Part shown: positions 1-64,000 of the stretch, in pieces
Numbering within the stretch: the stretch's first letter is position 1
How the letters are laid out: each line of letters begins with the position of its first letter
Assembly (NCBI GenBank): GCA_017399405.1
Contig: JAFQCT010000017.1
Coordinates: 119,730-183,729, forward strand
Source: Clostridia bacterium
GTDB taxonomy: Bacteria > Bacillota > Clostridia > Oscillospirales > Acutalibacteraceae
Direction of reading: 5' to 3'
DNA: 64,000 bases
Position numbers and translations under genes: made by a program
Notes under the pieces: model-generated
What the model saw: the letters and a program-made list of their open reading frames with translations, nothing else
Databases searched by the model: none
Told to the model about the DNA's origin: nothing

Positions 1-2
1 AA

Positions 3-773
3 AGTTTAGAAAAACTACCTTTATCAGTAGCAAAAAAACTCTCATTTGCTGACCCTTACGCTTGTGCTATCTTCCAACTTGAAAGAATGGAAGATTTAGG
101 TGAAGCACAGAATTTTCGAGTTGAAATGGCAAAGCATAAATGCACAGAACAAGAGGCAAGAAAGTTAGCAAAAGACAATATATTCTCAAAAACAGTTGTT
201 TTCGGTCTTGGTATGACAGGTCTTTTTATTGCAGACCAAATCAGAAGAAATCACCCTGACGCACAAATTTTATTCGTTGGCAGAAGTGATGAAAACTGCA
301 AAAAGGTTACATTTTCAAAAGAGATTACAAATGCCGACTACCTTTGCACATCAGGTCTATCTGAAGAAGAAACAGCACATAAGATTATGGAGAAAATCGG
401 TGGTCGTGCAACTATGTTCGTTGGTACAAGCGGTAGTAATGTTGAACACAGAATCGCATTTCAACACAAAGTACTTGGCTGTAATGGCGTTTATAACAGT
501 TTCTCGTTAGGACCACAAGTAACTTACGATACAATGCCATTTGGCTTCGAAAATCATGTTATTTTCGCATCAATTAACTTTAGACAAGAACATATGGAAA
601 AAGCAATCCAAGTACTTGTTGATTCCCGCTATGACGAAGTTGTTGAGCTCATTGATAAAAAAGAATTTATCAAAGACCCACTCAATGCTTATGAAAACAA
701 AATATTCTGTAAAGGTGCACCTCTTAAAACAGGCGTTATATGGAATAAAGACTATATAGAAGAAGGCAAATAA
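3..773 (+). CDS. medium-chain dehydrogenase-like protein, 3' part (start lies before the window)
   Basis: The reading frame is open from the first bases of the window to the stop at 771-773, so only the C-terminal part is seen. It contains a Rossmann-type glycine motif (VFGLGMTGLF, encoded near 198-227) followed by a region resembling the C-terminal domain of glucose-dehydrogenase-like medium-chain dehydrogenases. No zinc-ligand cluster is visible because the N-terminal half is missing. The stop is 1 base before the ATG of the next gene, a zinc-dependent dehydrogenase, so the two are co-transcribed and probably act on the same sugar-acid or polyol pathway. An ATG at 87 would give a 228-residue protein but lies inside conserved-looking sequence and has no ribosome binding site. 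The substrate cannot be told. Confidence 0.7.
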   Translation, partial: SLEKLPLSVAKKLSFADPYACAIFQLERMEDLGEAQNFRVEMAKHKCTEQEARKLAKDNIFSKTVVFGLGMTGLFIADQIRRNHPDAQILFVGRSDENCKKVTFSKEITNADYLCTSGLSEEETAHKIMEKIGGRATMFVGTSGSNVEHRIAFQHKVLGCNGVYNSFSLGPQVTYDTMPFGFENHVIFASINFRQEHMEKAIQVLVDSRYDEVVELIDKKEFIKDPLNAYENKIFCKGAPLKTGVIWNKDYIEEGK

Positions 774-774
774 A

Positions 775-1794
775 ATGAAAGCAATAGTAATCCCTAATCC
801 AAACGAAATTGAAATTCGTGAAGTATCAATGCCTGAAGTGAAAGAGGGCGAGGCACTTCTTAAAGTTAAATATGTTGGTATCTGCGGTGCCGATGTTGCA
901 TCATTCACAGGTAATCAGCCATTTACAACATATCCAAGAATCCCTGGTCACGAATTTTCAGCAGAGATTGTTGCAATCCCTGAAAATGATAAGGGCTTAA
1001 AAGCAGGGGATATTGTTACTTGTAATCCATATTTTAACTGTGGCACTTGTTACTCTTGTGAGCGTGGATATGTAAATTGTTGTACAGATAATCAGACAAT
1101 GGGTGTTCAACGAGATGGTGCATTCTGTGAGTATATCTCAATGCCTATCGAAAGAATTTATGATGGTAAAGGTCTTTCAGCTCAAGAATTAGCACTTATC
1201 GAGCCATTTGCAATTTCACAACACGCAGTTTCCCGTGCAACTATTAAAGAAACTGACAATGTGCTTGTAATCGGTGCAGGTCCAATCGGACTTTTTGCAC
1301 TCCTTGCTGCAAAGCAGAAATGTAATAGAATCGTAGTTGCTGATATTCTTGACAACCGTCTCCGACTTGCAACAGAATACGGTGCAGACGCGGTTGTTAA
1401 TACAAAAACACAGTCTCTTGAAGAATTTACAAAAGAATTTACTAACGGAAACGGTTTTGATGTTTGTATCGAGGCTTGTGGTGCACCTGAAACATTTTTG
1501 GGTTGTATTGAAAATGCCGCATTTGCTGCTAATATCATTCTCATTGGTAATGGCAAGCGTGAAACTAATTTTGTTCACTCAATAATTCTTAAAAAAGAAT
1601 TAAATATTCACGGTAGCCGTAATGCTTTGAAAGATGACTTTATCAATTTAATTGATATTGTAGCAAGCAAAAAAGCAGACCCTATGAAAATGGTTAGTGG
1701 AGTCTATGATATTGATAATGCCCTTGATGCTTTCAAAGCACTTGCTAACAACGATGGCACACTTGCAAAACTTCTTATAAAAATAGGAGATTAA
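775..1794 (+). CDS. zinc-dependent alcohol/polyol dehydrogenase (MDR family)
   Basis: A 339-residue protein with the full layout of zinc medium-chain dehydrogenases. Catalytic-zinc ligands are visible as Cys37 and the GHE motif at His59-Glu60. A structural-zinc cluster CxxCxxCx7C lies at Cys89, Cys92, Cys95 and Cys103. The NAD-binding motif VIGAGPIGLF is near residues 165-174. Relatives oxidise sorbitol, L-idonate, L-gulonate, galactitol-phosphate or threonine; the exact substrate is not evident. It sits directly before tagaturonate reductase and altronate dehydratase genes, which points to a hexuronate or aldonate intermediate (inference). The ATG follows the previous stop by one base, with only a weak GAAGG upstream, so translation is probably coupled. 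Confidence 0.85.
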   Translation: MKAIVIPNPNEIEIREVSMPEVKEGEALLKVKYVGICGADVASFTGNQPFTTYPRIPGHEFSAEIVAIPENDKGLKAGDIVTCNPYFNCGTCYSCERGYVNCCTDNQTMGVQRDGAFCEYISMPIERIYDGKGLSAQELALIEPFAISQHAVSRATIKETDNVLVIGAGPIGLFALLAAKQKCNRIVVADILDNRLRLATEYGADAVVNTKTQSLEEFTKEFTNGNGFDVCIEACGAPETFLGCIENAAFAANIILIGNGKRETNFVHSIILKKELNIHGSRNALKDDFINLIDIVASKKADPMKMVSGVYDIDNALDAFKALANNDGTLAKLLIKIGD

Positions 1795-1795
1795 T

Positions 1796-3112
1796 ATGAA
1801 AGAAACAGTAATTCAATTTGGTGAAGGTAATTTCCTTCGTGGTTTTTTCGACTATTTCCTTCATAAGATGAACCAAAAAGGTCTTTATGATGGTAAAGCC
1901 GTTGTTGTTCAACCAATCTCTATTGGTAGGGCAGCAGACCTAAACGCTCAAAATTGTAAATACAATCTTTATTTAAGAGGTATTCAGAATGGTGAAATCG
2001 TTAAGGAGCACACATTTGTTGAATCTATTTCAAGATGTGTTGACCCATATAAAAATTTTGAAGATTACATTTCACTTGCTGATAACCCTGATTTCCGTTT
2101 TATCGTTTCAAATACAACTGAGGCAGGCATTGAGTTCGTTGATACTTGCAAATTCCAAGATAAACCTGCTTTGTCATTTCCCGGCAAACTTACACAACTC
2201 CTTTACAGGCGTTATAAAAACGGACTTAATGGATTTGTAATTCTTGCTTGCGAGCTTATTGATAATAATGGTACAGAACTTAAAAAATGTGTTCTTAAAT
2301 ATGCAGAACTTTGGGATTTAGGTGCTGATTTTGTCACTTGGCTTGAAAACGAAAATCATTTTATCAATACTCTTGTTGATAGAATTGTTACAGGATATCC
2401 AAACGACGAAACAAAAGAAATGCACCCTGACGACAAATTCCTTGATACAGCAGAAATTTTTCACCTTTGGGTTATCGAAGGCAACTTCGAAGACGAGTTC
2501 CCGCTTAAAAAAGCAGGCTTTAATGTCGTATGGACAGACGATGCAAAGCCATATAAGAAAATCAAGGTAAGAATTCTTAACGGTGCCCATACTTCACTTG
2601 TTGCAGGTGCGTTACTTTCAGAAATTGAAACAGTAGGAGAAGCGATGAACAAAGAGCTTACTTCTGCATTCCTCAACAAAGCAATGAAAGAAGAAATCTT
2701 GTCAACAATTGGCGAAAATGAAGACAGTATCGCATTTGCAAATAATGTGTTTGACCGTTTCAAAAACCCATTCATTCAACATAAATGGCGTTCAATCGCG
2801 TTAAACTCAGTTAGCAAATATTCAGTACGCGTTTTGCCAACACTCCTTGAGTATAAAGAGAAAAACGGTGAGTATCCAAAACTTCTCACTATGTCATTAG
2901 CATATCTTCTTTATTTCTATAAAAATGATGACCCTGATGATGCAACAGATGTTGTTACAACAATGAAAAATGATAGTATTGCAGAAATTCTCGCAAATGT
3001 ATCGTTATGGCAGAATGACCTTTCAGATATGACAGAAATCGTGACTGAATACTATAACAAAATCGACACTCTCGGTGCAAAGGAAACAATGAAATGGATT
3101 GTATCACAATAA
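1796..3112 (+). CDS. uxaB: tagaturonate reductase / altronate oxidoreductase
   Basis: A 438-residue protein of the mannitol dehydrogenase family. The N-terminus has the nucleotide-binding start IQFGEGNFLRGFF, and the C-terminal helical domain carries KVRILNGAHTSL near residues 256-267, which holds the catalytic lysine-asparagine-histidine region of this family. In the isomerase pathway UxaB reduces D-tagaturonate to D-altronate with NADH in the cytoplasm. An altronate dehydratase gene immediately downstream, overlapping by 19 bases, supports this over mannitol or fructuronate activity. The start is set by AGGAG about 8 bases upstream. Fructuronate reductase (UxuB) is the main alternative; the adjacent UxaA makes UxaB the better name. 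Confidence 0.85.
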   Translation: MKETVIQFGEGNFLRGFFDYFLHKMNQKGLYDGKAVVVQPISIGRAADLNAQNCKYNLYLRGIQNGEIVKEHTFVESISRCVDPYKNFEDYISLADNPDFRFIVSNTTEAGIEFVDTCKFQDKPALSFPGKLTQLLYRRYKNGLNGFVILACELIDNNGTELKKCVLKYAELWDLGADFVTWLENENHFINTLVDRIVTGYPNDETKEMHPDDKFLDTAEIFHLWVIEGNFEDEFPLKKAGFNVVWTDDAKPYKKIKVRILNGAHTSLVAGALLSEIETVGEAMNKELTSAFLNKAMKEEILSTIGENEDSIAFANNVFDRFKNPFIQHKWRSIALNSVSKYSVRVLPTLLEYKEKNGEYPKLLTMSLAYLLYFYKNDDPDDATDVVTTMKNDSIAEILANVSLWQNDLSDMTEIVTEYYNKIDTLGAKETMKWIVSQ

Positions 3113-4467
3113 ACGAAAAAGATAATGTCTGCGTAAACCTCGAAACAGGCCATAAAATCGCAATTTGCGATATAGAAAAAGGTGCAGATATTATTAAATA
3201 TGGCTACCCAATCGGATTTGCAACCGAAAATATCAAAAAAGGCGACTCTGTTCATTCTCATAATATGAAAACAAAGTTAGGGGACATTCTATCTTATGAA
3301 TACAAACCAACCTTTGAAGAACTTGCACCAAAAAAGCCTTTTACAATCAAAGCTTTCGTCCGTGAAAATGGTGATATAGGCATAAGAAATGATATTTGGA
3401 TTATTCCCACAGTTGGTTGTGTAAACAGTATTGCAAAACAATTAGCCGAAAAAACAGGTGCAATTTATTTTTCGCATCCATACGGTTGTAGTCAGTTAGG
3501 CGACGATATGAAAGTTACCCAACTTGTTCTTCGCGGACTTATCAATCACCCAAATGCAGGTGGTGTGTTGGTACTTGGACTTGGCTGTGAAAACAATAAT
3601 TTAGGCGAAATGAAAGCAGTTTTAGGCTTGTGGAACGAAAACAGAGTGAAATTTCTTTCCGTGCAGGATTGTGAAGATGAATTGGAACAAGGAATTGCAC
3701 TTATAAATGAATTAAAAGAATACACCTCAAAGGATAAGCGTGAAGAAGTATCTGTTTCAAAACTTAAAATCGGACTTAAATGTGGTGGCTCTGACGGATT
3801 TTCAGGAATTACTGCAAACGCAGTTGTAGGTAAGGTTACCGACGAAATCTGTGCTATGGGAGGTACTGCAGTTCTTACCGAAGTTCCTGAAATGTTCGGG
3901 GCAGAAACCGTACTTTTTGACAGATGTATAAATAAAGAAGTTTTTGATAAAAGCGTAAATCTTATCAATAATTTCAAGCAATATTTCAAAGACCACGGTG
4001 AGCCTGTTTCTGAAAATCCATCTCCCGGTAATAAAGAGGGTGGAATCACTACGCTTGAAGAAAAATCTCTCGGTTGTGTGCAAAAGGGTGGTACAGCTCC
4101 GGTTGTTGATGTGCTCAACTATGGCGAAACTCTCACAAAATCCGGTCTTAATCTTCTTAACGGACCGGGTAATGATATTGTCTCAATTACAAATCTTTCT
4201 GCAGTTGGTTGTCATCTTGTGTTATTTACAACCGGTAGGGGAACACCACTCGGCGGACCTGTGCCAACAGTTAAAATCGCATCTAATGACACTATCGCAA
4301 CAAAAAAGAATCATTGGATTGATTATTCTGCTTATGGCTTTGACAATCAAGCGAAGGCAGACGAATTATTAGACCTTATCAAACGAGTTGCCAATGGTGA
4401 ACTCACAAAAAATGAGGTTCAGGGTAATCGTGAAATTGCAATATTTAAGGACGGAGTGACATTATGA
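3094..4467 (+). CDS. uxaA: altronate dehydratase (UxaA family)
   Basis: A 457-residue protein with an N-terminal SAF-like domain (about residues 1-70) and the C-terminal galactarate/altronate dehydratase domain. Family motifs include RNDIWIIPTVGCVN near 99-112, HPYGCSQLG near 129-137 and LGLGCENN near 155-162; the cysteines are candidates for the iron site of this family. The enzyme converts D-altronate to 2-keto-3-deoxygluconate. The gene overlaps the end of uxaB and shares an ATGA overlap with the next gene, so all are translated from one message. It is slightly shorter than the roughly 495-residue enterobacterial enzyme. Confidence 0.88.
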   Translation: MDCITINEKDNVCVNLETGHKIAICDIEKGADIIKYGYPIGFATENIKKGDSVHSHNMKTKLGDILSYEYKPTFEELAPKKPFTIKAFVRENGDIGIRNDIWIIPTVGCVNSIAKQLAEKTGAIYFSHPYGCSQLGDDMKVTQLVLRGLINHPNAGGVLVLGLGCENNNLGEMKAVLGLWNENRVKFLSVQDCEDELEQGIALINELKEYTSKDKREEVSVSKLKIGLKCGGSDGFSGITANAVVGKVTDEICAMGGTAVLTEVPEMFGAETVLFDRCINKEVFDKSVNLINNFKQYFKDHGEPVSENPSPGNKEGGITTLEEKSLGCVQKGGTAPVVDVLNYGETLTKSGLNLLNGPGNDIVSITNLSAVGCHLVLFTTGRGTPLGGPVPTVKIASNDTIATKKNHWIDYSAYGFDNQAKADELLDLIKRVANGELTKNEVQGNREIAIFKDGVTL

Positions 4468-5330
4468 TTATTGATGCACACGCTCATTTATGGAAAAAAC
4501 AAAACGGGTTAGTAAATGGCAAACCAGTTTATGATATTGGTGGCGGTAAAAGTGATTTCGGCGGAGAAATCAAACAAATGATACCCCCATATATGACAGA
4601 CGGTGAAAATACAGTAGAACGCTTTCTTGCCAATATGGATTATGCAGGGGTTTCGGGTGCTGTAATTACACAAGAATATATAGATGGTAATCAGGATGAA
4701 TACTTGCTTACTTGCAAAAGTGACAGAATTAAAATCTGCACATTATATCAAGAAAAGCCAATGGGGGATATAAGCCAGTTTAACGGAATTAAAATCTGTG
4801 CAGGCCGACTTCAAGACAAAAATCTCCTCAACCACATTGAACCATTCAAACTTGCAAATGATAACGGCAAATTTATTTCAATAGACCTTGCTGATGGCGA
4901 CGAGCAAACTTTAATGATGCAAAAAATTATTGATATGTTTCCAGACCTTAAAATCGCAATCGGACATTTCGGTATGGTTACCCGTGACAATTGGCTCGAA
5001 CAGATAAAACTTGCAAAGAATAAAAATGTTTTCATTGAAAGTGGTGGAATAACTTGGCTTTTCAATAGTGAGTTTTACCCATATCCATCTGCAATTAAAG
5101 CGATGATTGAGTCTGCAAATCTTGTGGGTTACGATAAACTTATGTGGGGTAGCGATTACCCTCGCACAATGACTGCAATCACATATAAAATGAGTCTTGA
5201 TTTCATAGAAAAATCGACAGAAATCAACCCAGAAAACAAAAAACTGATTCTCGGCGAAAACGCAAGAAATTTCTATGGATTCAAAGACCTTCCAATCCCA
5301 CAAAAAATCAAAAATATAGTCGAAGACTAA
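4464..5330 (+). CDS. amidohydrolase family protein (Amidohydro_2-type TIM barrel), possible lactonase
   Basis: A 288-residue protein starting with the metal-binding motif DAHAHLW (His6 and His8). Further family signatures are IGHFGM near residue 166 and MWGSDYP near 225, the latter containing the usual catalytic aspartate. This subgroup includes lactonases for sugar acids and decarboxylases. Lying last in an operon with uxaB and uxaA, joined by an ATGA overlap, it could open an aldonate or uronate lactone feeding the pathway (inference). The reaction cannot be settled from sequence. A strong terminator follows within 5 bases. Confidence 0.75.
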   Translation: MIIDAHAHLWKKQNGLVNGKPVYDIGGGKSDFGGEIKQMIPPYMTDGENTVERFLANMDYAGVSGAVITQEYIDGNQDEYLLTCKSDRIKICTLYQEKPMGDISQFNGIKICAGRLQDKNLLNHIEPFKLANDNGKFISIDLADGDEQTLMMQKIIDMFPDLKIAIGHFGMVTRDNWLEQIKLAKNKNVFIESGGITWLFNSEFYPYPSAIKAMIESANLVGYDKLMWGSDYPRTMTAITYKMSLDFIEKSTEINPENKKLILGENARNFYGFKDLPIPQKIKNIVED

Positions 5331-5334
5331 AAAT

Positions 5335-5365
5335 AACACCCACCATTTTTGGTGGGTGTTTTCTT
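5335..5365 (+). terminator. rho-independent terminator of the uronate operon
   Basis: A perfect 10-bp stem (5335-5344 with 5351-5360) encloses a short A/T loop and is followed by TTCTT. It directly follows the amidohydrolase stop codon. Confidence 0.92.
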
Positions 5366-5429
5366 ATGTACAAACCGTCGCACATGGACGAAGAGTTCTC
5401 GTCTTTCTGAAAACTAAATACAACGAATA

Positions 5430-5459
5430 AAACCCACACATCAAAGGATGTATGGGTTT
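5430..5459 (-). terminator. stranded terminator of the tRNA-Ser operon
   Basis: Arms 5430-5442 and 5447-5459 pair over 13 positions. The only non-Watson-Crick pair becomes a G-U wobble in minus-strand RNA, and the T-rich tail (TTTATT) also lies on the minus-strand side. It ends 3 bases from the relic tRNA 3' end at 5463. This fits the original terminator of the tRNA-Ser operon, now about 42 kb away from its gene because of the island insertion. Confidence 0.75.
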
Positions 5460-5461
5460 CA

Positions 5462-5485
5462 TTGGCGCAGAAGGAGAGACTCGAA
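5462..5485 (-). repeat. island attachment site, left (24-bp copy of the tRNA-Ser(GCT) 3' end)
   Basis: These 24 bases are identical to 47585-47608. Read on the minus strand they give the end of the T loop, the T-stem 3' arm, the 7-base acceptor arm, the discriminator G and CCA of tRNA-Ser(GCT). The rest of the tRNA is absent here. A direct-repeat tRNA 3' end is the classic trace of tyrosine-recombinase integration. Confidence 0.9.
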
Positions 5486-5580
5486 ATATGATAAAGGGAT
5501 TTCACCAACTTTCACAAAGTCCCACAAAGCCTTATATATCAACGATTTCAGCACTTTGACCTTTCATCAACTTTCACGAA

Positions 5581-5623
5581 AATAAACCGCATTTTACAAA
5601 AATAAACCGCAAATAAACCGCAA
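5581..5623 (+). repeat. ATAAACCGCA repeats, candidate integrase arm sites (left end)
   Basis: The motif ATAAACCGCA occurs at 5582, 5602 and 5613. The last two form a tandem pair with 11-bp period that is identical over 22 bp to a pair at 47495-47516, inside the other island end. Shared short repeats inside both ends fit arm-type binding sites of a tyrosine integrase (inference). Confidence 0.6.
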
Positions 5624-5700
5624 GAATTTAGTTTAAGAGTGTCACAAATCGACAAGAACATACGATTTATATATATTAAGGTTAATTACATCAAATATAA

Positions 5701-5770
5701 TTCAATTTAATCATTTTTGCAAATTTGATTAAATTAAATCGTTGACATTAAATTGAAATGCGTATATAAT
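5701..5770 (+). promoter_or_regulatory. promoter of the fic-hsd operon with nested inverted repeats
   Basis: A consensus promoter has TTGACA at 5742-5747, a 17-base spacer and TATAAT at 5765-5770, about 48 bases before fic. Upstream, AATTTAATCA (about 5705) is mirrored by TGATTAAATT (about 5726). TTCAATTTAAT at 5701 is mirrored by ATTAAATTGAA inside the promoter spacer (5747-5757). Such symmetry over a promoter suggests a repressor site; the winged-helix end of the Fic protein is one candidate binder (inference). Confidence 0.75.
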
Positions 5771-5818
5771 ATTACTTGTAGAATTATAATAACAAAGATG
5801 ATTTAAGGAGATAGTTCT

Positions 5819-6874
5819 ATGAGAAATTACGATTTCAATAACAAGTGGCAAGCATTGTTGACACCTGAAATTGTGTCCTTGCTTTCAAAAATACATGAAT
5901 ATAAAGGCGAACAAAATCTTTTTATCGAAGCAAAAAGCGATTCGCTTACTCAACTTGTAGAAATTGCTAAAATTCAAAGTACAGAGGCGTCAAATAAAAT
6001 TGAAGGTATTTACACCTCTGATGACCGTATAAAAAAACTTGTTACAAATAAGGCAATACCCAAATCTCGACACGAGCAAGAAATTGCGGGGTATCGTGAT
6101 GTGTTAGCAACCATCCACGAAAGCCACGATTATATCCCTGTAAAACCCGCTATTATTTTGCAGTTGCATCGCGATTTGTATAAATTCAGTGGCAAGTCAA
6201 TCGGTGGAACATACAAAAACTCTGATAATGTTATTGCAGAAACGGATGAAAACGGTAATCGTTTTGTTCGATTTCAACCTGTTCCTGCTTGGGAGACAGC
6301 CGAATCAATCAATAACCTTTGCGAAGCATTTGATGATGCGTTGAATAGAAATGAAGTCGACCCATTACTGTTAATCCCTATGTTTATTCTCGATTTTCTT
6401 TGTATACACCCCTTTAATGATGGTAACGGAAGAATGAGCAGACTTTTAACGCTACTCTTACTGTATCGTGCAGGGTATATCGTTGGTAAATATATCAGTA
6501 TTGAAAAAGTCATTGAAAATTCAAAAGAAACCTATTACGAAGCTCTTCAAAGCAGTTCATTAGATTGGCACGAAGAAAAAAATGATTATTCTCATTTTGT
6601 GCAGTATACATTAGGCGTTATATTGTCAGCATATCGCGAATTCTCAACACGAGTTCAGACCTTGACTATGAGCAATATGTCCAAGCCCGATAGAATTCGT
6701 GAAATTATTAAAGAAACTCTTGGTCAGATTACAAAAACAGAGCTTATGGCAAAATGTCCTGATATTAGTCAGGTTACAGTTCAGCGAACACTTAACGATT
6801 TGCTTAAAAACGGCGAAATAATTAAACTTAGTGGTGGCAGATACACATCTTATATTTGGAACGGAGATAAATAA
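5819..6874 (+). CDS. Fic family protein with C-terminal winged helix
   Basis: A 351-residue protein with an N-terminal Fic_N region and a Fic core carrying the complete active-site motif HPFNDGNGR at residues 197-205. Fic enzymes transfer AMP or other nucleotide moieties to proteins. An inhibitory-helix motif SNKIEG at residues 58-63 matches the S/TxxxE-G/N pattern, making it a self-inhibited class II Fic with its own antitoxin helix. The C-terminal 70 residues look like a winged-helix DNA-binding domain. It is the first gene of a type I restriction operon, 2 bases before hsdM. Fic proteins often accompany type I systems, but their role there is not established. The start follows AAGGAG. Confidence 0.88.
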   Translation: MRNYDFNNKWQALLTPEIVSLLSKIHEYKGEQNLFIEAKSDSLTQLVEIAKIQSTEASNKIEGIYTSDDRIKKLVTNKAIPKSRHEQEIAGYRDVLATIHESHDYIPVKPAIILQLHRDLYKFSGKSIGGTYKNSDNVIAETDENGNRFVRFQPVPAWETAESINNLCEAFDDALNRNEVDPLLLIPMFILDFLCIHPFNDGNGRMSRLLTLLLLYRAGYIVGKYISIEKVIENSKETYYEALQSSSLDWHEEKNDYSHFVQYTLGVILSAYREFSTRVQTLTMSNMSKPDRIREIIKETLGQITKTELMAKCPDISQVTVQRTLNDLLKNGEIIKLSGGRYTSYIWNGDK

Positions 6875-6876
6875 TT

Positions 6877-8412
6877 ATGATTACAGGTGAACTTAAAAAT
6901 AGAATCGATAGTTTGTGGGATACTTTCGCAGCAGGTGGGCTTGTAAATCCCCTTGATGTTATAGAGCAAATCACATATCTTATGTTTATTCACGATTTAG
7001 ACGATGCCGATAACCTTCGTGCAAAAGAAAGTGCAATGTTAGGCCTTCCTTATGAAAGCATTTTTGCCGACGAAGTTACAATTGGCGACCGAAAAGTTAA
7101 TGGTAAAAATCTTAAGTGGTCAGTATTCCACGATTATCCGGCAGGGCAGATGTATACCATTATGCAAGAGCAGGTGTTCCCATTTATCAAGAATCTTGAC
7201 GGTAAGAAAAACAGTGCCTATTCAAAATATATGGATGACGCTATTTTCAAGTTGCCAACACCATTGCTCTTGTCAAAAGTAGTTGATGCACTTGACGATA
7301 TCTATGACTTTATGCAGAAGTCAGACGATAAAGATGTCCGTGGCGATGTTTATGAGTATTTGCTCAATAAGATTGCACAGTCAGGTCTTAACGGACAGTT
7401 CCGCACACCTCGTCATATTATCAAAATGATGGTTGAGCTTATGAGTCCTAAGCCAGACGATGTTATCTGCGACCCCGCTTGTGGTACAAGTGGATTTTTG
7501 GTGTCAGCAGGGGAATACCTCAAAGATACATATAAAGAAGAAATCTTCTTCAATAAAGTCAAAAAAGACCACTATATGAATCATATGTTCTTCGGTTACG
7601 ATATGGATAGAACTATGCTTCGTATCGGTGCTATGAATATGATGACACACGGTGTTGAAAGTCCGTTTATTGAATATCGCGACAGTCTTTCAGACCAGAA
7701 TGCCGATAAGGACAAGTATTCACTTATTCTTGCAAACCCACCATTCAAAGGTAGTCTTGATTACGACACCGTTTCTGCCGATTTGCTTAAAGTGTGTAAA
7801 ACAAAGAAAACAGAATTATTGTTCCTTGCATTGTTCTTGCGTATGCTAAAAATCGGTGGCAGATGTGCTTGTATTGTACCTGATGGTGTTCTTTTCGGTT
7901 CATCAACTGCACACAAGGCAATCCGTAAAGAGATTATCGAGAACAACCGACTTGAAGCAGTAATTTCAATGCCTTCAGGCGTGTTTAAGCCATACGCAGG
8001 TGTGTCAACAGCCATTCTTATTTTCACAAAAACAGGCCACGGTGGAACAGACAATGTGTGGTTTTATGATATGAAAGCCGACGGATATTCACTTGACGAT
8101 AAACGCTCACCTATAGCCGAAAATGATATCCCAGATATCATCGCAAGATTCAAGTCTATCAATAATGTAGGGGACGACGACCTCGGCGTCCCGTATGAAG
8201 AATCTCAAAACCCACGCACAGCACAAAGCTTTTTCGTACCAAAAGACGAAATCGTGCAGAACGACTACGACCTTTCAATCAATAAATATAAAAAGACCGA
8301 GTATGTGCCTGTTGAATACCCACCAACAAGCGAAATCCTCGCCGAATTGTTTGAATTAGAAACAAACATAACCAACGGACTAAAAGAATTGGAGAAGATG
8401 TTAGATGAATAA
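6877..8412 (+). CDS. hsdM: type I restriction-modification methyltransferase subunit
   Basis: A 511-residue N6-adenine methyltransferase. An N-terminal helical HsdM domain precedes the catalytic domain with the S-adenosylmethionine motif DPACGTSGFL near residue 200 and the catalytic NPPF motif near 287-290. With HsdS it methylates adenine in a bipartite recognition site, protecting host DNA. Length is normal for the family. The start lies 2 bases after the fic stop, and the end overlaps the next gene by 8 bases, so the operon is tightly packed. Confidence 0.95.
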   Translation: MITGELKNRIDSLWDTFAAGGLVNPLDVIEQITYLMFIHDLDDADNLRAKESAMLGLPYESIFADEVTIGDRKVNGKNLKWSVFHDYPAGQMYTIMQEQVFPFIKNLDGKKNSAYSKYMDDAIFKLPTPLLLSKVVDALDDIYDFMQKSDDKDVRGDVYEYLLNKIAQSGLNGQFRTPRHIIKMMVELMSPKPDDVICDPACGTSGFLVSAGEYLKDTYKEEIFFNKVKKDHYMNHMFFGYDMDRTMLRIGAMNMMTHGVESPFIEYRDSLSDQNADKDKYSLILANPPFKGSLDYDTVSADLLKVCKTKKTELLFLALFLRMLKIGGRCACIVPDGVLFGSSTAHKAIRKEIIENNRLEAVISMPSGVFKPYAGVSTAILIFTKTGHGGTDNVWFYDMKADGYSLDDKRSPIAENDIPDIIARFKSINNVGDDDLGVPYEESQNPRTAQSFFVPKDEIVQNDYDLSINKYKKTEYVPVEYPPTSEILAELFELETNITNGLKELEKMLDE

Positions 8413-9367
8413 AATACATATTGAGTATTTTGATGGTTTACTTACCAATGAAGAGATTGATGATATAACGCAATCATGTAGCAATGAGTATGTTGGGATG
8501 GAATTCCATAAAAAAGAATCGCGCATAATGAATGCTGCACTTGATGAGCTAATTGGTCAATTAATTTTGTATATTCCGCCATCTGAAGTGCTTGCCATTG
8601 CATCAACTACCATTATTCCTGTAGTGTGTGCTTCTGTGAAAAAAATTAGAGAACTTGTAAAAGAAAAAATAGTTAAAAGGGTTACTCCAAATTCAATAGA
8701 AGAAAAAGAACCCAACATTATCATTCAAGCAGGTAATATGAAAATTTTGTTACCTAAAGATGCTTCAGACTGTGATGTCGACAAGTATTTGAGTATGGCA
8801 ATAAAATCTACAGTTGAATATGAACAACCACAAAATACAGAAATAATAGTTAGTGGTGACGATAAAGGTATGCATATAGAAACATTAGAGAAATATGCAT
8901 ATCGCATTATGCAACCGAACATGAAACAACAAAATCGAGAGACCATAGACTATTCTAGACTTGAAGATGCTTTTATGAATGCTCTTATGAAAGTAGAAAA
9001 TGAGAAAGAAAAAAGAGAACAAGAATTTTTAGAAGAAAAGGAAAAAGAAGAAAAAAACACTAATAAGAATAACAAAGTTCGTTCATTTTTTATGCGTTTG
9101 TGCAACTGGGCTATGTATGCTATTGTTTATATTGTTTCTGCTTATTGTTTTTACATAATGTGTCAAGTTGAAACGGATTCAAAAACAGAGATTTTTGTAA
9201 AGATAATGTTTTTATTCGGTTTTGGTGTAATTGCAGTTTTTATGTTTTTATCTCAATTTGAATCTTTTTACGATTCGCCAAAAGAAGTTAGAGAGCATTT
9301 CAATAGTAATATAGGTTTTGCAGCCTTAATTGTAGCTTTAATTGCATTGTTTAAAGGAGTGGGATAA
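8405..9367 (+). CDS. unknown membrane protein inserted between hsdM and hsdS
   Basis: A 320-residue protein not recognised as a family member. Residues 1-185 are soluble, residues 190-225 are a highly charged Glu/Lys stretch likely to form a coiled coil, and three hydrophobic segments follow at about 233-253, 264-283 and 303-318. It overlaps hsdM by 8 bases and shares a TAATG junction with hsdS, so it is translationally coupled to both. Its DNA looks more AT-rich than hsdM. Placement suggests an accessory defence role such as a membrane-acting effector (inference only). Confidence 0.7.
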   Translation: MNKIHIEYFDGLLTNEEIDDITQSCSNEYVGMEFHKKESRIMNAALDELIGQLILYIPPSEVLAIASTTIIPVVCASVKKIRELVKEKIVKRVTPNSIEEKEPNIIIQAGNMKILLPKDASDCDVDKYLSMAIKSTVEYEQPQNTEIIVSGDDKGMHIETLEKYAYRIMQPNMKQQNRETIDYSRLEDAFMNALMKVENEKEKREQEFLEEKEKEEKNTNKNNKVRSFFMRLCNWAMYAIVYIVSAYCFYIMCQVETDSKTEIFVKIMFLFGFGVIAVFMFLSQFESFYDSPKEVREHFNSNIGFAALIVALIALFKGVG

Positions 9368-10497
9368 TGGCAAGATTAGGAGATATTGCAACATACATAA
9401 ACGGCTATGCTTTTAAGCCGTCTGATTGGGCTGATACTGGTGTTCCAATTATTCGCATACAAGATTTAACAGGTAATTCTTACCAAACAAATAAGTATAA
9501 AGGCACATATGATAAGAAATATGAGGTTGTTGATGGAGATATTTTAATTTCTTGGTCAGCAAGTTTAGGCGTTTATGTTTGGAAAGGTGAAAAAGCATTA
9601 TTAAATCAACATATATTCAAAGTTGTTTTTGATAGGACTGAAATTGATAAAGATTTTTTTGTGCATCAAGTTAGAGCTGTTTTGCAGAATGCAACTTCTG
9701 AAGCTCATGGGGCAACAATGAAACATCTAACTAAACCAGTTTTTGACTCATTGCCATTTTATTTGCCTTCAATGGAAGAACAGAAAAACATATCTCAAAA
9801 ATTAAATAGTGTTTCTATGTTGATAGAAACCAAAAAATTGCAACTTGAAAAACTTGATGAACTCGTCAAAGCCCGATTTGTCGAACTCTTTGGTGATATA
9901 AAAACAGGTGGTTACAAATTTGAAACTCGTAAATTAGGCAAGGTAGCGGATGTTGGTTCAAGTCATAGAGTATTCACAACGGAGTTTGTTGATAAAGGTA
10001 TTCCTTTTTATAGGGGAACAGAGATTGGCGAATTAGCAATTGGGAAAAAACCAGAAAATCCATATCGCATTTCTGAGGAACATTATGATAGATTAGCGAG
10101 CGATGACACAAAACCCCAAATTGGAGATTTGCTTATGCCATCTATTTGCAATAAAGGACAGGTGTGGATGGTTGATACAGAAGAACCCTTTTACTATAAA
10201 GACGGTCGAGTGCTTCGCATTTCGCCAAACAGAAAACTGTTTAATTGTAAATATCTTGAGCAATTTATGAGAGAAAAAACATTGGCTGAGTACCCCAAAC
10301 TGGGTTCTGGTTCAACTTTTGCGGAATTCAAGATTTTCTTGTTAAAAGATATTGATGTTCTTATTCCACCAATTGAACTTCAAAATGAGTTTGCAGACTT
10401 CGTCAAAGAAGTCGACAAATCAAAATTTGAAGTTCAACAAAGTCTCAAAAAACTCGAAACCCTAAAAAAATCTTTAATGCAAAAATATTTCGGATGA
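9367..10497 (+). CDS. hsdS: type I restriction specificity subunit
   Basis: A 376-residue HsdS with two target-recognition domains (about residues 1-150 and 185-345). They are separated by a conserved helical spacer (containing LEKLDELVKARFVELFGD) and closed by a second helical repeat at the end (LKKLETLKKSLMQKYF). Each domain reads half of the bipartite DNA site. The first recognition domain opens directly at the N-terminus. No second hsdS, inverted repeat or invertase is nearby, so phase-variable shuffling is not indicated. Confidence 0.93.
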   Translation: MARLGDIATYINGYAFKPSDWADTGVPIIRIQDLTGNSYQTNKYKGTYDKKYEVVDGDILISWSASLGVYVWKGEKALLNQHIFKVVFDRTEIDKDFFVHQVRAVLQNATSEAHGATMKHLTKPVFDSLPFYLPSMEEQKNISQKLNSVSMLIETKKLQLEKLDELVKARFVELFGDIKTGGYKFETRKLGKVADVGSSHRVFTTEFVDKGIPFYRGTEIGELAIGKKPENPYRISEEHYDRLASDDTKPQIGDLLMPSICNKGQVWMVDTEEPFYYKDGRVLRISPNRKLFNCKYLEQFMREKTLAEYPKLGSGSTFAEFKIFLLKDIDVLIPPIELQNEFADFVKEVDKSKFEVQQSLKKLETLKKSLMQKYFG

Positions 10498-10511
10498 GGT
10501 GATGTAATAAA

Positions 10512-11246
10512 ATGAGTAAACATGAAGACTTAAAAGCAGAAATAAATGAGCTTGTGTGTAACGGTCAAAAATTATTTGATGCAATTACCGCTAACGCTAA
10601 AGGAGAAGCTCAAGATTTGAGTTTTTTCATCTCTAATTATGAAAAATGGTATTCAAAAGCACTTCCTATTATTAAGCAGTTGTTGCCAGATAGAGTGGAC
10701 GATTTTGTCCTGTTGTATAGAAATGAAAAAAGAAAAAAATTAGATGTTTCAACTTATACTATATCTGACGCTTTGAGATGTGTCAGCAATAGTTACAATC
10801 ACTACAGTCCAACTTCTGCTCGTCTTTGTTTTTTAAGACAAGTTAATATGATACAAAGTTGTCTCGAAACTTTTGATAGCAAAATTTTTGATATACAAAC
10901 AATTCTACAAGCAGACATATTTGATTCTGAAATAGAATCCGCAAAGCACTTGTTAAAAATGGGCTTTTTGCGTGCTGCTGGTGCAATTTGTGGTGTTATT
11001 ATTGAAAAACATTTTGCCGGAGTATGTGCTAACCATAGCATTAAACTCGCTAAAAAGAATCCCACAATTGCTGACTATAACGATGCATTAAAGGACAATG
11101 CTTATGATACAGTTGAGTGGAGACGAATTCAACGATTAGGTGATATTCGTAATCTTTGCGACCACAACAAAGACAGAGAACCAACAAAAGATGAAGTTGA
11201 AGAGTTAATTGCAGGAAGTGAAAAAATAATCAAAACTATTTTTTAG
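10512..11246 (+). CDS. HEPN-like protein in the type I operon
   Basis: A 244-residue, mostly helical soluble protein. The C-terminal part (about 135-244) resembles HEPN/DUF4145-like helical bundles and contains RNLCDH at residues 213-218, matching the RX4-6H motif of HEPN ribonucleases. Many HEPN proteins act as RNA-cleaving toxins in abortive infection. It sits between hsdS and an AbiH-like gene, 14 bases after the hsdS stop, with GAGGTGAT upstream of the ATG. The family assignment rests on the motif and the fold impression; activity is inferred. Confidence 0.6.
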   Translation: MSKHEDLKAEINELVCNGQKLFDAITANAKGEAQDLSFFISNYEKWYSKALPIIKQLLPDRVDDFVLLYRNEKRKKLDVSTYTISDALRCVSNSYNHYSPTSARLCFLRQVNMIQSCLETFDSKIFDIQTILQADIFDSEIESAKHLLKMGFLRAAGAICGVIIEKHFAGVCANHSIKLAKKNPTIADYNDALKDNAYDTVEWRRIQRLGDIRNLCDHNKDREPTKDEVEELIAGSEKIIKTIF

Positions 11247-11269
11247 TTTTTTGGATGAGGTGAAAACAG

Positions 11270-12379
11270 TTGAAAGTCTTAATGCTAGGAAATGGCTTTG
11301 ACCTATATCATAATCTTCTTACTCATTATAATGATTTTATGACAATCGCTGAGTATCTAAGTAAAAAATACAATATAATATTTTATGAAGAATTTAATGA
11401 AATAAATATTTATTCAGAACTTGATGACTTGTCGAAAACTAATAAAGTAATCCGAGAAAAACTGTTAACATATGAAGATGCTTATAAAGAAACAAAAATA
11501 AACATAGACGAATATGTCAGATTTTTAGATAAACTTCATTCAAACTGTTGGTTTAAGTACTTTATAGATGTAAAGAATAGAAATGGATGGGTTGCTTTAG
11601 AAAATCAAGTAGCAGAAGTATTAAGGGAATTTAGACAAAGTAACCCTAGAGGCATAGATAGGTTTTTAGATGCAATAAAAGAAAAGTATAATTTTAACGA
11701 TGCATTTTTCAAACATATTAAGAATTATTCTTTTGCTGGAGAAGAATATGATAATTACATTTTTGAGGAATACAACGACTTTATTGAAATATTAAAACTA
11801 TACTTAAAAATATTTGTTGATAACGCATTGCCACAGATTTCAAATCATTATGTATTTAACAACAATTATTTGAAAAACAATGATTTTGTTTTAACTTTTA
11901 ATTACACAAATACTTATGAAGAGCTATACGATACAGAATCATATATTATTCATATTCACGGAAGACTTGATGAGGCAATAGTTTTGGGCGTTAATTCAGA
12001 TGAATACGATAATGCTGGTATTAATGATAATAGATTTATAAAATATAAAAAATACTATCAAAGAATTACTAAACGAACTCTTGACGCTTTGGTTACATTA
12101 TTTACTGATGTAAATTCAACAACGGAACACAATAGTCTCTTTATTATAGGGCATTCTTTAGATGTATCAGATAAAGATATTATAACTGTTATATTTGGTA
12201 TGTTTGATATTATAAAAATATATTTTCATGATGATAGTGCTTTAGATAGTTATGTTAAAAATTTAAAACTTATTTTTGGTGCAGAAGAATTAAGTAAAAT
12301 GACATTTTCGCAAAAGATAATTTTCTGTAAACTTCTACCAAATAAGTATAAGAAGGTGAATGCTAATGACCAACTTTGA
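11270..12379 (+). CDS. AbiH-like abortive infection protein
   Basis: A 369-residue protein with the features of the AbiH family: an N-terminal nucleotide-binding-like motif LGNGFDLYHNL at residues 6-16, a central FNYTNTYEELY followed by IHIHGRLDE, and a C-terminal GHSLDVSDKDII. AbiH was described as a lactococcal phage-abortive system; its mechanism is not known to me. TTG start with GAGGTG 7 bases upstream. The end overlaps the start of hsdR by 20 bases, so it is built into the restriction operon, which suggests a layered defence. Its DNA is visibly more AT-rich than hsdM and hsdR, suggesting separate acquisition. Confidence 0.82.
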   Translation: MKVLMLGNGFDLYHNLLTHYNDFMTIAEYLSKKYNIIFYEEFNEINIYSELDDLSKTNKVIREKLLTYEDAYKETKINIDEYVRFLDKLHSNCWFKYFIDVKNRNGWVALENQVAEVLREFRQSNPRGIDRFLDAIKEKYNFNDAFFKHIKNYSFAGEEYDNYIFEEYNDFIEILKLYLKIFVDNALPQISNHYVFNNNYLKNNDFVLTFNYTNTYEELYDTESYIIHIHGRLDEAIVLGVNSDEYDNAGINDNRFIKYKKYYQRITKRTLDALVTLFTDVNSTTEHNSLFIIGHSLDVSDKDIITVIFGMFDIIKIYFHDDSALDSYVKNLKLIFGAEELSKMTFSQKIIFCKLLPNKYKKVNANDQL

Positions 12380-15300
12380 TTTCTTGAAAAATGATGAGCG
12401 ATTTGAAAACTTTGCTGATATTGCTATCTCTGCCGAGAAAATCTTACATATTGATGCGGCTTCAAGTGTGCTAAATTGTCGCAGGGCTATGGAATTTGCT
12501 GTCAAATGGATGTATTCCGTTGACGGTGCTCTTGCTATGCCTTGGCAGGACAACTTGAAAGCCCTTATGGATAGCGAAGACTTCCGTGAAGTAGTTGGTA
12601 AAGATATATGGGTAAGAATGAAACTCATTCGTACTGTTGGCAACAACGCGGCTCATAATCCAAAGAAAATCACCGATGAACAGGCAGTTCTCTGCCTTGA
12701 AAACCTCTTTATATTCCTTGATTTCGTGGCATATTGCTATGGCGATATAAATAAATACACTTACAACGAATTCAACCGTGATTTACTTTCACAACATACC
12801 GAAAAACTTTTTGACCATTCAGCAGAAATCAATTTTGAGCAGTTAATCGAAGAAAATAAATCACTCAAAGAAGAACTTACAACTCGTCGCGCCGAACAAC
12901 AACAGACTTATGTCCCAAAACCTCTTGACATTTCTGAATACACAACCCGAAAAGTGTATATCGACACAATGCTTCAGGATGCCGGTTGGACCGAGGGCAA
13001 AGACTGGCTCAACGAGGTTGAACTCTTTGGAATGCCTAATAAATCCGAGGTGGGTTATGCCGATTATGTACTCTATGGTGATGATGGTAGAGCTTTGGCA
13101 GTAATTGAAGCAAAAAAGACCTGTGTTGATGTGGCAGTTGCTCGTCAACAAGCAAAACTCTATGCAGATTTGTTTGAGAAAAAACACGGTCGTCGTCCCG
13201 TAATCTTCCTTACAAACGGATTTGATACAAGAATTATCGATAATCTTTATCCAGAGAGAAAATGTGCTACAATCTATTCAAAACGCGACCTTGAAAAGCT
13301 CTTTAATTTGCAAACAATGCGTACAAGCTTAAAGCATGTTATGGTAAACAGAGAAATCGCAGGTCGATATTACCAAGAGGGTGCAATCAAGGCTGTTTGT
13401 GATAGCTTTGACCGTAAAAATCGCCGTAAAGCGTTGCTTGTTATGGCAACAGGTTCAGGTAAAACAAGAACGGTTATGGCACTTTGTGATGTTCTTTTAC
13501 AACACGGTTGGGTTAAAAACATTCTTTTCCTTGCTGACCGTACCTCACTTGTAACTCAGGCAAAGCGTAGTTTTGTAAATCTTCTTCCGGACTTGTCTGT
13601 TACAAATCTTTGTGAAGATAAAGAAAACTACAACGCTCATTGTGTGTTCTCAACTTATCAGACTATGATGAACTGCATTGATTCTGTAAAAGACGATAAC
13701 GGTAAACTTTTCACTTGCGGTCATTTCGATTTGGTAATCTGTGACGAGGCACACCGTTCAATTTATAACAAATACCGTGATATTTTTACCTATTTCGATG
13801 CACCGCTTGTTGGTCTTACTGCAACACCAAAAGACGAAATCGACAAGAATACTTATGAAATATTTGAACTTGAAAACGGTTGCCCAACTTATGGTTATGA
13901 ACTTGCACAAGCAGTAAAAGACGGCTATCTTGTTGATTATATGTCCGTTGAGACAAAACTTAAATTTATCGAGCAGGGTATCGTTTACGACGAACTTTCC
14001 GACGAAGAAAAAGCCGAATATGAAGATACTTTCAAAGATGAAAACGGTGAACTCCCTGAAAAGATTGATTCAACTGCACTTAATCAATGGCTTTTCAATG
14101 AGGATACAATTAAAGAAGTTCTTAATATCTTAATGACAAATGGCTTGAAGATTGAATATGGCTCAAAAATCGGCAAGACAATTATCTTTGCAAAAAATCA
14201 TAACCACGCCGAAAAGATTTTTGAGATATTCAATAAGGAATACCCACATCTTAAGGGTTATGCAATGGTAATTGATAACTATCTTAATTATGCCCAAAGT
14301 GCAATTGATGAGTTTTCAAGTCCCAAAAAGCTACCACAAATCGCAATATCAGTTGATATGCTTGACACGGGTATTGATGTGCCTGAAGTATTGAATCTCG
14401 TATTCTTCAAAAAGGTTATGAGTAAGGCAAAATTCTGGCAGATGATTGGTCGTGGTACTCGTCTTTGTGAAAATCTTCTTGATGGTCAAGACAAAGAAAA
14501 ATTTTACATTTTCGATTTTTGTGGTAACTTTGAATTTTTCCGTATGAGTCCTGGCAAACCAAGTGTCAATCAACTTGCAGTTCAAGGTAGAATCTTTAAT
14601 CTTAAAGCACAGATTGCTTATAAATTGCAAGATTTAGATTATCAAACCCCCGACCTTATCGAATTCCGCAAAATCCTTGTTGAAGATATGGTGCGAAAGG
14701 TTTGCGAACTCAATAAAGAAAACTTTGCAGTTCGTCAACATCTTAAATATGTTGAGTTATATTCAAATGCTGATAATTACAAAACTCTTACATACGAAGA
14801 TACTTTGATAATTGCAGAAGAACTTGCACCATTGATTATTCCTGATAAAGATGAAGCAACCGCAATGAGCTTTGATGCACTTATGTATGGCATTGAACTT
14901 GCATATTTGGTAGGTAAAAAATATTCTCGCGCTCGTAGTGAACTCTTCAAAAAAGTTTCTGCTATCGCAAGTGTAGCGAATATTCCTGAAATTATGGTGC
15001 AGTCAGAGCTTATCAATAAAATTCTTCATACCGATTATGTTGAAACTGCAGGAATTAACGAGTTTGAACATATTCGCGAAAACTTGAGAAATCTTTTGAA
15101 GTACATTCCGTATAATCCAATACCGGAAGTCAACATAAATTTCAATGATGAAATTCTCTCAATGGATTGGAACGAATCGGAACTTGAAAATGACGATTTG
15201 GAAAACTACAAGGCAAAAGCAGAGTTCTATATTCGTCAGCATCAAGATAATATTGCAATTGCAAAACTCAAATCTAATCAACCTCTCACATCAGAAGATA

Positions 15301-15662
15301 TCAAATCGTTAGAGAATATCCTCTGGAGTGAGGTAGGTACAAAACAAGATTATGAGGCAGAATATGGCAATAAACCTTTAGGCGAGTTTGTTCGTGAGAT
15401 TGTTGGTATGGATATGAATGCAGCAAAAGAAGCATTTGCAGATTATCTCAATAATGCCAATCTTGATAGTAAACAAATCTATTTTGTGAATCAGATTGTT
15501 GAGTATATCGTCCACAACGGAATTCTTAAAGACCTTTCAGTTCTGCAAGAATCACCGTTCACAGATTATGGCAGCATAGTCGATGTGTTTACCGATGTTT
15601 CTGTATGGCTCGGTATTCGCAAAATCATTGAAAAAATTAATAATAATGCAGTCGCAGTATAA
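12360..15662 (+). CDS. hsdR: type I restriction endonuclease subunit with N-terminal DUF4145-like domain
   Basis: An 1100-residue HsdR. Residues 1-130 form a DUF4145/HEPN-like helical domain ending in GNNAAH. Then comes a PD-(D/E)xK-type nuclease region (Asp near 234, EAK near 249-251), Walker A ATGSGKT near 364-370, DEAH near 461-464, GLTATP near 484-489, and a helicase C-terminal domain with DTGIDVPEV and GRGTRL. A long C-terminal helical region follows. HsdR translocates and cleaves unmodified DNA together with HsdM and HsdS. Its ATG lies inside the AbiH-like gene end. All catalytic motifs are intact, so the system should be active. Confidence 0.94.
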   Translation: MLMTNFDFLKNDERFENFADIAISAEKILHIDAASSVLNCRRAMEFAVKWMYSVDGALAMPWQDNLKALMDSEDFREVVGKDIWVRMKLIRTVGNNAAHNPKKITDEQAVLCLENLFIFLDFVAYCYGDINKYTYNEFNRDLLSQHTEKLFDHSAEINFEQLIEENKSLKEELTTRRAEQQQTYVPKPLDISEYTTRKVYIDTMLQDAGWTEGKDWLNEVELFGMPNKSEVGYADYVLYGDDGRALAVIEAKKTCVDVAVARQQAKLYADLFEKKHGRRPVIFLTNGFDTRIIDNLYPERKCATIYSKRDLEKLFNLQTMRTSLKHVMVNREIAGRYYQEGAIKAVCDSFDRKNRRKALLVMATGSGKTRTVMALCDVLLQHGWVKNILFLADRTSLVTQAKRSFVNLLPDLSVTNLCEDKENYNAHCVFSTYQTMMNCIDSVKDDNGKLFTCGHFDLVICDEAHRSIYNKYRDIFTYFDAPLVGLTATPKDEIDKNTYEIFELENGCPTYGYELAQAVKDGYLVDYMSVETKLKFIEQGIVYDELSDEEKAEYEDTFKDENGELPEKIDSTALNQWLFNEDTIKEVLNILMTNGLKIEYGSKIGKTIIFAKNHNHAEKIFEIFNKEYPHLKGYAMVIDNYLNYAQSAIDEFSSPKKLPQIAISVDMLDTGIDVPEVLNLVFFKKVMSKAKFWQMIGRGTRLCENLLDGQDKEKFYIFDFCGNFEFFRMSPGKPSVNQLAVQGRIFNLKAQIAYKLQDLDYQTPDLIEFRKILVEDMVRKVCELNKENFAVRQHLKYVELYSNADNYKTLTYEDTLIIAEELAPLIIPDKDEATAMSFDALMYGIELAYLVGKKYSRARSELFKKVSAIASVANIPEIMVQSELINKILHTDYVETAGINEFEHIRENLRNLLKYIPYNPIPEVNINFNDEILSMDWNESELENDDLENYKAKAEFYIRQHQDNIAIAKLKSNQPLTSEDIKSLENILWSEVGTKQDYEAEYGNKPLGEFVREIVGMDMNAAKEAFADYLNNANLDSKQIYFVNQIVEYIVHNGILKDLSVLQESPFTDYGSIVDVFTDVSVWLGIRKIIEKINNNAVAV

Positions 15663-15666
15663 AATC

Positions 15667-15694
15667 AAAGCCACTCAATCGAGTGGCTTTTTAG
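15667..15694 (+). terminator. terminator of the fic-hsd operon
   Basis: A perfect 10-bp stem (15667-15676 with 15681-15690) with a 4-base loop, followed by T residues, begins 5 bases after the hsdR stop. Confidence 0.9.
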
Positions 15695-15757
15695 AAAAAT
15701 GTATTATATATTTGAATATTCGCTCAAAAAAATGTATTAAACCGTTGAATATTCGCT
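15695..15757 (+). repeat. two 30-bp direct repeats with variable centre
   Basis: Copies at 15695-15724 and 15728-15757 share the first 12 bases (AAAAATGTATTA) and the last 12 (TGAATATTCGCT) exactly, while the central 6 bases differ. The 33-bp period is about three helical turns, as in binding sites for a DNA-binding protein. No coding region covers them. Confidence 0.7.
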
Positions 15758-15892
15758 ATGTTTTGTGTGTAATGTGAATGCTAAAAAGAAATTGTAGTCA
15801 ATAAGAAAATTTGTAGAGGAGAATTATAAAAGCGTTTTTGAAATTGATTTTGTAACATCAAAAAATGTAAGCAATTTATGCCATATAAAGTT

Positions 15893-15927
15893 AAAACCAC
15901 TCGAACAACTCAATCGAGTGGTTTTTT
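15893..15927 (+). terminator. second terminator-like hairpin in the gap after hsdR
   Basis: Arms 15893-15904 and 15914-15925 are a perfect 12-bp match ending in a T run. It shares the core CACTC/GAGTG with the hsdR terminator 230 bp upstream, so it may be a duplicated copy. Confidence 0.65.
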
Positions 15928-16383
15928 GTTGTGAAATTGACCTAAAGTTGACTTTTTAGGGGGTAAAGTGATATATGTATATGGAGGTGTTAAACGAAAG
16001 ATAAATAATAATCACTTTTCATCACTTAAAAACCTATTTTTAAAAAATTTAATAGTCATTTTTCACAAACTTTTTTTACTTGAATTTTTGCAAAAATCAA
16101 AAACAAAGGTAAAAAGTGCAGAGTGAGTCTGGAGAGGTGTCAAAGTCAGTCTGAGAACCGATTTTTTTGCTTCAGACTGAGATTTTTTGTTTGCAGACTC
16201 ACTCTGGAAAATAATGCATAAAAAACAGTGCTCAAAAAGTGTAGCATTTGTATAAACTGCACATTTGTGCAAATTGACAAGCATCAAAAATGGCACTACT
16301 TGAAATAACTCGTTTTTTGTGCTACGTTGTTAATGACAAATAGTTGCGCAACATTTTGTCGAAAAATATGGAGGTAAATAACA
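15928..16383. other. gap without a recognisable gene
   Basis: About 450 bases of AT-rich sequence with no credible reading frame. It contains the nested inverted repeats at 16119-16206 (separate entry). A ribosome binding site (GGAGG near 16372) for the next gene lies at its end. A TTGACA near 16275 lacks a good -10 partner, so no promoter is called. Confidence 0.5.
16119..16206. repeat. nested perfect inverted repeats (13-bp outer, 9-bp inner arms)
   Basis: The outer arms CAGAGTGAGTCTG (16119-16131) and CAGACTCACTCTG (16194-16206) are perfect reverse complements. Inside, TCAGTCTGA (16146-16154) mirrors TCAGACTGA (16172-16180). All four arms share the CAGACT core, so this could be a cruciform or a set of protein half-sites. 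It lies about 180 bases upstream of the gene at 16384. Confidence 0.8.
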
Positions 16384-16842
16384 ATGAAAGAAAAAATTAA
16401 TTTACATATAAGCGAAAAAATAGCTACTTGGCTGGAGCAATATAAGGGGAAAGAAAAATCGGTTATCGATTTATACTCGAATTATATTGCTGACACATCG
16501 CCTAACGACAATTTCAATATTCGTGGTAATAGCATAAAAGTCTGGAATGATGATTTTTTTGGTGTTTTGTATATTGAAATAGCAGATAAATTGTCATCAG
16601 AATATATTGAGTTTAGTTCCTATATTTCAGAGCATTTTTCTGAAATTACGCCGTATAGATATATAAATTTTGATGACGAAAACAAAGTAATTACGCTTTG
16701 TTCAATCATTAGCGTAAACGACAAAGAGTACACACGAGAATTTTTCAGAAAGATGAGAGAGGATTCAACCGACTTTTTAGATGCTTTCAAAACAATTCTG
16801 GAAGATGATGACGAAATTACAGGAGGCGTTGATGATGAGTGA
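16384..16842 (+). CDS. hypothetical acidic protein
   Basis: A 152-residue, acidic, soluble protein that I do not recognise. It has no signal peptide or membrane segment and ends in a run of Asp/Glu. The start follows GGAGG with good spacing. The end overlaps the following gene, so the two are translationally coupled. It opens a short operon that continues to the HTH gene at 17432, inside the mobile-element core of the island. An accessory role in element maintenance is possible but not shown. Confidence 0.6.
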   Translation: MKEKINLHISEKIATWLEQYKGKEKSVIDLYSNYIADTSPNDNFNIRGNSIKVWNDDFFGVLYIEIADKLSSEYIEFSSYISEHFSEITPYRYINFDDENKVITLCSIISVNDKEYTREFFRKMREDSTDFLDAFKTILEDDDEITGGVDDE

Positions 16843-17242
16843 AAATGCAAATATTAAATTACCATCAGATTATATCAGTGATTATTTGAATTCAGTCGAT
16901 AAAGCTCATACTGACTATAAATACTGTGTTGATGCTATGAAGCGTGAGGATTGTATAACGCAGGATTATCTGCATATGCTTGAACTCGAAAGCCTTACAT
17001 ATCACGAGAGAAGTAAAGTGGCAGCTAATTTAGCAGAAAATCGGAAATCACGCCGGGATTTCAAGGATACTGTTGAAGAACTAGAGCCTATTGTGAAGTT
17101 TTTCGAAGACCAGCAAAATCAGAATTTTATTAAGCGTTTAAGACTGCTTTTAGGACAAGTTCGCAAGGTTGAAGAAAAGCATCAGAATCGTTTCTACATA
17201 CCACGTGAACTGTCATTTGAGCAATTAGATGGCGAATTATAA
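16835..17242 (+). CDS. hypothetical helical protein
   Basis: A 135-residue protein, predicted mostly helical and charged, with no membrane segment. The ATG at 16835 is chosen because AGGAGG at 16821-16826 lies 8 bases upstream; the ATG at 16832 is an alternative. An in-frame ATG at 16781 lies deep inside the previous gene without a ribosome binding site. The family is not recognised. Similar small charged proteins are common in Firmicutes integrative elements, and the gene is coupled to its neighbours on both sides. Confidence 0.6.
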   Translation: MSENANIKLPSDYISDYLNSVDKAHTDYKYCVDAMKREDCITQDYLHMLELESLTYHERSKVAANLAENRKSRRDFKDTVEELEPIVKFFEDQQNQNFIKRLRLLLGQVRKVEEKHQNRFYIPRELSFEQLDGEL

Positions 17243-17253
17243 GAGGGGATAAG

Positions 17254-17418
17254 ATGAGTAAAAATTGTAATGATGATATTCTTTCAATCTCAGAAAAAAA
17301 CGATTTTCTTGCCGATGCAGAATTAAAAATAAGTCAAGCGGAAGAGGAACTCGCAAATAATAAAGGTCTTGATGCAAATGAGTCATTAAAAAGACTTAAG
17401 GAAAAATACAATTTATAA
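17254..17418 (+). CDS. small protein, 54 residues
   Basis: A short gene with ATG at 17254, preceded by GAGGGGAT, and stop at 17416-17418. It encodes 54 residues rich in Glu, Lys, Asn and Asp, with an amphipathic helical second half. It starts 11 bases after the upstream stop and ends 13 bases before the next start, each with its own ribosome binding site, so it fits the operon as a real gene. No family is recognised; size and charge resemble small antitoxins or element regulators, but there is no specific evidence. Confidence 0.55.
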   Translation: MSKNCNDDILSISEKNDFLADAELKISQAEEELANNKGLDANESLKRLKEKYNL

Positions 17419-17431
17419 GAGGAGTAACATT

Positions 17432-17839
17432 ATGAATAAGTTAATAGATGAATTGTATGAAAAAATTGTTAAAGAAACGGCTAAAGAAATAGCAGTAAGA
17501 ATGCTCAACGATAAACTACCACTACGAAAAGTTGCTCAATATAGTGGCCTTACAATTGAAGAGTTAACTAAATTTCAAAAATCTCTTGGCATCTCATCAC
17601 AAGATGAGTTTGATATAAATCAAGAACAAAGTGCCAAGTATGAATTTGTAGAAACTGAAAATGAAGATACTACACCTGTTTTCTATAAATCATCTGACAT
17701 TGCAATAATATTAGGGTGCTCTATGCCTATTGCATACCAAATTATGCACAGAAATGATTTTCCACTTATTAAGATGGGAAGCCATTTAAGAGTCTATAAA
17801 AATGCTTTTGAAAAATGGGCTATGGAACGCCGGGATTAA
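17432..17839 (+). CDS. excisionase-like helix-turn-helix protein
   Basis: A 135-residue protein. The C-terminal half (about 85-135) is an excisionase/MerR-type winged HTH: YKSSDIAIILGCSMPIAYQI followed by the wing and LRVYKNAFEKWA. The N-terminal part has a second helical motif (LPLRKVAQYSGLTIEELT near 30-47). It probably binds DNA to regulate or direct excision of the element. It is the last gene of the 16384-17839 operon and is followed by a promoter for the next unit. The preceding AGAGGAG sets the start. Confidence 0.75.
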   Translation: MNKLIDELYEKIVKETAKEIAVRMLNDKLPLRKVAQYSGLTIEELTKFQKSLGISSQDEFDINQEQSAKYEFVETENEDTTPVFYKSSDIAIILGCSMPIAYQIMHRNDFPLIKMGSHLRVYKNAFEKWAMERRD

Positions 17840-17866
17840 AAATTGTTTTTTCAACTATGTTCACGG

Positions 17867-17895
17867 TTGACAAAATCAAGATTTTGTGGTATTAT
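17867..17895 (+). promoter_or_regulatory. strong promoter for a leader RNA
   Basis: TTGACA (17867-17872), a 17-base spacer and TATTAT (17890-17895). It drives transcription into a hairpin-rich leader with no gene for over 300 bases. Confidence 0.8.
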
Positions 17896-17902
17896 TTTAG
17901 TA

Positions 17903-18020
17903 AGATAATTATTTATAATTATCTTGAAGTTTCTCAAGAAGACTATCAAATCTTCTACAGTTAAAGGTTATTACAGTGTCTTTTTATGCCCATTTGGGTA
18001 AAGAAAGGCACTTTTTTATT
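17903..18020 (+). ncRNA. leader or small RNA ending in a terminator
   Basis: Downstream of the promoter lies a perfect 10-bp hairpin (AAGATAATTA and its complement, about 17912-17935). A two-part terminator hairpin follows: outer arms AGTGTCTTT and AAAGGCACT around 17976-18011, an inner stem in GCCCATTTGGGT, then a T6 run. The product would be about 110-120 nt. It could be an independent small RNA or the first attenuator of the leader of the gene at 18234. From memory the hairpin recalls tet(M)-type leaders of Tn916-like elements, which I cannot verify here. Confidence 0.5.
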
Positions 18021-18139
18021 TGAAAATTATTGAAGGAACCGCTTTCATTAGGTTAAAAATAAACTCTAAATAAGTCGCTTTAGACTATAGTTTCACTCTA
18101 ACTTTTATTATATTAAATTGATTTTTTTAGGAGGTGTTT

Positions 18140-18175
18140 TTGGAATTATATATTAAGCAAAAAGCAAATATCTAA
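18140..18175 (+). CDS. putative leader peptide (11 codons)
   Basis: AGGAGG at 18129-18134 lies 5 bases before a TTG that opens an 11-codon frame ending at 18173-18175. A GTG at 18134 would add two codons. The frame is immediately followed by a 7-bp hairpin and a T-rich tract (18179-18218), then the ribosome binding site of the next gene. This geometry is that of a translated leader controlling attenuation. Expression is not proven. Confidence 0.45.
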   Translation: MELYIKQKANI

Positions 18176-18178
18176 ACC

Positions 18179-18218
18179 AAACTCTTATAACAAAAAGCAG
18201 AGTTTTATTATTATTTTA
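18179..18218 (+). promoter_or_regulatory. candidate transcription attenuator
   Basis: AAACTCT (18179-18185) pairs perfectly with AGAGTTT (18199-18205), followed by TATTATTATTTT. An upstream alternative hairpin (about 18061-18093) could serve as a competing structure. It lies between the leader peptide and the start of the gene at 18234. Confidence 0.5.
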
Positions 18219-18233
18219 GAGAGGCATATTAAC

Positions 18234-18908
18234 ATGAGTTCTTTTTTAGAAATATTAAAATGCAATAAAAAATGCGTTAAAAACATCAGCAAATATTTAC
18301 AATTGCTTAGCGAAATCAATGTAGAAAAAGATAGGCAAGAATTGAAATATTTGCTCAGTAAATTGTTAAGCTCATCAGATAATTTGGTGCATAATTCGAG
18401 ACAAATACCATTAGAATTAGGCGTTGAGTTTATTGATAGCGAGAGTATCTACGATTATACGGAGAATCTTATTATTGAAAGTTCAGGTGTAAAAGTTGAT
18501 TACATTAAAGAAAATTGGTTAGCTTTAAGGCTGCCTGCAATTCCACCAAAACGAGGCAAAACTTATAGCCAATATTTGATTTTACCATTAGAGTATGCAT
18601 TGCAAAAATTCTTCCAAGGACATCCTTTTCAGGATGAAAGAAAGATGGTTTTGATTTACAGATTTGTTTATTCAAATGCTGTGCCAAGAAAGTCATATCG
18701 TGATTATGATAATCTTGAGGTTAAGAAGATTACAGATGTTTTAGTAAGCCACACAACAATTTCTGACCATCCAACAAGACTTAATAACTATTATTGTTCT
18801 GCTCAAGGCGAGGGAACACACACTGAAGTTTTCCTTGTTCCTGAAGAAGAATTCCCTTCTTGGTTGAACTGGGAAAAGAGCATCTCAAAAGAAGGTGTTT
18901 TAGTATAA
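18234..18908 (+). CDS. unknown mobile-element protein (RusA-like motif suspected)
   Basis: A 224-residue soluble protein, recalled only as a type common in Clostridia integrative elements (possibly DUF6100; not certain). The N-terminal 60 residues are helical. The C-terminal part contains RDYDNLEVKKITDVL near 160-174, which resembles the aspartate motif of RusA-type Holliday junction resolvases, but the rest does not clearly fit. It is controlled by the leader/attenuator region at 17867-18218. The start follows GAGAGG. Treat the function as unknown. Confidence 0.6.
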   Translation: MSSFLEILKCNKKCVKNISKYLQLLSEINVEKDRQELKYLLSKLLSSSDNLVHNSRQIPLELGVEFIDSESIYDYTENLIIESSGVKVDYIKENWLALRLPAIPPKRGKTYSQYLILPLEYALQKFFQGHPFQDERKMVLIYRFVYSNAVPRKSYRDYDNLEVKKITDVLVSHTTISDHPTRLNNYYCSAQGEGTHTEVFLVPEEEFPSWLNWEKSISKEGVLV

Positions 18909-18925
18909 AATGACACCTCATTTCT

Positions 18926-19135
18926 GATATGTAATTTTCAGCAATTTTTATGATTTTTTTGTTACATATCTAAAAAATCTGATTTCCCCTTATTTTTCAA
19001 GGTTTTGCTCAACAGAACTTCGCCGATTTTTCGGTAGAGTTCTGCTTGGGAAGACCTAAACGGAGTGATAGTAACATCACATTTTTAGGCTGTCCATAAT
19101 CTAACGGAAACAAACAGTTACCCAAGCCTGTAACA
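18926..19135. other. hairpin-rich gap between 18908 and 19242
   Basis: No gene is seen in this 333-base gap. Inverted repeats follow one another: GATATGTAA/TTACATATC (18926, 18962); CAGAACT/AGTTCTG with an inner CCGA/TCGG (19013-19044); CCTAAA/TTTAGG enclosing GTGAT/ATCAC (19055-19089); GCTTGGG/CCCAAGC (19044, 19121). It could be a structured RNA, an attenuator leader or an origin-like site of the element. Confidence 0.5.
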
Positions 19136-19241
19136 GCTTCTATACGACAGTTGCATCAACGCTTTATACAACATCAATAAAACGGTGGCATACTTCAAAA
19201 AGCAGAATGAGAGATTTGCAAATTAAGCAAGGAGTGATAGC

Positions 19242-20426
19242 GTGAAGAAATACAGTAATACAATGCGAATACATCAACTAATGAGTTTGTTAAGTGTGGT
19301 AGGGGAATACCCTGTATGTTCATTATATTTACTTGGAGAAAAAAGGGGAGCACGATTGTTGGTGTCCGACTTAACTGTGAAGCAAGAGTTCTGGAATATC
19401 GACAATAACGAAATTTTTGACTGTGTGGCGGTAGGGTTATCTGGCAAGGGAAAGTATAAAACTATTAGACTGAGAAAAAGTGCAATTCCGATGTTAAACT
19501 GGTGCGGTGGTGAATCTTACTACGAAGAAACATATTCATATATTAATTTTAGTAGTAAGGTTGAGAATGTTGACCGTAATCATCGAGTAGCTGAAACAGT
19601 TGCTATGATGCAAGGGGCGAATATTGAGTATAGACCTTGGATATTGCCAGAACTTCAGACCCACAGAAAAGATGAAGAAAACATTTGTGAAGCGGTGTTC
19701 ATTACATCAAGGAATTTGAAACGAGCATTTGATTCAACAGAACAGTTAAGTGGAAGCACCAGATTTACTGGGGCATTGATAACACCGAAGGATGCTTTCG
19801 TTGTGTATAACGCCAGAGATGGAGTGATGAAGTGGGGGCACTCTGGAGAATACAAGTCTCAAAGTATTGTAGAAAAATGTGTAACTTATAACACACAAAA
19901 TTACAATGTGAAAAAGATGATACTTATGGGCAGAACACTTGAAAATGTAATGGCGACCATCAGTCAGTCTAAACGTGAAGAAGAGTTAGCACTAAGGCTA
20001 AATTATAAAGAAAGATATAAGCATCACACATCTATTTCAAGTATATATAGAAATGTTCATTATGTACCGTTAAGTGAGTTCGGACAAAAGCTTTTAAAAA
20101 TTTTAACTGTACCTGATTATCACAATAAATTACTTAGACTAGTTTTTAGAGATGATGAAATCAGTAATGGTCGTGATGGCTTTATGCACGACGCACATAG
20201 AAATGGAGTTTATGTGTTAAGCTTCCTTGATGGTGATGTAACAAGACTGCATTGGTATAAGCAAATTATAAAAGATAATGAGGAACTTGGGAAAAAATAT
20301 GAATATGCAATTCTTTGTTATTATGAACAGCGAGAAGAAGTTAAAAGTTTTATGGGAGAAAATGAAAATATAACCTACCCGTGTGTCAATATAGATGAAG
20401 TTTTAGATTTATTATTCGAAGATTAA
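19242..20426 (+). CDS. unknown 394-residue element protein (possible replication-relaxation type)
   Basis: A 394-residue soluble protein with GTG start preceded by AGGAGTG. The N-terminal stretch (residues 5-30, MRIHQLMSLLSVVGEYPV) looks like a winged-helix opening, as in replication-relaxation family proteins of Gram-positive elements, but catalytic motifs are not evident. It lies upstream of excisionase and integrase and downstream of a hairpin-rich region, so a DNA-processing or regulatory role at that site is a reasonable guess. I do not recognise the family with confidence. Confidence 0.6.
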   Translation: MKKYSNTMRIHQLMSLLSVVGEYPVCSLYLLGEKRGARLLVSDLTVKQEFWNIDNNEIFDCVAVGLSGKGKYKTIRLRKSAIPMLNWCGGESYYEETYSYINFSSKVENVDRNHRVAETVAMMQGANIEYRPWILPELQTHRKDEENICEAVFITSRNLKRAFDSTEQLSGSTRFTGALITPKDAFVVYNARDGVMKWGHSGEYKSQSIVEKCVTYNTQNYNVKKMILMGRTLENVMATISQSKREEELALRLNYKERYKHHTSISSIYRNVHYVPLSEFGQKLLKILTVPDYHNKLLRLVFRDDEISNGRDGFMHDAHRNGVYVLSFLDGDVTRLHWYKQIIKDNEELGKKYEYAILCYYEQREEVKSFMGENENITYPCVNIDEVLDLLFED

Positions 20427-20497
20427 TAAATCTAAAACAATCCTTTCATTCACTACACAAAAATTATTAATAATTTTTGTGAAAGGAGGGAGTTGTT

Positions 20498-20722
20498 ATG
20501 TCAGCTCCAAGAATGCGCACATTGCCAGAGGCAATCAAAGAGATTAAATCTCTTGACCCTGATACTGCTTTAACTCTTACTGCATTACGCAGAATGGTTA
20601 AAAATGGAGAGTTACCATACACAGCAATTGCTTCAAAAAGACTCATTTCTTTAGATAACTTATTGAATGCATTACAGCTCGGAAACTCTCAGACTGACTC
20701 AGAATCTAAAAGCAGAAAATAA
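20498..20722 (+). CDS. excisionase-like small DNA-binding protein
   Basis: A 74-residue protein with a helix-turn-helix of the excisionase type: LTALRRMVKNGELPYTAI near residues 27-44, followed by a wing and SLDNLLNAL. It lies 97 bases before the integrase gene in the same direction, as usual for directionality factors. The strong AAAGGAGGG ribosome binding site is 8 bases before the ATG. It probably bends DNA at the island ends to favour excision (inference). Confidence 0.78.
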   Translation: MSAPRMRTLPEAIKEIKSLDPDTALTLTALRRMVKNGELPYTAIASKRLISLDNLLNALQLGNSQTDSESKSRK

Positions 20723-20757
20723 ATTAAATTTTCTTCAAAAAATGTTGCTCAAAAACC

Positions 20758-20785
20758 TTGAAATAACGTTTTAAAATTATATAAT
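20758..20785 (+). promoter_or_regulatory. promoter of the integrase gene
   Basis: TTGAAA (20758-20763), a 16-base spacer and TATAAT (20780-20785), 35 bases before the GTG start. Confidence 0.65.
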
Positions 20786-20819
20786 GAAGTTAGAGATATA
20801 AGAAAGGAGGTGGCGGAGT

Positions 20820-21998
20820 GTGGCTACCATAACAAAGCGTAATAATTCTTATGAAATCCGTGTTTCTTGTGGTTATGATTTAAGTGGTAAACAGGTCCGC
20901 GTATCAAAAACCTGGACTCCGCCACCGAACCTTACGCAAAAGCAAACAGAAAAAGAACTTGCTCGTCAGGTTGTATTGTTTGAAGAGCAAGTTCGTACAG
21001 GACAATTCGTCAGCAATAATATTAAATTTGAAACACTCGCAAAACAGTGGCTTCAGCAGGTAGAGTTAGAAGGTAATCTGAAGCCATTGACAATTAACAA
21101 GTATAAGCAAATGCAGGAGCGTACCTATAAGGCGATAGGTCACTTGAAAATTACCGAAATTAATCGCATACATATTCAACGATTTATAAATTCATTAACA
21201 AAGGATGGAGTAAATCAACTTACTAAAGGTGGACTTTCAACGAAAAGTCAAAAAGGATATTTAGGATTTGTTTCTAATGTAATGAACTATGCAATTGATT
21301 GCAATATCATTATCGACAATCCTTGCCATAATGTGCATACAATCAAAACAGAAAGCAGAGAAAGAGTAGTGTTTACACTTGAAGAATCACAACTGTTTCT
21401 TGAAAAACTTGAACAGGCAGAACCAAGATACAAAGCGATGTTTACTCTTGCTTTATATTCAGGATTCCGACACGGTGAACTTTTAGGGCTCAAATGGGAT
21501 GATATTGATTTTGATACCTGTGTTATAACAATAAATCGTATAGCACTTTATACAAAGGATAAGGGTCATTTCTTCGGTGAACCAAAGACAAAAAGCTCAC
21601 AACGCAGTCTAAAATTACCACAAGTAATTCTTGATATGTTGGCAGAGTACAAGAAACAACAGGCAGTAAATAGATTAGCGTTAGGGGATAGGTGGCAGAA
21701 TAATAGTCTTGTATTCCCTAACGATTTCGGTGCTATTATGCATCAATCTATATCAAGACGATGGTTACAAGAATTTTGTAGAAAGAACGACTTGCCGGTT
21801 GTAACTGTTCACGGTTTAAGACATGCAAACGCATCACTTCTTATATCAAGCGGTGCAGATGTTAAAACTGTTTCGTCAACATTAGGACATAGCCAAACAT
21901 CAACAACCCTTGATATATATGCCCACAGCTTCGCCTTAAAACAAGCCGAAGCTAGTCAAGCAGTAGCTGAACTCTTAACATCCTGCAAACGAGCGTAA
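20820..21998 (+). CDS. int: tyrosine integrase of the island
   Basis: A 392-residue tyrosine recombinase. An N-terminal arm-binding domain (about 1-60) and a SAM-like core-binding domain (about 65-175) precede the catalytic domain. The catalytic residues are visible: Arg217 in SGFRHGELLGL, His331 and Arg334 in HGLRHANASL, His357 in LGHSQT, and the nucleophile Tyr367 in LDIYAHSF. GTG start with a near-perfect AAAGGAGGTG. It is the only integrase in the window and the natural candidate for insertion into tRNA-Ser. It lies about 15 kb from the left and 25 kb from the right attachment site, which is unusual. Confidence 0.95.
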   Translation: MATITKRNNSYEIRVSCGYDLSGKQVRVSKTWTPPPNLTQKQTEKELARQVVLFEEQVRTGQFVSNNIKFETLAKQWLQQVELEGNLKPLTINKYKQMQERTYKAIGHLKITEINRIHIQRFINSLTKDGVNQLTKGGLSTKSQKGYLGFVSNVMNYAIDCNIIIDNPCHNVHTIKTESRERVVFTLEESQLFLEKLEQAEPRYKAMFTLALYSGFRHGELLGLKWDDIDFDTCVITINRIALYTKDKGHFFGEPKTKSSQRSLKLPQVILDMLAEYKKQQAVNRLALGDRWQNNSLVFPNDFGAIMHQSISRRWLQEFCRKNDLPVVTVHGLRHANASLLISSGADVKTVSSTLGHSQTSTTLDIYAHSFALKQAEASQAVAELLTSCKRA

Positions 21999-22026
21999 TA
22001 TTATTTAATCAAGAGGAGAAAAATAT

Positions 22027-22212
22027 ATGGATAAGAAAACATTTAATAAAGAAACCAATGAAATATTGAGTAATCCGTCAGCTTCAGAAAATAAACTTGA
22101 ACGGTTGGAAACACAGTATCTTTCATCTAACGAACAAGTAAAAAAAGAAATATTAGAAGGTGCAATAACTCCTATTGAAGAATGCGTACCTGAAAACGAA
22201 GTGAATTGGTAA
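22027..22212 (+). CDS. small hypothetical protein, 61 residues
   Basis: A short, acidic, helical protein rich in Glu, Asn and Lys, with no recognised family. The ATG is preceded by AAGAGGAG at good spacing, and the gene lies 28 bases after the integrase stop and 45 bases before a strong terminator, so it appears to be the last gene of the integrase transcript. Function unknown. Confidence 0.55.
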   Translation: MDKKTFNKETNEILSNPSASENKLERLETQYLSSNEQVKKEILEGAITPIEECVPENEVNW

Positions 22213-22256
22213 AGCAAAAACTAAATTTATATTAAGTAATACTTATAAAAATGTTT

Positions 22257-22300
22257 AAAACACGACTTGCCGTCTAGTAAGGTAAGTCGTGTTTTTTGTT
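22257..22300 (+). terminator. terminator of the integrase operon
   Basis: A 15-bp stem (22257-22271 with 22281-22295, one wobble pair) ends in a T run. It closes the mobile-element core before the Tad region. Confidence 0.9.
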
Positions 22301-22376
22301 CAGTATTGTTTATTGAAATAATTATTGTCTTTTAAATAAAATAAACATTTTTGCAAAAATTATATTTGGTGATTTT

Positions 22377-22886
22377 TTGAAATTGGTATTTAAATTTATA
22401 CAATTGCTTTTTATTGGTCTTTTTATTGCTATTTTTGTTTATCCTTTTTTACATGAGACAGGACATTTTATTTCATCGCTACTTTTGCATGTAAGAGTTT
22501 TAGATTTCAAAATTGTACCTGTACCAAGTGTATTATGTGAGTTTGATGGGGGTATAAATAGTATAGAATTTTTAATCATCGGATTATCAGGTGCTATTTT
22601 GCCATATATAGTGACTCTCTTATTACCAATGAGAACATTTTGGTTATGGTATTGTAAAATCACTATCAAAGTAATTTGTCTAATCTCTTTTGTTGTTAGT
22701 ATTACTTCGATATTTTTATATCAAAAAGGGAACAGTCTATCAAACGACGATATCACTAACATTTTACAGCACACTCCCCAATATTCATTACCATGCTTTG
22801 TGTTATTCATACTATTGTTTTTTATAGGAACTGTAACAATGATAAAAGATTTTAAATTTTTTAGTGAAAAGAAGTTGTATATTTGA
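22377..22886 (+). CDS. membrane protein with HETGH metalloprotease motif
   Basis: A 169-residue protein with about four hydrophobic segments (roughly 5-24, 62-84, 95-118, 138-157). HETGH at residues 26-30, at the end of the first segment, matches the HExxH zinc motif of membrane-embedded M50-type proteases. A second ligand motif of NPDG type is not clear, so it could be a degenerate relative. TTG start with a weak ribosome binding site (GGTGAT). It stands alone between the integrase terminator and the XRE repressor gene, next to the Tad locus. Confidence 0.55.
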   Translation: MKLVFKFIQLLFIGLFIAIFVYPFLHETGHFISSLLLHVRVLDFKIVPVPSVLCEFDGGINSIEFLIIGLSGAILPYIVTLLLPMRTFWLWYCKITIKVICLISFVVSITSIFLYQKGNSLSNDDITNILQHTPQYSLPCFVLFILLFFIGTVTMIKDFKFFSEKKLYI

Positions 22887-22912
22887 TGCGGATTAATTGA
22901 CTTTAAATGTAG

Positions 22913-23125
22913 TTATAACCAAGATTTTTTATCGGTACGATTTAATATATAATCTACTGAAACATTATGAAAATCAGCAAGTTTTATTAGAATTTCAGTA
23001 GGTATATCTAAATCGCCACGTTCATAGTTACTATAAACTCGTTGACTGCAGTTGAGAATCTCTCCCATTTCACGCTGCGTTAAATCGCTATCTTCTCTTA
23101 AATCTCTGATTCGCCTGTAAAGCAT
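22913..23125 (-). CDS. XRE-family transcriptional repressor
   Basis: A 70-residue single-domain Cro/C1-type helix-turn-helix protein (LTQREMGEILNCSQRVYSNY near residues 15-34). It is transcribed away from the Tad operon; the intergenic region holds two near-identical palindromes, one inside the Tad-side promoter. Such small XRE proteins usually repress their own and the divergent promoter, so it is the likely switch for the Tad locus (inference). Confidence 0.85.
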   Translation of the reverse strand: MLYRRIRDLREDSDLTQREMGEILNCSQRVYSNYERGDLDIPTEILIKLADFHNVSVDYILNRTDKKSWL

Positions 23126-23170
23126 ATAAACACCACCACAATAATTGTATTTTATGCTTTTATTATAAGT

Positions 23171-23217
23171 TTAGCGTATAATCCGCTATTGACATTTAGC
23201 GGAAAATCCGCTAAAAT
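23171..23217 (+). promoter_or_regulatory. promoter toward the Tad locus overlapped by paired operators
   Basis: TTGACA at 23189-23194, a 17-base spacer and TAAAAT at 23212-23217. The perfect palindrome TTAGCGGA-AAA-TCCGCTAA (23196-23214) fills the spacer, so a bound repressor would block polymerase. A related site (TTAGCGTA-TAA-TCCGCTA, 23171-23188) lies 25 bp upstream, about 45 bp from the XRE start codon, on the side of its own promoter. Confidence 0.82.
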
Positions 23218-23381
23218 TATCCTAATAATACGGATTTCTATGCTTTTTTACAAAAAGAGTATTAATGATACAAATTTTTCATATAGGGATAGTGTAGATT
23301 ATATGTGTTATATAATTGAAAAAGTATACAGATAAATGTATTTCTATTTCAAAGAGAATAATTGTTTTTGGGGGAAACATT

Positions 23382-24443
23382 GTGAGAATTAAATTAGCTA
23401 TTTTAGAAAAAGATGATAATTATTTAAGAAGATTAGTTACTGCATTTAACACAAAATATGCGGATAAGTTTGAGATATATTCTTTTACTAATTATCAAAT
23501 CGCCATTGCATCTATCAAGGAATCAAAAATTGATGTTTTGTTAACTAATGATGTTTTTGATGTTGATTTTAATGATATTCCCGAGCGCTGTGCCTTTGCA
23601 TATTTAGTTGATTCAGTAGATATCCAAAGTATTGATGAAAAACGAGCAATTTCAAAGTTCCAAAAAGCTGAATTGATATATAAGCAAATTTTAAGCTTGT
23701 ATTCTGAAAATGCAGGAGCAATTACTGGTTTAAAGATGTTGGAGGATGATTGTAAACTTGTTGCTTTTTCTTCTGTAAGTGGTGGTACTGGTAGTTCTGT
23801 TATGGCTGCTGCATATGCTAAGTATTATGCTTCAAAAGGAAAACGAACACTTTATTTGAACTTAGAAAAATTTGGTTCTTCGGATTTGTTGTTTTCTGCT
23901 GAAGGTCAATTTAATATGAGTGATATTATTTATGCACTCAAAAGTAAAAAAGCAAACCTTACGCTTAAACTTGAAAGTTGTGTAAAAAAAGATGCAAGTG
24001 GCGTGTGCTTTTATTCTCAGTCACCTATGGCTTTAGATATGTTGGAACTTAGTGAAGAAGAAATATTGCGACTTATTTCAGAAATTAAGCTTACAGGTTC
24101 ATATGACTATATTGTAGTGGATACGGATTTTGACATTGATAAGAAAACATTGGATGTTTTCCGTCAAATGCATTCGGTAGTTATAGTAGGTGATGGTTCA
24201 GAACTTTCAAATTCTAAAATAATCAGAGCATATAACGCGATTTCAGTAATTGATACTGATGCAGATTCACCAATAACCAATAGAATGTGCTTGATTTACA
24301 ATAAATTTAGTAATAAAACAAGTTTATCAATTGAAGGTATTGACTTGAAAAGAATAGGCGGAGTTCCACGATTTGAGCACGCCACAACAAAACAGGTAAT
24401 TGACCAGCTTGCAACTAATACGATGTTTGATAAAATTGTATGA
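23382..24443 (+). CDS. tadZ: TadZ/CpaE-like pilus localisation ATPase
   Basis: A 353-residue protein with an N-terminal receiver-like domain (about 1-110) and a MinD/ParA-like ATPase domain starting near residue 125, with a deviant Walker motif SGGTGSS. TadZ proteins place the Tad secretion machine in the cell. The GTG at 23382 is chosen because GGGGGAAAC lies just upstream and the frame then starts RIKLAILEKDDN like other TadZ; a TTG at 23316 lacks a ribosome binding site. It is the first gene of the Tad operon, about 165 bases from the repressed promoter. Confidence 0.83.
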   Translation: MRIKLAILEKDDNYLRRLVTAFNTKYADKFEIYSFTNYQIAIASIKESKIDVLLTNDVFDVDFNDIPERCAFAYLVDSVDIQSIDEKRAISKFQKAELIYKQILSLYSENAGAITGLKMLEDDCKLVAFSSVSGGTGSSVMAAAYAKYYASKGKRTLYLNLEKFGSSDLLFSAEGQFNMSDIIYALKSKKANLTLKLESCVKKDASGVCFYSQSPMALDMLELSEEEILRLISEIKLTGSYDYIVVDTDFDIDKKTLDVFRQMHSVVIVGDGSELSNSKIIRAYNAISVIDTDADSPITNRMCLIYNKFSNKTSLSIEGIDLKRIGGVPRFEHATTKQVIDQLATNTMFDKIV

Positions 24444-24468
24444 TGATTTCAACAGATGAGGTGAAAAA

Positions 24469-25707
24469 ATGACCTTTGAGCAAGAGCAACAATTCGTTGC
24501 TGAAATAAAAAAGTATGTTTCAGAAAATCTACCGTTAAGTAAGATTGAAGATGATGAACTTCAAGAAAAAGTTGAAGAAATTGTTACACAAAAATTATCC
24601 AACCAATATTGTTCAATTGACCAAAAGGTATCAATTGTAGAACAGGTTTATAGTTCTATTCGTGGTTTTGGACTTTTGGATAGCATTATTAAAGATGATA
24701 CTATTACAGAAGTAATGATAAATGGCCCCGAAAATGTTTTTATTGAACAGAATGGTAGATTATTTAAGTTAGACAAACAGTTTGAAAGTCAGCGTAGATT
24801 GGAAGATGTTATTCAACGAATAGTTGGTTTAGCAGGTCGCGAAGTTAATCAGGCTAATCCAATTTGTGATACACGACTTCCCGATGGTTCTCGTGTAAAT
24901 GTTGTCTTGCCACCAATTGCATTATGTGGCCCAACGCTTACAATTCGTAAATTCTCAAAAACACCTATGACAATTGAAAAACTTATTCAGTATGGCTCTA
25001 TTACACAGGAAATTGCAGATAAACTTGAAGTGCTTGTAAAAGCAAAGTATAACATTTTCATTAGTGGCGGTACAGGCTCAGGCAAAACAACATTTTTGAA
25101 TGCTCTTTCAAATTACATACCAAAAGATGAACGTGTTATTACAATTGAAGACTCAGCAGAATTACAGATTACTGGTATAGATAACCTTGTAAGTCTTGAA
25201 ACACGAAATGCAAACGCATCAGGTGCAGGTCAGATAACCATTCGTGACTTGATAAAATCTTCACTTCGTATGCGTCCTGAACGAATTGTTGTAGGCGAGG
25301 TTCGTGGTGGCGAAGCCCTTGATATGCTTCAGGCTATGAATACTGGTCATGATGGCTCGCTTTCCACGGGCCATGCCAATTCAACAGAAGATATGTTAAG
25401 CCGTCTTGAAACAATGGTTTTACAAGGCGCAGCAGGTCTTCCACTTGAAGCAATACGTCAACAAATTGCTTCTGCTGTGGATATTATTATTCATCTTTCC
25501 CGTCTCCGCGATAAATCAAGAAGAACAATGGAAATTACAGAGGTTATTGGGTACGAAGATGGAAAAATTATTTTAAATCCATTATATATTTTTGAAGAGG
25601 ACGAGAACTCTACTCTTGAAAAAGTGTCAGGTTCTTTGAAAAGAACAACAAATAAGATGCAGAATGATTTTAAACTCCGACTTTCAGGATTTAAAACAGA
25701 AATTTGA
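24469..25707 (+). CDS. tadA: Tad pilus assembly ATPase
   Basis: A 412-residue type II/IV secretion ATPase of the CpaF/TadA class. Walker A GGTGSGKT is at residues 199-206, the Asp box ITIEDSAEL near 225-233, Walker B IVVGEVRGGEAL near 270-281, and the His box GSLSTGHANS near 294-303. It powers Flp pilus assembly at the inner face of the membrane. The ATG follows GAGGTG. The next gene begins a few bases downstream, as in the canonical tadZABC order. Confidence 0.95.
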   Translation: MTFEQEQQFVAEIKKYVSENLPLSKIEDDELQEKVEEIVTQKLSNQYCSIDQKVSIVEQVYSSIRGFGLLDSIIKDDTITEVMINGPENVFIEQNGRLFKLDKQFESQRRLEDVIQRIVGLAGREVNQANPICDTRLPDGSRVNVVLPPIALCGPTLTIRKFSKTPMTIEKLIQYGSITQEIADKLEVLVKAKYNIFISGGTGSGKTTFLNALSNYIPKDERVITIEDSAELQITGIDNLVSLETRNANASGAGQITIRDLIKSSLRMRPERIVVGEVRGGEALDMLQAMNTGHDGSLSTGHANSTEDMLSRLETMVLQGAAGLPLEAIRQQIASAVDIIIHLSRLRDKSRRTMEITEVIGYEDGKIILNPLYIFEEDENSTLEKVSGSLKRTTNKMQNDFKLRLSGFKTEI

Positions 25708-25714
25708 GGTGCAA

Positions 25715-26581
25715 ATGATGGCATTTATGAAGAAAGAAGAAAAAAAGGGTAATGAACCACAGTATTTTATGTCACCTACTAATATTGAAACACTAAATTA
25801 TAAAGTGTATTACATGACAAAAAAAGAAAAAAGTTTGTATTTTATATTAGCTTTTATTTTCGGGGCAATAATAGGTTATTTATTTTATGGTGGAATAGGC
25901 AAAGATGATTATGGTAATCCAACTATGACTACTTATGTATTGAACATTATCATTCCAGTTATCGTTGGGGTGATTGCCGGCAAGATGTTTTTACCTATGC
26001 GTACAAAGCAGATAATTGAAAAAAGAAGAAAAATTTTAAGTTTGCAATTTCGAGATATGCTTGATGGCATCACCACATCTTTTGGTGCTGGTAATAATGT
26101 AATGAATACATTTAATTCTGTATATGATGATTTGAAAATTCAGTATTCAGAAGATGCATATATAATTAAGGAATTAGAAGTTATAATTTCAGGTATGCAC
26201 AGTAACTTTAATATTGAAGATTTGCTGGTTGACTTTGGTGCTCGTAGTGGTGTTACAGATATTGAAAATTTCGCTAATGTTTTCAAAATTTGTTATCGAA
26301 AAGGTGGCAACATTCAAGAAGTTACACAAAGCACACATGAAATTTTAAGTCAGAAAATGCAAATTCAACAAGAAATTGAAACGACAGTATCAGGCAGTAA
26401 AATGGACCAAATGATAATGATTGTTATGCCGATTATATTAATTGCCATGATTAAAGTGATGAGTCCGGAGTTTGCTGAAAATTTTGTTAGCCCAAGCGGT
26501 TTAGTAGCCACTACAATAGCAATTGTAATGTTTGTTGCAGCGTATGTTATAGGTAAAAAAGTAATGGAAATTAAGGTGTAA
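25715..26581 (+). CDS. tadB: Tad pilus inner-membrane platform protein
   Basis: A 288-residue membrane protein with a type II secretion F domain. Hydrophobic segments lie near 43-60, 75-95, 240-260 and 268-284, with the cytoplasmic domain between. With TadC it forms the platform on which TadA drives pilin assembly. The start is placed at 25715 because GAGGTG lies 6-9 bases upstream; an in-frame ATG at 25664 is buried in tadA and lacks a ribosome binding site. Confidence 0.88.
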   Translation: MMAFMKKEEKKGNEPQYFMSPTNIETLNYKVYYMTKKEKSLYFILAFIFGAIIGYLFYGGIGKDDYGNPTMTTYVLNIIIPVIVGVIAGKMFLPMRTKQIIEKRRKILSLQFRDMLDGITTSFGAGNNVMNTFNSVYDDLKIQYSEDAYIIKELEVIISGMHSNFNIEDLLVDFGARSGVTDIENFANVFKICYRKGGNIQEVTQSTHEILSQKMQIQQEIETTVSGSKMDQMIMIVMPIILIAMIKVMSPEFAENFVSPSGLVATTIAIVMFVAAYVIGKKVMEIKV

Positions 26582-26591
26582 GGAGAAAATA

Positions 26592-27467
26592 ATGAGTTTT
26601 ATATCTTTACAGGACATAATTGTTATGTCAATTGGGTGCATCGCACTTATCTTTTGGTTAGTGCTATTTATCATTTCAAAGAAAAATAATAGTTTTTTTG
26701 ATAATTTGAATGAAAAAGAGTACCCATTAAAAGATTTATATAGTATGGGATATACTTTAATAGAAAAAGTCTCTTATGATTACAAGGGGAAATTTGACCG
26801 TCAATTAAGGGCGGACCTTGGAATATTGTATGAAGAAAAATTTGTAGAGTACTACATAAGAGTTGTGTATGCACAGAGTGTTACGTTAGGATTATTGATA
26901 TTTGTGTCTGCGTTCATTCTTTATGGTTTGAGCGGAGAAATCCTGATTTTATTCATTATGATTATGATGTCAGGTTTGTCTGTTTACTATTTTATGACTT
27001 TATCTCAAAAAAAAATACGGCAAAGGTCAGAAATGCTTTTAGGTGATTTTTCTGAAATTGTGTCCAAATTAGCATTGCTGATTAATGCTGGCATGATTAT
27101 GAGAGAGGCATGGAGCGAAGTTGCAAATGCTGGCGAGGGTACAATATATGAGGAAATGCGTCGTGCTTGTGATGATATGAATAATGGCGTATCTGAAAGT
27201 GAAGCAATTCGTAGGTTTGGAGTACGCTGTGTTATACCTGAAATTAAAAAGTTCTCATCAACAATAATTCAAGGCATGGAAAAAGGTAATAAAGACCTTG
27301 CTATTATGTTAAGAGTGCAAAGTGATGAAGTTTGGGAAGCAAAAAAACAAAGAGTAAAAAAGGCTGGAGCACAAGCAAATACAAAATTAATGATACCGAT
27401 GTTTATTATGTTTATTGGTGTACTTATTATGATTGTAATTCCAATTTTCTCAAATATGGGTATATAA
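26592..27467 (+). CDS. tadC: Tad pilus inner-membrane platform protein
   Basis: A 291-residue T2SSF-domain membrane protein with segments near 8-30, 95-118, 120-140 and 270-290. The cytoplasmic domain has the usual family features (SKLALLINAGMIMREAW). It partners TadB. AAGGAG precedes the ATG. It is followed by a small hairpin (27466-27481) before flp, which may separate pilin expression from the machine genes. Confidence 0.88.
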   Translation: MSFISLQDIIVMSIGCIALIFWLVLFIISKKNNSFFDNLNEKEYPLKDLYSMGYTLIEKVSYDYKGKFDRQLRADLGILYEEKFVEYYIRVVYAQSVTLGLLIFVSAFILYGLSGEILILFIMIMMSGLSVYYFMTLSQKKIRQRSEMLLGDFSEIVSKLALLINAGMIMREAWSEVANAGEGTIYEEMRRACDDMNNGVSESEAIRRFGVRCVIPEIKKFSSTIIQGMEKGNKDLAIMLRVQSDEVWEAKKQRVKKAGAQANTKLMIPMFIMFIGVLIMIVIPIFSNMGI

Positions 27468-27487
27468 CGGTTCATACCGTTTATTTA
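27466..27487 (+). promoter_or_regulatory. small hairpin between tadC and flp
   Basis: AACGGT (27466-27471) pairs with ACCGTT (27476-27481), followed by TATTT. It could be a weak terminator or an RNA processing point before the pilin gene. Confidence 0.4.
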
Positions 27488-27515
27488 GATATAAAAGGTT
27501 GAAAGGAGGATAAAA

Positions 27516-27737
27516 ATGTTTAATGAATGTGTAGGTTTCATGCTCTTTAAAGCAAAAATGGCAGCAGAAAATTTCTTTAAAGATGAAAAAGGTGAGGTTA
27601 ACGTTGTCGCAATCGTAGTTTTGATTGCTGTAGCAGTTGTTTTAGCTTTATTCTTTAAAGAAGAAATTGCTGGTATACTTTCAGATTTGCTTGAAGGAAT
27701 TGGTGATAAGGCAGAGACATCTTTAGATGATATCTAA
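27516..27737 (+). CDS. flp: Flp-type major pilin
   Basis: A 73-residue prepilin. A charged leader of 26 residues ends in Gly26, the expected prepilin-peptidase cleavage point (KG then EVNVVAIVV), followed by a hydrophobic helix of about 20 residues and a short acidic tail. Size and design match Flp pilins of Gram-positive Tad loci. It has the strongest ribosome binding site of the operon (AAAGGAGG) and is flanked by hairpins on both sides, as expected for an abundantly made subunit. The usual Glu at +5 of the mature pilin is not present. Confidence 0.88.
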   Translation: MFNECVGFMLFKAKMAAENFFKDEKGEVNVVAIVVLIAVAVVLALFFKEEIAGILSDLLEGIGDKAETSLDDI

Positions 27738-27750
27738 AATTGTTTTGTTA

Positions 27751-27783
27751 TGCTTGCCGGGCAGTTTCTGTCCGGCGTAAGCA
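27751..27783 (+). promoter_or_regulatory. strong stem-loop after flp (mRNA stabiliser or partial terminator)
   Basis: About 14 pairs: an 8-bp inner stem (27757-27764 with 27768-27775) extended by 6 pairs around a 2-base bulge, with loop TTT. No T run follows, so it is more likely an mRNA 3' protector or processing site than a terminator. Confidence 0.65.
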
Positions 27784-27807
27784 CAAAGAAGATAACGGGA
27801 GGTCATT

Positions 27808-28416
27808 ATGAGTTTTATTAAATGTTTAAAAAAAGAAAAAGGTGCAGTTATGGTTGTCGAGGCATCTTTTGTATTTCCGGTTGTCTTTTTTGTGCTTATT
27901 GTACTGTTGTTTATGGGTAATATGCTTTATCAACAAACTAAAATGGATTCAATTGCAGTAAGAGGTGCAGAGTATTTGGCGACTGTTTACACAAATCCGT
28001 TGTTGGCAGAATCAACAATTCCTGCAGTATCAACAGAAGTTGATGCCAAACCATATAGATATCTGCTAGGAGATAGTGATGCTGAAAATAAAGCAAAAAA
28101 GTTTATTGATGAACTGATTGATGATACAGGTACAGGGTTGTTTAAGGGTATGGAAGTGGATGCAAAGATAACAACTTGTGAAATAAAAAACTATGTTATT
28201 TATCAAACTGCATGTGTTGAAATTGAGTATTCAATAAATGTTATACCTTTAAGGTTTTTTGATGAAAGTGAAATTGTAAATCATAGCACAGCAACAATTG
28301 TTACTGCTGTTGATTCTCCGGAATTTATTCGTAATGTTGATATGATTCTAGATTATAGTGAAGAATTTGGATTAACAGATAAAATACAAGAATTTGTTGG
28401 TGCTTTCAAAGGATAA
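27808..28416 (+). CDS. tadE: TadE-like minor pilin
   Basis: A 202-residue protein with a prepilin-like N-terminus: charged leader, KEKG cleavage motif, then a hydrophobic segment with a glutamate (AVMVVEASFVFPVVFF), as in TadE pseudopilins. The remainder is an extracytoplasmic domain. It is likely processed by the prepilin peptidase encoded at 33213 and incorporated into or near the pilus. GGGAGG lies 9 bases before the ATG. Confidence 0.82.
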   Translation: MSFIKCLKKEKGAVMVVEASFVFPVVFFVLIVLLFMGNMLYQQTKMDSIAVRGAEYLATVYTNPLLAESTIPAVSTEVDAKPYRYLLGDSDAENKAKKFIDELIDDTGTGLFKGMEVDAKITTCEIKNYVIYQTACVEIEYSINVIPLRFFDESEIVNHSTATIVTAVDSPEFIRNVDMILDYSEEFGLTDKIQEFVGAFKG

Positions 28417-28428
28417 TAGGGAAGTGAA

Positions 28429-31400
28429 ATGATGGGATTTTTTTCTAAAACGCAAGGGGCGGTATCAATATTTTTAGTTATTGTTTTGCTGCCTATGTTA
28501 TGTTTTGCTGGTGTTTTTGTCGATTTAGGAAGAATAAAGCTTGCCGAAGAAACAGTAACAACAGCGGCAGATTTGGCTCTAAATACAGTGTTATCAAAAT
28601 ATGATAATGACTTAAAAGATTATTATGGATTGTTTGCATCAGCACAAAATAATGATGATGTTATAACGCTAGCACAACAATATTTTAAAGAAGCTTTGAT
28701 TTCAGGCGATTTTACAACTTCTGAGTTAGATGAGTATGGAAAAAATATTGTTTCGGCTGTAATGGTTGGCGGCGAGATAAGTGATATGCTTCGTCTAACT
28801 GTAGAGGGTGATATTACAATTTCTTCAGTAAAAAATGGTGCAATGAATAATCCAGCTTTGATAAAGGAAGGCATTGTTGAATTTATGAAATATCGTGCAC
28901 CAGTAAATGGTGTGGCAAAGTTATTTGATGATATTAAAGAATCTAATGTTTCCGAAGTTGTTGAAGACGCATCATATGAATCAGAAATGATTGAAAAGAA
29001 AAAAGAGTTTTATGAGGCAGAAGAAGACCTCTTTGAACAAGCTGAAAAAGCTTATGATGCAATTAAAGAATATAAAAATTATGTGACATGGACTGGCAAA
29101 AGAATTACAGATGAAGAGTATCTTAATGAATTGGCACTTTTTTTAATGCATCCTGATACCAATGACAAAAATAAATCTTTTGAGGATGTTTATAAAGAAG
29201 CTCATACAAAATTAGTTAAGAATTTATATAATACGCACAATGATGGTGGTGATTTGATAAATTTTATCAAAGTCAAATATTTTTCAACTTATACAAGTTC
29301 CACGTATTCTTCAAATAAAACTGCTGATAGTGCAACTATTGAAAATTTACTTGATGCTTACAACGAAGCTCATAAAAATTATGTAAGTAAAAGAACTAAC
29401 TTGAACACTGCTTGGAATAAAGTAGGAGAATTGAAATCAACAGACTATCCTATTCAATATTGGGTTACTCTTACTACAAATTGTAGAACGGCTTATAACG
29501 ATTATGTTAATGTAGCTAATGTTCTTAGAAAAGCAACGACAAATTTGGAAAATGCAATTCAATATGCGTCTGAAGGAGCAATGGAAACGAAGGTTGGTAT
29601 AAATACATACAGCAATAGCAATGTTACTTATCCAACGGCGGGTGCAGATGGAAAACTTACACTTCAAGAGATTTCCGATACATTGCTTGACAGTAGCGTT
29701 AGTACAGAGGCTAATGGTTCAGGATGTCCTAGTTATTCGAAAATTAATAGCCAGATAAATGGTGTTAATACTACCGCAAATAATGACAAAATGAAAACAA
29801 GTACCGTTAGTAATATTTTTAACATAAGAAATTCAATAAATAAATACATAACGGATTTTGAAAAAGCTGCTGCGTTGGCAAAAAAAGCAAAAGGAGAAGT
29901 AAATAAACTTAAAACAAAATTAAAAACATATAAAGATGCTTTTGATGATTGGAATGAAGCCGCAAATGTTAGTGAATTAGATAGTAGTGATTTAGCTGCT
30001 AAAGATAGAGCGGAAATTCAAAAATTAAAAGATACGGGAATTGAACATTTTTCAGAAGAATCTGTAACTGAATTAGTAACGCGTTTAGATAATATACAAA
30101 TTGTTTTAGAAACATTTCAAGAAGATTTAGAAGCTATCAAATATAACGGCACACCTATAGTAAATATTAGTAATTTTTCTAAATTTAAATCTGTTGCAAA
30201 ACTTTCTGCAAGTAAAATTGTTAAAAATAATTCGTTGCTTAATGAGTATGTCAATTCTTCATTTAAATTTAGTATTGGTAAACAAATACAAAGAGTGATA
30301 ATAAATACCAATAAAGCGTCAGGAAATTTTGATAATGGTGAAGAGTATCTTATTACTAGAGCAAACCATTTGAATATAGAATTGACTGAGTTAGAATTGC
30401 TTACATGGATGAAAAAAACATTCGATGGTAATAAACTTGGACCATCATTAAACGAAAGTGACCATGGCTTTGATGTTAGCAATGAAGATGGTGCAGATAG
30501 TGCAAGGGACGAAATAGGAGATAAATCTGAGAGCACAGATGGTGTTGAGACTTCAGAAAACTTAAAAGGAAAAAGTTTTTCTGATTGGAACGGAGCAAAG
30601 CTTCCGTCTAAAGGTTATGATATGGAAGTCGATAATACAAGTTTAAGTGCGGATGTGTCAGATGTATCTGATTTTGCTACAGACATATTTTCAAATTTTG
30701 GTGACAAGTTTATGAAATCACTCACAGCAATTCGTGATGATTTATTTATGCTTGATTACACATTTAGCATGTTTACTCATGACACTTTTGAGAATGAAAT
30801 ATATTATGAACTGTCAGATGAGAAAGATGGCATGACATCTACTAACGCAAGTGGTAGATATACGACAGTTAAGAATAGTAAAAAAGCTCAGATTGATGAA
30901 ATGATTAAAACTTTAACCTTAAACGCAAGAAATACAAAAAACAATTGGGCTTATGGTGGTGAAGTTGAGTATATATTATATGGCAATGCTTCAAGTGCGT
31001 TGAATAAAACCGCAGCATATTCTCAAATTTATTTAATTAGATACGCGCTTAACTTAGCTCCAGTATTTGATTTGTATTATGACAACGCTGTTGTAAGAAT
31101 GGTTGCAAGTGCGTTAGAGATTTTTGCACATATTCCACAAGGGGTTACAAAAACACTGATTTGTCTTGCTATAACAGCGGCGGAAGCTGGTGTGGAAATA
31201 TCATATTTGCGTTGGGGAATACCAGTTCAATTAATAAAAACAGAAGATGATTTAATCTGTAATTATGAAAATATTTTCTCAAATGGTAAAGAAAATAAAG
31301 TAGTCAATGATGGTAATTTAGAACTGCAATATTCTGATTATTTGAAAATTTTTATGTTTATTAAGCTTTTAGGTAAAGGCGAAAATGACTTGTACTTGCG

Positions 31401-31608
31401 TACCGCGGATGTAATACAAGCCAATATCTCACAATCAACAAGCAATTTTGAGTTTGCACTATCAAAGTCCATTGTTTATTATACAATTACTGCAAATGTT
31501 GTAATGGAGCCTATGTGGACTAGATTGTTGGCTATGGATGATTTAGGTGATTTATCATCACAAAAAGGTTGGAGAACTATAAACATTGAAATGACACGCG
31601 GATATTAA
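28429..31608 (+). CDS. large TadG-like protein (DUF5702 type)
   Basis: A 1059-residue protein with an N-terminal TadG-like membrane segment (GAVSIFLVIVLLPMLCFAG, about 9-29) followed by VDLGRIKLAEETVTTAADLA, typical of Gram-positive Tad-associated DUF5702 proteins. The long exported part is rich in Asn, Lys, Ser and Asp, has helical/coiled stretches (about 185-215 and 300-570) and no catalytic motif that I can see. TadG-like proteins are thought to help pilus anchoring or assembly. It is much larger than proteobacterial TadG. AGTGAAATG precedes the start. Confidence 0.75.
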   Translation: MMGFFSKTQGAVSIFLVIVLLPMLCFAGVFVDLGRIKLAEETVTTAADLALNTVLSKYDNDLKDYYGLFASAQNNDDVITLAQQYFKEALISGDFTTSELDEYGKNIVSAVMVGGEISDMLRLTVEGDITISSVKNGAMNNPALIKEGIVEFMKYRAPVNGVAKLFDDIKESNVSEVVEDASYESEMIEKKKEFYEAEEDLFEQAEKAYDAIKEYKNYVTWTGKRITDEEYLNELALFLMHPDTNDKNKSFEDVYKEAHTKLVKNLYNTHNDGGDLINFIKVKYFSTYTSSTYSSNKTADSATIENLLDAYNEAHKNYVSKRTNLNTAWNKVGELKSTDYPIQYWVTLTTNCRTAYNDYVNVANVLRKATTNLENAIQYASEGAMETKVGINTYSNSNVTYPTAGADGKLTLQEISDTLLDSSVSTEANGSGCPSYSKINSQINGVNTTANNDKMKTSTVSNIFNIRNSINKYITDFEKAAALAKKAKGEVNKLKTKLKTYKDAFDDWNEAANVSELDSSDLAAKDRAEIQKLKDTGIEHFSEESVTELVTRLDNIQIVLETFQEDLEAIKYNGTPIVNISNFSKFKSVAKLSASKIVKNNSLLNEYVNSSFKFSIGKQIQRVIINTNKASGNFDNGEEYLITRANHLNIELTELELLTWMKKTFDGNKLGPSLNESDHGFDVSNEDGADSARDEIGDKSESTDGVETSENLKGKSFSDWNGAKLPSKGYDMEVDNTSLSADVSDVSDFATDIFSNFGDKFMKSLTAIRDDLFMLDYTFSMFTHDTFENEIYYELSDEKDGMTSTNASGRYTTVKNSKKAQIDEMIKTLTLNARNTKNNWAYGGEVEYILYGNASSALNKTAAYSQIYLIRYALNLAPVFDLYYDNAVVRMVASALEIFAHIPQGVTKTLICLAITAAEAGVEISYLRWGIPVQLIKTEDDLICNYENIFSNGKENKVVNDGNLELQYSDYLKIFMFIKLLGKGENDLYLRTADVIQANISQSTSNFEFALSKSIVYYTITANVVMEPMWTRLLAMDDLGDLSSQKGWRTINIEMTRGY

Positions 31609-31624
31609 TAAGGAGATGCTATTA

Positions 31625-32539
31625 ATGAAAAATAAACTTAAAATTTTTGTATCAATTTTTTTGGTTGTAATTACAGTAATGTCTTTTTCAGCTTGTAATG
31701 AAAATCCAGAAGATAATTTAGACAACATAAAAGACTCAGAAAATGTATCTGATAATGTTGAAAATATAAAGGATTTTGTTGAAGGCTCTGGTAATGAAAA
31801 TTCAAAAGTTAATGTAGGTAAATATAAAGTGCCTGCTGAAAGCGATTTCACATGGGAGGGCACTGATGGTGGTGTTATTTTAACTTCATATATGGGTGAT
31901 GAAACTGCAGTTGAAATTCCAGCAACTCTCGGTGGTGAAAAAGTTGTTAAAATCGGTGAAAAAGCTTTTCAGCAAATAGCAATTTTAGGTATAAGAGTTC
32001 CAGATACTGTTACACTTATCGACAATCAAGCTTTTTTATACTGTATGAATTTAGTTGAAGTGGATTTAGGTAATGGCGTGATAGAAATCGGTGATTCTGT
32101 ATTTGAAGGCTGTAGCGCATTAACGAGGGTTGAGTTAAGTTCAAACCTAGAAAAAATCGGTGAGTTAGCTTTTGGTTGGAATTCTTCTTTAACCAAAATT
32201 GAATTGCCAGAATCCTTGCAAACTATTTCTAAGGGAGCATTTTGTATGAGTGGATTAGAAAAAATAACCCTACCATCTTCCCTTAAAACAATTAGTGAAG
32301 AAACTTTCCAAAGTTGTAAGTCATTAAAAACAGTAAAAATTTCTGATGGAACAACTGTAATTGAACGACGTGCGTTTGATGCTTGCGAAGCGTTGGAGAA
32401 GATAGAAATACCAGGTACAGTTGAAACATTTGAAGGCCACCCATTAAATCGTTGTGATGGTGTTACAATTTACGCTCCGGCAGGCTCTGCGGCCGAAGAT
32501 TATGCAAATTTGTATGATATTAATTTTAAAGTTGCTTGA
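31625..32539 (+). CDS. BspA-type leucine-rich-repeat lipoprotein
   Basis: A 304-residue predicted lipoprotein. The signal peptide ends in a lipobox FSAC with Cys24, followed by an acidic linker and about seven BspA-type LRR units (for example VVKIGEKAFQQIAILGIRVP and LEKIGELAFGWNSSL) from residue 85 to about 280. Such repeats mediate surface protein-protein contacts. The start at 31625 is preferred over 31616, where AGGAG would overlap the ATG. Its place inside the Tad operon suggests a surface partner of the pilus (inference). Confidence 0.82.
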   Translation: MKNKLKIFVSIFLVVITVMSFSACNENPEDNLDNIKDSENVSDNVENIKDFVEGSGNENSKVNVGKYKVPAESDFTWEGTDGGVILTSYMGDETAVEIPATLGGEKVVKIGEKAFQQIAILGIRVPDTVTLIDNQAFLYCMNLVEVDLGNGVIEIGDSVFEGCSALTRVELSSNLEKIGELAFGWNSSLTKIELPESLQTISKGAFCMSGLEKITLPSSLKTISEETFQSCKSLKTVKISDGTTVIERRAFDACEALEKIEIPGTVETFEGHPLNRCDGVTIYAPAGSAAEDYANLYDINFKVA

Positions 32540-32550
32540 GGAATTTGATT

Positions 32551-33198
32551 ATGGATGTAAAATCTGAAAAAGGTGCGATAATTGTTGAAGCAACTTTGTC
32601 CTTGACTTTTTTCATGTTTGCAATCATTACCGTATACACAATGTTTAATGTTGCTTTGGCTCAGTCAAGAATCAGCTCAGCGTTGAATCTAGCAGCAAAA
32701 GAAATATCACAGTATGCTTATATTTACGATATGACAGGGTTAAATGATAAGCAAGCTGAAATCGCTGCTAATAGTGGTGCAGCTCAAGCAATTTTGCAAA
32801 GTGACCTTTCTGATATTGAAAATTTTTATGATGCTGTTTCAGGAATAACAGATAGTGCTTTAACTATTGCAACAGATTCCGGAAATGCTGAAAGTTTTCT
32901 TTATTACGTTCTTAATGATGGCATTGATAGAATAAAAGGTGGTCTTTTAGGTGAGGTTGCACAAGTTCTAATGAAGAAGAATTTTGGGTCCAATCCCGAT
33001 GCATTTCTAAAAGGACTTCGAGTAAAAGATGGTTTTGATGGTCTTAATTTTAGTGACTCGAAATTTTTTAGCAATGGAGAGGACCCGGCCATTGTTTTAA
33101 ATGTTCGATATGAAATTGTTGTTGTTAAGTTTTTTGATTTTGAAATGACAATGGAATTTGAACTATGTGCTCAAACGAGAGCATGGGTAGGAGAATGA
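32551..33198 (+). CDS. second TadE-like pseudopilin
   Basis: A 215-residue protein with KSEKG followed by AIIVEATLSLTFFMFAI, a consensus prepilin cleavage site with Glu at +5 and a hydrophobic segment. The exported remainder is about 180 residues. It belongs to the TadE/TadF class of minor pilins. The ATG at 32551 is preceded by GAGGA; a TTG at 32536 is an unlikely alternative. It lies directly before the prepilin peptidase gene. Confidence 0.78.
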   Translation: MDVKSEKGAIIVEATLSLTFFMFAIITVYTMFNVALAQSRISSALNLAAKEISQYAYIYDMTGLNDKQAEIAANSGAAQAILQSDLSDIENFYDAVSGITDSALTIATDSGNAESFLYYVLNDGIDRIKGGLLGEVAQVLMKKNFGSNPDAFLKGLRVKDGFDGLNFSDSKFFSNGEDPAIVLNVRYEIVVVKFFDFEMTMEFELCAQTRAWVGE

Positions 33199-33212
33199 CA
33201 CGGGAGATAGTA

Positions 33213-33881
33213 ATGAAAACAGGGTTATTGGTTGTGTTTTCAATAATTCTTTCTATATTGAATTATTGTTATATTAAAAGGGACAGTGTTTTTACTGTTG
33301 ATAAAAAATTAAATATAAAAGGCTTAAAGCCACAAGGGGCAAAACAAATTTTTGTATATGCACTTATTTCTATAACAATAATATCGGTTGCATTGACACT
33401 TGATTTGTTTTATGAGTTAAATATTTTTGTTGTATTAAAAAGACTTTTTTTTGTTGCAGTCTTGTGGTCAGTTGCAATAGTTGATATGAAAGAGTATCGA
33501 ATACCTAATAATCTATTGTTAATTGGTTTAGTATCCAGAGTTGTCGTGTTAGTATTTGAATTAATCTTTAATTTTGACATGATTTTGCCGATAATCGTAA
33601 ATGATGGTGTTGCACTGGTGTTTTCAATAATAATTTGTGTAGCATGCAGATTGTTGTCTAAGGGAAGTCTTGGTATGGGTGACGTAAAGTTACTAATGCT
33701 TTCTTCTATAATGTTAGGTGTAGAGGGCTTTTGTTATGTTTTGTTTTCATCGGTCATTTTCTCTTCAATAGTTGCAACAAGTCTTCTTGTTTTTAAAAGA
33801 AAAAAGAAAAAAGACGTAATTCCTTTTGCACCATTTATTTTACTTGGTACAATAACAAGTTTAATAATATCAGGAGTTTAA
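33213..33881 (+). CDS. tadV: prepilin peptidase (A24 family, TadV/CpaA-like)
   Basis: A 222-residue polytopic membrane protein with both catalytic aspartate motifs of A24 peptidases: VDMKEYRIPN near residues 90-99 and GMGDVKL near 155-161. It should process Flp and the TadE-like proteins. The ATG at 33213 is chosen because GGGAG lies 8 bases upstream; earlier in-frame ATGs overlap the previous gene. Its position late in the operon, after the pseudopilins, differs from the common flp-tadV order. Confidence 0.87.
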   Translation: MKTGLLVVFSIILSILNYCYIKRDSVFTVDKKLNIKGLKPQGAKQIFVYALISITIISVALTLDLFYELNIFVVLKRLFFVAVLWSVAIVDMKEYRIPNNLLLIGLVSRVVVLVFELIFNFDMILPIIVNDGVALVFSIIICVACRLLSKGSLGMGDVKLLMLSSIMLGVEGFCYVLFSSVIFSSIVATSLLVFKRKKKKDVIPFAPFILLGTITSLIISGV

Positions 33882-33882
33882 T

Positions 33883-35199
33883 ATGAAAAATTATAGAAAT
33901 TTAGTTCCAGTTGCTTTAATACTTTTGATGGTAGTTTCAATATATACGATTATATCTGACGCTGCAACCAAGAAGAAAGAAGTAGATGAAAAAATTACTC
34001 AAGCAGAAAATTGTATCTCTCAGGAGTTATATGATAAAGCTGCAAGCATATATGATGAAGTGATTTCAATTGACAATCAATTGTCATATTATTTAAAAGT
34101 TATTGATATGTATTTTTCTGCGGGTGACTTGTATTCCAGTGAAGATTGGTGTGAAAATGCTTTAGATGCATATCCAAAAAGTGCTGAAATTTATGAGCGT
34201 TTAATTAACATTTATATTACTGATGAAGAGTATGAGGATGCATTTATAACACTTGATGAGTGCAGTGGTAAAAAAGTAAATTCTGAAACAATAGAAAAAT
34301 ATAGAAAAAAAATAGAGTTTACACATTTTTATAAAAACAAGACATTTGATTATGTGGCTCAATCGAGTTCGGGATATGTAGCAGTAAAGAAAAAAGAAAA
34401 GTGGGGACTTGCAAATACATCAGGTTCTTTAGTGGTGAGTCCTAGGTTTGATGATATTGGATATTTCGCAAATGGAATGGTACCAGTCTTAATTAATGGA
34501 GTATGGTACATGATGAATGAGTCGGGCGAGTATGTATATAATCTTACTAAGTCAATTGATGGAAAAATTACGGATATTGGACTTTATAATAATGATGTTA
34601 TTCCAATATGTGTAAACGGCGTGTATAGTTACTATGATTTGAATTTTAAAAAGAAATTTGGTGAGTATGATTTTGCTGGTTCTTTTAGTTCAGGTGTTGC
34701 AGCTGTAAAAGATGGTGAATCATGGTTCTTGATTGATACGTCAGGTAAACTTATCACTGAAGTTGCATATGAAAATGTTATTTTAGATGACAGAGGTATT
34801 TGCTGTCAAAAAGAAAGAATATTTGCTAAAGTTAACAATCAATATATTCTTTTAGATGCTAAAGGAAATAAAGTCAATAATAACAATTTTGATGATGCTA
34901 AACTTTTTACTAATGGAGATTATGCTGCAGTTGAAATCGATGGGTTATGGGGATTCGTTGATACAAATGGTGAAGTAGTAATTTCTCCAATATATTTTGA
35001 TGCAAAGTCGTTTTCGCTTGGGCTAGCATCTGTAACAACTGATGGTGAGTTGTGGGGATATATTGACGCATCAGGGAATGAAATAATTGAAGATGAATAT
35101 ATCTTTTGCTATACCTTTACAAATGAAGGTTCGGCTTTTGTGCAAGAAGATGAAAACGATTGGAAAATATTGAAGTTATATAAATATAATTATAATTGA
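33883..35199 (+). CDS. membrane-anchored WG-repeat protein with TPR-like region
   Basis: A 438-residue protein with an N-terminal membrane anchor (about 6-24), a TPR-like helical region (about 35-140) and several WG beta-repeats (KWGLANTSGSLVVSPRF, LWGFVDTNGEVVISPIYF, LWGYIDASGNEIIEDEY and weaker ones) up to the end. WG repeats form beta-propeller-like binding surfaces; here probably outside the membrane. It starts 1 base after the tadV stop. Function unknown; it may sense or bind surface components for the signalling genes downstream. Confidence 0.75.
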   Translation: MKNYRNLVPVALILLMVVSIYTIISDAATKKKEVDEKITQAENCISQELYDKAASIYDEVISIDNQLSYYLKVIDMYFSAGDLYSSEDWCENALDAYPKSAEIYERLINIYITDEEYEDAFITLDECSGKKVNSETIEKYRKKIEFTHFYKNKTFDYVAQSSSGYVAVKKKEKWGLANTSGSLVVSPRFDDIGYFANGMVPVLINGVWYMMNESGEYVYNLTKSIDGKITDIGLYNNDVIPICVNGVYSYYDLNFKKKFGEYDFAGSFSSGVAAVKDGESWFLIDTSGKLITEVAYENVILDDRGICCQKERIFAKVNNQYILLDAKGNKVNNNNFDDAKLFTNGDYAAVEIDGLWGFVDTNGEVVISPIYFDAKSFSLGLASVTTDGELWGYIDASGNEIIEDEYIFCYTFTNEGSAFVQEDENDWKILKLYKYNYN

Positions 35200-35209
35200 G
35201 GTAAGAAAA

Positions 35210-36688
35210 ATGGACTTTACATATGAAAACCAAGGTACAAACACATATTTAGTATATGAGGCTAAGGATAATATAGATTCCATGAGTCTTGGCATGTTGA
35301 CAAATAACAAAATTCCGGGATTGGCCCCAGTGCTCTTTACTCAGATGGATACAACTAGATATATAAAATATAATGTTTCCGCACATGTTTCTGTAAAACA
35401 ATTTTTTTCAGGACCAGTAAATAAAAAAAGATTAATAGGTGTATTTAACGGTATTGTTGACGCGATGCTATCTGCAGAAGATTATATGATTGATATAAAC
35501 ACAATTCTTTTGGATTTGGATTATATTTTTGCGGATGTTTCAACTTGTGAAACAGTATTAATTTGTATGCCTGTAATTTGTGAAGATAGTCAGACAACGG
35601 ATTTAGGTGCATTTTTCAAGAATATTATGTTTAGTACTCAGTTTGACCAAACAGAAAATTGTGACCATGTTGCAAAAATCATGAATTATCTTAATAGCAC
35701 ACCAGTATTTTCACTTGTTGATTTTAAGGAATTGTTGAATGATATTGATGCTCAAAAAGATAGTCAAACAGCAATGCCTAAGCAACAACCGGTTGTAACA
35801 CAGTCAGTTCAAAAACAATCTGTGCTTAGACAACCTATTCAGTCACAACCTGTTGTTCAAGCACCTAAAGTAGAACAACCAAAAGCTGTTCCTGTGCAAT
35901 CAACTATTGTAAAACCTATACCAGCCGCTTCAACATCACCAGTACAAGTGCCTGCTGCACAACCAAATATAGAAAATCCTAATACTCCAGAAAAGAAAAT
36001 GACTGTCTTGAATTTGCTTATGCATTATAGCAAAGAGAATGTTGCTATATATAAAGCGCAAAAAGAGGCTACAAAAGGTTCAACAACTACAACTGATACA
36101 AAAAACAAGAAACAAAAAAAAGCAAAGGTCAGTACACCTGTTACTAATACTGGTTTTGCAATTCCAGGGCAAACAGTTATGCCTGTTGCACCAACTATTT
36201 CAGTTAATCAGTCTCAAAATGTTCCAGTTCAAAACGGTGCACCAGTTGCGTCTGTGTCAAAAAATGTCGTTGTGAATACACCACCAACTGTTCCACAAGG
36301 GAAAGCTATGAACTTCGGTGAAACAACTGTTTTGGGTGGAGAAAATATTGGAGAAACAACAGTATTGAGTGTAGCACCCACGGTAGCTCAACCTAATCCA
36401 CACCTTATTCGTTGTAAAAACAATGACAAGATAAATTTGGATAAACCAGTATTTAGAATTGGTAAAGAAAAGAGTTATGTTGATTATTTCATAAATGATA
36501 ATACTGCAGTTAGTCGCAGCCACGCAAATATTATTTGTCGTGATAGTCAGTATTTTGTTATGGACACTAATTCGAAAAACCACACATATGTTAATGGAAC
36601 TATGATTCAAAGTAATGCGGAAACAAAGCTAGAGCATAATGACAAAATAAGATTTGCTAACGAAGATTTTGAATTTAAACTTTATTGA
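35210..36688 (+). CDS. FHA-domain protein with DUF6382-like N-terminus and ETTVL motifs
   Basis: A 492-residue cytoplasmic protein. The N-terminal 180 residues resemble DUF6382, usually found with FHA domains in Firmicutes. A long Pro/Gln/Val-rich linker (about 185-365) follows, then two ETTVL motifs at residues 371-375 and 382-386, and a C-terminal FHA domain (about 405-492) with the phosphothreonine-binding signature AVSRSHANI and NHTYVNG. FHA domains bind phosphothreonine. With a PP2C phosphatase and kinase encoded next, it is probably their target or scaffold, coupling phosphorylation to Tad function (inference). Confidence 0.82.
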   Translation: MDFTYENQGTNTYLVYEAKDNIDSMSLGMLTNNKIPGLAPVLFTQMDTTRYIKYNVSAHVSVKQFFSGPVNKKRLIGVFNGIVDAMLSAEDYMIDINTILLDLDYIFADVSTCETVLICMPVICEDSQTTDLGAFFKNIMFSTQFDQTENCDHVAKIMNYLNSTPVFSLVDFKELLNDIDAQKDSQTAMPKQQPVVTQSVQKQSVLRQPIQSQPVVQAPKVEQPKAVPVQSTIVKPIPAASTSPVQVPAAQPNIENPNTPEKKMTVLNLLMHYSKENVAIYKAQKEATKGSTTTTDTKNKKQKKAKVSTPVTNTGFAIPGQTVMPVAPTISVNQSQNVPVQNGAPVASVSKNVVVNTPPTVPQGKAMNFGETTVLGGENIGETTVLSVAPTVAQPNPHLIRCKNNDKINLDKPVFRIGKEKSYVDYFINDNTAVSRSHANIICRDSQYFVMDTNSKNHTYVNGTMIQSNAETKLEHNDKIRFANEDFEFKLY

Positions 36689-36727
36689 TTAGAATAGTTC
36701 ATTTGTAAAAAAGGATGGTACAAGATA

Positions 36728-37495
36728 GTGAATTTTATAGTTTCGGCTAACACCGATATAGGTACAACAAAATCTACTAATCAAGATAGTCTGTCTGTAA
36801 AAGTAATAAATACCCCTCAAGGCCGTATGACGTTTGCGATTCTTTGTGACGGTATGGGAGGTCTTGAAAAAGGTGAAGTGGCCAGTGCATCAGTTGTGAA
36901 AGCTTTTGATAATTGGATTCATAATGATTTGCCAACACTGTGTGAAACACCTATTGAAGATTATATGCTGAAAAATCAGTGGGAGAAAATAACTACTGAA
37001 CAAAATCGATTAATTAGTGTGTATGGAGCATCTCAAGGCACAAGAATGGGTACAACAGCCGTTGTTATGTTGCTTACTCAAACTCGGTATTACATTATGA
37101 ATATAGGCGATTCTCGTGCTTATGAGATTACAGATTGCCTAAAACAAATTACCGAAGACCAGACTTTTGTTGCTCGTGAAGTTGCATTAGGGAATATGAC
37201 GCAAGAACAGGCAGAATGTGATGAACGAAGAAGTGTTTTGCTACAGTGTATTGGGGCTTCAGACGAAGTGTATCCAGATATGTTTTTTGGTGATATTAAA
37301 GAAAATGCAATATATATGTTGTGTTCTGATGGTTTTAGACATGAAATAACTCCTGATGAAATCTATGAAAAACTTCAGCCAAATGTTTTGTTTGACGATA
37401 ATACCATGAACAGACATGCAACAGAATTAATAGAGTTAAATAAACAACGTTATGAACGAGATAATATATCAGTTCTTATGGTAAGAACTTTTTAA
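36728..37495 (+). CDS. PP2C-type Ser/Thr protein phosphatase
   Basis: A 255-residue PPM phosphatase with the metal-binding motifs CDGMGGLEKGE (about 39-49), GTTAVVML, NIGDSRAY and CSDGFRHEI, plus a C-terminal DNISVLMV. It should remove phosphate from Ser/Thr targets of the adjacent kinase. GTG start. It is followed after 12 bases by the kinase gene, a standard phosphatase-kinase pair. Confidence 0.92.
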   Translation: MNFIVSANTDIGTTKSTNQDSLSVKVINTPQGRMTFAILCDGMGGLEKGEVASASVVKAFDNWIHNDLPTLCETPIEDYMLKNQWEKITTEQNRLISVYGASQGTRMGTTAVVMLLTQTRYYIMNIGDSRAYEITDCLKQITEDQTFVAREVALGNMTQEQAECDERRSVLLQCIGASDEVYPDMFFGDIKENAIYMLCSDGFRHEITPDEIYEKLQPNVLFDDNTMNRHATELIELNKQRYERDNISVLMVRTF

Positions 37496-37507
37496 GGGGG
37501 GATAAAT

Positions 37508-39208
37508 GTGCTCGAAATAGGCTCACTTGTTGATGGTAAGTATAAAATACTGAATAAGGTAGGACAAGGTGGCATGAGTGCTGTTTATCTTGCCATGAAT
37601 GAGAAGGCAAATAAACAATGGGCTGTTAAAGAGGTGCGTAAAGATGGCGTAAAGGATTTTGAGATTGTCAAACAAGGCCTGGTGGCAGAAATCGAAATTT
37701 TGAAAAAATTAAGCCATCCTTATCTTCCTAGTATTGTTGATGTTATTGATACTGATGACTCATTCATTATTATTATGGATTACATTCAGGGTAATTCTTT
37801 GAATATTGCTCTTGAAGAATATGGAGCACAGCCACAAGAGTATGTTATTAACTGGGCCAAACAACTTTGTGATGTATTAGGTTATTTACATACAAGAACA
37901 CCGGCTATCATTTACAGAGATATGAAACCGGCGAATATTATGCTTAAACCAGATGGCAATATAACTTTAATAGACTTTGGTACTGCACGTGAGTTCAAAG
38001 AAAAGAACTTAGCAGATACTACCTGTTTGGGAACAGTTGGATATGCAGCACCCGAACAGTTTGGTGGAATGGGACAAACCGATGCTAGAACAGATATTTA
38101 TTGTTTAGGTGCAACTCTTTATCATTTGGTGACGGGGAAGAATCCTTGTGAACCACCCTATGAAATCAAGCCTATCAGAGAAATTAATCCGTCTCTTTCC
38201 AGTGGGTTGGAAAGAATTATATTAAAGTGTACTCAACGAGACCCTAATGACCGCTATCAATCTGCGGCAGAACTCATGTATGCTTTGGAGCATTACGAGG
38301 AAATTGACGATAAATATAGAAAAAAGCAGAAGCAAAAATTAAGTATTTTTATAACAAGTTGTGTGCTTACGGTCGCATGTGTAATTATATCGCTTTGGGG
38401 ATTCCTATCTGCTGAGAAAAAGAAAAGCGAGAATTATGATGTCATTTTAGGTAATGTTGAAGTCGCTTCTGATTATTATGAGGCAATTACAACAGACCCA
38501 ACTCGTGTTGAAGCTTATCTTGGTTCAGAAGATTTTGATGGAGTGATAGAGTTTCTTATTAAAGATGGTGAATTAAATTCTGAAGATAACTCTATTTTAG
38601 TTAAGTTAAAGGGCGGGTTAGATAAAACTGATAATCGCGGTTATTCGACAACAATCAATGTTCTGGAAGAACTAAAAAGTGCAAACTTAGAAAACTATCA
38701 ACGAGTTTGTTATGAAATTGGTGAGGCGTATTTGTTCTATTATAATATAGGCGTTGAAAAGGATAAGTATGCAACAGCAGCTTCTTGGTTTCAATATGCT
38801 AGAGATAAATATCCAGTAGCAAGCATGTATTGTGATATTTCGGATTGTCTTACCAATATATCGAAGTTTTCAAAAGCAGAACAATACGCAAATCTTTACC
38901 AAGAATATCAGAATTTGTGGGAAAAAGTAAAAAAATTACAAACAAATTCAGATTTATATGATGATGATTTAAAACTTCGTATTTGGAATGAAATAGTTAA
39001 CATGATTCGCAATAATGCAACTGAATTTTGTGAAGTATCTTCTCAGACGGATATATTAAATGTTTTAGCTACTGTTAGTACAAATGCTAACCAAATAACA
39101 AATACCTTTTTACAGGAAAACATCACAAAACTTCAAAATAATATTGATGTTACAACGACCAAAGTACAGTCAGTAACTAAAGATAAAATCAATCAAGGAG
39201 GCGTGTGA
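37508..39208 (+). CDS. transmembrane Ser/Thr protein kinase
   Basis: A 566-residue PknB-type kinase. The glycine loop GQGGMS is at 19-24, Lys41 is in WAVKEV, the catalytic loop YRDMKPAN is near 136-143, DFG at 156-158 and an activation segment has Thr171-Thr172 in DTTCLGTVGY. A single transmembrane helix spans about 279-301. The C-terminal extracytoplasmic region (about 305-566) is helical with TPR-like stretches and lacks PASTA repeats, so it probably senses something other than peptidoglycan. Starts at GTG after GGGGGG. It is likely the writer of a phospho-signalling module regulating the Tad apparatus (inference). Confidence 0.9.
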   Translation: MLEIGSLVDGKYKILNKVGQGGMSAVYLAMNEKANKQWAVKEVRKDGVKDFEIVKQGLVAEIEILKKLSHPYLPSIVDVIDTDDSFIIIMDYIQGNSLNIALEEYGAQPQEYVINWAKQLCDVLGYLHTRTPAIIYRDMKPANIMLKPDGNITLIDFGTAREFKEKNLADTTCLGTVGYAAPEQFGGMGQTDARTDIYCLGATLYHLVTGKNPCEPPYEIKPIREINPSLSSGLERIILKCTQRDPNDRYQSAAELMYALEHYEEIDDKYRKKQKQKLSIFITSCVLTVACVIISLWGFLSAEKKKSENYDVILGNVEVASDYYEAITTDPTRVEAYLGSEDFDGVIEFLIKDGELNSEDNSILVKLKGGLDKTDNRGYSTTINVLEELKSANLENYQRVCYEIGEAYLFYYNIGVEKDKYATAASWFQYARDKYPVASMYCDISDCLTNISKFSKAEQYANLYQEYQNLWEKVKKLQTNSDLYDDDLKLRIWNEIVNMIRNNATEFCEVSSQTDILNVLATVSTNANQITNTFLQENITKLQNNIDVTTTKVQSVTKDKINQGGV

Positions 39209-39209
39209 A

Positions 39210-39719
39210 ATGACATATGAAGCTTTTCGTTATGTTTTTTTTGGCGGTGCACTCCTTGGTGCAATAATGCTGATAGTTTCAATTGCTTTGTTTTTCTTAT
39301 ATAAAATTCCCAATGTTATTGGTGACTTAACAGGAAAAAATGCTAAAAAAGCAATTGATGCAATTCGCAGTCAAAACGAATCATCTGGAAATAAGTTGTA
39401 TAAGTCGAGTAAAGTTAACGCGGAACGTGGGAAACTTACCGATAAAATCTCACCTTCAGGTAACTTAATACAGCGAGACAATAGTGTTATTAACGGCGGT
39501 GCAATGAATACAGAAAAGATTAGTACTCAGGAGTTGCCATATGAAATGACAGATGAAACTACTGTACTAAGTTATGAAAACGAAACAACAGTTCTTGATA
39601 ATACTGCCGATGAAACAACAGTTTTAGACCAAGCAATAAACATGCAACCATTTGTTATAGAATATGAAATTACCCTTATTCATACAAATGAGATTATTCA
39701 AATGGGGGCTATAGGGTGA
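39210..39719 (+). CDS. small membrane protein with three ETTVL motifs
   Basis: A 169-residue protein with one N-terminal membrane helix (about 9-31) and a cytoplasmic or exported tail. The tail has three copies of the same five-residue motif ETTVL at 116-120, 125-129 and 135-139. Two more copies occur in the FHA protein of the same operon. The motif resembles the ETT-type phospho-acceptor sites of GarA/OdhI-like FHA proteins. It starts 1 base after the kinase stop. Proposed: substrate or docking tail for the kinase/FHA pair. No family recognised. Confidence 0.7.
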   Translation: MTYEAFRYVFFGGALLGAIMLIVSIALFFLYKIPNVIGDLTGKNAKKAIDAIRSQNESSGNKLYKSSKVNAERGKLTDKISPSGNLIQRDNSVINGGAMNTEKISTQELPYEMTDETTVLSYENETTVLDNTADETTVLDQAINMQPFVIEYEITLIHTNEIIQMGAIG

Positions 39720-40252
39720 AAAAAGAACGAACAGATTCAATTCTAATTCTTGTTTCGGTTTTGAGTTTGTGTTTTTTTTCATTTAGTTTCTTACTTATGT
39801 CAATTGAAAATGAGAACACATCTGAGAAACTTTCGATTTGTTCATTAATAGCTGGAATAATATTTTGGATATCTATGCTAATACTTATAGTTGTTCAGAT
39901 TGTTTTGAGTTTACGCATGAAGAAATGGATGAAAAAACACAAAATCAAACAGTTTAGAGATGCATCCAAAATTGGTATTATATCGTTTTTTAAAAACGCT
40001 TATGCGATTGTAGCTGATGTGCTTATGGTAATTAGTTTAACTGTTTTAGTTGTTTTGTTAGTAGTTACACAAGGGACAGGATACATTTGCTTTATAGCCA
40101 TCGCAATATTTGTATTTTCATTTAGTATGCATTGTGTATTAAATGGTAAAGTGTTTTATTATGTTATAAACAAAGATGAGTTGCTACAAATTGTAGAAGA
40201 AAGAGCAAACTCATCACTTTTAGAAAGGGCGGATAAAAATGGTAAAAGTTAA
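39716..40252 (+). CDS. hypothetical four-helix membrane protein
   Basis: A 178-residue protein with about four hydrophobic segments (near 7-28, 37-65, 95-119 and 123-143) and short polar ends. Family not recognised. GTG start overlapping the previous stop (GTGA) and ending 14 bases inside the next gene, so it is translationally coupled in the Tad/signalling operon. Confidence 0.65.
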   Translation: MKKERTDSILILVSVLSLCFFSFSFLLMSIENENTSEKLSICSLIAGIIFWISMLILIVVQIVLSLRMKKWMKKHKIKQFRDASKIGIISFFKNAYAIVADVLMVISLTVLVVLLVVTQGTGYICFIAIAIFVFSFSMHCVLNGKVFYYVINKDELLQIVEERANSSLLERADKNGKS

Positions 40253-43200
40253 AGATTCATTACCATCAAAGTTATGGACACTATTTTTAGTCGTTTCAAT
40301 TTTGATTGGTATGATTCCTACTGGAGTTATTGGTGCTTTGGCGGCGCAAGATGTTTTGGGAACAATTGAAACACTTGTTTCAGGCGGCACAATTGACCAA
40401 AACACAGTTACTTTTAGTGGAACAGAGCTTGCTTGGTCACCTAAAGACGATTCAATCGGCAGAAATGTTGATGGTTGGTGGATAGGTATTAAGGTTACTG
40501 CTCCTGAAGGGATGACTGAGGAAGAATTGAAGTTGTCAAAATACATTTCAAATTCTGAAAAGTTATTCTGGGATGTCAAGGATTCGGTTGAAGGTGCAGA
40601 AGCACATTATATCGAACTTTGGGATGTTGTTAACGAAGCTTATTTAAATGATGCAATCGTCAATAACAAAATGCTTGAATACAAATATCAGTTTGACTGG
40701 GATGCAGATGGCGTTTATGAGCAGCCAATTACAATGAAGGTTGACCCTAAAACCGTAGTTCTCAAAAAGGATAATGCTATAGTGTATCCTTCAACTAACG
40801 ATGCAAAAGCATCTGTTGAACTGATTACTGGTGGTGTTACAATTAATGGTAATCAGAGTAATGTTGTTGTGGCAGAGCATACTTCAACAACAGAACTTGT
40901 TTGGATTGAAGCTGACACATCAGCAGGCAGAAATTCTGATGGATGGTGGGTTGGCGTAAATGTTATTGCTCCTTTCGGTGCTGATTTAACAAAGGTCAAT
41001 TATCAGAACAAGACTTCTGATGGTTGGGGTGCTGCAAAGGCATTTAATACATATAAAGATACAGAAAACAGTATCCAACTCTGGGGATTGGTAAACGAAA
41101 CGTATCTTAATAGCGCTGTAGAGAACAATAAGAATGTAAATTACCAGTGGAGATTTGACTGGGATGGCGACGGAGTTTATGAGCAGCTTGTTCATATTAA
41201 AGTTGACCCTTCAAAGGTTGTTCTCAAAGCTAAAAATGGTGAGCAGGTATATCCATATCTTGCTACTGTAAGCGGATTAACAGGTGGTACTGTTTCAGGT
41301 AATACTTCAAATCTTGAACTTAAGATTGAAGAAACTTCTCTTGACTGGTCTCCCGCAGATACCTCAATCGGCAGAAATTATGACGGTTGGTGGGTTGGCA
41401 TGAAGGTTACTGCTCCTGATGGTTATACAGCATCACAACTTGAAAATGCTACATATAAGAGAAGAGTTACAAGTGCTGGGGGATCAGCATGGTCTGAATA
41501 TTCAACTGTTGATTTCTGGACTGTTAAGGATTCAGTAGACGATGCTTCTGCACATTATGTTGAGATTTGGATGGTAATTAACCCTTCTTTGATTTCTACA
41601 TACAAGACAAATGGTAACAATATCAAAACAGAGTGCGTATTTGACTGGGATAACGATGGAGTTTACGAACAGACAATCACAATGAGCGTTGTTCCAAGTG
41701 AAAAAATCGTACTTAATAAGGTTGAACAAACTGGTTTTGAGTTCAGTGACAAGAATCCTGCTGATAAGTGGGTTGGTGAGTCTTACACAAATACAGCCAA
41801 TGGCGGACAGGGTATAGGTGAGATTACTTATTCAATTGTATCTGGTACAGATGTGGCAGATATTGACACTGCAACAGGTAAGCTTACCTTCAAGCAACCT
41901 GGTACAGTAACAGTTAAGGCAACGAAGGCGGCCGATGATATTTATTCAGAGGTAAGTGCTGAATATACAGTAAAGGCAATTAAGTATCCTCAGGTTAACT
42001 TTAAATTTGAAAATTCAAACTCAAATATTACAGTTGAATTTAAAGATGGTACATACACTAACGGCGCTATTGGCGGAAACGGAAATGGAGCGGTTGTATA
42101 TGAGTTAACATCAGGTGATGGAACTGTTGCTACAATTGATGCTACAACAGGTGATATTACTTTCATCAAGGCTGGTGAGGTAACAGTTAAGGCAACAAAG
42201 GCGGCAGATGCAAATTATAATGAAGCAACTGTAACTTATACTCTCACAATTGAAAAATCACAGCAAGAGCCATTAACTATTGTTGATGCCCCTGCAAATA
42301 TTACATATAGCCCAAGTGTACAGAATGTATTTTCTGTAAGTGGTGGAAGCGGCAATGGTGTGATTACATATTCTATCGTTAGCGGTCAGGAATATGCTTC
42401 AATTGATAGTGAAACAGGTGCTATCACAACTATCAAAGCAGGTGGTTCATTTACCGTTCAGGTGGATAAAACTGGTGACGATGGTTATGAAGCTGCAACT
42501 CCGATAACAACTACAATTTATGTTGATTATGCTAATCAGACCGGTTTCGGCTTTGATGTGTCGAGTCCTGATAATATTACATTTGATGTTGCTAATAACA
42601 CATTTGTAAATAAGGCAACTGGTGGTGAAAGCACAGGCGAAATTACTTATGCCTTTGTAGCGCCAACAACTGTAGCGGAAATTACAGATGCTAAATCAGA
42701 AGTAATCACAATTCTCACAGCAGGTACATTTACTGTGATTGCAACAAAAGCTGGTGACGACTGCTATAATGCGGTAACAGCTGAATACACCTTGACAGTT
42801 GACCCTGCTACACCAGTATTTAATGTAAGCAATGCGGAACTGGTTTATGGTACTAAAGAATATACAATTAGTCCTGACACAATTCTTGGTGGTTCAGGTA
42901 AATATGTTTATTCAATTGTAGGCACTAATAAAATTGGTGCAACTGTCGATGAAAATGGCAAAGTAATCTTTAGCGATTCGGATGCTAAGGTTGGTACAAT
43001 TACGGTTAATGTTAAGAAGGAAGCTGACGCTCAATATGTTGAGTTAGAAAAAGAAATAACAATTTCTGTTGCTTATCTTACAACAACAGAAAAACCAACA
43101 ATTTCAGGCGAACAGAAAGATGCAACATATGGCTGGTATTCAGACGATATCATAATTACTGCTCCTTCTGGTTATATGATTAGCTATGATAATGAACTTT

Positions 43201-46200
43201 CAACTGATGATTGGGCGGAAACTGTCATATATAGCACAGAAGATACAGTAGGTAAAAAGAATGTTTACCTTAAAAACGACCAGGGTATAACTGATGTAAT
43301 TGAGGTTACAGGTCTTCTTCTTGATAAGACAGCACCAGATAGTCTTGCTATTTCATATACAACTAGTAGATGGGAAAGATTTTTAGAGGTAGTAACATTT
43401 GGCTACTATGAATCTGATACTGTTATTGTAACATTAACAGCAAAAGACAATGGTTCAGGTATTAATAACTTTGTTTTCAATTATGGTGATGGCGAAGCAA
43501 TACCAACAGTCGATGCTGACGGAATAGCAACATATTCATTTGAAGCTTTAAACGATTACAGAGATAAGATTTCATTTACGGCTTACGATAAAGCAGGTAA
43601 TGCGACAAAACTTGCAGATGATAAAGTTCTTGTAATAGACAAAACAGCTCCTACTTTAACTGTTAGTTATGAATATCCAAGTGTATATAAAGAGGAAAAT
43701 GATATTCTATATACAAATGGAGATACAACAATCCATTTCGAGATAGAAGAAAACAACTTTGATTTATCACTTCTTGAAGATAATGATAAACCTAAATTTG
43801 TTGTAAATAATTCAGATGTTATATTGAATTGGGTTGAAGATGCAACCGAAGGTGTTTGGGAAGCAACTTATACTTTTGTTCCATCAAACGATTATGTAAT
43901 TAGTTTTAATTATGAAGATTTATCAAAAAATACACCTGTAAGTTATGAAAAAGAAATCAGAGTTGATGATATTAAGCCGGAAGTTGAGGTAATGTATACT
44001 GATGGTACAGAAACTCAAATAATTGAAAATGTTAAGTATTATAAGTCGACACAAACTGTTGAAATTGTAGTAACAGAGCATAATTTTAGAGCAGAAAAGG
44101 TGAACTTAAAAGTAACAGCTGATGGTGCTGATATTTCATCAAAAAAATATGCTGAGTATGTAAAGAATCCTGATAACTGGACTACAAATGGTGATGTTCA
44201 TACATTAAATACAGCAGGAATGATATTTGACCTTGATGCAAAATACAGTTTCGATATTGATTGTCATGATTTTATTGAAAACTCTTCAATTGATTATATT
44301 GTAGATGAATTCTATGTTGACCATAATACTCCAACAGATATCACAATCTCTTATTCAACACCTCTTAGCAAGATTATTCTTGACAAAATTCTTGAAACAA
44401 TTAGTTTCGGCTTCTACAATGCTGAATTTGAAGTAACACTTACAGCAAAAGATGTAACATCAGGTGTAGATTACTTTGAGTGGTCATACACAAAAGATGG
44501 TGAAAGTGATAAACATATAGCAAGTTATGGTGAAAAAATTACAACCGATGCTATAACATATGATGGAGACAAAGCAACAGCAGTATTTAAAATTCCTGCA
44601 AATGCAAGAGGCTATATTACTGCAAAGGCCGTTGATAGAGCTGGCAATAGCGATTATGTAGTTGACAATAACATTGTTAATGTTGCAGATGATATTGCTC
44701 CAGAAATTGAAGTTACATATACTCCGGTTAATAATGATGCGTCAATTCATTATATTGATGTAAATCGAAAAGACACTAACGATGTTAACAATGCTGAAAT
44801 TCTCTATTTTGATGGCGATGTAACAGCAAAAGTTAAAATAGATGAAGCAAACTTCTTTGAAGGTGAGACTTCAACCGATGGAATTATTCATCAAGTAGGC
44901 ATTAAACTTATTAAAACAGATGAAAATGGTAATGTAACAGAGATTGAATATCTTTCAGAAAATTCTGTTCAAAGATATCCAGAAGCAACTCCAGAATATA
45001 TATCATGGAGTCAGTCGGGAGATGAGCACTGGTTTGAGATTCCTTACGATGAAGAAGTTGATTATCAATTAGTAGTTGAATATACGGACTATTCAGAAAA
45101 TAAAGCAAATATTACATCTAATGATGGTTCTGCATCTGTTGAAAAATATACTTCAAAGATTATTACTGTTGATAAAACAACTCCAATTGTAGAAGTAGAG
45201 TATAAAAATACTGATGTTAAATCTACATATGGAGAAAGAGAATACTTTACTGAAAATCAGGTAGCTGTAATTACTGTAACAGAACACAACTTCCGAGCTG
45301 ATGATTTTGTTGCTGAAGTAGTGGCAAAATATAGCGATGATACTGATGTTGTTGTGGATGATTTTAAGGCATTTTTGTCTAATGAAGCTAACTGGACAAA
45401 AGACGAAAATGTATATACTGCAACTGTCAATTACACAGAAGATGCAAATTATACCTTTGACTTTGCATTTAAAGACCTTGCTTTGAATGATGCTACAGAT
45501 TATGAGACAGATTACTTTACAGTTGACAAAGAAAATCCTCATGCTCCTACAGTAACCTATAAAGGTGACATTAAAACAACTATTATTGACAAGGTGCTCA
45601 ATGTAATTACTTTCGGCTATTATGATGCTAAGGTAACAGTTGTAGTTACATCTGATGATGATGTATCAGGTATTGACCATTTTGTATATAGTTACATTAA
45701 AAATGAAGGTGTTAGTGATGTTAACTCTGGTCTTGAAAATGTAACTATAACCAGTGAAGATGTTGTTCAAGAGGGTAAAACATTCAAGGCAAGTTTTGAA
45801 ATTCCAAAAGATGTATTAAAAGACACAAATCAGTTTAATGGTACTGTTAAGTTTACAGCTTTTGACCGTGCAACAAGAAGTAATGAGCATAAGGAAACAG
45901 CAAATATCGTTGTTGATAATATTGCACCAAGTGCGACTATTACATATAATGAGCCTATTAAAAATGCAAACGGAATTTCTTATTATGCAGGTGATATTAA
46001 CGCTACAATCGTTATAACTGAAGCAAACTTCTTCAGTGAAGATGCAGTTGTAAAAGTTACAAAAGATGATGTGGAATATCCTGTAAAGGTTAATTGGGTT
46101 GATGATAGTGCTGATGTTCATACAGGTACATTCACATTAACTGAAAATGGTGACTATATAGTGACTGTTGAATATATTGACCGTTCTTCAAATGAATTAG

Positions 46201-47387
46201 AAAAATATACTTCTAACAGATTAACACTAGATACTGTAGCACCTACAATCTCACTTTCTAACGTGAAAAATAATTCAGCAAACAAAGATGATGTATATGG
46301 ATTCACTATAAGTGCAAAAGACATAAATCTTGATTCATCTTCATTCAAGCCAACACTAACAGCTGTGGTTATGAATGAAAACGGAACATTCTCTACTAAA
46401 ACAGTTTCTCTTGGGAATATGATTACTGTAGAAAGTGGAAAAGAATATTCGTTTAATGTGCAAAATTTAGAAAATGATGCTATTTATAGTTTTGTAGCAA
46501 CTGTAAAAGATATGTCGGGTAATGAATATTCAAAGATTATTCTTGCAGATGGCAGAGAATATGATAAGGTTAACTTCTCGATTAATAGAAATGGTTCAAC
46601 TTTTGGTATTGGTGAATACACAGAAAAAGTTGTCAATGACTACTATGTACAGAACATAACAGAAAATATTGTTGTGTTTGAGACTAATGCAGATAATCTT
46701 TCTGAATATAAAGTAACTCTTAACGGAAAAGAACTTACAGAAGGCACTGACTATACAGTTACTACAACTGGTGGAAATGGCTCATGGATGAAATATACAT
46801 ATTCTGTAAACAAAGCACTTTTTGCAAATGAAGGTGAATACAGTCTTGTAGTTTCTTCAAAAGACAAAGCACAAAATGATGCGTTTAGTGATGTTAAGAA
46901 TGCAAAGATTAACTTTGTTGTTGACCGTACAGCACCAATTATAACAGTAACTGGTATGGCTAAAGATGGTAGATATCAGACAGATGTTCAAACTGTAACG
47001 ATTATTCCAACTGATGACGGCGGTGCTTTGAATTCGATTGTTGTACGTTTCGTTGATAAAGATGGTAATCAAATTAAAGAGATAATTAACCTTTCAGGTG
47101 AAGCTCTTGAAAAAGCACTTTCTGATGGAAATGGTAGAATTGAATTTGAAATTGCTGAAGGTTTGTATCAAAATGTTCAAATTATTTGTAATGACTATGC
47201 AGTTGATGAAAATGGCAATACAAATACTTATAACGAAACATTTACAAATATTTCAGTATCATCAAGTGCAATAATGATTTTCTGGGCAAATAAGCCATTA
47301 CGTTGGGGTTCAATTATAGCAGTAGTTATTCTTGCTCTTAGCATTATCTTGATTGCCACTAAAAAGAAAAACAAGAAATCAAAATAA
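40239..47387 (+). CDS. giant Ig-like repeat surface protein, probable adhesin
   Basis: A 2382-residue protein. A signal peptide covers about 1-36. Three tandem N-terminal modules follow, each marked by GRNxDGWWxGxxVxAPxG and FDWDxDGVYEQ (about 36-190, 190-335, 335-495). Next are cadherin/Big-like beta modules (YSIVSG, TATGKLTF, VTVKATKAAD) and many Ig-like modules with DKTAP and AKDxxSGxxxF signatures. A C-terminal transmembrane helix spans about 2352-2374 and ends in a Lys/Asn tail. No LPXTG sorting motif is seen, so it is likely membrane-anchored. Acidic, Thr-rich, long-stalk architecture suggests adhesion. It is the last gene of the Tad operon and of the island. Confidence 0.87.
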   Translation: MVKVKDSLPSKLWTLFLVVSILIGMIPTGVIGALAAQDVLGTIETLVSGGTIDQNTVTFSGTELAWSPKDDSIGRNVDGWWIGIKVTAPEGMTEEELKLSKYISNSEKLFWDVKDSVEGAEAHYIELWDVVNEAYLNDAIVNNKMLEYKYQFDWDADGVYEQPITMKVDPKTVVLKKDNAIVYPSTNDAKASVELITGGVTINGNQSNVVVAEHTSTTELVWIEADTSAGRNSDGWWVGVNVIAPFGADLTKVNYQNKTSDGWGAAKAFNTYKDTENSIQLWGLVNETYLNSAVENNKNVNYQWRFDWDGDGVYEQLVHIKVDPSKVVLKAKNGEQVYPYLATVSGLTGGTVSGNTSNLELKIEETSLDWSPADTSIGRNYDGWWVGMKVTAPDGYTASQLENATYKRRVTSAGGSAWSEYSTVDFWTVKDSVDDASAHYVEIWMVINPSLISTYKTNGNNIKTECVFDWDNDGVYEQTITMSVVPSEKIVLNKVEQTGFEFSDKNPADKWVGESYTNTANGGQGIGEITYSIVSGTDVADIDTATGKLTFKQPGTVTVKATKAADDIYSEVSAEYTVKAIKYPQVNFKFENSNSNITVEFKDGTYTNGAIGGNGNGAVVYELTSGDGTVATIDATTGDITFIKAGEVTVKATKAADANYNEATVTYTLTIEKSQQEPLTIVDAPANITYSPSVQNVFSVSGGSGNGVITYSIVSGQEYASIDSETGAITTIKAGGSFTVQVDKTGDDGYEAATPITTTIYVDYANQTGFGFDVSSPDNITFDVANNTFVNKATGGESTGEITYAFVAPTTVAEITDAKSEVITILTAGTFTVIATKAGDDCYNAVTAEYTLTVDPATPVFNVSNAELVYGTKEYTISPDTILGGSGKYVYSIVGTNKIGATVDENGKVIFSDSDAKVGTITVNVKKEADAQYVELEKEITISVAYLTTTEKPTISGEQKDATYGWYSDDIIITAPSGYMISYDNELSTDDWAETVIYSTEDTVGKKNVYLKNDQGITDVIEVTGLLLDKTAPDSLAISYTTSRWERFLEVVTFGYYESDTVIVTLTAKDNGSGINNFVFNYGDGEAIPTVDADGIATYSFEALNDYRDKISFTAYDKAGNATKLADDKVLVIDKTAPTLTVSYEYPSVYKEENDILYTNGDTTIHFEIEENNFDLSLLEDNDKPKFVVNNSDVILNWVEDATEGVWEATYTFVPSNDYVISFNYEDLSKNTPVSYEKEIRVDDIKPEVEVMYTDGTETQIIENVKYYKSTQTVEIVVTEHNFRAEKVNLKVTADGADISSKKYAEYVKNPDNWTTNGDVHTLNTAGMIFDLDAKYSFDIDCHDFIENSSIDYIVDEFYVDHNTPTDITISYSTPLSKIILDKILETISFGFYNAEFEVTLTAKDVTSGVDYFEWSYTKDGESDKHIASYGEKITTDAITYDGDKATAVFKIPANARGYITAKAVDRAGNSDYVVDNNIVNVADDIAPEIEVTYTPVNNDASIHYIDVNRKDTNDVNNAEILYFDGDVTAKVKIDEANFFEGETSTDGIIHQVGIKLIKTDENGNVTEIEYLSENSVQRYPEATPEYISWSQSGDEHWFEIPYDEEVDYQLVVEYTDYSENKANITSNDGSASVEKYTSKIITVDKTTPIVEVEYKNTDVKSTYGEREYFTENQVAVITVTEHNFRADDFVAEVVAKYSDDTDVVVDDFKAFLSNEANWTKDENVYTATVNYTEDANYTFDFAFKDLALNDATDYETDYFTVDKENPHAPTVTYKGDIKTTIIDKVLNVITFGYYDAKVTVVVTSDDDVSGIDHFVYSYIKNEGVSDVNSGLENVTITSEDVVQEGKTFKASFEIPKDVLKDTNQFNGTVKFTAFDRATRSNEHKETANIVVDNIAPSATITYNEPIKNANGISYYAGDINATIVITEANFFSEDAVVKVTKDDVEYPVKVNWVDDSADVHTGTFTLTENGDYIVTVEYIDRSSNELEKYTSNRLTLDTVAPTISLSNVKNNSANKDDVYGFTISAKDINLDSSSFKPTLTAVVMNENGTFSTKTVSLGNMITVESGKEYSFNVQNLENDAIYSFVATVKDMSGNEYSKIILADGREYDKVNFSINRNGSTFGIGEYTEKVVNDYYVQNITENIVVFETNADNLSEYKVTLNGKELTEGTDYTVTTTGGNGSWMKYTYSVNKALFANEGEYSLVVSSKDKAQNDAFSDVKNAKINFVVDRTAPIITVTGMAKDGRYQTDVQTVTIIPTDDGGALNSIVVRFVDKDGNQIKEIINLSGEALEKALSDGNGRIEFEIAEGLYQNVQIICNDYAVDENGNTNTYNETFTNISVSSSAIMIFWANKPLRWGSIIAVVILALSIILIATKKKNKKSK

Positions 47388-47429
47388 AATTGGCTTGCAC
47401 TGCAAAAGTGCATATAAAGTCAAGTAATA

Positions 47430-47469
47430 AAAATAGGTAATTGCCTCTATGCAATTACCTATTTTTCAT
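47430..47469 (+). terminator. terminator of the Tad-adhesin operon
   Basis: A perfect 15-bp stem (47430-47444 with 47451-47465) with a 6-base loop; T-rich on one side and A-rich on the other, so it may work in both directions. Confidence 0.92.
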
Positions 47470-47494
47470 TGTTAATAGATATTAATACTAAAAG

Positions 47495-47516
47495 ATAAAC
47501 CGCAAATAAACCGCAA
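47495..47516 (+). repeat. ATAAACCGCA tandem pair, candidate integrase arm sites (right end)
   Basis: Two copies 11 bp apart, identical over 22 bp and in the same orientation as the pair at 5602-5623, and 69 bp from the right attachment site. Confidence 0.6.
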
Positions 47517-47528
47517 ACTGGAATTAGG

Positions 47529-47584
47529 CAAAAAAATAAAACCGCTGAAAACCTTGATAAATAAGGATTTTTCAACGATTTTAT
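47529..47584 (-). terminator. island-supplied terminator for the tRNA-Ser genes
   Basis: Arms about 47536-47555 and 47563-47584 pair well only as minus-strand RNA, where two mismatches become G-U wobbles, with small bulges. A run of seven T follows on the minus strand (47529-47536). It lies directly after the tRNA 3' end and replaces the displaced terminator at 5430-5459. Confidence 0.7.
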
Positions 47585-47608
47585 TTGGCGCAGAAGGAGA
47601 GACTCGAA
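47585..47608 (-). repeat. island attachment site, right (within tRNA-Ser(GCT))
   Basis: Identical over 24 bp to 5462-5485. Here it forms the 3' end of the intact tRNA gene, so integration restored a functional tRNA. Confidence 0.9.
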
Positions 47609-47676
47609 CTCTCGCACCGGTTTCCCGGCCTACGCCCTTAGCAGGGGCGCCTCGTCACCAACTTGAGTACTTCTGC
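47586..47676 (-). tRNA. tRNA-Ser(GCT)
   Basis: On the minus strand it folds as a complete tRNA: acceptor GCAGAAG/CTTCTGC, D stem CTC/GAG, anticodon stem CGCCC/GGGCG with loop CTGCTAA (anticodon GCT), a long variable arm as in serine tRNAs, T stem GAGAG/CTCTC, discriminator G and encoded CCA. It is the integration target of the island. Confidence 0.96.
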
Positions 47677-47740
47677 AAGTGTAACGGATTTAACCATAAT
47701 TTAATTAAAAAGCGGGCTGTATTTAACATACAACCCGCAG

Positions 47741-47829
47741 TGGCGGAGAGAGTGGGATTCGAACCCACGGTACGTTGCCGTACGACGGTTTTCAAGACCG
47801 TTCCGTTATAACCACTTCGGTATCTCTCC
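47741..47829 (-). tRNA. tRNA-Ser(TGA)
   Basis: Minus strand: acceptor GGAGAGA/TCTCTCC, anticodon stem ACGGT/ACCGT with loop CTTGAAA (anticodon TGA), long variable arm, T stem GTGGG/CCCAC, encoded CCA. It precedes tRNA-Ser(GCT) in the same transcript. Confidence 0.96.
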
Positions 47830-47844
47830 GTATTGGGCTTGTAT

Positions 47845-47873
47845 ATATTATCATAAAAGAAATATAATGTCAA
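47845..47873 (-). promoter_or_regulatory. promoter of the tRNA-Ser operon
   Basis: Minus-strand TTGACA (47868-47873), a 17-base spacer and TAATAT (47845-47850), 16 bases before tRNA-Ser(TGA). Confidence 0.82.
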
Positions 47874-47928
47874 GGACTTTTTTCAATGTTTTTCAAAATT
47901 TATGTCCATAAAATTACACATATTCAGG

Positions 47929-47957
47929 TTTACTTTTCATATATAAAATGATAAAAT
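47929..47957 (+). promoter_or_regulatory. promoter of the 47982-56501 gene group
   Basis: TTTACT (47929-47934), a 17-base spacer and TAAAAT (47952-47957), 24 bases before the first start codon and divergent from the tRNA promoter. Confidence 0.55.
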
Positions 47958-47981
47958 GTATTTATATTTGGAGGTGTGTTT

Positions 47982-48317
47982 ATGGAAACAACATGGATTA
48001 TATTTTTCCTTATGTTTTTAATCTTGTTTTTAGAAAAACGCAATAACATAGTTACTGTTGTCCGTAAGCACCTTCGTTCAAAAAAGGGGAATGTGAATAT
48101 GACTGAAATGATTAAAAATTATATTGGAAAAGAATGTTTGATTTACACTTGCACATCAGGTTCAACCGTTACAGGTATAATTCGTTCATATAATGATGGT
48201 TGGATTGAAATCGAACAAAACGGACAACGCGATATTATGAATTGTGAATACATCACAAGAATTCGTGAGTATCCACGAAACAAAAACGGAAAGAAAAAGA
48301 GTGTAATTGTAGATTAA
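47982..48317 (+). CDS. small membrane protein with Sm-like C-terminal domain
   Basis: A 111-residue protein with an N-terminal membrane segment (about 3-19), a basic stretch, and a C-terminal beta-rich domain (about 45-95; CLIYTCTSGSTVTGIIRSYN) resembling Sm-like folds, possibly DUF6897. The ATG at 47982 is preceded by GGAGG at 7 bases; the GTG at 47976 would overlap that site. It lies just outside the island, before the alpha-galactosidase gene. Function unknown. Confidence 0.65.
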   Translation: METTWIIFFLMFLILFLEKRNNIVTVVRKHLRSKKGNVNMTEMIKNYIGKECLIYTCTSGSTVTGIIRSYNDGWIEIEQNGQRDIMNCEYITRIREYPRNKNGKKKSVIVD

Positions 48318-48327
48318 GGTGATTTTT

Positions 48328-49620
48328 ATGGATAAAAATAAACTTGCAAAAACCCCACCAATGGGTTGGAATAGTTGGGATTGTTACGGTGCAGCAGTGA
48401 ATGAAGAACAGTTGCTTGGTAATGCAGAATATATGGCAAAATATCTTAAAGATTACGGTTGGCAATATGTAGTTTGCGATATTCAATGGTATGAGCCAAA
48501 AGCAAAAAATAACGATTATAATAATTTCACAGAACTTTGTATGGACGAGTATTCTCGCCTTATCCCAGCAGAAAATCGTTTCCCATCATCTGCAAATGGA
48601 ATGGGATTTAAGCCTATTGCCGATAAAATTCATGCTATGGGACTTAAATTTGGTATTCACATTATGCGTGGTATTCCTCGTCAAGCAGTACATCAGAATA
48701 CAAAAATTTTAGGTAGCGATAAAACTGCCCGTCAGGTTGCTCATCATTTTTCTGTTTGCCCTTGGAATACGGATATGTATGGAATGTATACTTGTGATGG
48801 TGCACAGGCTTATTATGACAGTATTTTCGATATGTACGCAAAATGGGGCATTGACTTTGTTAAAGTAGATGACATCTGCGTTACAGAATTTCGCAAGTGG
48901 GACAATCCTTACTCAGCACGCGAAGAAGTTGAAATGATTAGAAAGGCAATCGACAAAACAGGTCGTGATATTGTATTAAGTCTTTCTCCGGGACCTGCAG
49001 AGTTATCAGTAGCTGACCATTTATGCGAATACGCTAATATGTGGCGTCTTACAGGCGATTTCTGGGATTGGTGGGATAAACTCTATGAAATGTTCGATAA
49101 GTGCGAAAAATGGGCACCTTTCGTGAAAGAAGGCTGTTGGCCTGACTGCGATATGTTACCATTAGGCAATATTTCAAGAAATGGTACTTGCCACGGTCCG
49201 CAAGACAGATACACCCAGTTTACAAAAGACGAGCAAATTACGCTTATGACATTGTGGTCAATTTTCCGTTCACCACTTATGTTTGGTGGCGAAATGAGAA
49301 ATAATGACGAGTGGACTCTCTCACTTATGACTAACGAAGAAGTAATTGATGTAAATCAGAATTCGTTTAATGGAAAACAAGCATATCGTGATGCGAACAC
49401 AATTATCTGGACTGCAATTTCAAGTGATAATAAGCCATTGATTGCAGTATTCAATGTGTCAAATGAAGATGCAGAAATAACAGTCGATTTATCAAAACTC
49501 AACTTAAAAGGTGAGTACACACTTCGTGATTTATGGACAAAAACAGATATTGAAACTGTAAAAGATAAATTCTCTTGTAGTGTAAATACTCACGGTGCAA
49601 AATTCTACAAACTAAAATAA
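48328..49620 (+). CDS. GH27 family alpha-galactosidase
   Basis: A 430-residue glycoside hydrolase. The N-terminus has TPPMGWNSWDCYG, the hallmark of GH27. The nucleophile region is FVKVDDIC near residue 180, and the second acid region is WPDCDMLPLG near 273-282. A C-terminal beta domain follows. It should release terminal alpha-galactose, or in some relatives beta-L-arabinopyranose, from glycans. There is no signal peptide, so it is cytoplasmic. ATG at 48328 with AAGGTG upstream. Confidence 0.85.
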   Translation: MDKNKLAKTPPMGWNSWDCYGAAVNEEQLLGNAEYMAKYLKDYGWQYVVCDIQWYEPKAKNNDYNNFTELCMDEYSRLIPAENRFPSSANGMGFKPIADKIHAMGLKFGIHIMRGIPRQAVHQNTKILGSDKTARQVAHHFSVCPWNTDMYGMYTCDGAQAYYDSIFDMYAKWGIDFVKVDDICVTEFRKWDNPYSAREEVEMIRKAIDKTGRDIVLSLSPGPAELSVADHLCEYANMWRLTGDFWDWWDKLYEMFDKCEKWAPFVKEGCWPDCDMLPLGNISRNGTCHGPQDRYTQFTKDEQITLMTLWSIFRSPLMFGGEMRNNDEWTLSLMTNEEVIDVNQNSFNGKQAYRDANTIIWTAISSDNKPLIAVFNVSNEDAEITVDLSKLNLKGEYTLRDLWTKTDIETVKDKFSCSVNTHGAKFYKLK

Positions 49621-49633
49621 AGGGGCCAAACAA

Positions 49634-52600
49634 ATGCTCAACATTATTACAGGTCGTACAGGTAGCGGTAAAACCCGTTACATACGAAATCTTGCAACTG
49701 AAATTGCCAAAAATGAAAGTGGCAAAGTCATAATAATTGTACCTGACCAGTTTTCTTTTGAAACTGAAAAAGGAATGTTAGAATTATTAGGCAACGAAAA
49801 AATCAATAATATTGAGTTTTTAAGCTTTTCGCGTATTGCTGAAAGGCTTTTGCGTGATTACGGAAAAATCACTAAAAAGTCTGCTGATGATGCCACAAGA
49901 GCAGTTCTTATGAGTATGGCGATTGAGTCATTGCAAGATAAACTTGTGTATTACAAAAAATATCAGAAAAATCCTTTGCTTATTAACGAACTTTTAAGTT
50001 TTAATAATGAACTTAAAACTTGTTGTATCACTATTGACCAACTTGCTGAAACAGCAGAAAAAGTGAAAAAACCTACTTTTGCAAAAAAACTTGATGAATT
50101 GTCAAATATATTTCAGTGCTATGACAGTCTTATGAGTAAGAATTTTCACGATGACTCACTTAACCTTGACCTTTTTGCAGAGTTGCTTTACGAAGTACCA
50201 TATTTCAAGGACAAAACTGTATTTGTTGACGCATTTACTTGGTTCTCAGCACAAGAGCATAAAATACTTGAACGCATTATCGCAACTGCCGACGATGTGT
50301 ATATTACATTCTGTTGTGATACTGTTCGCAATAACGGTGAGTATGAACTTTTCTATAACGCAATGTGCGAAATTAGAAAACTTCGTGCTACAGCAAATCG
50401 TGTGAATGTAAAAGTAGCACCTGAAAAGATTTTGTATGCTGACAAAGTGTATAAAACAGATGCACTCAACTTCCTTGAAGAAAATATTTTTGATATTACT
50501 GATAAAGAATATGAAACAGTTTGTGACTCAATCTCATTAGTGCCTTGTCGCAATAAAAATGACGAGTGTGATTTTGTAGCAGCAGAAATTAAAAGACTTG
50601 TCCGTGAAGAAAATTACAGATATCGTGATGTTGCAGTTATTGAACGCACTCAGGATACATACAAAAAACAGTTGATGTCCTCGTTTAGAAAATACGGAAT
50701 TGACTGCTTTCCTGATAATCGTCAACCAATCCTTGCACAACCTTTAATGGCATTTATGTTGTCATTGTTTGACATTTTAACCGAAGGCTTTAACTCTGAA
50801 TATGTTTTAAGATTTCTAAAAACAGGTCTTTACGGATTTACCATTGAAGAAATTTCTCTTGTTGAAGATTATGTTCTTATGTGGAGAACTAAACAATCAG
50901 AGTGGAAAAATGAATGGACGGGCAACCCGGAGGGCTTTGGCGTTGAGTTTAACGAGTATTCAGAACAAAAACTTAAAACTATAAACGACTTACGAGCAAG
51001 AATTGTAGGTCCTATAGTTTCGCTTAAAAATAAGATAACAGAAACAAATGGCGAAACTATTTCTCGTGAATTATTCGCGTTTTTAAGAAATACAGGTGTT
51101 GATAATAACCTTAAAAATTTCACAACGCAATTGATGAGTAGCGGTGAAGATGATTTAGCACTTGAGCAAGGCAAAATTTGGCGTATTCTTACCGAAATTC
51201 TTGATAGCCTTTGTTCAGCAACAGGGGATAGTGCAATTACTCTTAAACGCTATCGCGAACTTTTTGAAATTATTGTATCTACAAAAGATATTGGTCAGAT
51301 TCCAAATGGAGTTGACGAAGTAATTATAGGTAGTGCTGACAGAATTAAATCCACAGCACCAAAAGCGGTGTTTATTGTTGGTGCAAACGCAGGTGTATTT
51401 CCGGTAACAAGTTCAAGTGGTGCTATACTCAATGATACTGAACGCTGTGAACTTCAGTCAAATGGTGTTGATATAATTTCAAACCTTGCATATAACAGTG
51501 TTCTTGAAAAGTTTATTGCATACCGTGCAATGACTCTTGCAACCCACAAATTATATGTGTCATATAGTAGCGTTGACAGTAAATCAGAAGCCTTATCACC
51601 ATCTGAATTGGTGTTTGAAATCAACAGACTTTATGAAGATAAAGCCAATGTAATAAATCCTGATTCGTTAAGTCTTATTGAAAGTCGCAAAACTGCATTT
51701 TCAGCCCTTGCAAGCGAGTCAAATCAAAATTCAATATTAGGCTCGACTTTGTATGAGTATTTTGTGAAAGATGGTTCACAAGAAGAACTTAATAAACTCG
51801 AAAAAATGAGTAAAAAAGAGTTCAAAATCCAAGATAATGAACTTGCAACCGACCTTTTCGGTAAGAGTATGTATATTTCTGCATCAAAAACAGAAAAGTT
51901 TTATCTTTGCCCATTCAGTTATTTCTGTGAATACGGAATAAAAGCCCAGCCAAGACGCGAGGCACAAATGGACCCTGCACAGACAGGTACTCTTATTCAC
52001 GAAGTCCTTGAAATATTCCTTAAAGAAAATCCAAAAGATAAGTTTATTAAGTTTACAACTGATGAAGTCAAAGAAAAAGTCAATAAAATTATTGATAATT
52101 ATGTTGACGAAAAGTTAAGCGGATACGAAAATCAACCAAAATCTTTCAGACGAACAATGACACTTCTAAAAGAGCGTTCATTGAAACTTGTTATGCAACT
52201 TATTGACGAGTTTTCAAACTGTGAGTTTGTTCCTGTAAACTTTGAGTTAAGCATAAATAATGATGGCGATATAGCCCCATATCTTATTGATTTAGACAAT
52301 GGCGGTACAGTTAAAATAATCGGCAAGGTTGACCGAGTTGATATTTACACTACACCCGATAATACTTTTGTGCGTATTGTTGACTACAAAACAGGTGGCA
52401 AAATATTTGATTTAGGCGAAGTATTTGCAGGTCTTAATATGCAAATGCTTATATATCTTTTTGCAATCTGGCAGAATGGCGGGGAGTTATATAAAAATGT
52501 TACTCCCGCAGGCATTTTCTATTTTCAGGCTAAAACTTCAAGAGCAACTGAAACTGCAAAAGGCTTAAACAGACATTCTGACGATACTGAAATCAATAAA

Positions 52601-52978
52601 AATCTTAAAGATAAGTTCCGTATGAGTGGTATGGTGCTTAATAATATTGATGTGATAACTGCTATGGAAAAGAATGCAGAGGGTGTGTACATTCCTGCAG
52701 TAATCAATGATGATGGTTCAGTTTCAGGTAATGTTATTTCACTTAAAAATATTGAAAGACTTAAAAACAAAGTAAATGAACTTATAAAAGGAATGGCAAG
52801 CGATTTACAAAGCGGTGTAATTCGTGCATTACCTACTGAAGAGGGTTGCAGATATTGTAACTATCACGATGTTTGCAGAAGAGGTAGTGATGACCCTATA
52901 AGAGAGTTTGACTCTCTAAATTTCCAAAATGCAGTTTCAATGTTGGGAGGTGACGATGATGAGCAGAATATGGACTGA
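49634..52978 (+). CDS. addB: ATP-dependent helicase/nuclease subunit B
   Basis: A 1114-residue AddB. Walker A GRTGSGKTRY is at residues 6-15. The C-terminal RecB-type nuclease has VRIVDYKTGG near 913-922. The four cysteines of the AddB iron-sulfur cluster are present: one in FYLCPFSYF and three in CRYCNYHDVC near 1077-1086. With AddA it processes double-strand breaks for recombination. GGGGCC precedes the ATG. The end overlaps addA by 20 bases. Confidence 0.93.
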   Translation: MLNIITGRTGSGKTRYIRNLATEIAKNESGKVIIIVPDQFSFETEKGMLELLGNEKINNIEFLSFSRIAERLLRDYGKITKKSADDATRAVLMSMAIESLQDKLVYYKKYQKNPLLINELLSFNNELKTCCITIDQLAETAEKVKKPTFAKKLDELSNIFQCYDSLMSKNFHDDSLNLDLFAELLYEVPYFKDKTVFVDAFTWFSAQEHKILERIIATADDVYITFCCDTVRNNGEYELFYNAMCEIRKLRATANRVNVKVAPEKILYADKVYKTDALNFLEENIFDITDKEYETVCDSISLVPCRNKNDECDFVAAEIKRLVREENYRYRDVAVIERTQDTYKKQLMSSFRKYGIDCFPDNRQPILAQPLMAFMLSLFDILTEGFNSEYVLRFLKTGLYGFTIEEISLVEDYVLMWRTKQSEWKNEWTGNPEGFGVEFNEYSEQKLKTINDLRARIVGPIVSLKNKITETNGETISRELFAFLRNTGVDNNLKNFTTQLMSSGEDDLALEQGKIWRILTEILDSLCSATGDSAITLKRYRELFEIIVSTKDIGQIPNGVDEVIIGSADRIKSTAPKAVFIVGANAGVFPVTSSSGAILNDTERCELQSNGVDIISNLAYNSVLEKFIAYRAMTLATHKLYVSYSSVDSKSEALSPSELVFEINRLYEDKANVINPDSLSLIESRKTAFSALASESNQNSILGSTLYEYFVKDGSQEELNKLEKMSKKEFKIQDNELATDLFGKSMYISASKTEKFYLCPFSYFCEYGIKAQPRREAQMDPAQTGTLIHEVLEIFLKENPKDKFIKFTTDEVKEKVNKIIDNYVDEKLSGYENQPKSFRRTMTLLKERSLKLVMQLIDEFSNCEFVPVNFELSINNDGDIAPYLIDLDNGGTVKIIGKVDRVDIYTTPDNTFVRIVDYKTGGKIFDLGEVFAGLNMQMLIYLFAIWQNGGELYKNVTPAGIFYFQAKTSRATETAKGLNRHSDDTEINKNLKDKFRMSGMVLNNIDVITAMEKNAEGVYIPAVINDDGSVSGNVISLKNIERLKNKVNELIKGMASDLQSGVIRALPTEEGCRYCNYHDVCRRGSDDPIREFDSLNFQNAVSMLGGDDDEQNMD

Positions 52979-55900
52979 TGCCCAACGCAAAGCAATAAAT
53001 TCAAGAAACGGTAGTGTGCTTGTATCTGCTGCGGCGGGTTCAGGTAAAACTGCTGTGCTTGTTGAACGCGTTATTCAGCGTATTATCAATAAAAACAACC
53101 CTACGAATGTTGAAAATATTCTTGTTGTAACATTTACAAAAGCGGCAGCGGGCGAAATGCTTGAAAGAATATCAAAGTCACTTGACGACTTAATAAGAGA
53201 AAACCCAACTGATACATTCCTTAAAAGACAAAAAATGTTCTTACCAAGTGCCAATATCTGCACTATTGACAGTTTTTGTAATAAGATAGTAAAAGATAAC
53301 TGTCAGCTTTTAGATGTTTCACCTGACTTTACAATGCTTGAGCAGAATGAACTGAATCTCCTTGAAAATGACATCGTCAATGAAATTCTTGAAGAAATTT
53401 ATGGTGAAAATACTCCTGACTCAAACGCACTTCTTGAACTTTTTTCAAATGGTAAAAACGATATAAATCTTATCAGTTCAATTTTCCAGATTTACAAATT
53501 TTCTGTGTCATCATCAAATCCAAATAAATGGATTGAAGACCATTTTGCATATTATTTTGAAGATGTCCCTGTTGAACAGACAATCTGGGGTAAATACTCT
53601 CTTGACAGAGCAAAAGCAATTCTTGAATACACACTTACTAAATGCGATAAAATCCTTATTGACGCAGGTGATGATAACAAAGTCGGTGTTACTGCAAGAA
53701 ACAGTATAATCGGTGCGGTTGCCGATATGAAATATGCACTCGATTTAATCACTAATGGTGGCAAGTGGGACGATATTAAAAACATTATTGATAACCTTAA
53801 AATAAATGGTTTCGGTAGTTTCAAAGCAGCCGAAAAAGACGATTTATATTACGAAATTTCAGGAAGAACAAAAGCACTTACTAAAGATTTTACAAGTCTT
53901 GCATCAATTATGACTTGCTATTCTGAAGATTTCAAAAAAGATATAGAGTATCTTCGTCCTATAATACTTGCTTTCAAAAATTGTGTGCTTAAATTTTCAC
54001 AAAGACTCCAAGAAGCAAAAATAGAGAAGAATGCTTACGATTATCCCGATATTCTTCATATGGCACTTAAACTTATGGTTACCGAAAACCCCGATGGTAC
54101 CTATAGTAAAACCCCACTTGCAATTGAAATGTCAGAAAAATATGACGAGATTTTAATTGACGAGTTTCAAGATACTAACGAAGCACAGGATACTCTTTTC
54201 AATGCAATATCTAAAAATGGGTCAAATCTGTTTATGGTTGGTGATGTTAAGCAGAGTATCTATCGTTTTCGTCACGCTATGCCAGAAATCTTTATGGGAT
54301 ATAAAGACAGATATCCTGATTATGACGAGAACGCAGATAATTATCCTGCAAAAATTATGCTTGATAAAAATTTCCGTAGTCGTCAGGGTATTGTTGAAGG
54401 TGTAAACTTCTTCTTCGATTTTCTTATGACTCGTAAAATGGGTGATATCGATTATAAAAACGGTGACGGATTAGTTTCAGGTGCAGACTTCTTAAAAACC
54501 GACAATAAAGATGTTCACTTGCATATTGTTAATGGACCATATCCTAAAAAATCTAATTTCGGCTTTGAAATCGCCTATGTAGGTAAAACTATCAAAGACC
54601 TTGTTGAAAGCGGTATGACCGTTGGCAACAGCGGTAAAGAAAGACCAATAAAATATAGTGATATTTGTATTCTTGCTCGCAAACTTAACAGTAAGGCAGA
54701 AACTATTGTAAGAGGTCTTGCTGAAATGGGTGTGCCTGCTCATTTTGAAAAGAAAATGGGATTTTTTGATAACCCTGAAATCGTTACAATGGTTTCACTT
54801 TTGAATGTTATTGATAATCCTGTTCAAGATGTGCCACTACTTTCAGTAATGCTTTCACCAATGTTCCCGTTTACTGAAGATGACTTGGCTCGTATGCGTT
54901 GTAAAAACAGAAAAGGCTCAATTTATGAGTTGCTTAAAGATAATTATGAAACTGATAACAGCGTAAAATATTTTCTTGATACAATTTATCAACTCCGTAT
55001 GTTATCTGTAACCCTCGGCGTTGGTGAACTTATAAGACGCACTCTTGAAATAACATCTTATTACAGTGTTGTAGGTGCTATGGAAAACGGTGAAAAGCAC
55101 ATTCTCAATCTTCAACTTTTAATTGACTATGCTGAAAAGTTTGAAGCAAATGGTGGGCATGGATTATCAGGCTTTATAAGATATGTTGATAAACTTCGTA
55201 AAAATCAGTTTGATTTAGATGAATCAACCTTAGTCAGCGAAAACGATGACGCAGTAAGACTTATGACAATTCACGGTAGTAAAGGACTTGAATATCCTGT
55301 TGTATTCGTTATGGATTGCACAGAAAGTTTCGGCGGTAGGGGAGGTGCCAAAACTATTGTTGACAGAACAATGGGTATTGGTACAATCTGCTATGATAAA
55401 GATAGAAACATTGAGTTCAAAACTCAACCTTATGCAACAGTAAAACTTAAAAATCACCTTGAAGAATTAAGTGAAGAGGTTAGAATTTATTATGTTGCAA
55501 TGACAAGAGCAAGAGAAAAACTGTATATAATAGGTAATCTTTATAAACCTGAAAGTAAAATCAAAGAGATTTACGACAGATTTTACACAGGTGACGAAGA
55601 AACTGATGTAGCCTTATCACTTGCAAGTAATTTCTTGCAGTGGTCAATACTTACCGCAATTCAACACCCGTCTGCTTACGAAATGCGAAAAGAATTAGGT
55701 ATTATGAACTGCAATTCAAGAAATACCGATAGTAAAATTGATTTCTCAATTGTGGAGCCACCTGTATTTGAAGAAGTGAGCGAAACCTCAGAAGTAGAAA
55801 AAGCACCTGTTGACAAATCAATGCTTGAAACTATCAATAAAAAAGTAAGTTATAAATATCCTTATGCCGATTTTGCAAGTATGCCAATAAAGTATTCCGC

Positions 55901-56501
55901 ATCTCGTGTAGACGAAAATGCAGGTGTGCTTTATATTGCAACTGAAAATCCCGCATTTATGGGTAAAGATGAACTTACCCCTGCACAGCGTGGTACTCTC
56001 GCTCATAGATTCCTTGAAAAGTGTGATTTCGCCCTTGCTGAAGAAAGTGTTGAGAATGAAATCACAAGACTTAAAGCTAATGGTGTGTTTACTGAGCAAG
56101 AAGCAGATGCTATAAATATCGCTTCAATTAAAAACTTTATTGCAAGCGACTTGTTTGCTCGCATTAAATCTGCCGAAAAATTTGTCCGTGAAAAACAGTT
56201 TACAATGACGGCACCACTTTCGTTCGTCCGTAAGGATTTACCGGATGGTGCAGAGAATGAAAGCGTTGTGCTTCAAGGTATTATGGATGGTCTTATAATC
56301 AACGGTAATACGGGTGAGATTGTAGATTATAAAACTGACCGAGTTGATACAGAAGATGAACTTTGCGACCGTTATCGTGAGCAAATGCGTGTCTATAAAG
56401 CAGCCGCAGAACAATGCTTCGGACTCAAGAATGTAAAGGTAACACTATATTCATTCAGCCTTTCTAAAGAAATTTCTGTAAATATTGAAAAAAATACTTG
56501 A
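52959..56501 (+). CDS. addA: ATP-dependent helicase/nuclease subunit A
   Basis: A 1180-residue UvrD-type helicase-nuclease. Walker A AAAGSGKTAV is near residues 25-34, the helicase motif LIDEFQDTNEAQ near 395-406, and the C-terminal RecB nuclease motif GEIVDYKTDRV near 1110. It unwinds and degrades DNA ends together with AddB. The start is placed at 52959 because GGGAGG lies 8 bases upstream; an ATG at 52929 lies within addB with no such site. Confidence 0.94.
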   Translation: MSRIWTDAQRKAINSRNGSVLVSAAAGSGKTAVLVERVIQRIINKNNPTNVENILVVTFTKAAAGEMLERISKSLDDLIRENPTDTFLKRQKMFLPSANICTIDSFCNKIVKDNCQLLDVSPDFTMLEQNELNLLENDIVNEILEEIYGENTPDSNALLELFSNGKNDINLISSIFQIYKFSVSSSNPNKWIEDHFAYYFEDVPVEQTIWGKYSLDRAKAILEYTLTKCDKILIDAGDDNKVGVTARNSIIGAVADMKYALDLITNGGKWDDIKNIIDNLKINGFGSFKAAEKDDLYYEISGRTKALTKDFTSLASIMTCYSEDFKKDIEYLRPIILAFKNCVLKFSQRLQEAKIEKNAYDYPDILHMALKLMVTENPDGTYSKTPLAIEMSEKYDEILIDEFQDTNEAQDTLFNAISKNGSNLFMVGDVKQSIYRFRHAMPEIFMGYKDRYPDYDENADNYPAKIMLDKNFRSRQGIVEGVNFFFDFLMTRKMGDIDYKNGDGLVSGADFLKTDNKDVHLHIVNGPYPKKSNFGFEIAYVGKTIKDLVESGMTVGNSGKERPIKYSDICILARKLNSKAETIVRGLAEMGVPAHFEKKMGFFDNPEIVTMVSLLNVIDNPVQDVPLLSVMLSPMFPFTEDDLARMRCKNRKGSIYELLKDNYETDNSVKYFLDTIYQLRMLSVTLGVGELIRRTLEITSYYSVVGAMENGEKHILNLQLLIDYAEKFEANGGHGLSGFIRYVDKLRKNQFDLDESTLVSENDDAVRLMTIHGSKGLEYPVVFVMDCTESFGGRGGAKTIVDRTMGIGTICYDKDRNIEFKTQPYATVKLKNHLEELSEEVRIYYVAMTRAREKLYIIGNLYKPESKIKEIYDRFYTGDEETDVALSLASNFLQWSILTAIQHPSAYEMRKELGIMNCNSRNTDSKIDFSIVEPPVFEEVSETSEVEKAPVDKSMLETINKKVSYKYPYADFASMPIKYSASRVDENAGVLYIATENPAFMGKDELTPAQRGTLAHRFLEKCDFALAEESVENEITRLKANGVFTEQEADAINIASIKNFIASDLFARIKSAEKFVREKQFTMTAPLSFVRKDLPDGAENESVVLQGIMDGLIINGNTGEIVDYKTDRVDTEDELCDRYREQMRVYKAAAEQCFGLKNVKVTLYSFSLSKEISVNIEKNT

Positions 56502-56526
56502 TTTTTGTATATTCTTGTGCTAAAAT
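56498..56526 (+). promoter_or_regulatory. promoter of rpmE
   Basis: TTGATT (56498-56503), a 17-base spacer and TAAAAT (56521-56526), 45 bases before the rpmE start; the -35 box overlaps the addA stop codon. Confidence 0.6.
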
Positions 56527-56570
56527 CATTAGGCTAATGAAAACAAGTACTGAAAGAGGTGACAATTGTC

Positions 56571-56774
56571 ATGAAACAGGGACTCCATCCAGAGTATAAA
56601 ACAGTAACAGTAAAGTGTGCTTGCGGTGCAACATTTGAAACTCGCTCAACTAAAGATGATTTGAAAGTTGATATCTGCTCAAATTGCCACCCATTCTTCA
56701 CAGGTAAACAGAAGCTTGTTGATACAGGCGGCCGTGTTGACAGATTTAACAAGCGTTACAATCTCTCAAAATAA
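56571..56774 (+). CDS. rpmE: 50S ribosomal protein L31 (zinc-binding form)
   Basis: A 67-residue protein starting [13 protein letters not shown] near residues 16-19 and CSNC near 37-40 supply the cysteines of the zinc-binding (C+) form of L31. Ends in RFNKRYNL as usual. The ATG at 56571 is preceded by AGAGGTGA; a GTG at 56559 overlaps that site. Monocistronic, with its own promoter and terminator. Confidence 0.95.
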
Positions 56775-56789
56775 GTTAAACGACATTAC

Positions 56790-56820
56790 GGTGGTACAAA
56801 TATGTGCCACCTTTTGTTTT
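56790..56820 (+). terminator. terminator of rpmE
   Basis: An 8-bp stem GGTGGTAC/GTGCCACC (one wobble) with a 6-base loop and T-rich tail, 16 bases after the stop codon. Confidence 0.88.
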
Positions 56821-56825
56821 ATTAT

Positions 56826-56987
56826 GTAACCACTTCTTAAATCTTGGTTACAATTCTCATCGGCTAATTTTCCGTCATAACTCGTCAAAAATACTCGTTA
56901 ATACACAAAGTATTGCCTGCGTTTTTTGACGGTTCTGACAAAAAACTATCTCGCTGATAATCGCAACCCGATTTATTCAGTGGTTAC
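56826..56987. repeat. 162-bp long imperfect palindrome (MITE-like or structured RNA)
   Basis: The ends are exact complements: GTAACCACT (56826-56834) and AGTGGTTAC (56979-56987). Inward, TAAATC, GTCA-AAC and CGTCAAAAA on the left are mirrored on the right over arms of about 62 bp, leaving a loop of roughly 35 bases. No reading frame is involved. It fills the intergenic gap between rpmE and the YigZ-family gene. Confidence 0.78.
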
Positions 56988-57006
56988 TTGAGAAGGTGTA
57001 TTTATA

Positions 57007-57630
57007 GTGCCTAATGAATATAGAACAATAAAAGAATTTAATAGTGACGAATATATTGTAAAGCGTTCTCGCTTTATAGGTTATGCAAAGCCTGTAACAA
57101 CAGTGGATGAGGCTAACGCCTTTATTGCCGAAATCAAATCAAAGCACTGGGATGCAACTCATAATGTTTACGCATATATTCTTCGTGATGGTGGTGTTAA
57201 ACGCTATTCTGATGACGGTGAGCCACAGGGTACTGCTGGTGTGCCCGTTCTTGATGTGCTTGAAAAAGAAAATTTAGTTGATGTATGTGTTGTTGTAACC
57301 CGTTATTTTGGCGGTATTCTTTTAGGCGGTGGCGGACTTGTCCGTGCATATTCTCACAGTGCAAAAATCGGTGTTGATAGTGCAAAAATCATTACAATGG
57401 CACATTGTCTTGATTTAGCAGTTGAGTGTGATTACACTTTTTATGGTAAATTAACAGATTTTTTATCTCGTGAAGAAACTGTAATTCTCAATACTGAATA
57501 TACCGATAATGTTAAAGTAATTTTCAGAATTAAAGGCGAAAATAAAGATAACATTGAAACGAAAATTACCGATTTAAGTAATGGCAGAGTATCTTCTACC
57601 GTTATTTCAGAAAATTTTTGCGAATTTTGA
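57007..57630 (+). CDS. YigZ/IMPACT family protein
   Basis: A 207-residue protein with the UPF0029/IMPACT N-terminal domain: KSHWDATHNVYAY near 42-54, SDDGEPQGTAG near 67-77, and VTRYFGGILLGGGGLVRAYS near 98-117. A C-terminal DUF1949-like domain follows. The family is linked to regulation of translation or RNA binding in other organisms; its role in bacteria is unclear. GTG start with GAGAAGG upstream. Confidence 0.9.
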   Translation: MPNEYRTIKEFNSDEYIVKRSRFIGYAKPVTTVDEANAFIAEIKSKHWDATHNVYAYILRDGGVKRYSDDGEPQGTAGVPVLDVLEKENLVDVCVVVTRYFGGILLGGGGLVRAYSHSAKIGVDSAKIITMAHCLDLAVECDYTFYGKLTDFLSREETVILNTEYTDNVKVIFRIKGENKDNIETKITDLSNGRVSSTVISENFCEF

Positions 57631-57708
57631 AAAAATTTTAGAAAAAAATAAAGGGATTTTGAAATTTTTGTCGTATATATAAATAGAAGGAAAAGTGAGG
57701 TGTCAAAA

Positions 57709-58722
57709 ATGACTGTAAGAGAAAAAATCGAACAGAATGAAAAAAATGTGTTATCCAATAAAGCCTGTCTTTCAGTAAATTCAAAAGGCAGAGTAATAAC
57801 GGAAGAAAAGTGTTCGTTAAGAACTGATTTTCAGCGTGACCGTGACAGAATAATTCATTCAAACTCATTCCGTAGATTAAAACATAAAACACAGGTGTTT
57901 TTGTCACCGGAGGGGGACCATTACAGAACTCGCCTTACCCATACTCTTGAGGTTTCGCAGATAGCCCGTACTATCGCTAACGGACTTTCATTAAATGGTG
58001 ACCTTACTGAAGCAGTTGCCCTTGGTCACGATTTAGGTCATACTCCATTTGGTCACGCAGGGGAGCGAGCACTTGACAAAGTTGTACCCGGTGGTTTCCG
58101 CCATTATGACCAGAGCTTAAGAGTAGTTGAAAGACTTGAAAAAGCCGGTAAAGGCTTAAATCTTACATACGAAGTCCGTGACGGTATTGTGTGTCATACC
58201 CGCGGTAAAGAAGCAGACACTTTAGAGGGCAGAATAGTAAAACTTGCCGATAAAATTGCCTATATAAATCACGATATTGATGACGCAGTCCGTGCAGGCG
58301 TTATGTGTGAAGAAGATATACCTCTTGAAATCAGAAAAGCATTAGGCTTTAAGAAATCTGCACGAATTAACACAATGGTACTTAATGTTGTTGAGAATAG
58401 TGTTGACGATATTGTTTTCTCACCCGAAGTAAAACAACCATTTGACGAGTTGCACGCTTTTATGTTTGAAAAGGTTTACACAAACCCTGTCTGCAAAGGC
58501 GAAGAAACAAAAGCTATGGATATTATTATTCGTCTTTATGATTATTTCCTCAACAACCCTGACAGAATACCAAAAGCATACCATTATATAATCGATAGTG
58601 AGGGCGTTCATCGTGCAGTTGCCGATTATATTGCAGGTATGAGTGACCGCTATCTGTTAGCGGTATATAAAAATATATTTATCCCTGATTCTTGGGTGGA
58701 TATAGGATTAGAGGAGGGGTAG
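57709..58722 (+). CDS. deoxyguanosinetriphosphate triphosphohydrolase-like HD protein
   Basis: A 337-residue HD-domain phosphohydrolase. The metal-binding residues appear in FRRLKHKTQVF, THTLEVSQIA (His) and GHDLGHTPFGHAGE (His-Asp). Family members hydrolyse dNTPs to nucleosides and triphosphate and help nucleotide-pool quality. The ATG at 57709 follows GAGGTG. The gene is coupled to dnaG downstream, the dgt-dnaG-rpoD order typical of Clostridia. Confidence 0.92.
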   Translation: MTVREKIEQNEKNVLSNKACLSVNSKGRVITEEKCSLRTDFQRDRDRIIHSNSFRRLKHKTQVFLSPEGDHYRTRLTHTLEVSQIARTIANGLSLNGDLTEAVALGHDLGHTPFGHAGERALDKVVPGGFRHYDQSLRVVERLEKAGKGLNLTYEVRDGIVCHTRGKEADTLEGRIVKLADKIAYINHDIDDAVRAGVMCEEDIPLEIRKALGFKKSARINTMVLNVVENSVDDIVFSPEVKQPFDELHAFMFEKVYTNPVCKGEETKAMDIIIRLYDYFLNNPDRIPKAYHYIIDSEGVHRAVADYIAGMSDRYLLAVYKNIFIPDSWVDIGLEEG

Positions 58723-58724
58723 TA

Positions 58725-60482
58725 TTGGCATTATCTGATGATTTTTTAATGGAACTTCGTAGCCGTGCCGATATTGAAACTACAATTTCCTCTTATGTGA
58801 ATTTGAAAAGAGCAGGGCGTATAAGCAAAGGCCTTTGCCCATTTCACGGTGAAAAAACAGCGTCATTTACCGTTTATCCCGACACTCAGTCTTATTACTG
58901 TTTCGGTTGCGGTAACGGTGGTGATGTGATTACATTTATAAAGAACATTGAAAACCTTGATTATATTGATGCTGTCCGTTTTCTTGCCGATAAAAACGGT
59001 ATGAATATGCCTGAAGAAAACTCTTATGACAGTACAATGAATAAACGCAGACTCCGTATGTTAGAGGCAAATCGTGAGGCTGCAAAGTTCTTTCATAATT
59101 GTCTTGGCAAACCGGAGGGTGCAGTGGGTTACAGGTATTTCAAAAACCGAGGACTAACTGACGATACAATCCGTAAATTCGGTTTAGGCTTTGCACCGGA
59201 TAGTTTTTATTCCCTAACTAACTATATGTTGGACAAGGGTTATACAAAAGATGAACTTGTTTTTGCAAATCTTGCAAGACGCTCCCAAAAGAACGAAAAC
59301 AATATTTATGACAATTTCCGTAATCGTGTAATGTTCCCGATTATTGATGTCAAAGGTAATGTAATCGCATTCGGCGGACGCGTTATGGACGACTCAAAAC
59401 CAAAGTATCTTAATACTTCCGATACAATGGTTTATAAAAAGAGTCAAGGTGTGTTTGCCCTTAACCTTGCGAAAAAAAGCGGAAAAGACAGTTTAATATT
59501 ATGTGAGGGCTATATGGATGTTATAGCACTTCATCAGGCAGGTTTCACAAACGCAGTTGCAGGTCTCGGCACAGCCCTTACAAGCGAGCAGGCACAACTA
59601 CTCTCACGCTATGCGTCAGAAATTATGATTGCTTATGATGCTGATGAGGCAGGGCAAAAAGCCGCAACAAGAGCATTGGGAATTTTCAAAAATACACCTG
59701 TAAGTATTAAAGTGCTTCATTTAAGTGGTGGCAAAGACCCTGACGAAATTATTAAAAATTATGGTATCGAAAAAATGAAAGCCATAATCAATGGTGCTGC
59801 TAATGAAATTGAATTTGCCTTACTTCGTGAACGCAATAAATATGATATAGCAAGTGATGACGGTAAGCGTCAGTATTTACAATCTGCAATTAAAATTCTT
59901 GCAACAGTTGGTGCTATTGAACTTGATATTTATGCGTCTCGCCTTGCAAATGAACTTTCAGTTTCAAAAGATGTTATTGTAAGCGAGGCAAAGCGTCAGG
60001 CTAAAAGAAATGTAACAATAGAACGCAAAAAAGAGTTTACAAAAATACAGACACAGGGTGATATTCTTGATAAACTCAACCCTCAAAGAAAAACTTTTTA
60101 TGCAGCGGCTAAAGCCGAAGAAATGCTTGTTACATTACTAATGGCAAACCCTGAATTTTTAAGGGGTGTTGACGAAAAACTTTCTCACGAAGATTTTGTT
60201 ACAGACTTTAACCGTAGAATATATAAATCGGTAACAGACAGACTTCGCGAAGGAAAGCCGGCTGAAATTTCATTTTTAGCAGGGGACTTGACTGATGACG
60301 AAATCAGTGCTGTTGCAAAAATTCAAACAATTTCCCATACTCTTAAAAATACTTTTGAAGAGTGTGAGGATTGCATAAAAATTATTATCAACGAAAAGAA
60401 TAAGAAAAGTATTAAAGGTGTGGCTGTGGAAGATATCAGCGATGAAGAGTTTCTTAAATTTTTTAAGGGCGATAATAATTAA
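58725..60482 (+). CDS. dnaG: DNA primase
   Basis: A 585-residue primase. The N-terminal CHC2 zinc finger has CPFHGEKTASF and YYCFGCGNGGD. The Toprim domain has LILCEGYMDVIAL near 254-266 and AYDADEAGQKAA near 303-314, with the acidic metal ligands. The C-terminal domain that contacts the helicase is shorter and less conserved. TTG start at 58725, set by GAGGAGGGG 6-8 bases upstream and by the protein start SDDFLMELRSRADI. Confidence 0.96.
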   Translation: MALSDDFLMELRSRADIETTISSYVNLKRAGRISKGLCPFHGEKTASFTVYPDTQSYYCFGCGNGGDVITFIKNIENLDYIDAVRFLADKNGMNMPEENSYDSTMNKRRLRMLEANREAAKFFHNCLGKPEGAVGYRYFKNRGLTDDTIRKFGLGFAPDSFYSLTNYMLDKGYTKDELVFANLARRSQKNENNIYDNFRNRVMFPIIDVKGNVIAFGGRVMDDSKPKYLNTSDTMVYKKSQGVFALNLAKKSGKDSLILCEGYMDVIALHQAGFTNAVAGLGTALTSEQAQLLSRYASEIMIAYDADEAGQKAATRALGIFKNTPVSIKVLHLSGGKDPDEIIKNYGIEKMKAIINGAANEIEFALLRERNKYDIASDDGKRQYLQSAIKILATVGAIELDIYASRLANELSVSKDVIVSEAKRQAKRNVTIERKKEFTKIQTQGDILDKLNPQRKTFYAAAKAEEMLVTLLMANPEFLRGVDEKLSHEDFVTDFNRRIYKSVTDRLREGKPAEISFLAGDLTDDEISAVAKIQTISHTLKNTFEECEDCIKIIINEKNKKSIKGVAVEDISDEEFLKFFKGDNN

Positions 60483-60509
60483 AATCAAAGATGTGAAGGA
60501 GAAAAAACA

Positions 60510-61601
60510 ATGGAAAATATTGATAAGAAAAGTGCTATAAAAGCCTTGGTTGAAAAAGGTAAGGCAGTAGGTAAACTCACAACTCAAGAAATCGACAATG
60601 CAATGCTTGAACTTGACATTGATATTGAAGAACTTGATAAACTCTATGAACTTATCGAGTCAAACAATATCGAACTTATTGATGACCTTGACGATATGGC
60701 ACAAGACGCTATTACTGACGAAACAGATATGGCAAAAAGTGACGATGGCGGATTAGGTGACAATAAAGCAGTTGCAATGGATGACCCTGTTCGTGTTTAC
60801 CTCAAAGAAATCGGTCGTGTTCCACTTCTCACATCTGAAGAAGAAATTGAACTTTCAATCCGTATTGCAGATGGTGACACAAAAGCAAAACAGCGTCTTG
60901 CTGAGGCAAACCTTCGTCTTGTTGTAAGTATCGCAAAGCGTTATGTTGGTCGTGGTATGCAGTTCCTTGACCTTATTCAAGAAGGTAACTTGGGCCTTAT
61001 CAAAGCAGTTGAAAAGTTCGACTATACAAAAGGCTTTAAGTTCTCAACTTATGCAACTTGGTGGATTAGACAAGCTATTACCCGTGCTATTGCTGACCAG
61101 GCAAGAACAATCCGTATTCCTGTTCATATGGTTGAAACAATCAATAAAGTTAAAAAGACAAGCAGTCAGTTGCTTCATAAAAATGGCCACGACCCATCAG
61201 CAGAAGAAATTGCACAAGAACTTGATATGGCACCTGATAAGGTTCGTGAAATCCTTCGTCTTGCACAGGAACCTGTTTCTCTTGAAACACCAATCGGTGA
61301 AGAAGAAGATAGCCATTTAGGTGATTTTATTCCTGATGATGAAGCATTATCACCGGCAGATGCTGCATCAATCTCACTTCTTAAAGAACAACTTGCAGAA
61401 GTACTTAAAACTCTCACACCTCGTGAAGAAAAAGTTCTTTCACTTCGTTACGGTCTTGAAGATGGTCACCCAAGAACTCTTGAAGAAGTTGGTAAAGAGT
61501 TCAATGTTACTCGTGAGCGTATCCGTCAGATTGAAGCAAAAGCACTTCGCAAACTTCGTCACCCAAGTCGCAGCAAAAAACTCCGCGACTTCCTTGATTG
61601 A
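60510..61601 (+). CDS. rpoD: housekeeping sigma-70 factor
   Basis: A 363-residue primary sigma factor. Region 1.1 is a short acidic helical part, region 1.2 has [16 protein letters not shown], region 2 has [20 protein letters not shown] and [13 protein letters not shown] for -10 recognition, and region 4 has [18 protein letters not shown] for -35 recognition. The promoters noted in this window (TTGACA/TATAAT) match its expected target. AAGGAG precedes the ATG. Same operon as dnaG. Confidence 0.97.
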
Positions 61602-61628
61602 TTTTTAATAATGCAAAAACGCGTAGTG

Positions 61629-61679
61629 GCAGGCTTTTTCGCCTGCTTTGTAGGGGCGATTCACGAATCGCCCCTTTTT
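61629..61679 (+). terminator. tandem terminators after rpoD
   Basis: Two hairpins: GCAGGC/GCCTGC (61629-61646) and a 9-bp stem GGGGCGATT/AATCGCCCC (61653-61661 with 61666-61674) followed by T5. The second resembles a GC-rich palindrome that I recall as dispersed in related genomes (unverified). Confidence 0.85.
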
Positions 61680-61703
61680 CTATGCCTAATTTTCAAAATA
61701 TCC

Positions 61704-61755
61704 TTGACAGTTGAATGTGTGTTCAACTATAATAATAGTTGAACAAATACTCAAC
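61704..61755 (+). promoter_or_regulatory. metal-responsive promoter with two ArsR-type operators
   Basis: TTGACA (61704-61709), an 18-base spacer and TATAAT (61728-61733). The spacer itself is an imperfect palindrome with GTTGAA/TTCAAC arms (61710-61727). A second 18-bp site (61738-61755) with GTTGA/TCAAC arms follows just downstream of the -10. Both are suited to a dimeric ArsR/SmtB repressor, encoded by the next gene. Confidence 0.82.
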
Positions 61756-61773
61756 CGAAAGGAATAATATATA

Positions 61774-62145
61774 ATGTCAAAGAATGAGTTTATATGCGAC
61801 TGCAATATGGTACACAAAGAAATGGTAGAGGATACCCTTTCTAAAATGCCAAAAACCGAAACTCTCAATAACCTTGCAGACTTTTTCAAAATAATGGGGG
61901 ACCCAACCCGTTGTAAGCTTCTTTTTGCACTTTTGCAGAATGAAATGTGTGTCTGCGATTTGGCAAATGTACTTTCAATGACAAAATCCTCAATTTCACA
62001 TCAGTTAAGCAAGATGAAAGATGTTGGAATTGTAAAATGTCGTAAATCGGGCAAAACAGTATACTATTCTTTAGATGATGAGCATATTTCTGAAATTTTT
62101 GAAGTAGGAATTGAACATATCAATCATAAGCAGGTGAAAAAATGA
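61774..62145 (+). CDS. ArsR/SmtB-family metal-sensing repressor
   Basis: A 123-residue winged-helix repressor with both known metal-site signatures of the family. CadC-like alpha3N cysteines are Cys8 and Cys10 near the N-terminus with Cys59 and Cys61 in MCVCDL. A zinc-type alpha5 site DxHx10HxxH is formed by Asp102, His104, His115 and His118. The recognition helix is SMTKSSISHQLSKM. It should release the two operators when zinc, cadmium or lead rises, switching on the efflux gene that overlaps it by 4 bases. Confidence 0.9.
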   Translation: MSKNEFICDCNMVHKEMVEDTLSKMPKTETLNNLADFFKIMGDPTRCKLLFALLQNEMCVCDLANVLSMTKSSISHQLSKMKDVGIVKCRKSGKTVYYSLDDEHISEIFEVGIEHINHKQVKK

Positions 62146-63041
62146 AAACAGAAAAAAACATCTTAATCGCATTTATACTCAACTTGTCATTTTCAGTATT
62201 TGAAATAATTGGTGGATTTTTCACAGGTAGTGTTGCAATTGTTTCTGACGCTGTCCACGATTTAGGCGATGCTACAAGTATAGGTATTTCATATTTTCTT
62301 GAAAAGAAAAGTAAAAAGCAACCCGATAATACTTACACTTACGGTTATGCACGCTTTTCAGTAATGGGTAGCGTAATCACAACTTTGATATTGTTGTTTG
62401 GTTCTGTAATGGTTATCTACAATGCTATTTTGCGAATTATCAACCCTGTCGAAATCAATTATAATGGTATGATTGTATTTGCAATCGTAGGTGCACTTGT
62501 AAACTTCCTTGCAGCATACTTTACTAAAGATGGTGACTCTCTTAACCAAAAGGCAGTTAATCTTCATATGCTTGAAGATGTGCTTGGTTGGATTGTAGTC
62601 CTCGTTGGTGCAATCATAATGAGATTTACCGATATAAGAATTATCGACCCACTTATGTCTATGGGCGTTGCAATATTTATTTTTGTAAATGCACTTAAAA
62701 ATCTTAAAGAAGTACTTGATTTATTTCTTGAAAAAATCCCTAATAATATTAGTATAGAAGAAATCAAAAATCATATTAAAGAAATTGATGGTGTAATAGA
62801 TACTCATCATATTCATATATGGAGTATGGACGGTTATCATAACTTTGCTACAATGCATATAGTAGCAAATGAAAACTCTCACGAAATCAAAGATAAAATC
62901 CGTGAGGAGTTAAAAGAGCACGGAATAGGCCACGCAACTCTCGAAATCGAAAGCCCAACCGACCATTGCCACGAAGAACATTGTCATATCGAAGAAACTC
63001 ATCATTCACACTCCCACCACCATCACCACCATCATCATTAG
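62142..63041 (+). CDS. cation diffusion facilitator metal exporter
   Basis: A 299-residue CDF transporter with about six membrane segments. Zinc-site motifs are SDAVHDLGD in the second helix and HMLEDVLG in the fifth. A cytoplasmic C-terminal domain (DTHHIHIWSMDG) follows, then a histidine-rich tail ending in eight consecutive histidines, probably a metal-chelating end. It exports Zn2+ or similar divalent ions using the proton gradient. Start overlaps the repressor stop (ATGA). Confidence 0.93.
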   Translation: MKTEKNILIAFILNLSFSVFEIIGGFFTGSVAIVSDAVHDLGDATSIGISYFLEKKSKKQPDNTYTYGYARFSVMGSVITTLILLFGSVMVIYNAILRIINPVEINYNGMIVFAIVGALVNFLAAYFTKDGDSLNQKAVNLHMLEDVLGWIVVLVGAIIMRFTDIRIIDPLMSMGVAIFIFVNALKNLKEVLDLFLEKIPNNISIEEIKNHIKEIDGVIDTHHIHIWSMDGYHNFATMHIVANENSHEIKDKIREELKEHGIGHATLEIESPTDHCHEEHCHIEETHHSHSHHHHHHHH

Positions 63042-63082
63042 TTTAATTATTGTGGGGGAGGTCTCCGTGCCTGCCCGCAAAA

Positions 63083-63116
63083 AAAGAGCAAGTTCATTAT
63101 GAACTTGCTCTTTAAT
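63083..63116 (+). terminator. terminator of the metal-efflux operon
   Basis: A perfect 14-bp stem around AAAGAGCAAGTTCA with a 3-base loop, ending in TTTA. It may also serve the minus-strand gene that ends at 63122. Confidence 0.88.
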
Positions 63117-63121
63117 ATTGT

Positions 63122-63388
63122 TCACATTGCAGGGTAAGCATTGTTGAAATCAGATATTGCCCAAATCATTAAACCTATAAATAATAAAATACATACTATA
63201 AAAATAACCAACGAAATCAATAATAACTTTTTGTATTTTGATTTATTATCAGTTCCTCGTTTGTATTGAATTAAACTGAAAATCAAAAACACAGTAGGTA
63301 AACTCCATATAAGAGATAAACCGGGGATTGCAGATATATAAGATGCCCAACCAAACAATCCCGACAAAAAATTAAAAATAATCTGCAT
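63122..63388 (-). CDS. small membrane protein, 88 residues
   Basis: Two or three hydrophobic segments (about 3-20, 25-40 and 54-76) with a short basic loop. Family not recognised. The start codon is preceded on the minus strand by AAGGAAGTGA. It lies 17 bases after another small membrane-protein gene, so the two form an operon. Confidence 0.55.
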   Translation of the reverse strand: MQIIFNFLSGLFGWASYISAIPGLSLIWSLPTVFLIFSLIQYKRGTDNKSKYKKLLLISLVIFIVCILLFIGLMIWAISDFNNAYPAM

Positions 63389-63405
63389 AATCTAATCACT
63401 TCCTT

Positions 63406-63615
63406 TTAAGGTATAGGATTATAGATGCCGTTTGAAAATGAAGATATAAAATGTAAAAATATAATTAAAATTACAAGCCAGATTATTCCTTGAAAAACAA
63501 GAATTCCATATTTATGTTTTATACCTAATTCTTTTTCTTGCTTATAATTAACAATAGACCAGATTGTTGTAAAAAAGTTTAATAGAATAATACCTAATAT
63601 CACTATAAGCCTCAT
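63406..63615 (-). CDS. small membrane protein, 69 residues
   Basis: Two hydrophobic segments (about 2-21 and 38-57) joined by a charged loop. Family not recognised. GGTGAT lies 5 bases before the ATG on the minus strand. It is the first gene of a two-gene unit with the 88-residue protein; size and topology suggest a small multi-subunit membrane complex or unrelated membrane peptides. Confidence 0.5.
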   Translation of the reverse strand: MRLIVILGIILLNFFTTIWSIVNYKQEKELGIKHKYGILVFQGIIWLVILIIFLHFISSFSNGIYNPIP

Positions 63616-63768
63616 ATTATCACCATCGCAAATATACCATATTTATACCTGTCTGTCAATTTGCACATAAAAATCATCAAAAAGAACACAATTTTATTGA
63701 TTAAAAATACCAAATACGAAACACGCGGATTAGTTTACAAAAACACCCGAAAAAATTGAAAAAAGTTG

Positions 63769-63797
63769 TTGACTTTTGTCTTGCGTTTTGTTAATAT
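63769..63797 (+). promoter_or_regulatory. probable rRNA operon promoter
   Basis: TTGACT (63769-63774), a 17-base spacer and TAATAT (63792-63797). About 200 bases of non-coding leader follow to the window end, including ACTGAACCTTGAAAATTAAA, typical of sequences before 16S rRNA in Clostridia. Confidence 0.75.
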
Positions 63798-63799
63798 AT

Positions 63800-64000
63800 A
63801 CGAGCGCCAAGAACAGAGGGCGAAACAGTCGGAGTTCTGAAGCGTAAAACTGAACCTTGAAAATTAAACAACGACGAGATAAGTAAAAGGAACCCTGTAG
63901 TTTCTATGAGAGTATGAAAATACTTGATGGAAGTACAAGAAACAGTAATTCTTTTGGATAACAGAAGAGTTAAAAAAGAACGCAAAGCGTTTGAGTTAAA
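63800..64000 (+). other. probable leader of a 16S rRNA gene beyond the window
   Basis: No protein-coding gene is credible here. The transcript leader has the character of an rrn leader (a CTTGAAAATTAAACAACGA-like tract, short purine-rich hairpins). The mature 16S start is not reached; it should lie within a short distance past 64000. Confidence 0.6.

Follow-up and report, generated by a model that had tools for sequence, protein, structure and literature searches.

The concept of the Widespread Colonization Island describes the tad locus as a genomic island. Tad pili are colonisation factors, and the prior evidence for their transfer, as far as the available parts of the literature go, consists of phylogeny, plasmids and one extrachromosomal-looking element. 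In the available part of PMC6668835, Tad has higher transfer and plasmid frequencies than any other filament system in the comparison. The Tad (type IVc) loci treated there resemble the one studied here, in being single, horizontally acquired loci with TadZABC, Flp and TadV. A horizontally acquired tad locus is also reported for Bulleidia in the part available of PMC12786226.

PMC3316620 describes a mobile element of 54 kb in Propionibacterium acnes type I that bears a TAD locus, to which loci in Clostridium leptum are highly similar. According to the accessible sections of that text, the element carries a Tad cluster together with other accessory genes, as our island does, and is common to P. 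acnes, ‘P. humerusii’ and C. leptum, thus across phyla. Unlike our island, it is apparently extrachromosomal and encodes a ParA-family protein; no insertion boundaries were found, and these sections name neither a tRNA site nor an integrase. In the light of PMC6668835 and PMC3316620, as far as their accessible parts go, the premise of the original prediction, that Tad loci are usually chromosomal, is outdated.

Here, we analysed a stretch of 64,000 nucleotides from a Clostridia bacterium of the Acutalibacteraceae (GCA_017399405.1, contig JAFQCT010000017.1), hereafter the window. Its positions 5462-47608 likely represent a tRNA-targeted integrative element, probably ICE-derived, with a foreign Tad block and defence cargo (Table 1). 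Whereas PMC6668835, in the part available, infers Tad transfer from phylogeny and plasmid frequency, this island displays a specific vehicle of integration, together with the att sites of both ends. It also differs from the Widespread Colonization Island, in that att sites mark its limits and it brings a defence operon along. Among open-licence papers, we found no Tad-carrying element that is integrated in a tRNA gene and has defined att sites.

Table 1. Features of the island and its borders, in window coordinates. G004 is a congener of the host, L073 a contig with a related Tad locus, and C2 the contig of the host's second integrase.
Feature	Position	Strand	Evidence or remark
Displaced original downstream segment and terminator of tRNA-Ser(GCT)	5371..5461	-	contiguous with tRNA 3' end in G004
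attL core, 24-bp copy of tRNA-Ser(GCT) 3' end	5462..5485	+	exact repeat of 47585-47608
Putative arm-type repeats, left end: AAATAAACCGCA at 5580, 5600, 5611	5580..5623	+	exact 22-bp match to right end
Fic-domain protein	5819..6874	+	PF02661 E 4e-15; PADLOC SoFic E 3e-39
HsdM, type I methyltransferase	6877..8412	+	
Uncharacterised protein, defence operon	8405..9367	+	no Pfam match; weak PADLOC RTasSLATT E 6.5e-4
HsdS, type I specificity subunit	9367..10497	+	
HEPN-like protein	10512..11246	+	PF05168 E 0.0033, 18 bits vs cut-off 22; no PADLOC match
AbiH-family protein	11270..12379	+	PF14253 E 6.5e-36
HsdR, type I restriction subunit	12360..15662	+	
Two uncharacterised proteins	16384..17242	+	no Pfam match; second (16781-17242) phrog_2717 E 1e-14, phage family of unknown function
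Helix-turn-helix protein, weakly excisionase-like	17432..17839	+	TIGR01764 E 4e-4, below cut-off
DUF6100 protein, possibly RusA-like fold	18234..18908	+	
u3, ICE-associated protein	19242..20426	+	homologues in conjugation-type gene clusters; predicted N-terminal winged helix (model)
Xis-like protein	20498..20722	+	TIGR01764 E 0.007, below curated cut-off; homologue beside C2 integrase
Tyrosine integrase, 392 aa	20820..21998	+	Pfam Phage_integrase PF00589 E 4.5e-24; phrog_1 E 6e-73
Membrane protein, weak M50-like match	22377..22886	+	PF02163 E 0.006, below cut-off
XRE-type repressor, 70 aa, divergent from Tad operon	22913..23125	-	PF01381 E 1e-12
Two 19-bp operator-like repeats (23170-23188, 23195-23213)	23170..23217	+	consensus matches only
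TadZ	23316..24443	+	PF21194 E 2e-43; start more likely GTG 23382, judging by comparison with L073
TadA ATPase	24469..25707	+	PF00437 E 4e-61
TadB platform protein	25664..26581	+	homology and order with L073, 59%; no Pfam T2SSF match
TadC platform protein	26592..27467	+	PF00482 E 2e-14
Flp pilin	27516..27737	+	PF16982 E 1e-13
TadE pseudopilin	27808..28416	+	PF07811
TadG-like protein	28429..31608	+	PF13400, PF18960
BspA-type leucine-rich repeat protein	31616..32539	+	PF13306 E 4e-63
Second TadE-like protein	32536..33198	+	colinear homologue in L073; no Pfam match
TadV prepilin peptidase	33165..33881	+	PF01478 E 5e-11
WG-repeat protein	33883..35199	+	PF14903 E 1e-38
DUF6382/FHA-domain protein	35210..36688	+	
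PP2C-type phosphatase	36728..37495	+	
Ser/Thr protein kinase	37508..39208	+	PF00069 E 2e-49
m1, m2: two small uncharacterised proteins, probably membrane	39210..40252	+	colinear in L073
Putative surface adhesin, 2382 aa, C-terminal hydrophobic anchor	40239..47387	+	sequence; no Pfam match
Putative arm-type tandem repeat, right end	47495..47516	+	
attR core, inside intact tRNA	47585..47608	+	
tRNA-Ser(GCT), intact	47586..47676	-	ARAGORN; Rfam agrees

Attachment sites and the uninterrupted locus

The 24-bp repeat from which the original prediction started is exact and direct at the two ends of the island, and has no third copy in the window. The tRNA-Ser(GCT) is, as predicted, intact at the right end only, with both ARAGORN and Rfam finding no tRNA at the left copy; it adjoins a tRNA-Ser(TGA) at 47741-47829 (-) (ARAGORN). 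The island has a G+C content of 33.5%, lower than that of its flanks (37.0% and 35.8%), which is suggestive only.

The tRNA pair was sought in 40 genomes of the genus, the host included, and a match was obtained in 39. We read 29 congener loci, of which 25 were testable, as two ended too near the tRNA and two had no complete tRNA-Ser(GCT). The expectation that relatives have a contiguous tRNA-Ser followed by the terminator was borne out in part of the genus. In 11 of the 25 loci, the tRNA leads directly into a segment like the displaced one (score above all 100 shuffles), with a strong likeness in G004 and G005 and a weak one in G006, G025 and G026; the other 14 show dissimilar sequence at this place. 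When the flanks of the island are joined at one core, they align with the uninterrupted site of G004 over all 472 positions (92.2%), across the junction; beyond it, the genes of the right flank (48319 onwards) keep their order there. The hairpin at 5430-5459, proposed as the tRNA-Ser terminator, belongs in G004 to the tRNA's own downstream segment.

The left side of the locus varies among congeners. The window's left-flank genes (87-5330) were not found in the 18 kb examined on that side of G004. In G031, this operon is located on the opposite side of the tRNA pair, and the same is true of the operon's last gene in G013. Furthermore, copies of the tRNA 3' end occur without the island in five congeners (G005, G031, G021, G017 and G011), about 170-360 bp downstream of the tRNA; the copy is exact in G005 and mismatched in G021. 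The extra copies, together with the left flank differing among congeners, indicate that the site is a hotspot with local rearrangement. In G005, the sequence beyond the outermost copy resembles the inner side of attL in the window, and probably represents the end of another element.

These five congeners show that the tRNA 3' end can be duplicated without an island, and so a finding that would count against the original prediction, the repeat without the intervening DNA, does occur in part. By extension, the 24-bp repeat of the window could be an unrelated duplication that happens to flank ordinary chromosomal DNA, the Tad locus included. We consider this highly improbable. A second exact repeat, of 22 bp and of the integrase-arm type, lies inside both ends, therefore a simple 3'-end duplication is an insufficient explanation here. 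The distribution of TadA in the genus and the conflict between trees, both presented below, also speak against it.

Integrase and arm-type repeats

The 22-bp repeat (5602-5623 and 47495-47516) consists of two 11-bp units, and a third unit is found at 5580. Perfect 11-bp tandem pairs, as present at both ends, were reached in none of 300 shuffles for each. The original prediction did not describe this repeat. Because the exact tandem motif resembles repeats found beside related integrases, it ties both ends to one recombinase, and we interpret the repeats as putative arm-type sites of the integrase. As to the predicted recombination genes between the repeats, the integrase is clear, with an intact reading frame free of internal stops; the excisionase-like gene falls below the cut-off, but has a 65% identical homologue beside a related integrase.

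The nearest relative of the integrase (56-57% identical) is encoded in the same genome, beside a tRNA-Lys (G000:C2, L050). The neighbours of this second integrase are homologues of the window's Xis (65%), u3 (36%) and DUF6100 protein (33%), and an 11-bp repeat pair between its stop and the tRNA agrees with the window arms at 18 of 22 positions (hand count). The two elements are thus alike in their DUF6100, u3, Xis and Int families and in the type of arm repeat. They differ in that the integrase of the tRNA-Lys element abuts the tRNA, and in that no Tad genes are present in the stretch seen of this element, inside which the contig ends. A close relative of the whole island was not found; the best integrases beyond the host's second copy reached only 49% (394 genomes of the order) and 51% (over residues 136-386, G049).

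Among 18 integrase loci, 11 show a tandem pair of 11-bp units (9 to 11 of 11 positions) no more than 200 bp from the integrase stop, with scores reached by 0-9 of 300 shuffles. The remaining seven (L062, L063, L068, L059, L009, L073 and L007, where the contig ends) are without such a pair. Similar 11-bp pairs nearer the tRNA were spotted by eye in L062 and L063. A tRNA is at most 700 bp away in nine of the 18 loci. Unlike most of these examples, the window integrase lies mid-element. The 200 bp following it hold no 11-bp tandem pair (best 7 of 11, a score that 214 of 300 shuffles attained); the right-hand tandem pair stands instead at attR, 25.5 kb from the integrase.

The att cores, arm-type repeats, integrase and empty site are read from the sequence; from them, we infer recombination and any excision. 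The integrase, aided by the small Xis, would have recombined the 24-bp core with the 3' end of tRNA-Ser(GCT). This would have rebuilt the tRNA at the right (attR) and pushed the old 3' end and its terminator to the left (attL). Because the integrase directly abuts the arms in the 11 loci above, the Tad block probably entered an existing element between the integrase and attR.

Alternatively, two elements could have accreted at one tRNA, the first with the integrase and defence genes (5.5-22.3 kb), the second with the Tad genes (22.3-47.5 kb) and having lost its integrase and inner att. The halves would then have arrived separately, and may co-move now only by accident. Such a history would fit the mid-island integrase, which is oriented towards the tRNA like integrases that directly adjoin attR, the repeated duplication of the tRNA 3' end within the genus, and a terminator-like inverted repeat after the integrase and u4 (~22260-22300), which was seen by eye, while the scan listed none. 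Nevertheless, we regard it as unlikely. The island has no internal copy of the core, the next best match having 8 of 24 mismatches, and at least 10 near the integrase. The integrase is not followed by a tandem pair, and the two outer arm repeats are exact copies of each other. We therefore prefer the insertion of the Tad block into one existing element.

Probable ICE descent and potential for transfer

Between the defence operon and the Tad block, the island encodes a DUF6100 and u3 pair. In the DUF6100 protein, four residues (D157, D159, N160 and D168) are invariant in 10 sequences and may correspond to the motif of the RusA Holliday junction resolvase. For u3, the structural model assigns a fold to the predicted N-terminal winged helix and not to most of the protein. 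The pair lies among conjugation-type genes in seven of nine stretches, as judged by resemblance and confirmed with Pfam in the two tested. In ICE-like clusters of the same order (L205-L210, L212; with VirB4/VirD4-type, DUF5697, DUF6100 and u3 proteins), it is 26-36% identical to that of the window. The island differs from these clusters, as it is without recognised conjugation genes and its pair is followed by Xis and Int, not by a coupling protein.

Pfam scans of 33 island proteins, with the short reading frames at 17254-17418 and 22027-22212 outside the scan, detected no relaxase, coupling protein or T4SS, and no phage structural families. Nine island proteins compared with PHROGs matched only integrase, regulator/HTH and unknown-function phrogs. 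Because relaxase, T4SS and phage structural genes were not seen, the element is probably not self-transmissible. Its gene content suggests a non-autonomous element, probably of ICE descent, which kept the ICE-type DUF6100 and u3 pair but no recognised transfer genes. Its movement would need the conjugation machinery of another element, transduction or transformation.

The island may even be a fixed relic, which arrived by integration and can no longer excise or transfer, and this would be compatible with the origin proposed here. The missing transfer and structural genes and the sub-threshold excisionase match would agree with such a state, whereas the intact integrase frame and the identical, undecayed cores and arms speak against it. 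Overall, we find it possible but doubtful.

Cargo and origin of the Tad block

The cargo was predicted to be a whole Tad, adhesin and phospho-signalling cluster plus a restriction and abortive-infection-type operon, and the gene families identified at 23316-47387 and 5819-15662 agree with this. TadZ, TadA, TadB, TadC, Flp, TadE/G and TadV, all in one locus, make up a monoderm Tad (type IVc) pilus. The putative adhesin has homologues at the equivalent place in L073 and in the congener G001. In the defence operon, a complete type I restriction-modification set (HsdM, HsdS and HsdR) is accompanied by Fic, HEPN-like and AbiH proteins and one unassigned protein.

The Tad block is closely matched in L073, a MAG contig labelled Lachnospiraceae. 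There, 16 of the 17 Tad-block genes are colinear, and the LRR homologue is missing. Identities between the two range from 90% for TadA, through 75% for both kinase and phosphatase, to 59% for TadB, 58% for TadZ and 51% for TadC, and because of this divergence L073 itself is not a recent donor. Within the genus, TadA (E<=1e-40) was not found in 34 of 36 congeners, several of these assemblies being incomplete. Only three of 60 relatives had it, the host counted among them; the others were G001 (75%) and G013 (31%, in an assembly with 9% contamination). A clear Tad locus is thereby seen in a single congener, G001.

The Tad genes and the host genome point in opposite directions. Host RpoB is 84% identical to that of G001 and 63% to that of the L073 genome, whereas for TadA the values are 74% and 90%. 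In the TadA tree (40 of 82 extracted sequences), the window falls in the starred set with L073-L076, and G001 outside. The window pairs with L073 (97/98) in the TadZABC tree (17 rows), while in the RpoB tree (9 rows) the host pairs with G001, and the L073 genome with Blautia. A Tad clade of the window and G001, as taxonomy predicts, was rejected (AU p 0.00096 for TadA, 0.00077 for TadZABC). A binning error, by which the L073 contig would belong to the host, was ruled out, its upstream flank being 93-94% identical to two congeners of the L073 genome. The conflict between the RpoB and Tad trees supports an origin of the Tad block outside the genus. With the nearest Tad relative found in a distant bacterium, the island looks like a mobile element that introduced an entire adhesion organelle to a new host.

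Predicted control of the pilus

The second of the operator-like repeats falls in the spacer (17 bp) that separates TTGACA from TAAAAT in a promoter-like site (23189-23217, 11 of 12 match), in an AT-rich region with 12 promoter-like sites, against a shuffle mean of 10.3. The XRE repressor, with operator-like repeats placed across the putative Tad promoter, would probably silence the pilus until it is derepressed.

Implications

Our results do not overturn current views, because the mobility of Tad is already accepted. The integrative island that they describe is well supported; it combines a defence operon with a Tad block of foreign origin, and the vehicle itself is visible. Att sites, integrase, empty site and phylogenetic conflict all indicate a single element of 42 kb. 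In one event, such an element could install a complete pilus, kinase genes, an adhesin, and restriction and abortive-infection genes. Excision, the host range of the attachment site and the control by the repressor become directly testable.

More tentatively, the Tad, FHA, PP2C, kinase and adhesin genes might form a self-contained, repressor-controlled module, acquired between integrase and attR by tRNA-targeted elements of Clostridia-like gut bacteria and carried across families together with anti-phage defence. If this holds true, an adhesion organelle and protection against phages would be gained in one site-specific integration, with the pilus held off by an XRE repressor borne on the element.

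Gene order and repeats at the tRNA-Ser locus

The surroundings of the tRNA-Ser locus differ between the window and two of the genomes compared. A sugar-acid type operon lies to the left of the island in the window, whereas in G031 (locus L051) this operon, and in G013 (locus L019) its last gene, are found on the other side of the tRNA-Ser pair, indicating that the region around this tRNA locus has been rearranged. Several congeners also carry units of about 175 bp containing the tRNA-Ser 3' end directly after the intact tRNA, most of them followed by a terminator, and in G005 three such 3' ends stand in succession.

Features of the window and of the compared loci (G, genome; G000, the host's own; L, fetched locus; C, contig)
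Feature	Locus	Coordinates
Sugar-acid type operon	Window	87-5330
DUF6100 gene	Window	18234-18908
Units with tRNA-Ser 3' end	L029 (G005), L015 (G031), L016 (G021), L018 (G017), L033 (G011)	
Second integrative element	L050 (G000, C2)	160001-174967
Inverted repeat, first copy	L073	about 7326-7346
Inverted repeat, second copy	L073	about 8749-8769

Integrative elements and adhesion loci

The host genome harbors a second integrative element at tRNA-Lys, with an integrase of the same family as that of the island, and on its cargo side an open frame of 1889 codons reaches the contig end. The DUF6100 protein of the window may have the fold of RusA Holliday-junction resolvases; its family adjoins u3, an ICE-associated protein, in both ICE-like and island-like loci.

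A Tad locus was also found in a 1.4-Mb contig whose label, Cellulomonadaceae, makes it actinobacterial (L082). Its TadA shares 67% identity with that of the window, and Flp to FHA are encoded on the opposite strand. This reflects either a cross-phylum transfer or a mislabelled assembly.

In L073, a Lachnospiraceae-labelled contig with a colinear Tad block, near-identical 21-bp inverted repeats bracket a tyrosine recombinase gene upstream of the Tad operon. The corresponding repeat-bracketed gene of a congener (G433 C12, locus L190) precedes another, different FHA-PP2C-kinase-adhesin operon. Together, recombinase gene and repeats possibly form a phase-variation switch for adhesion operons.
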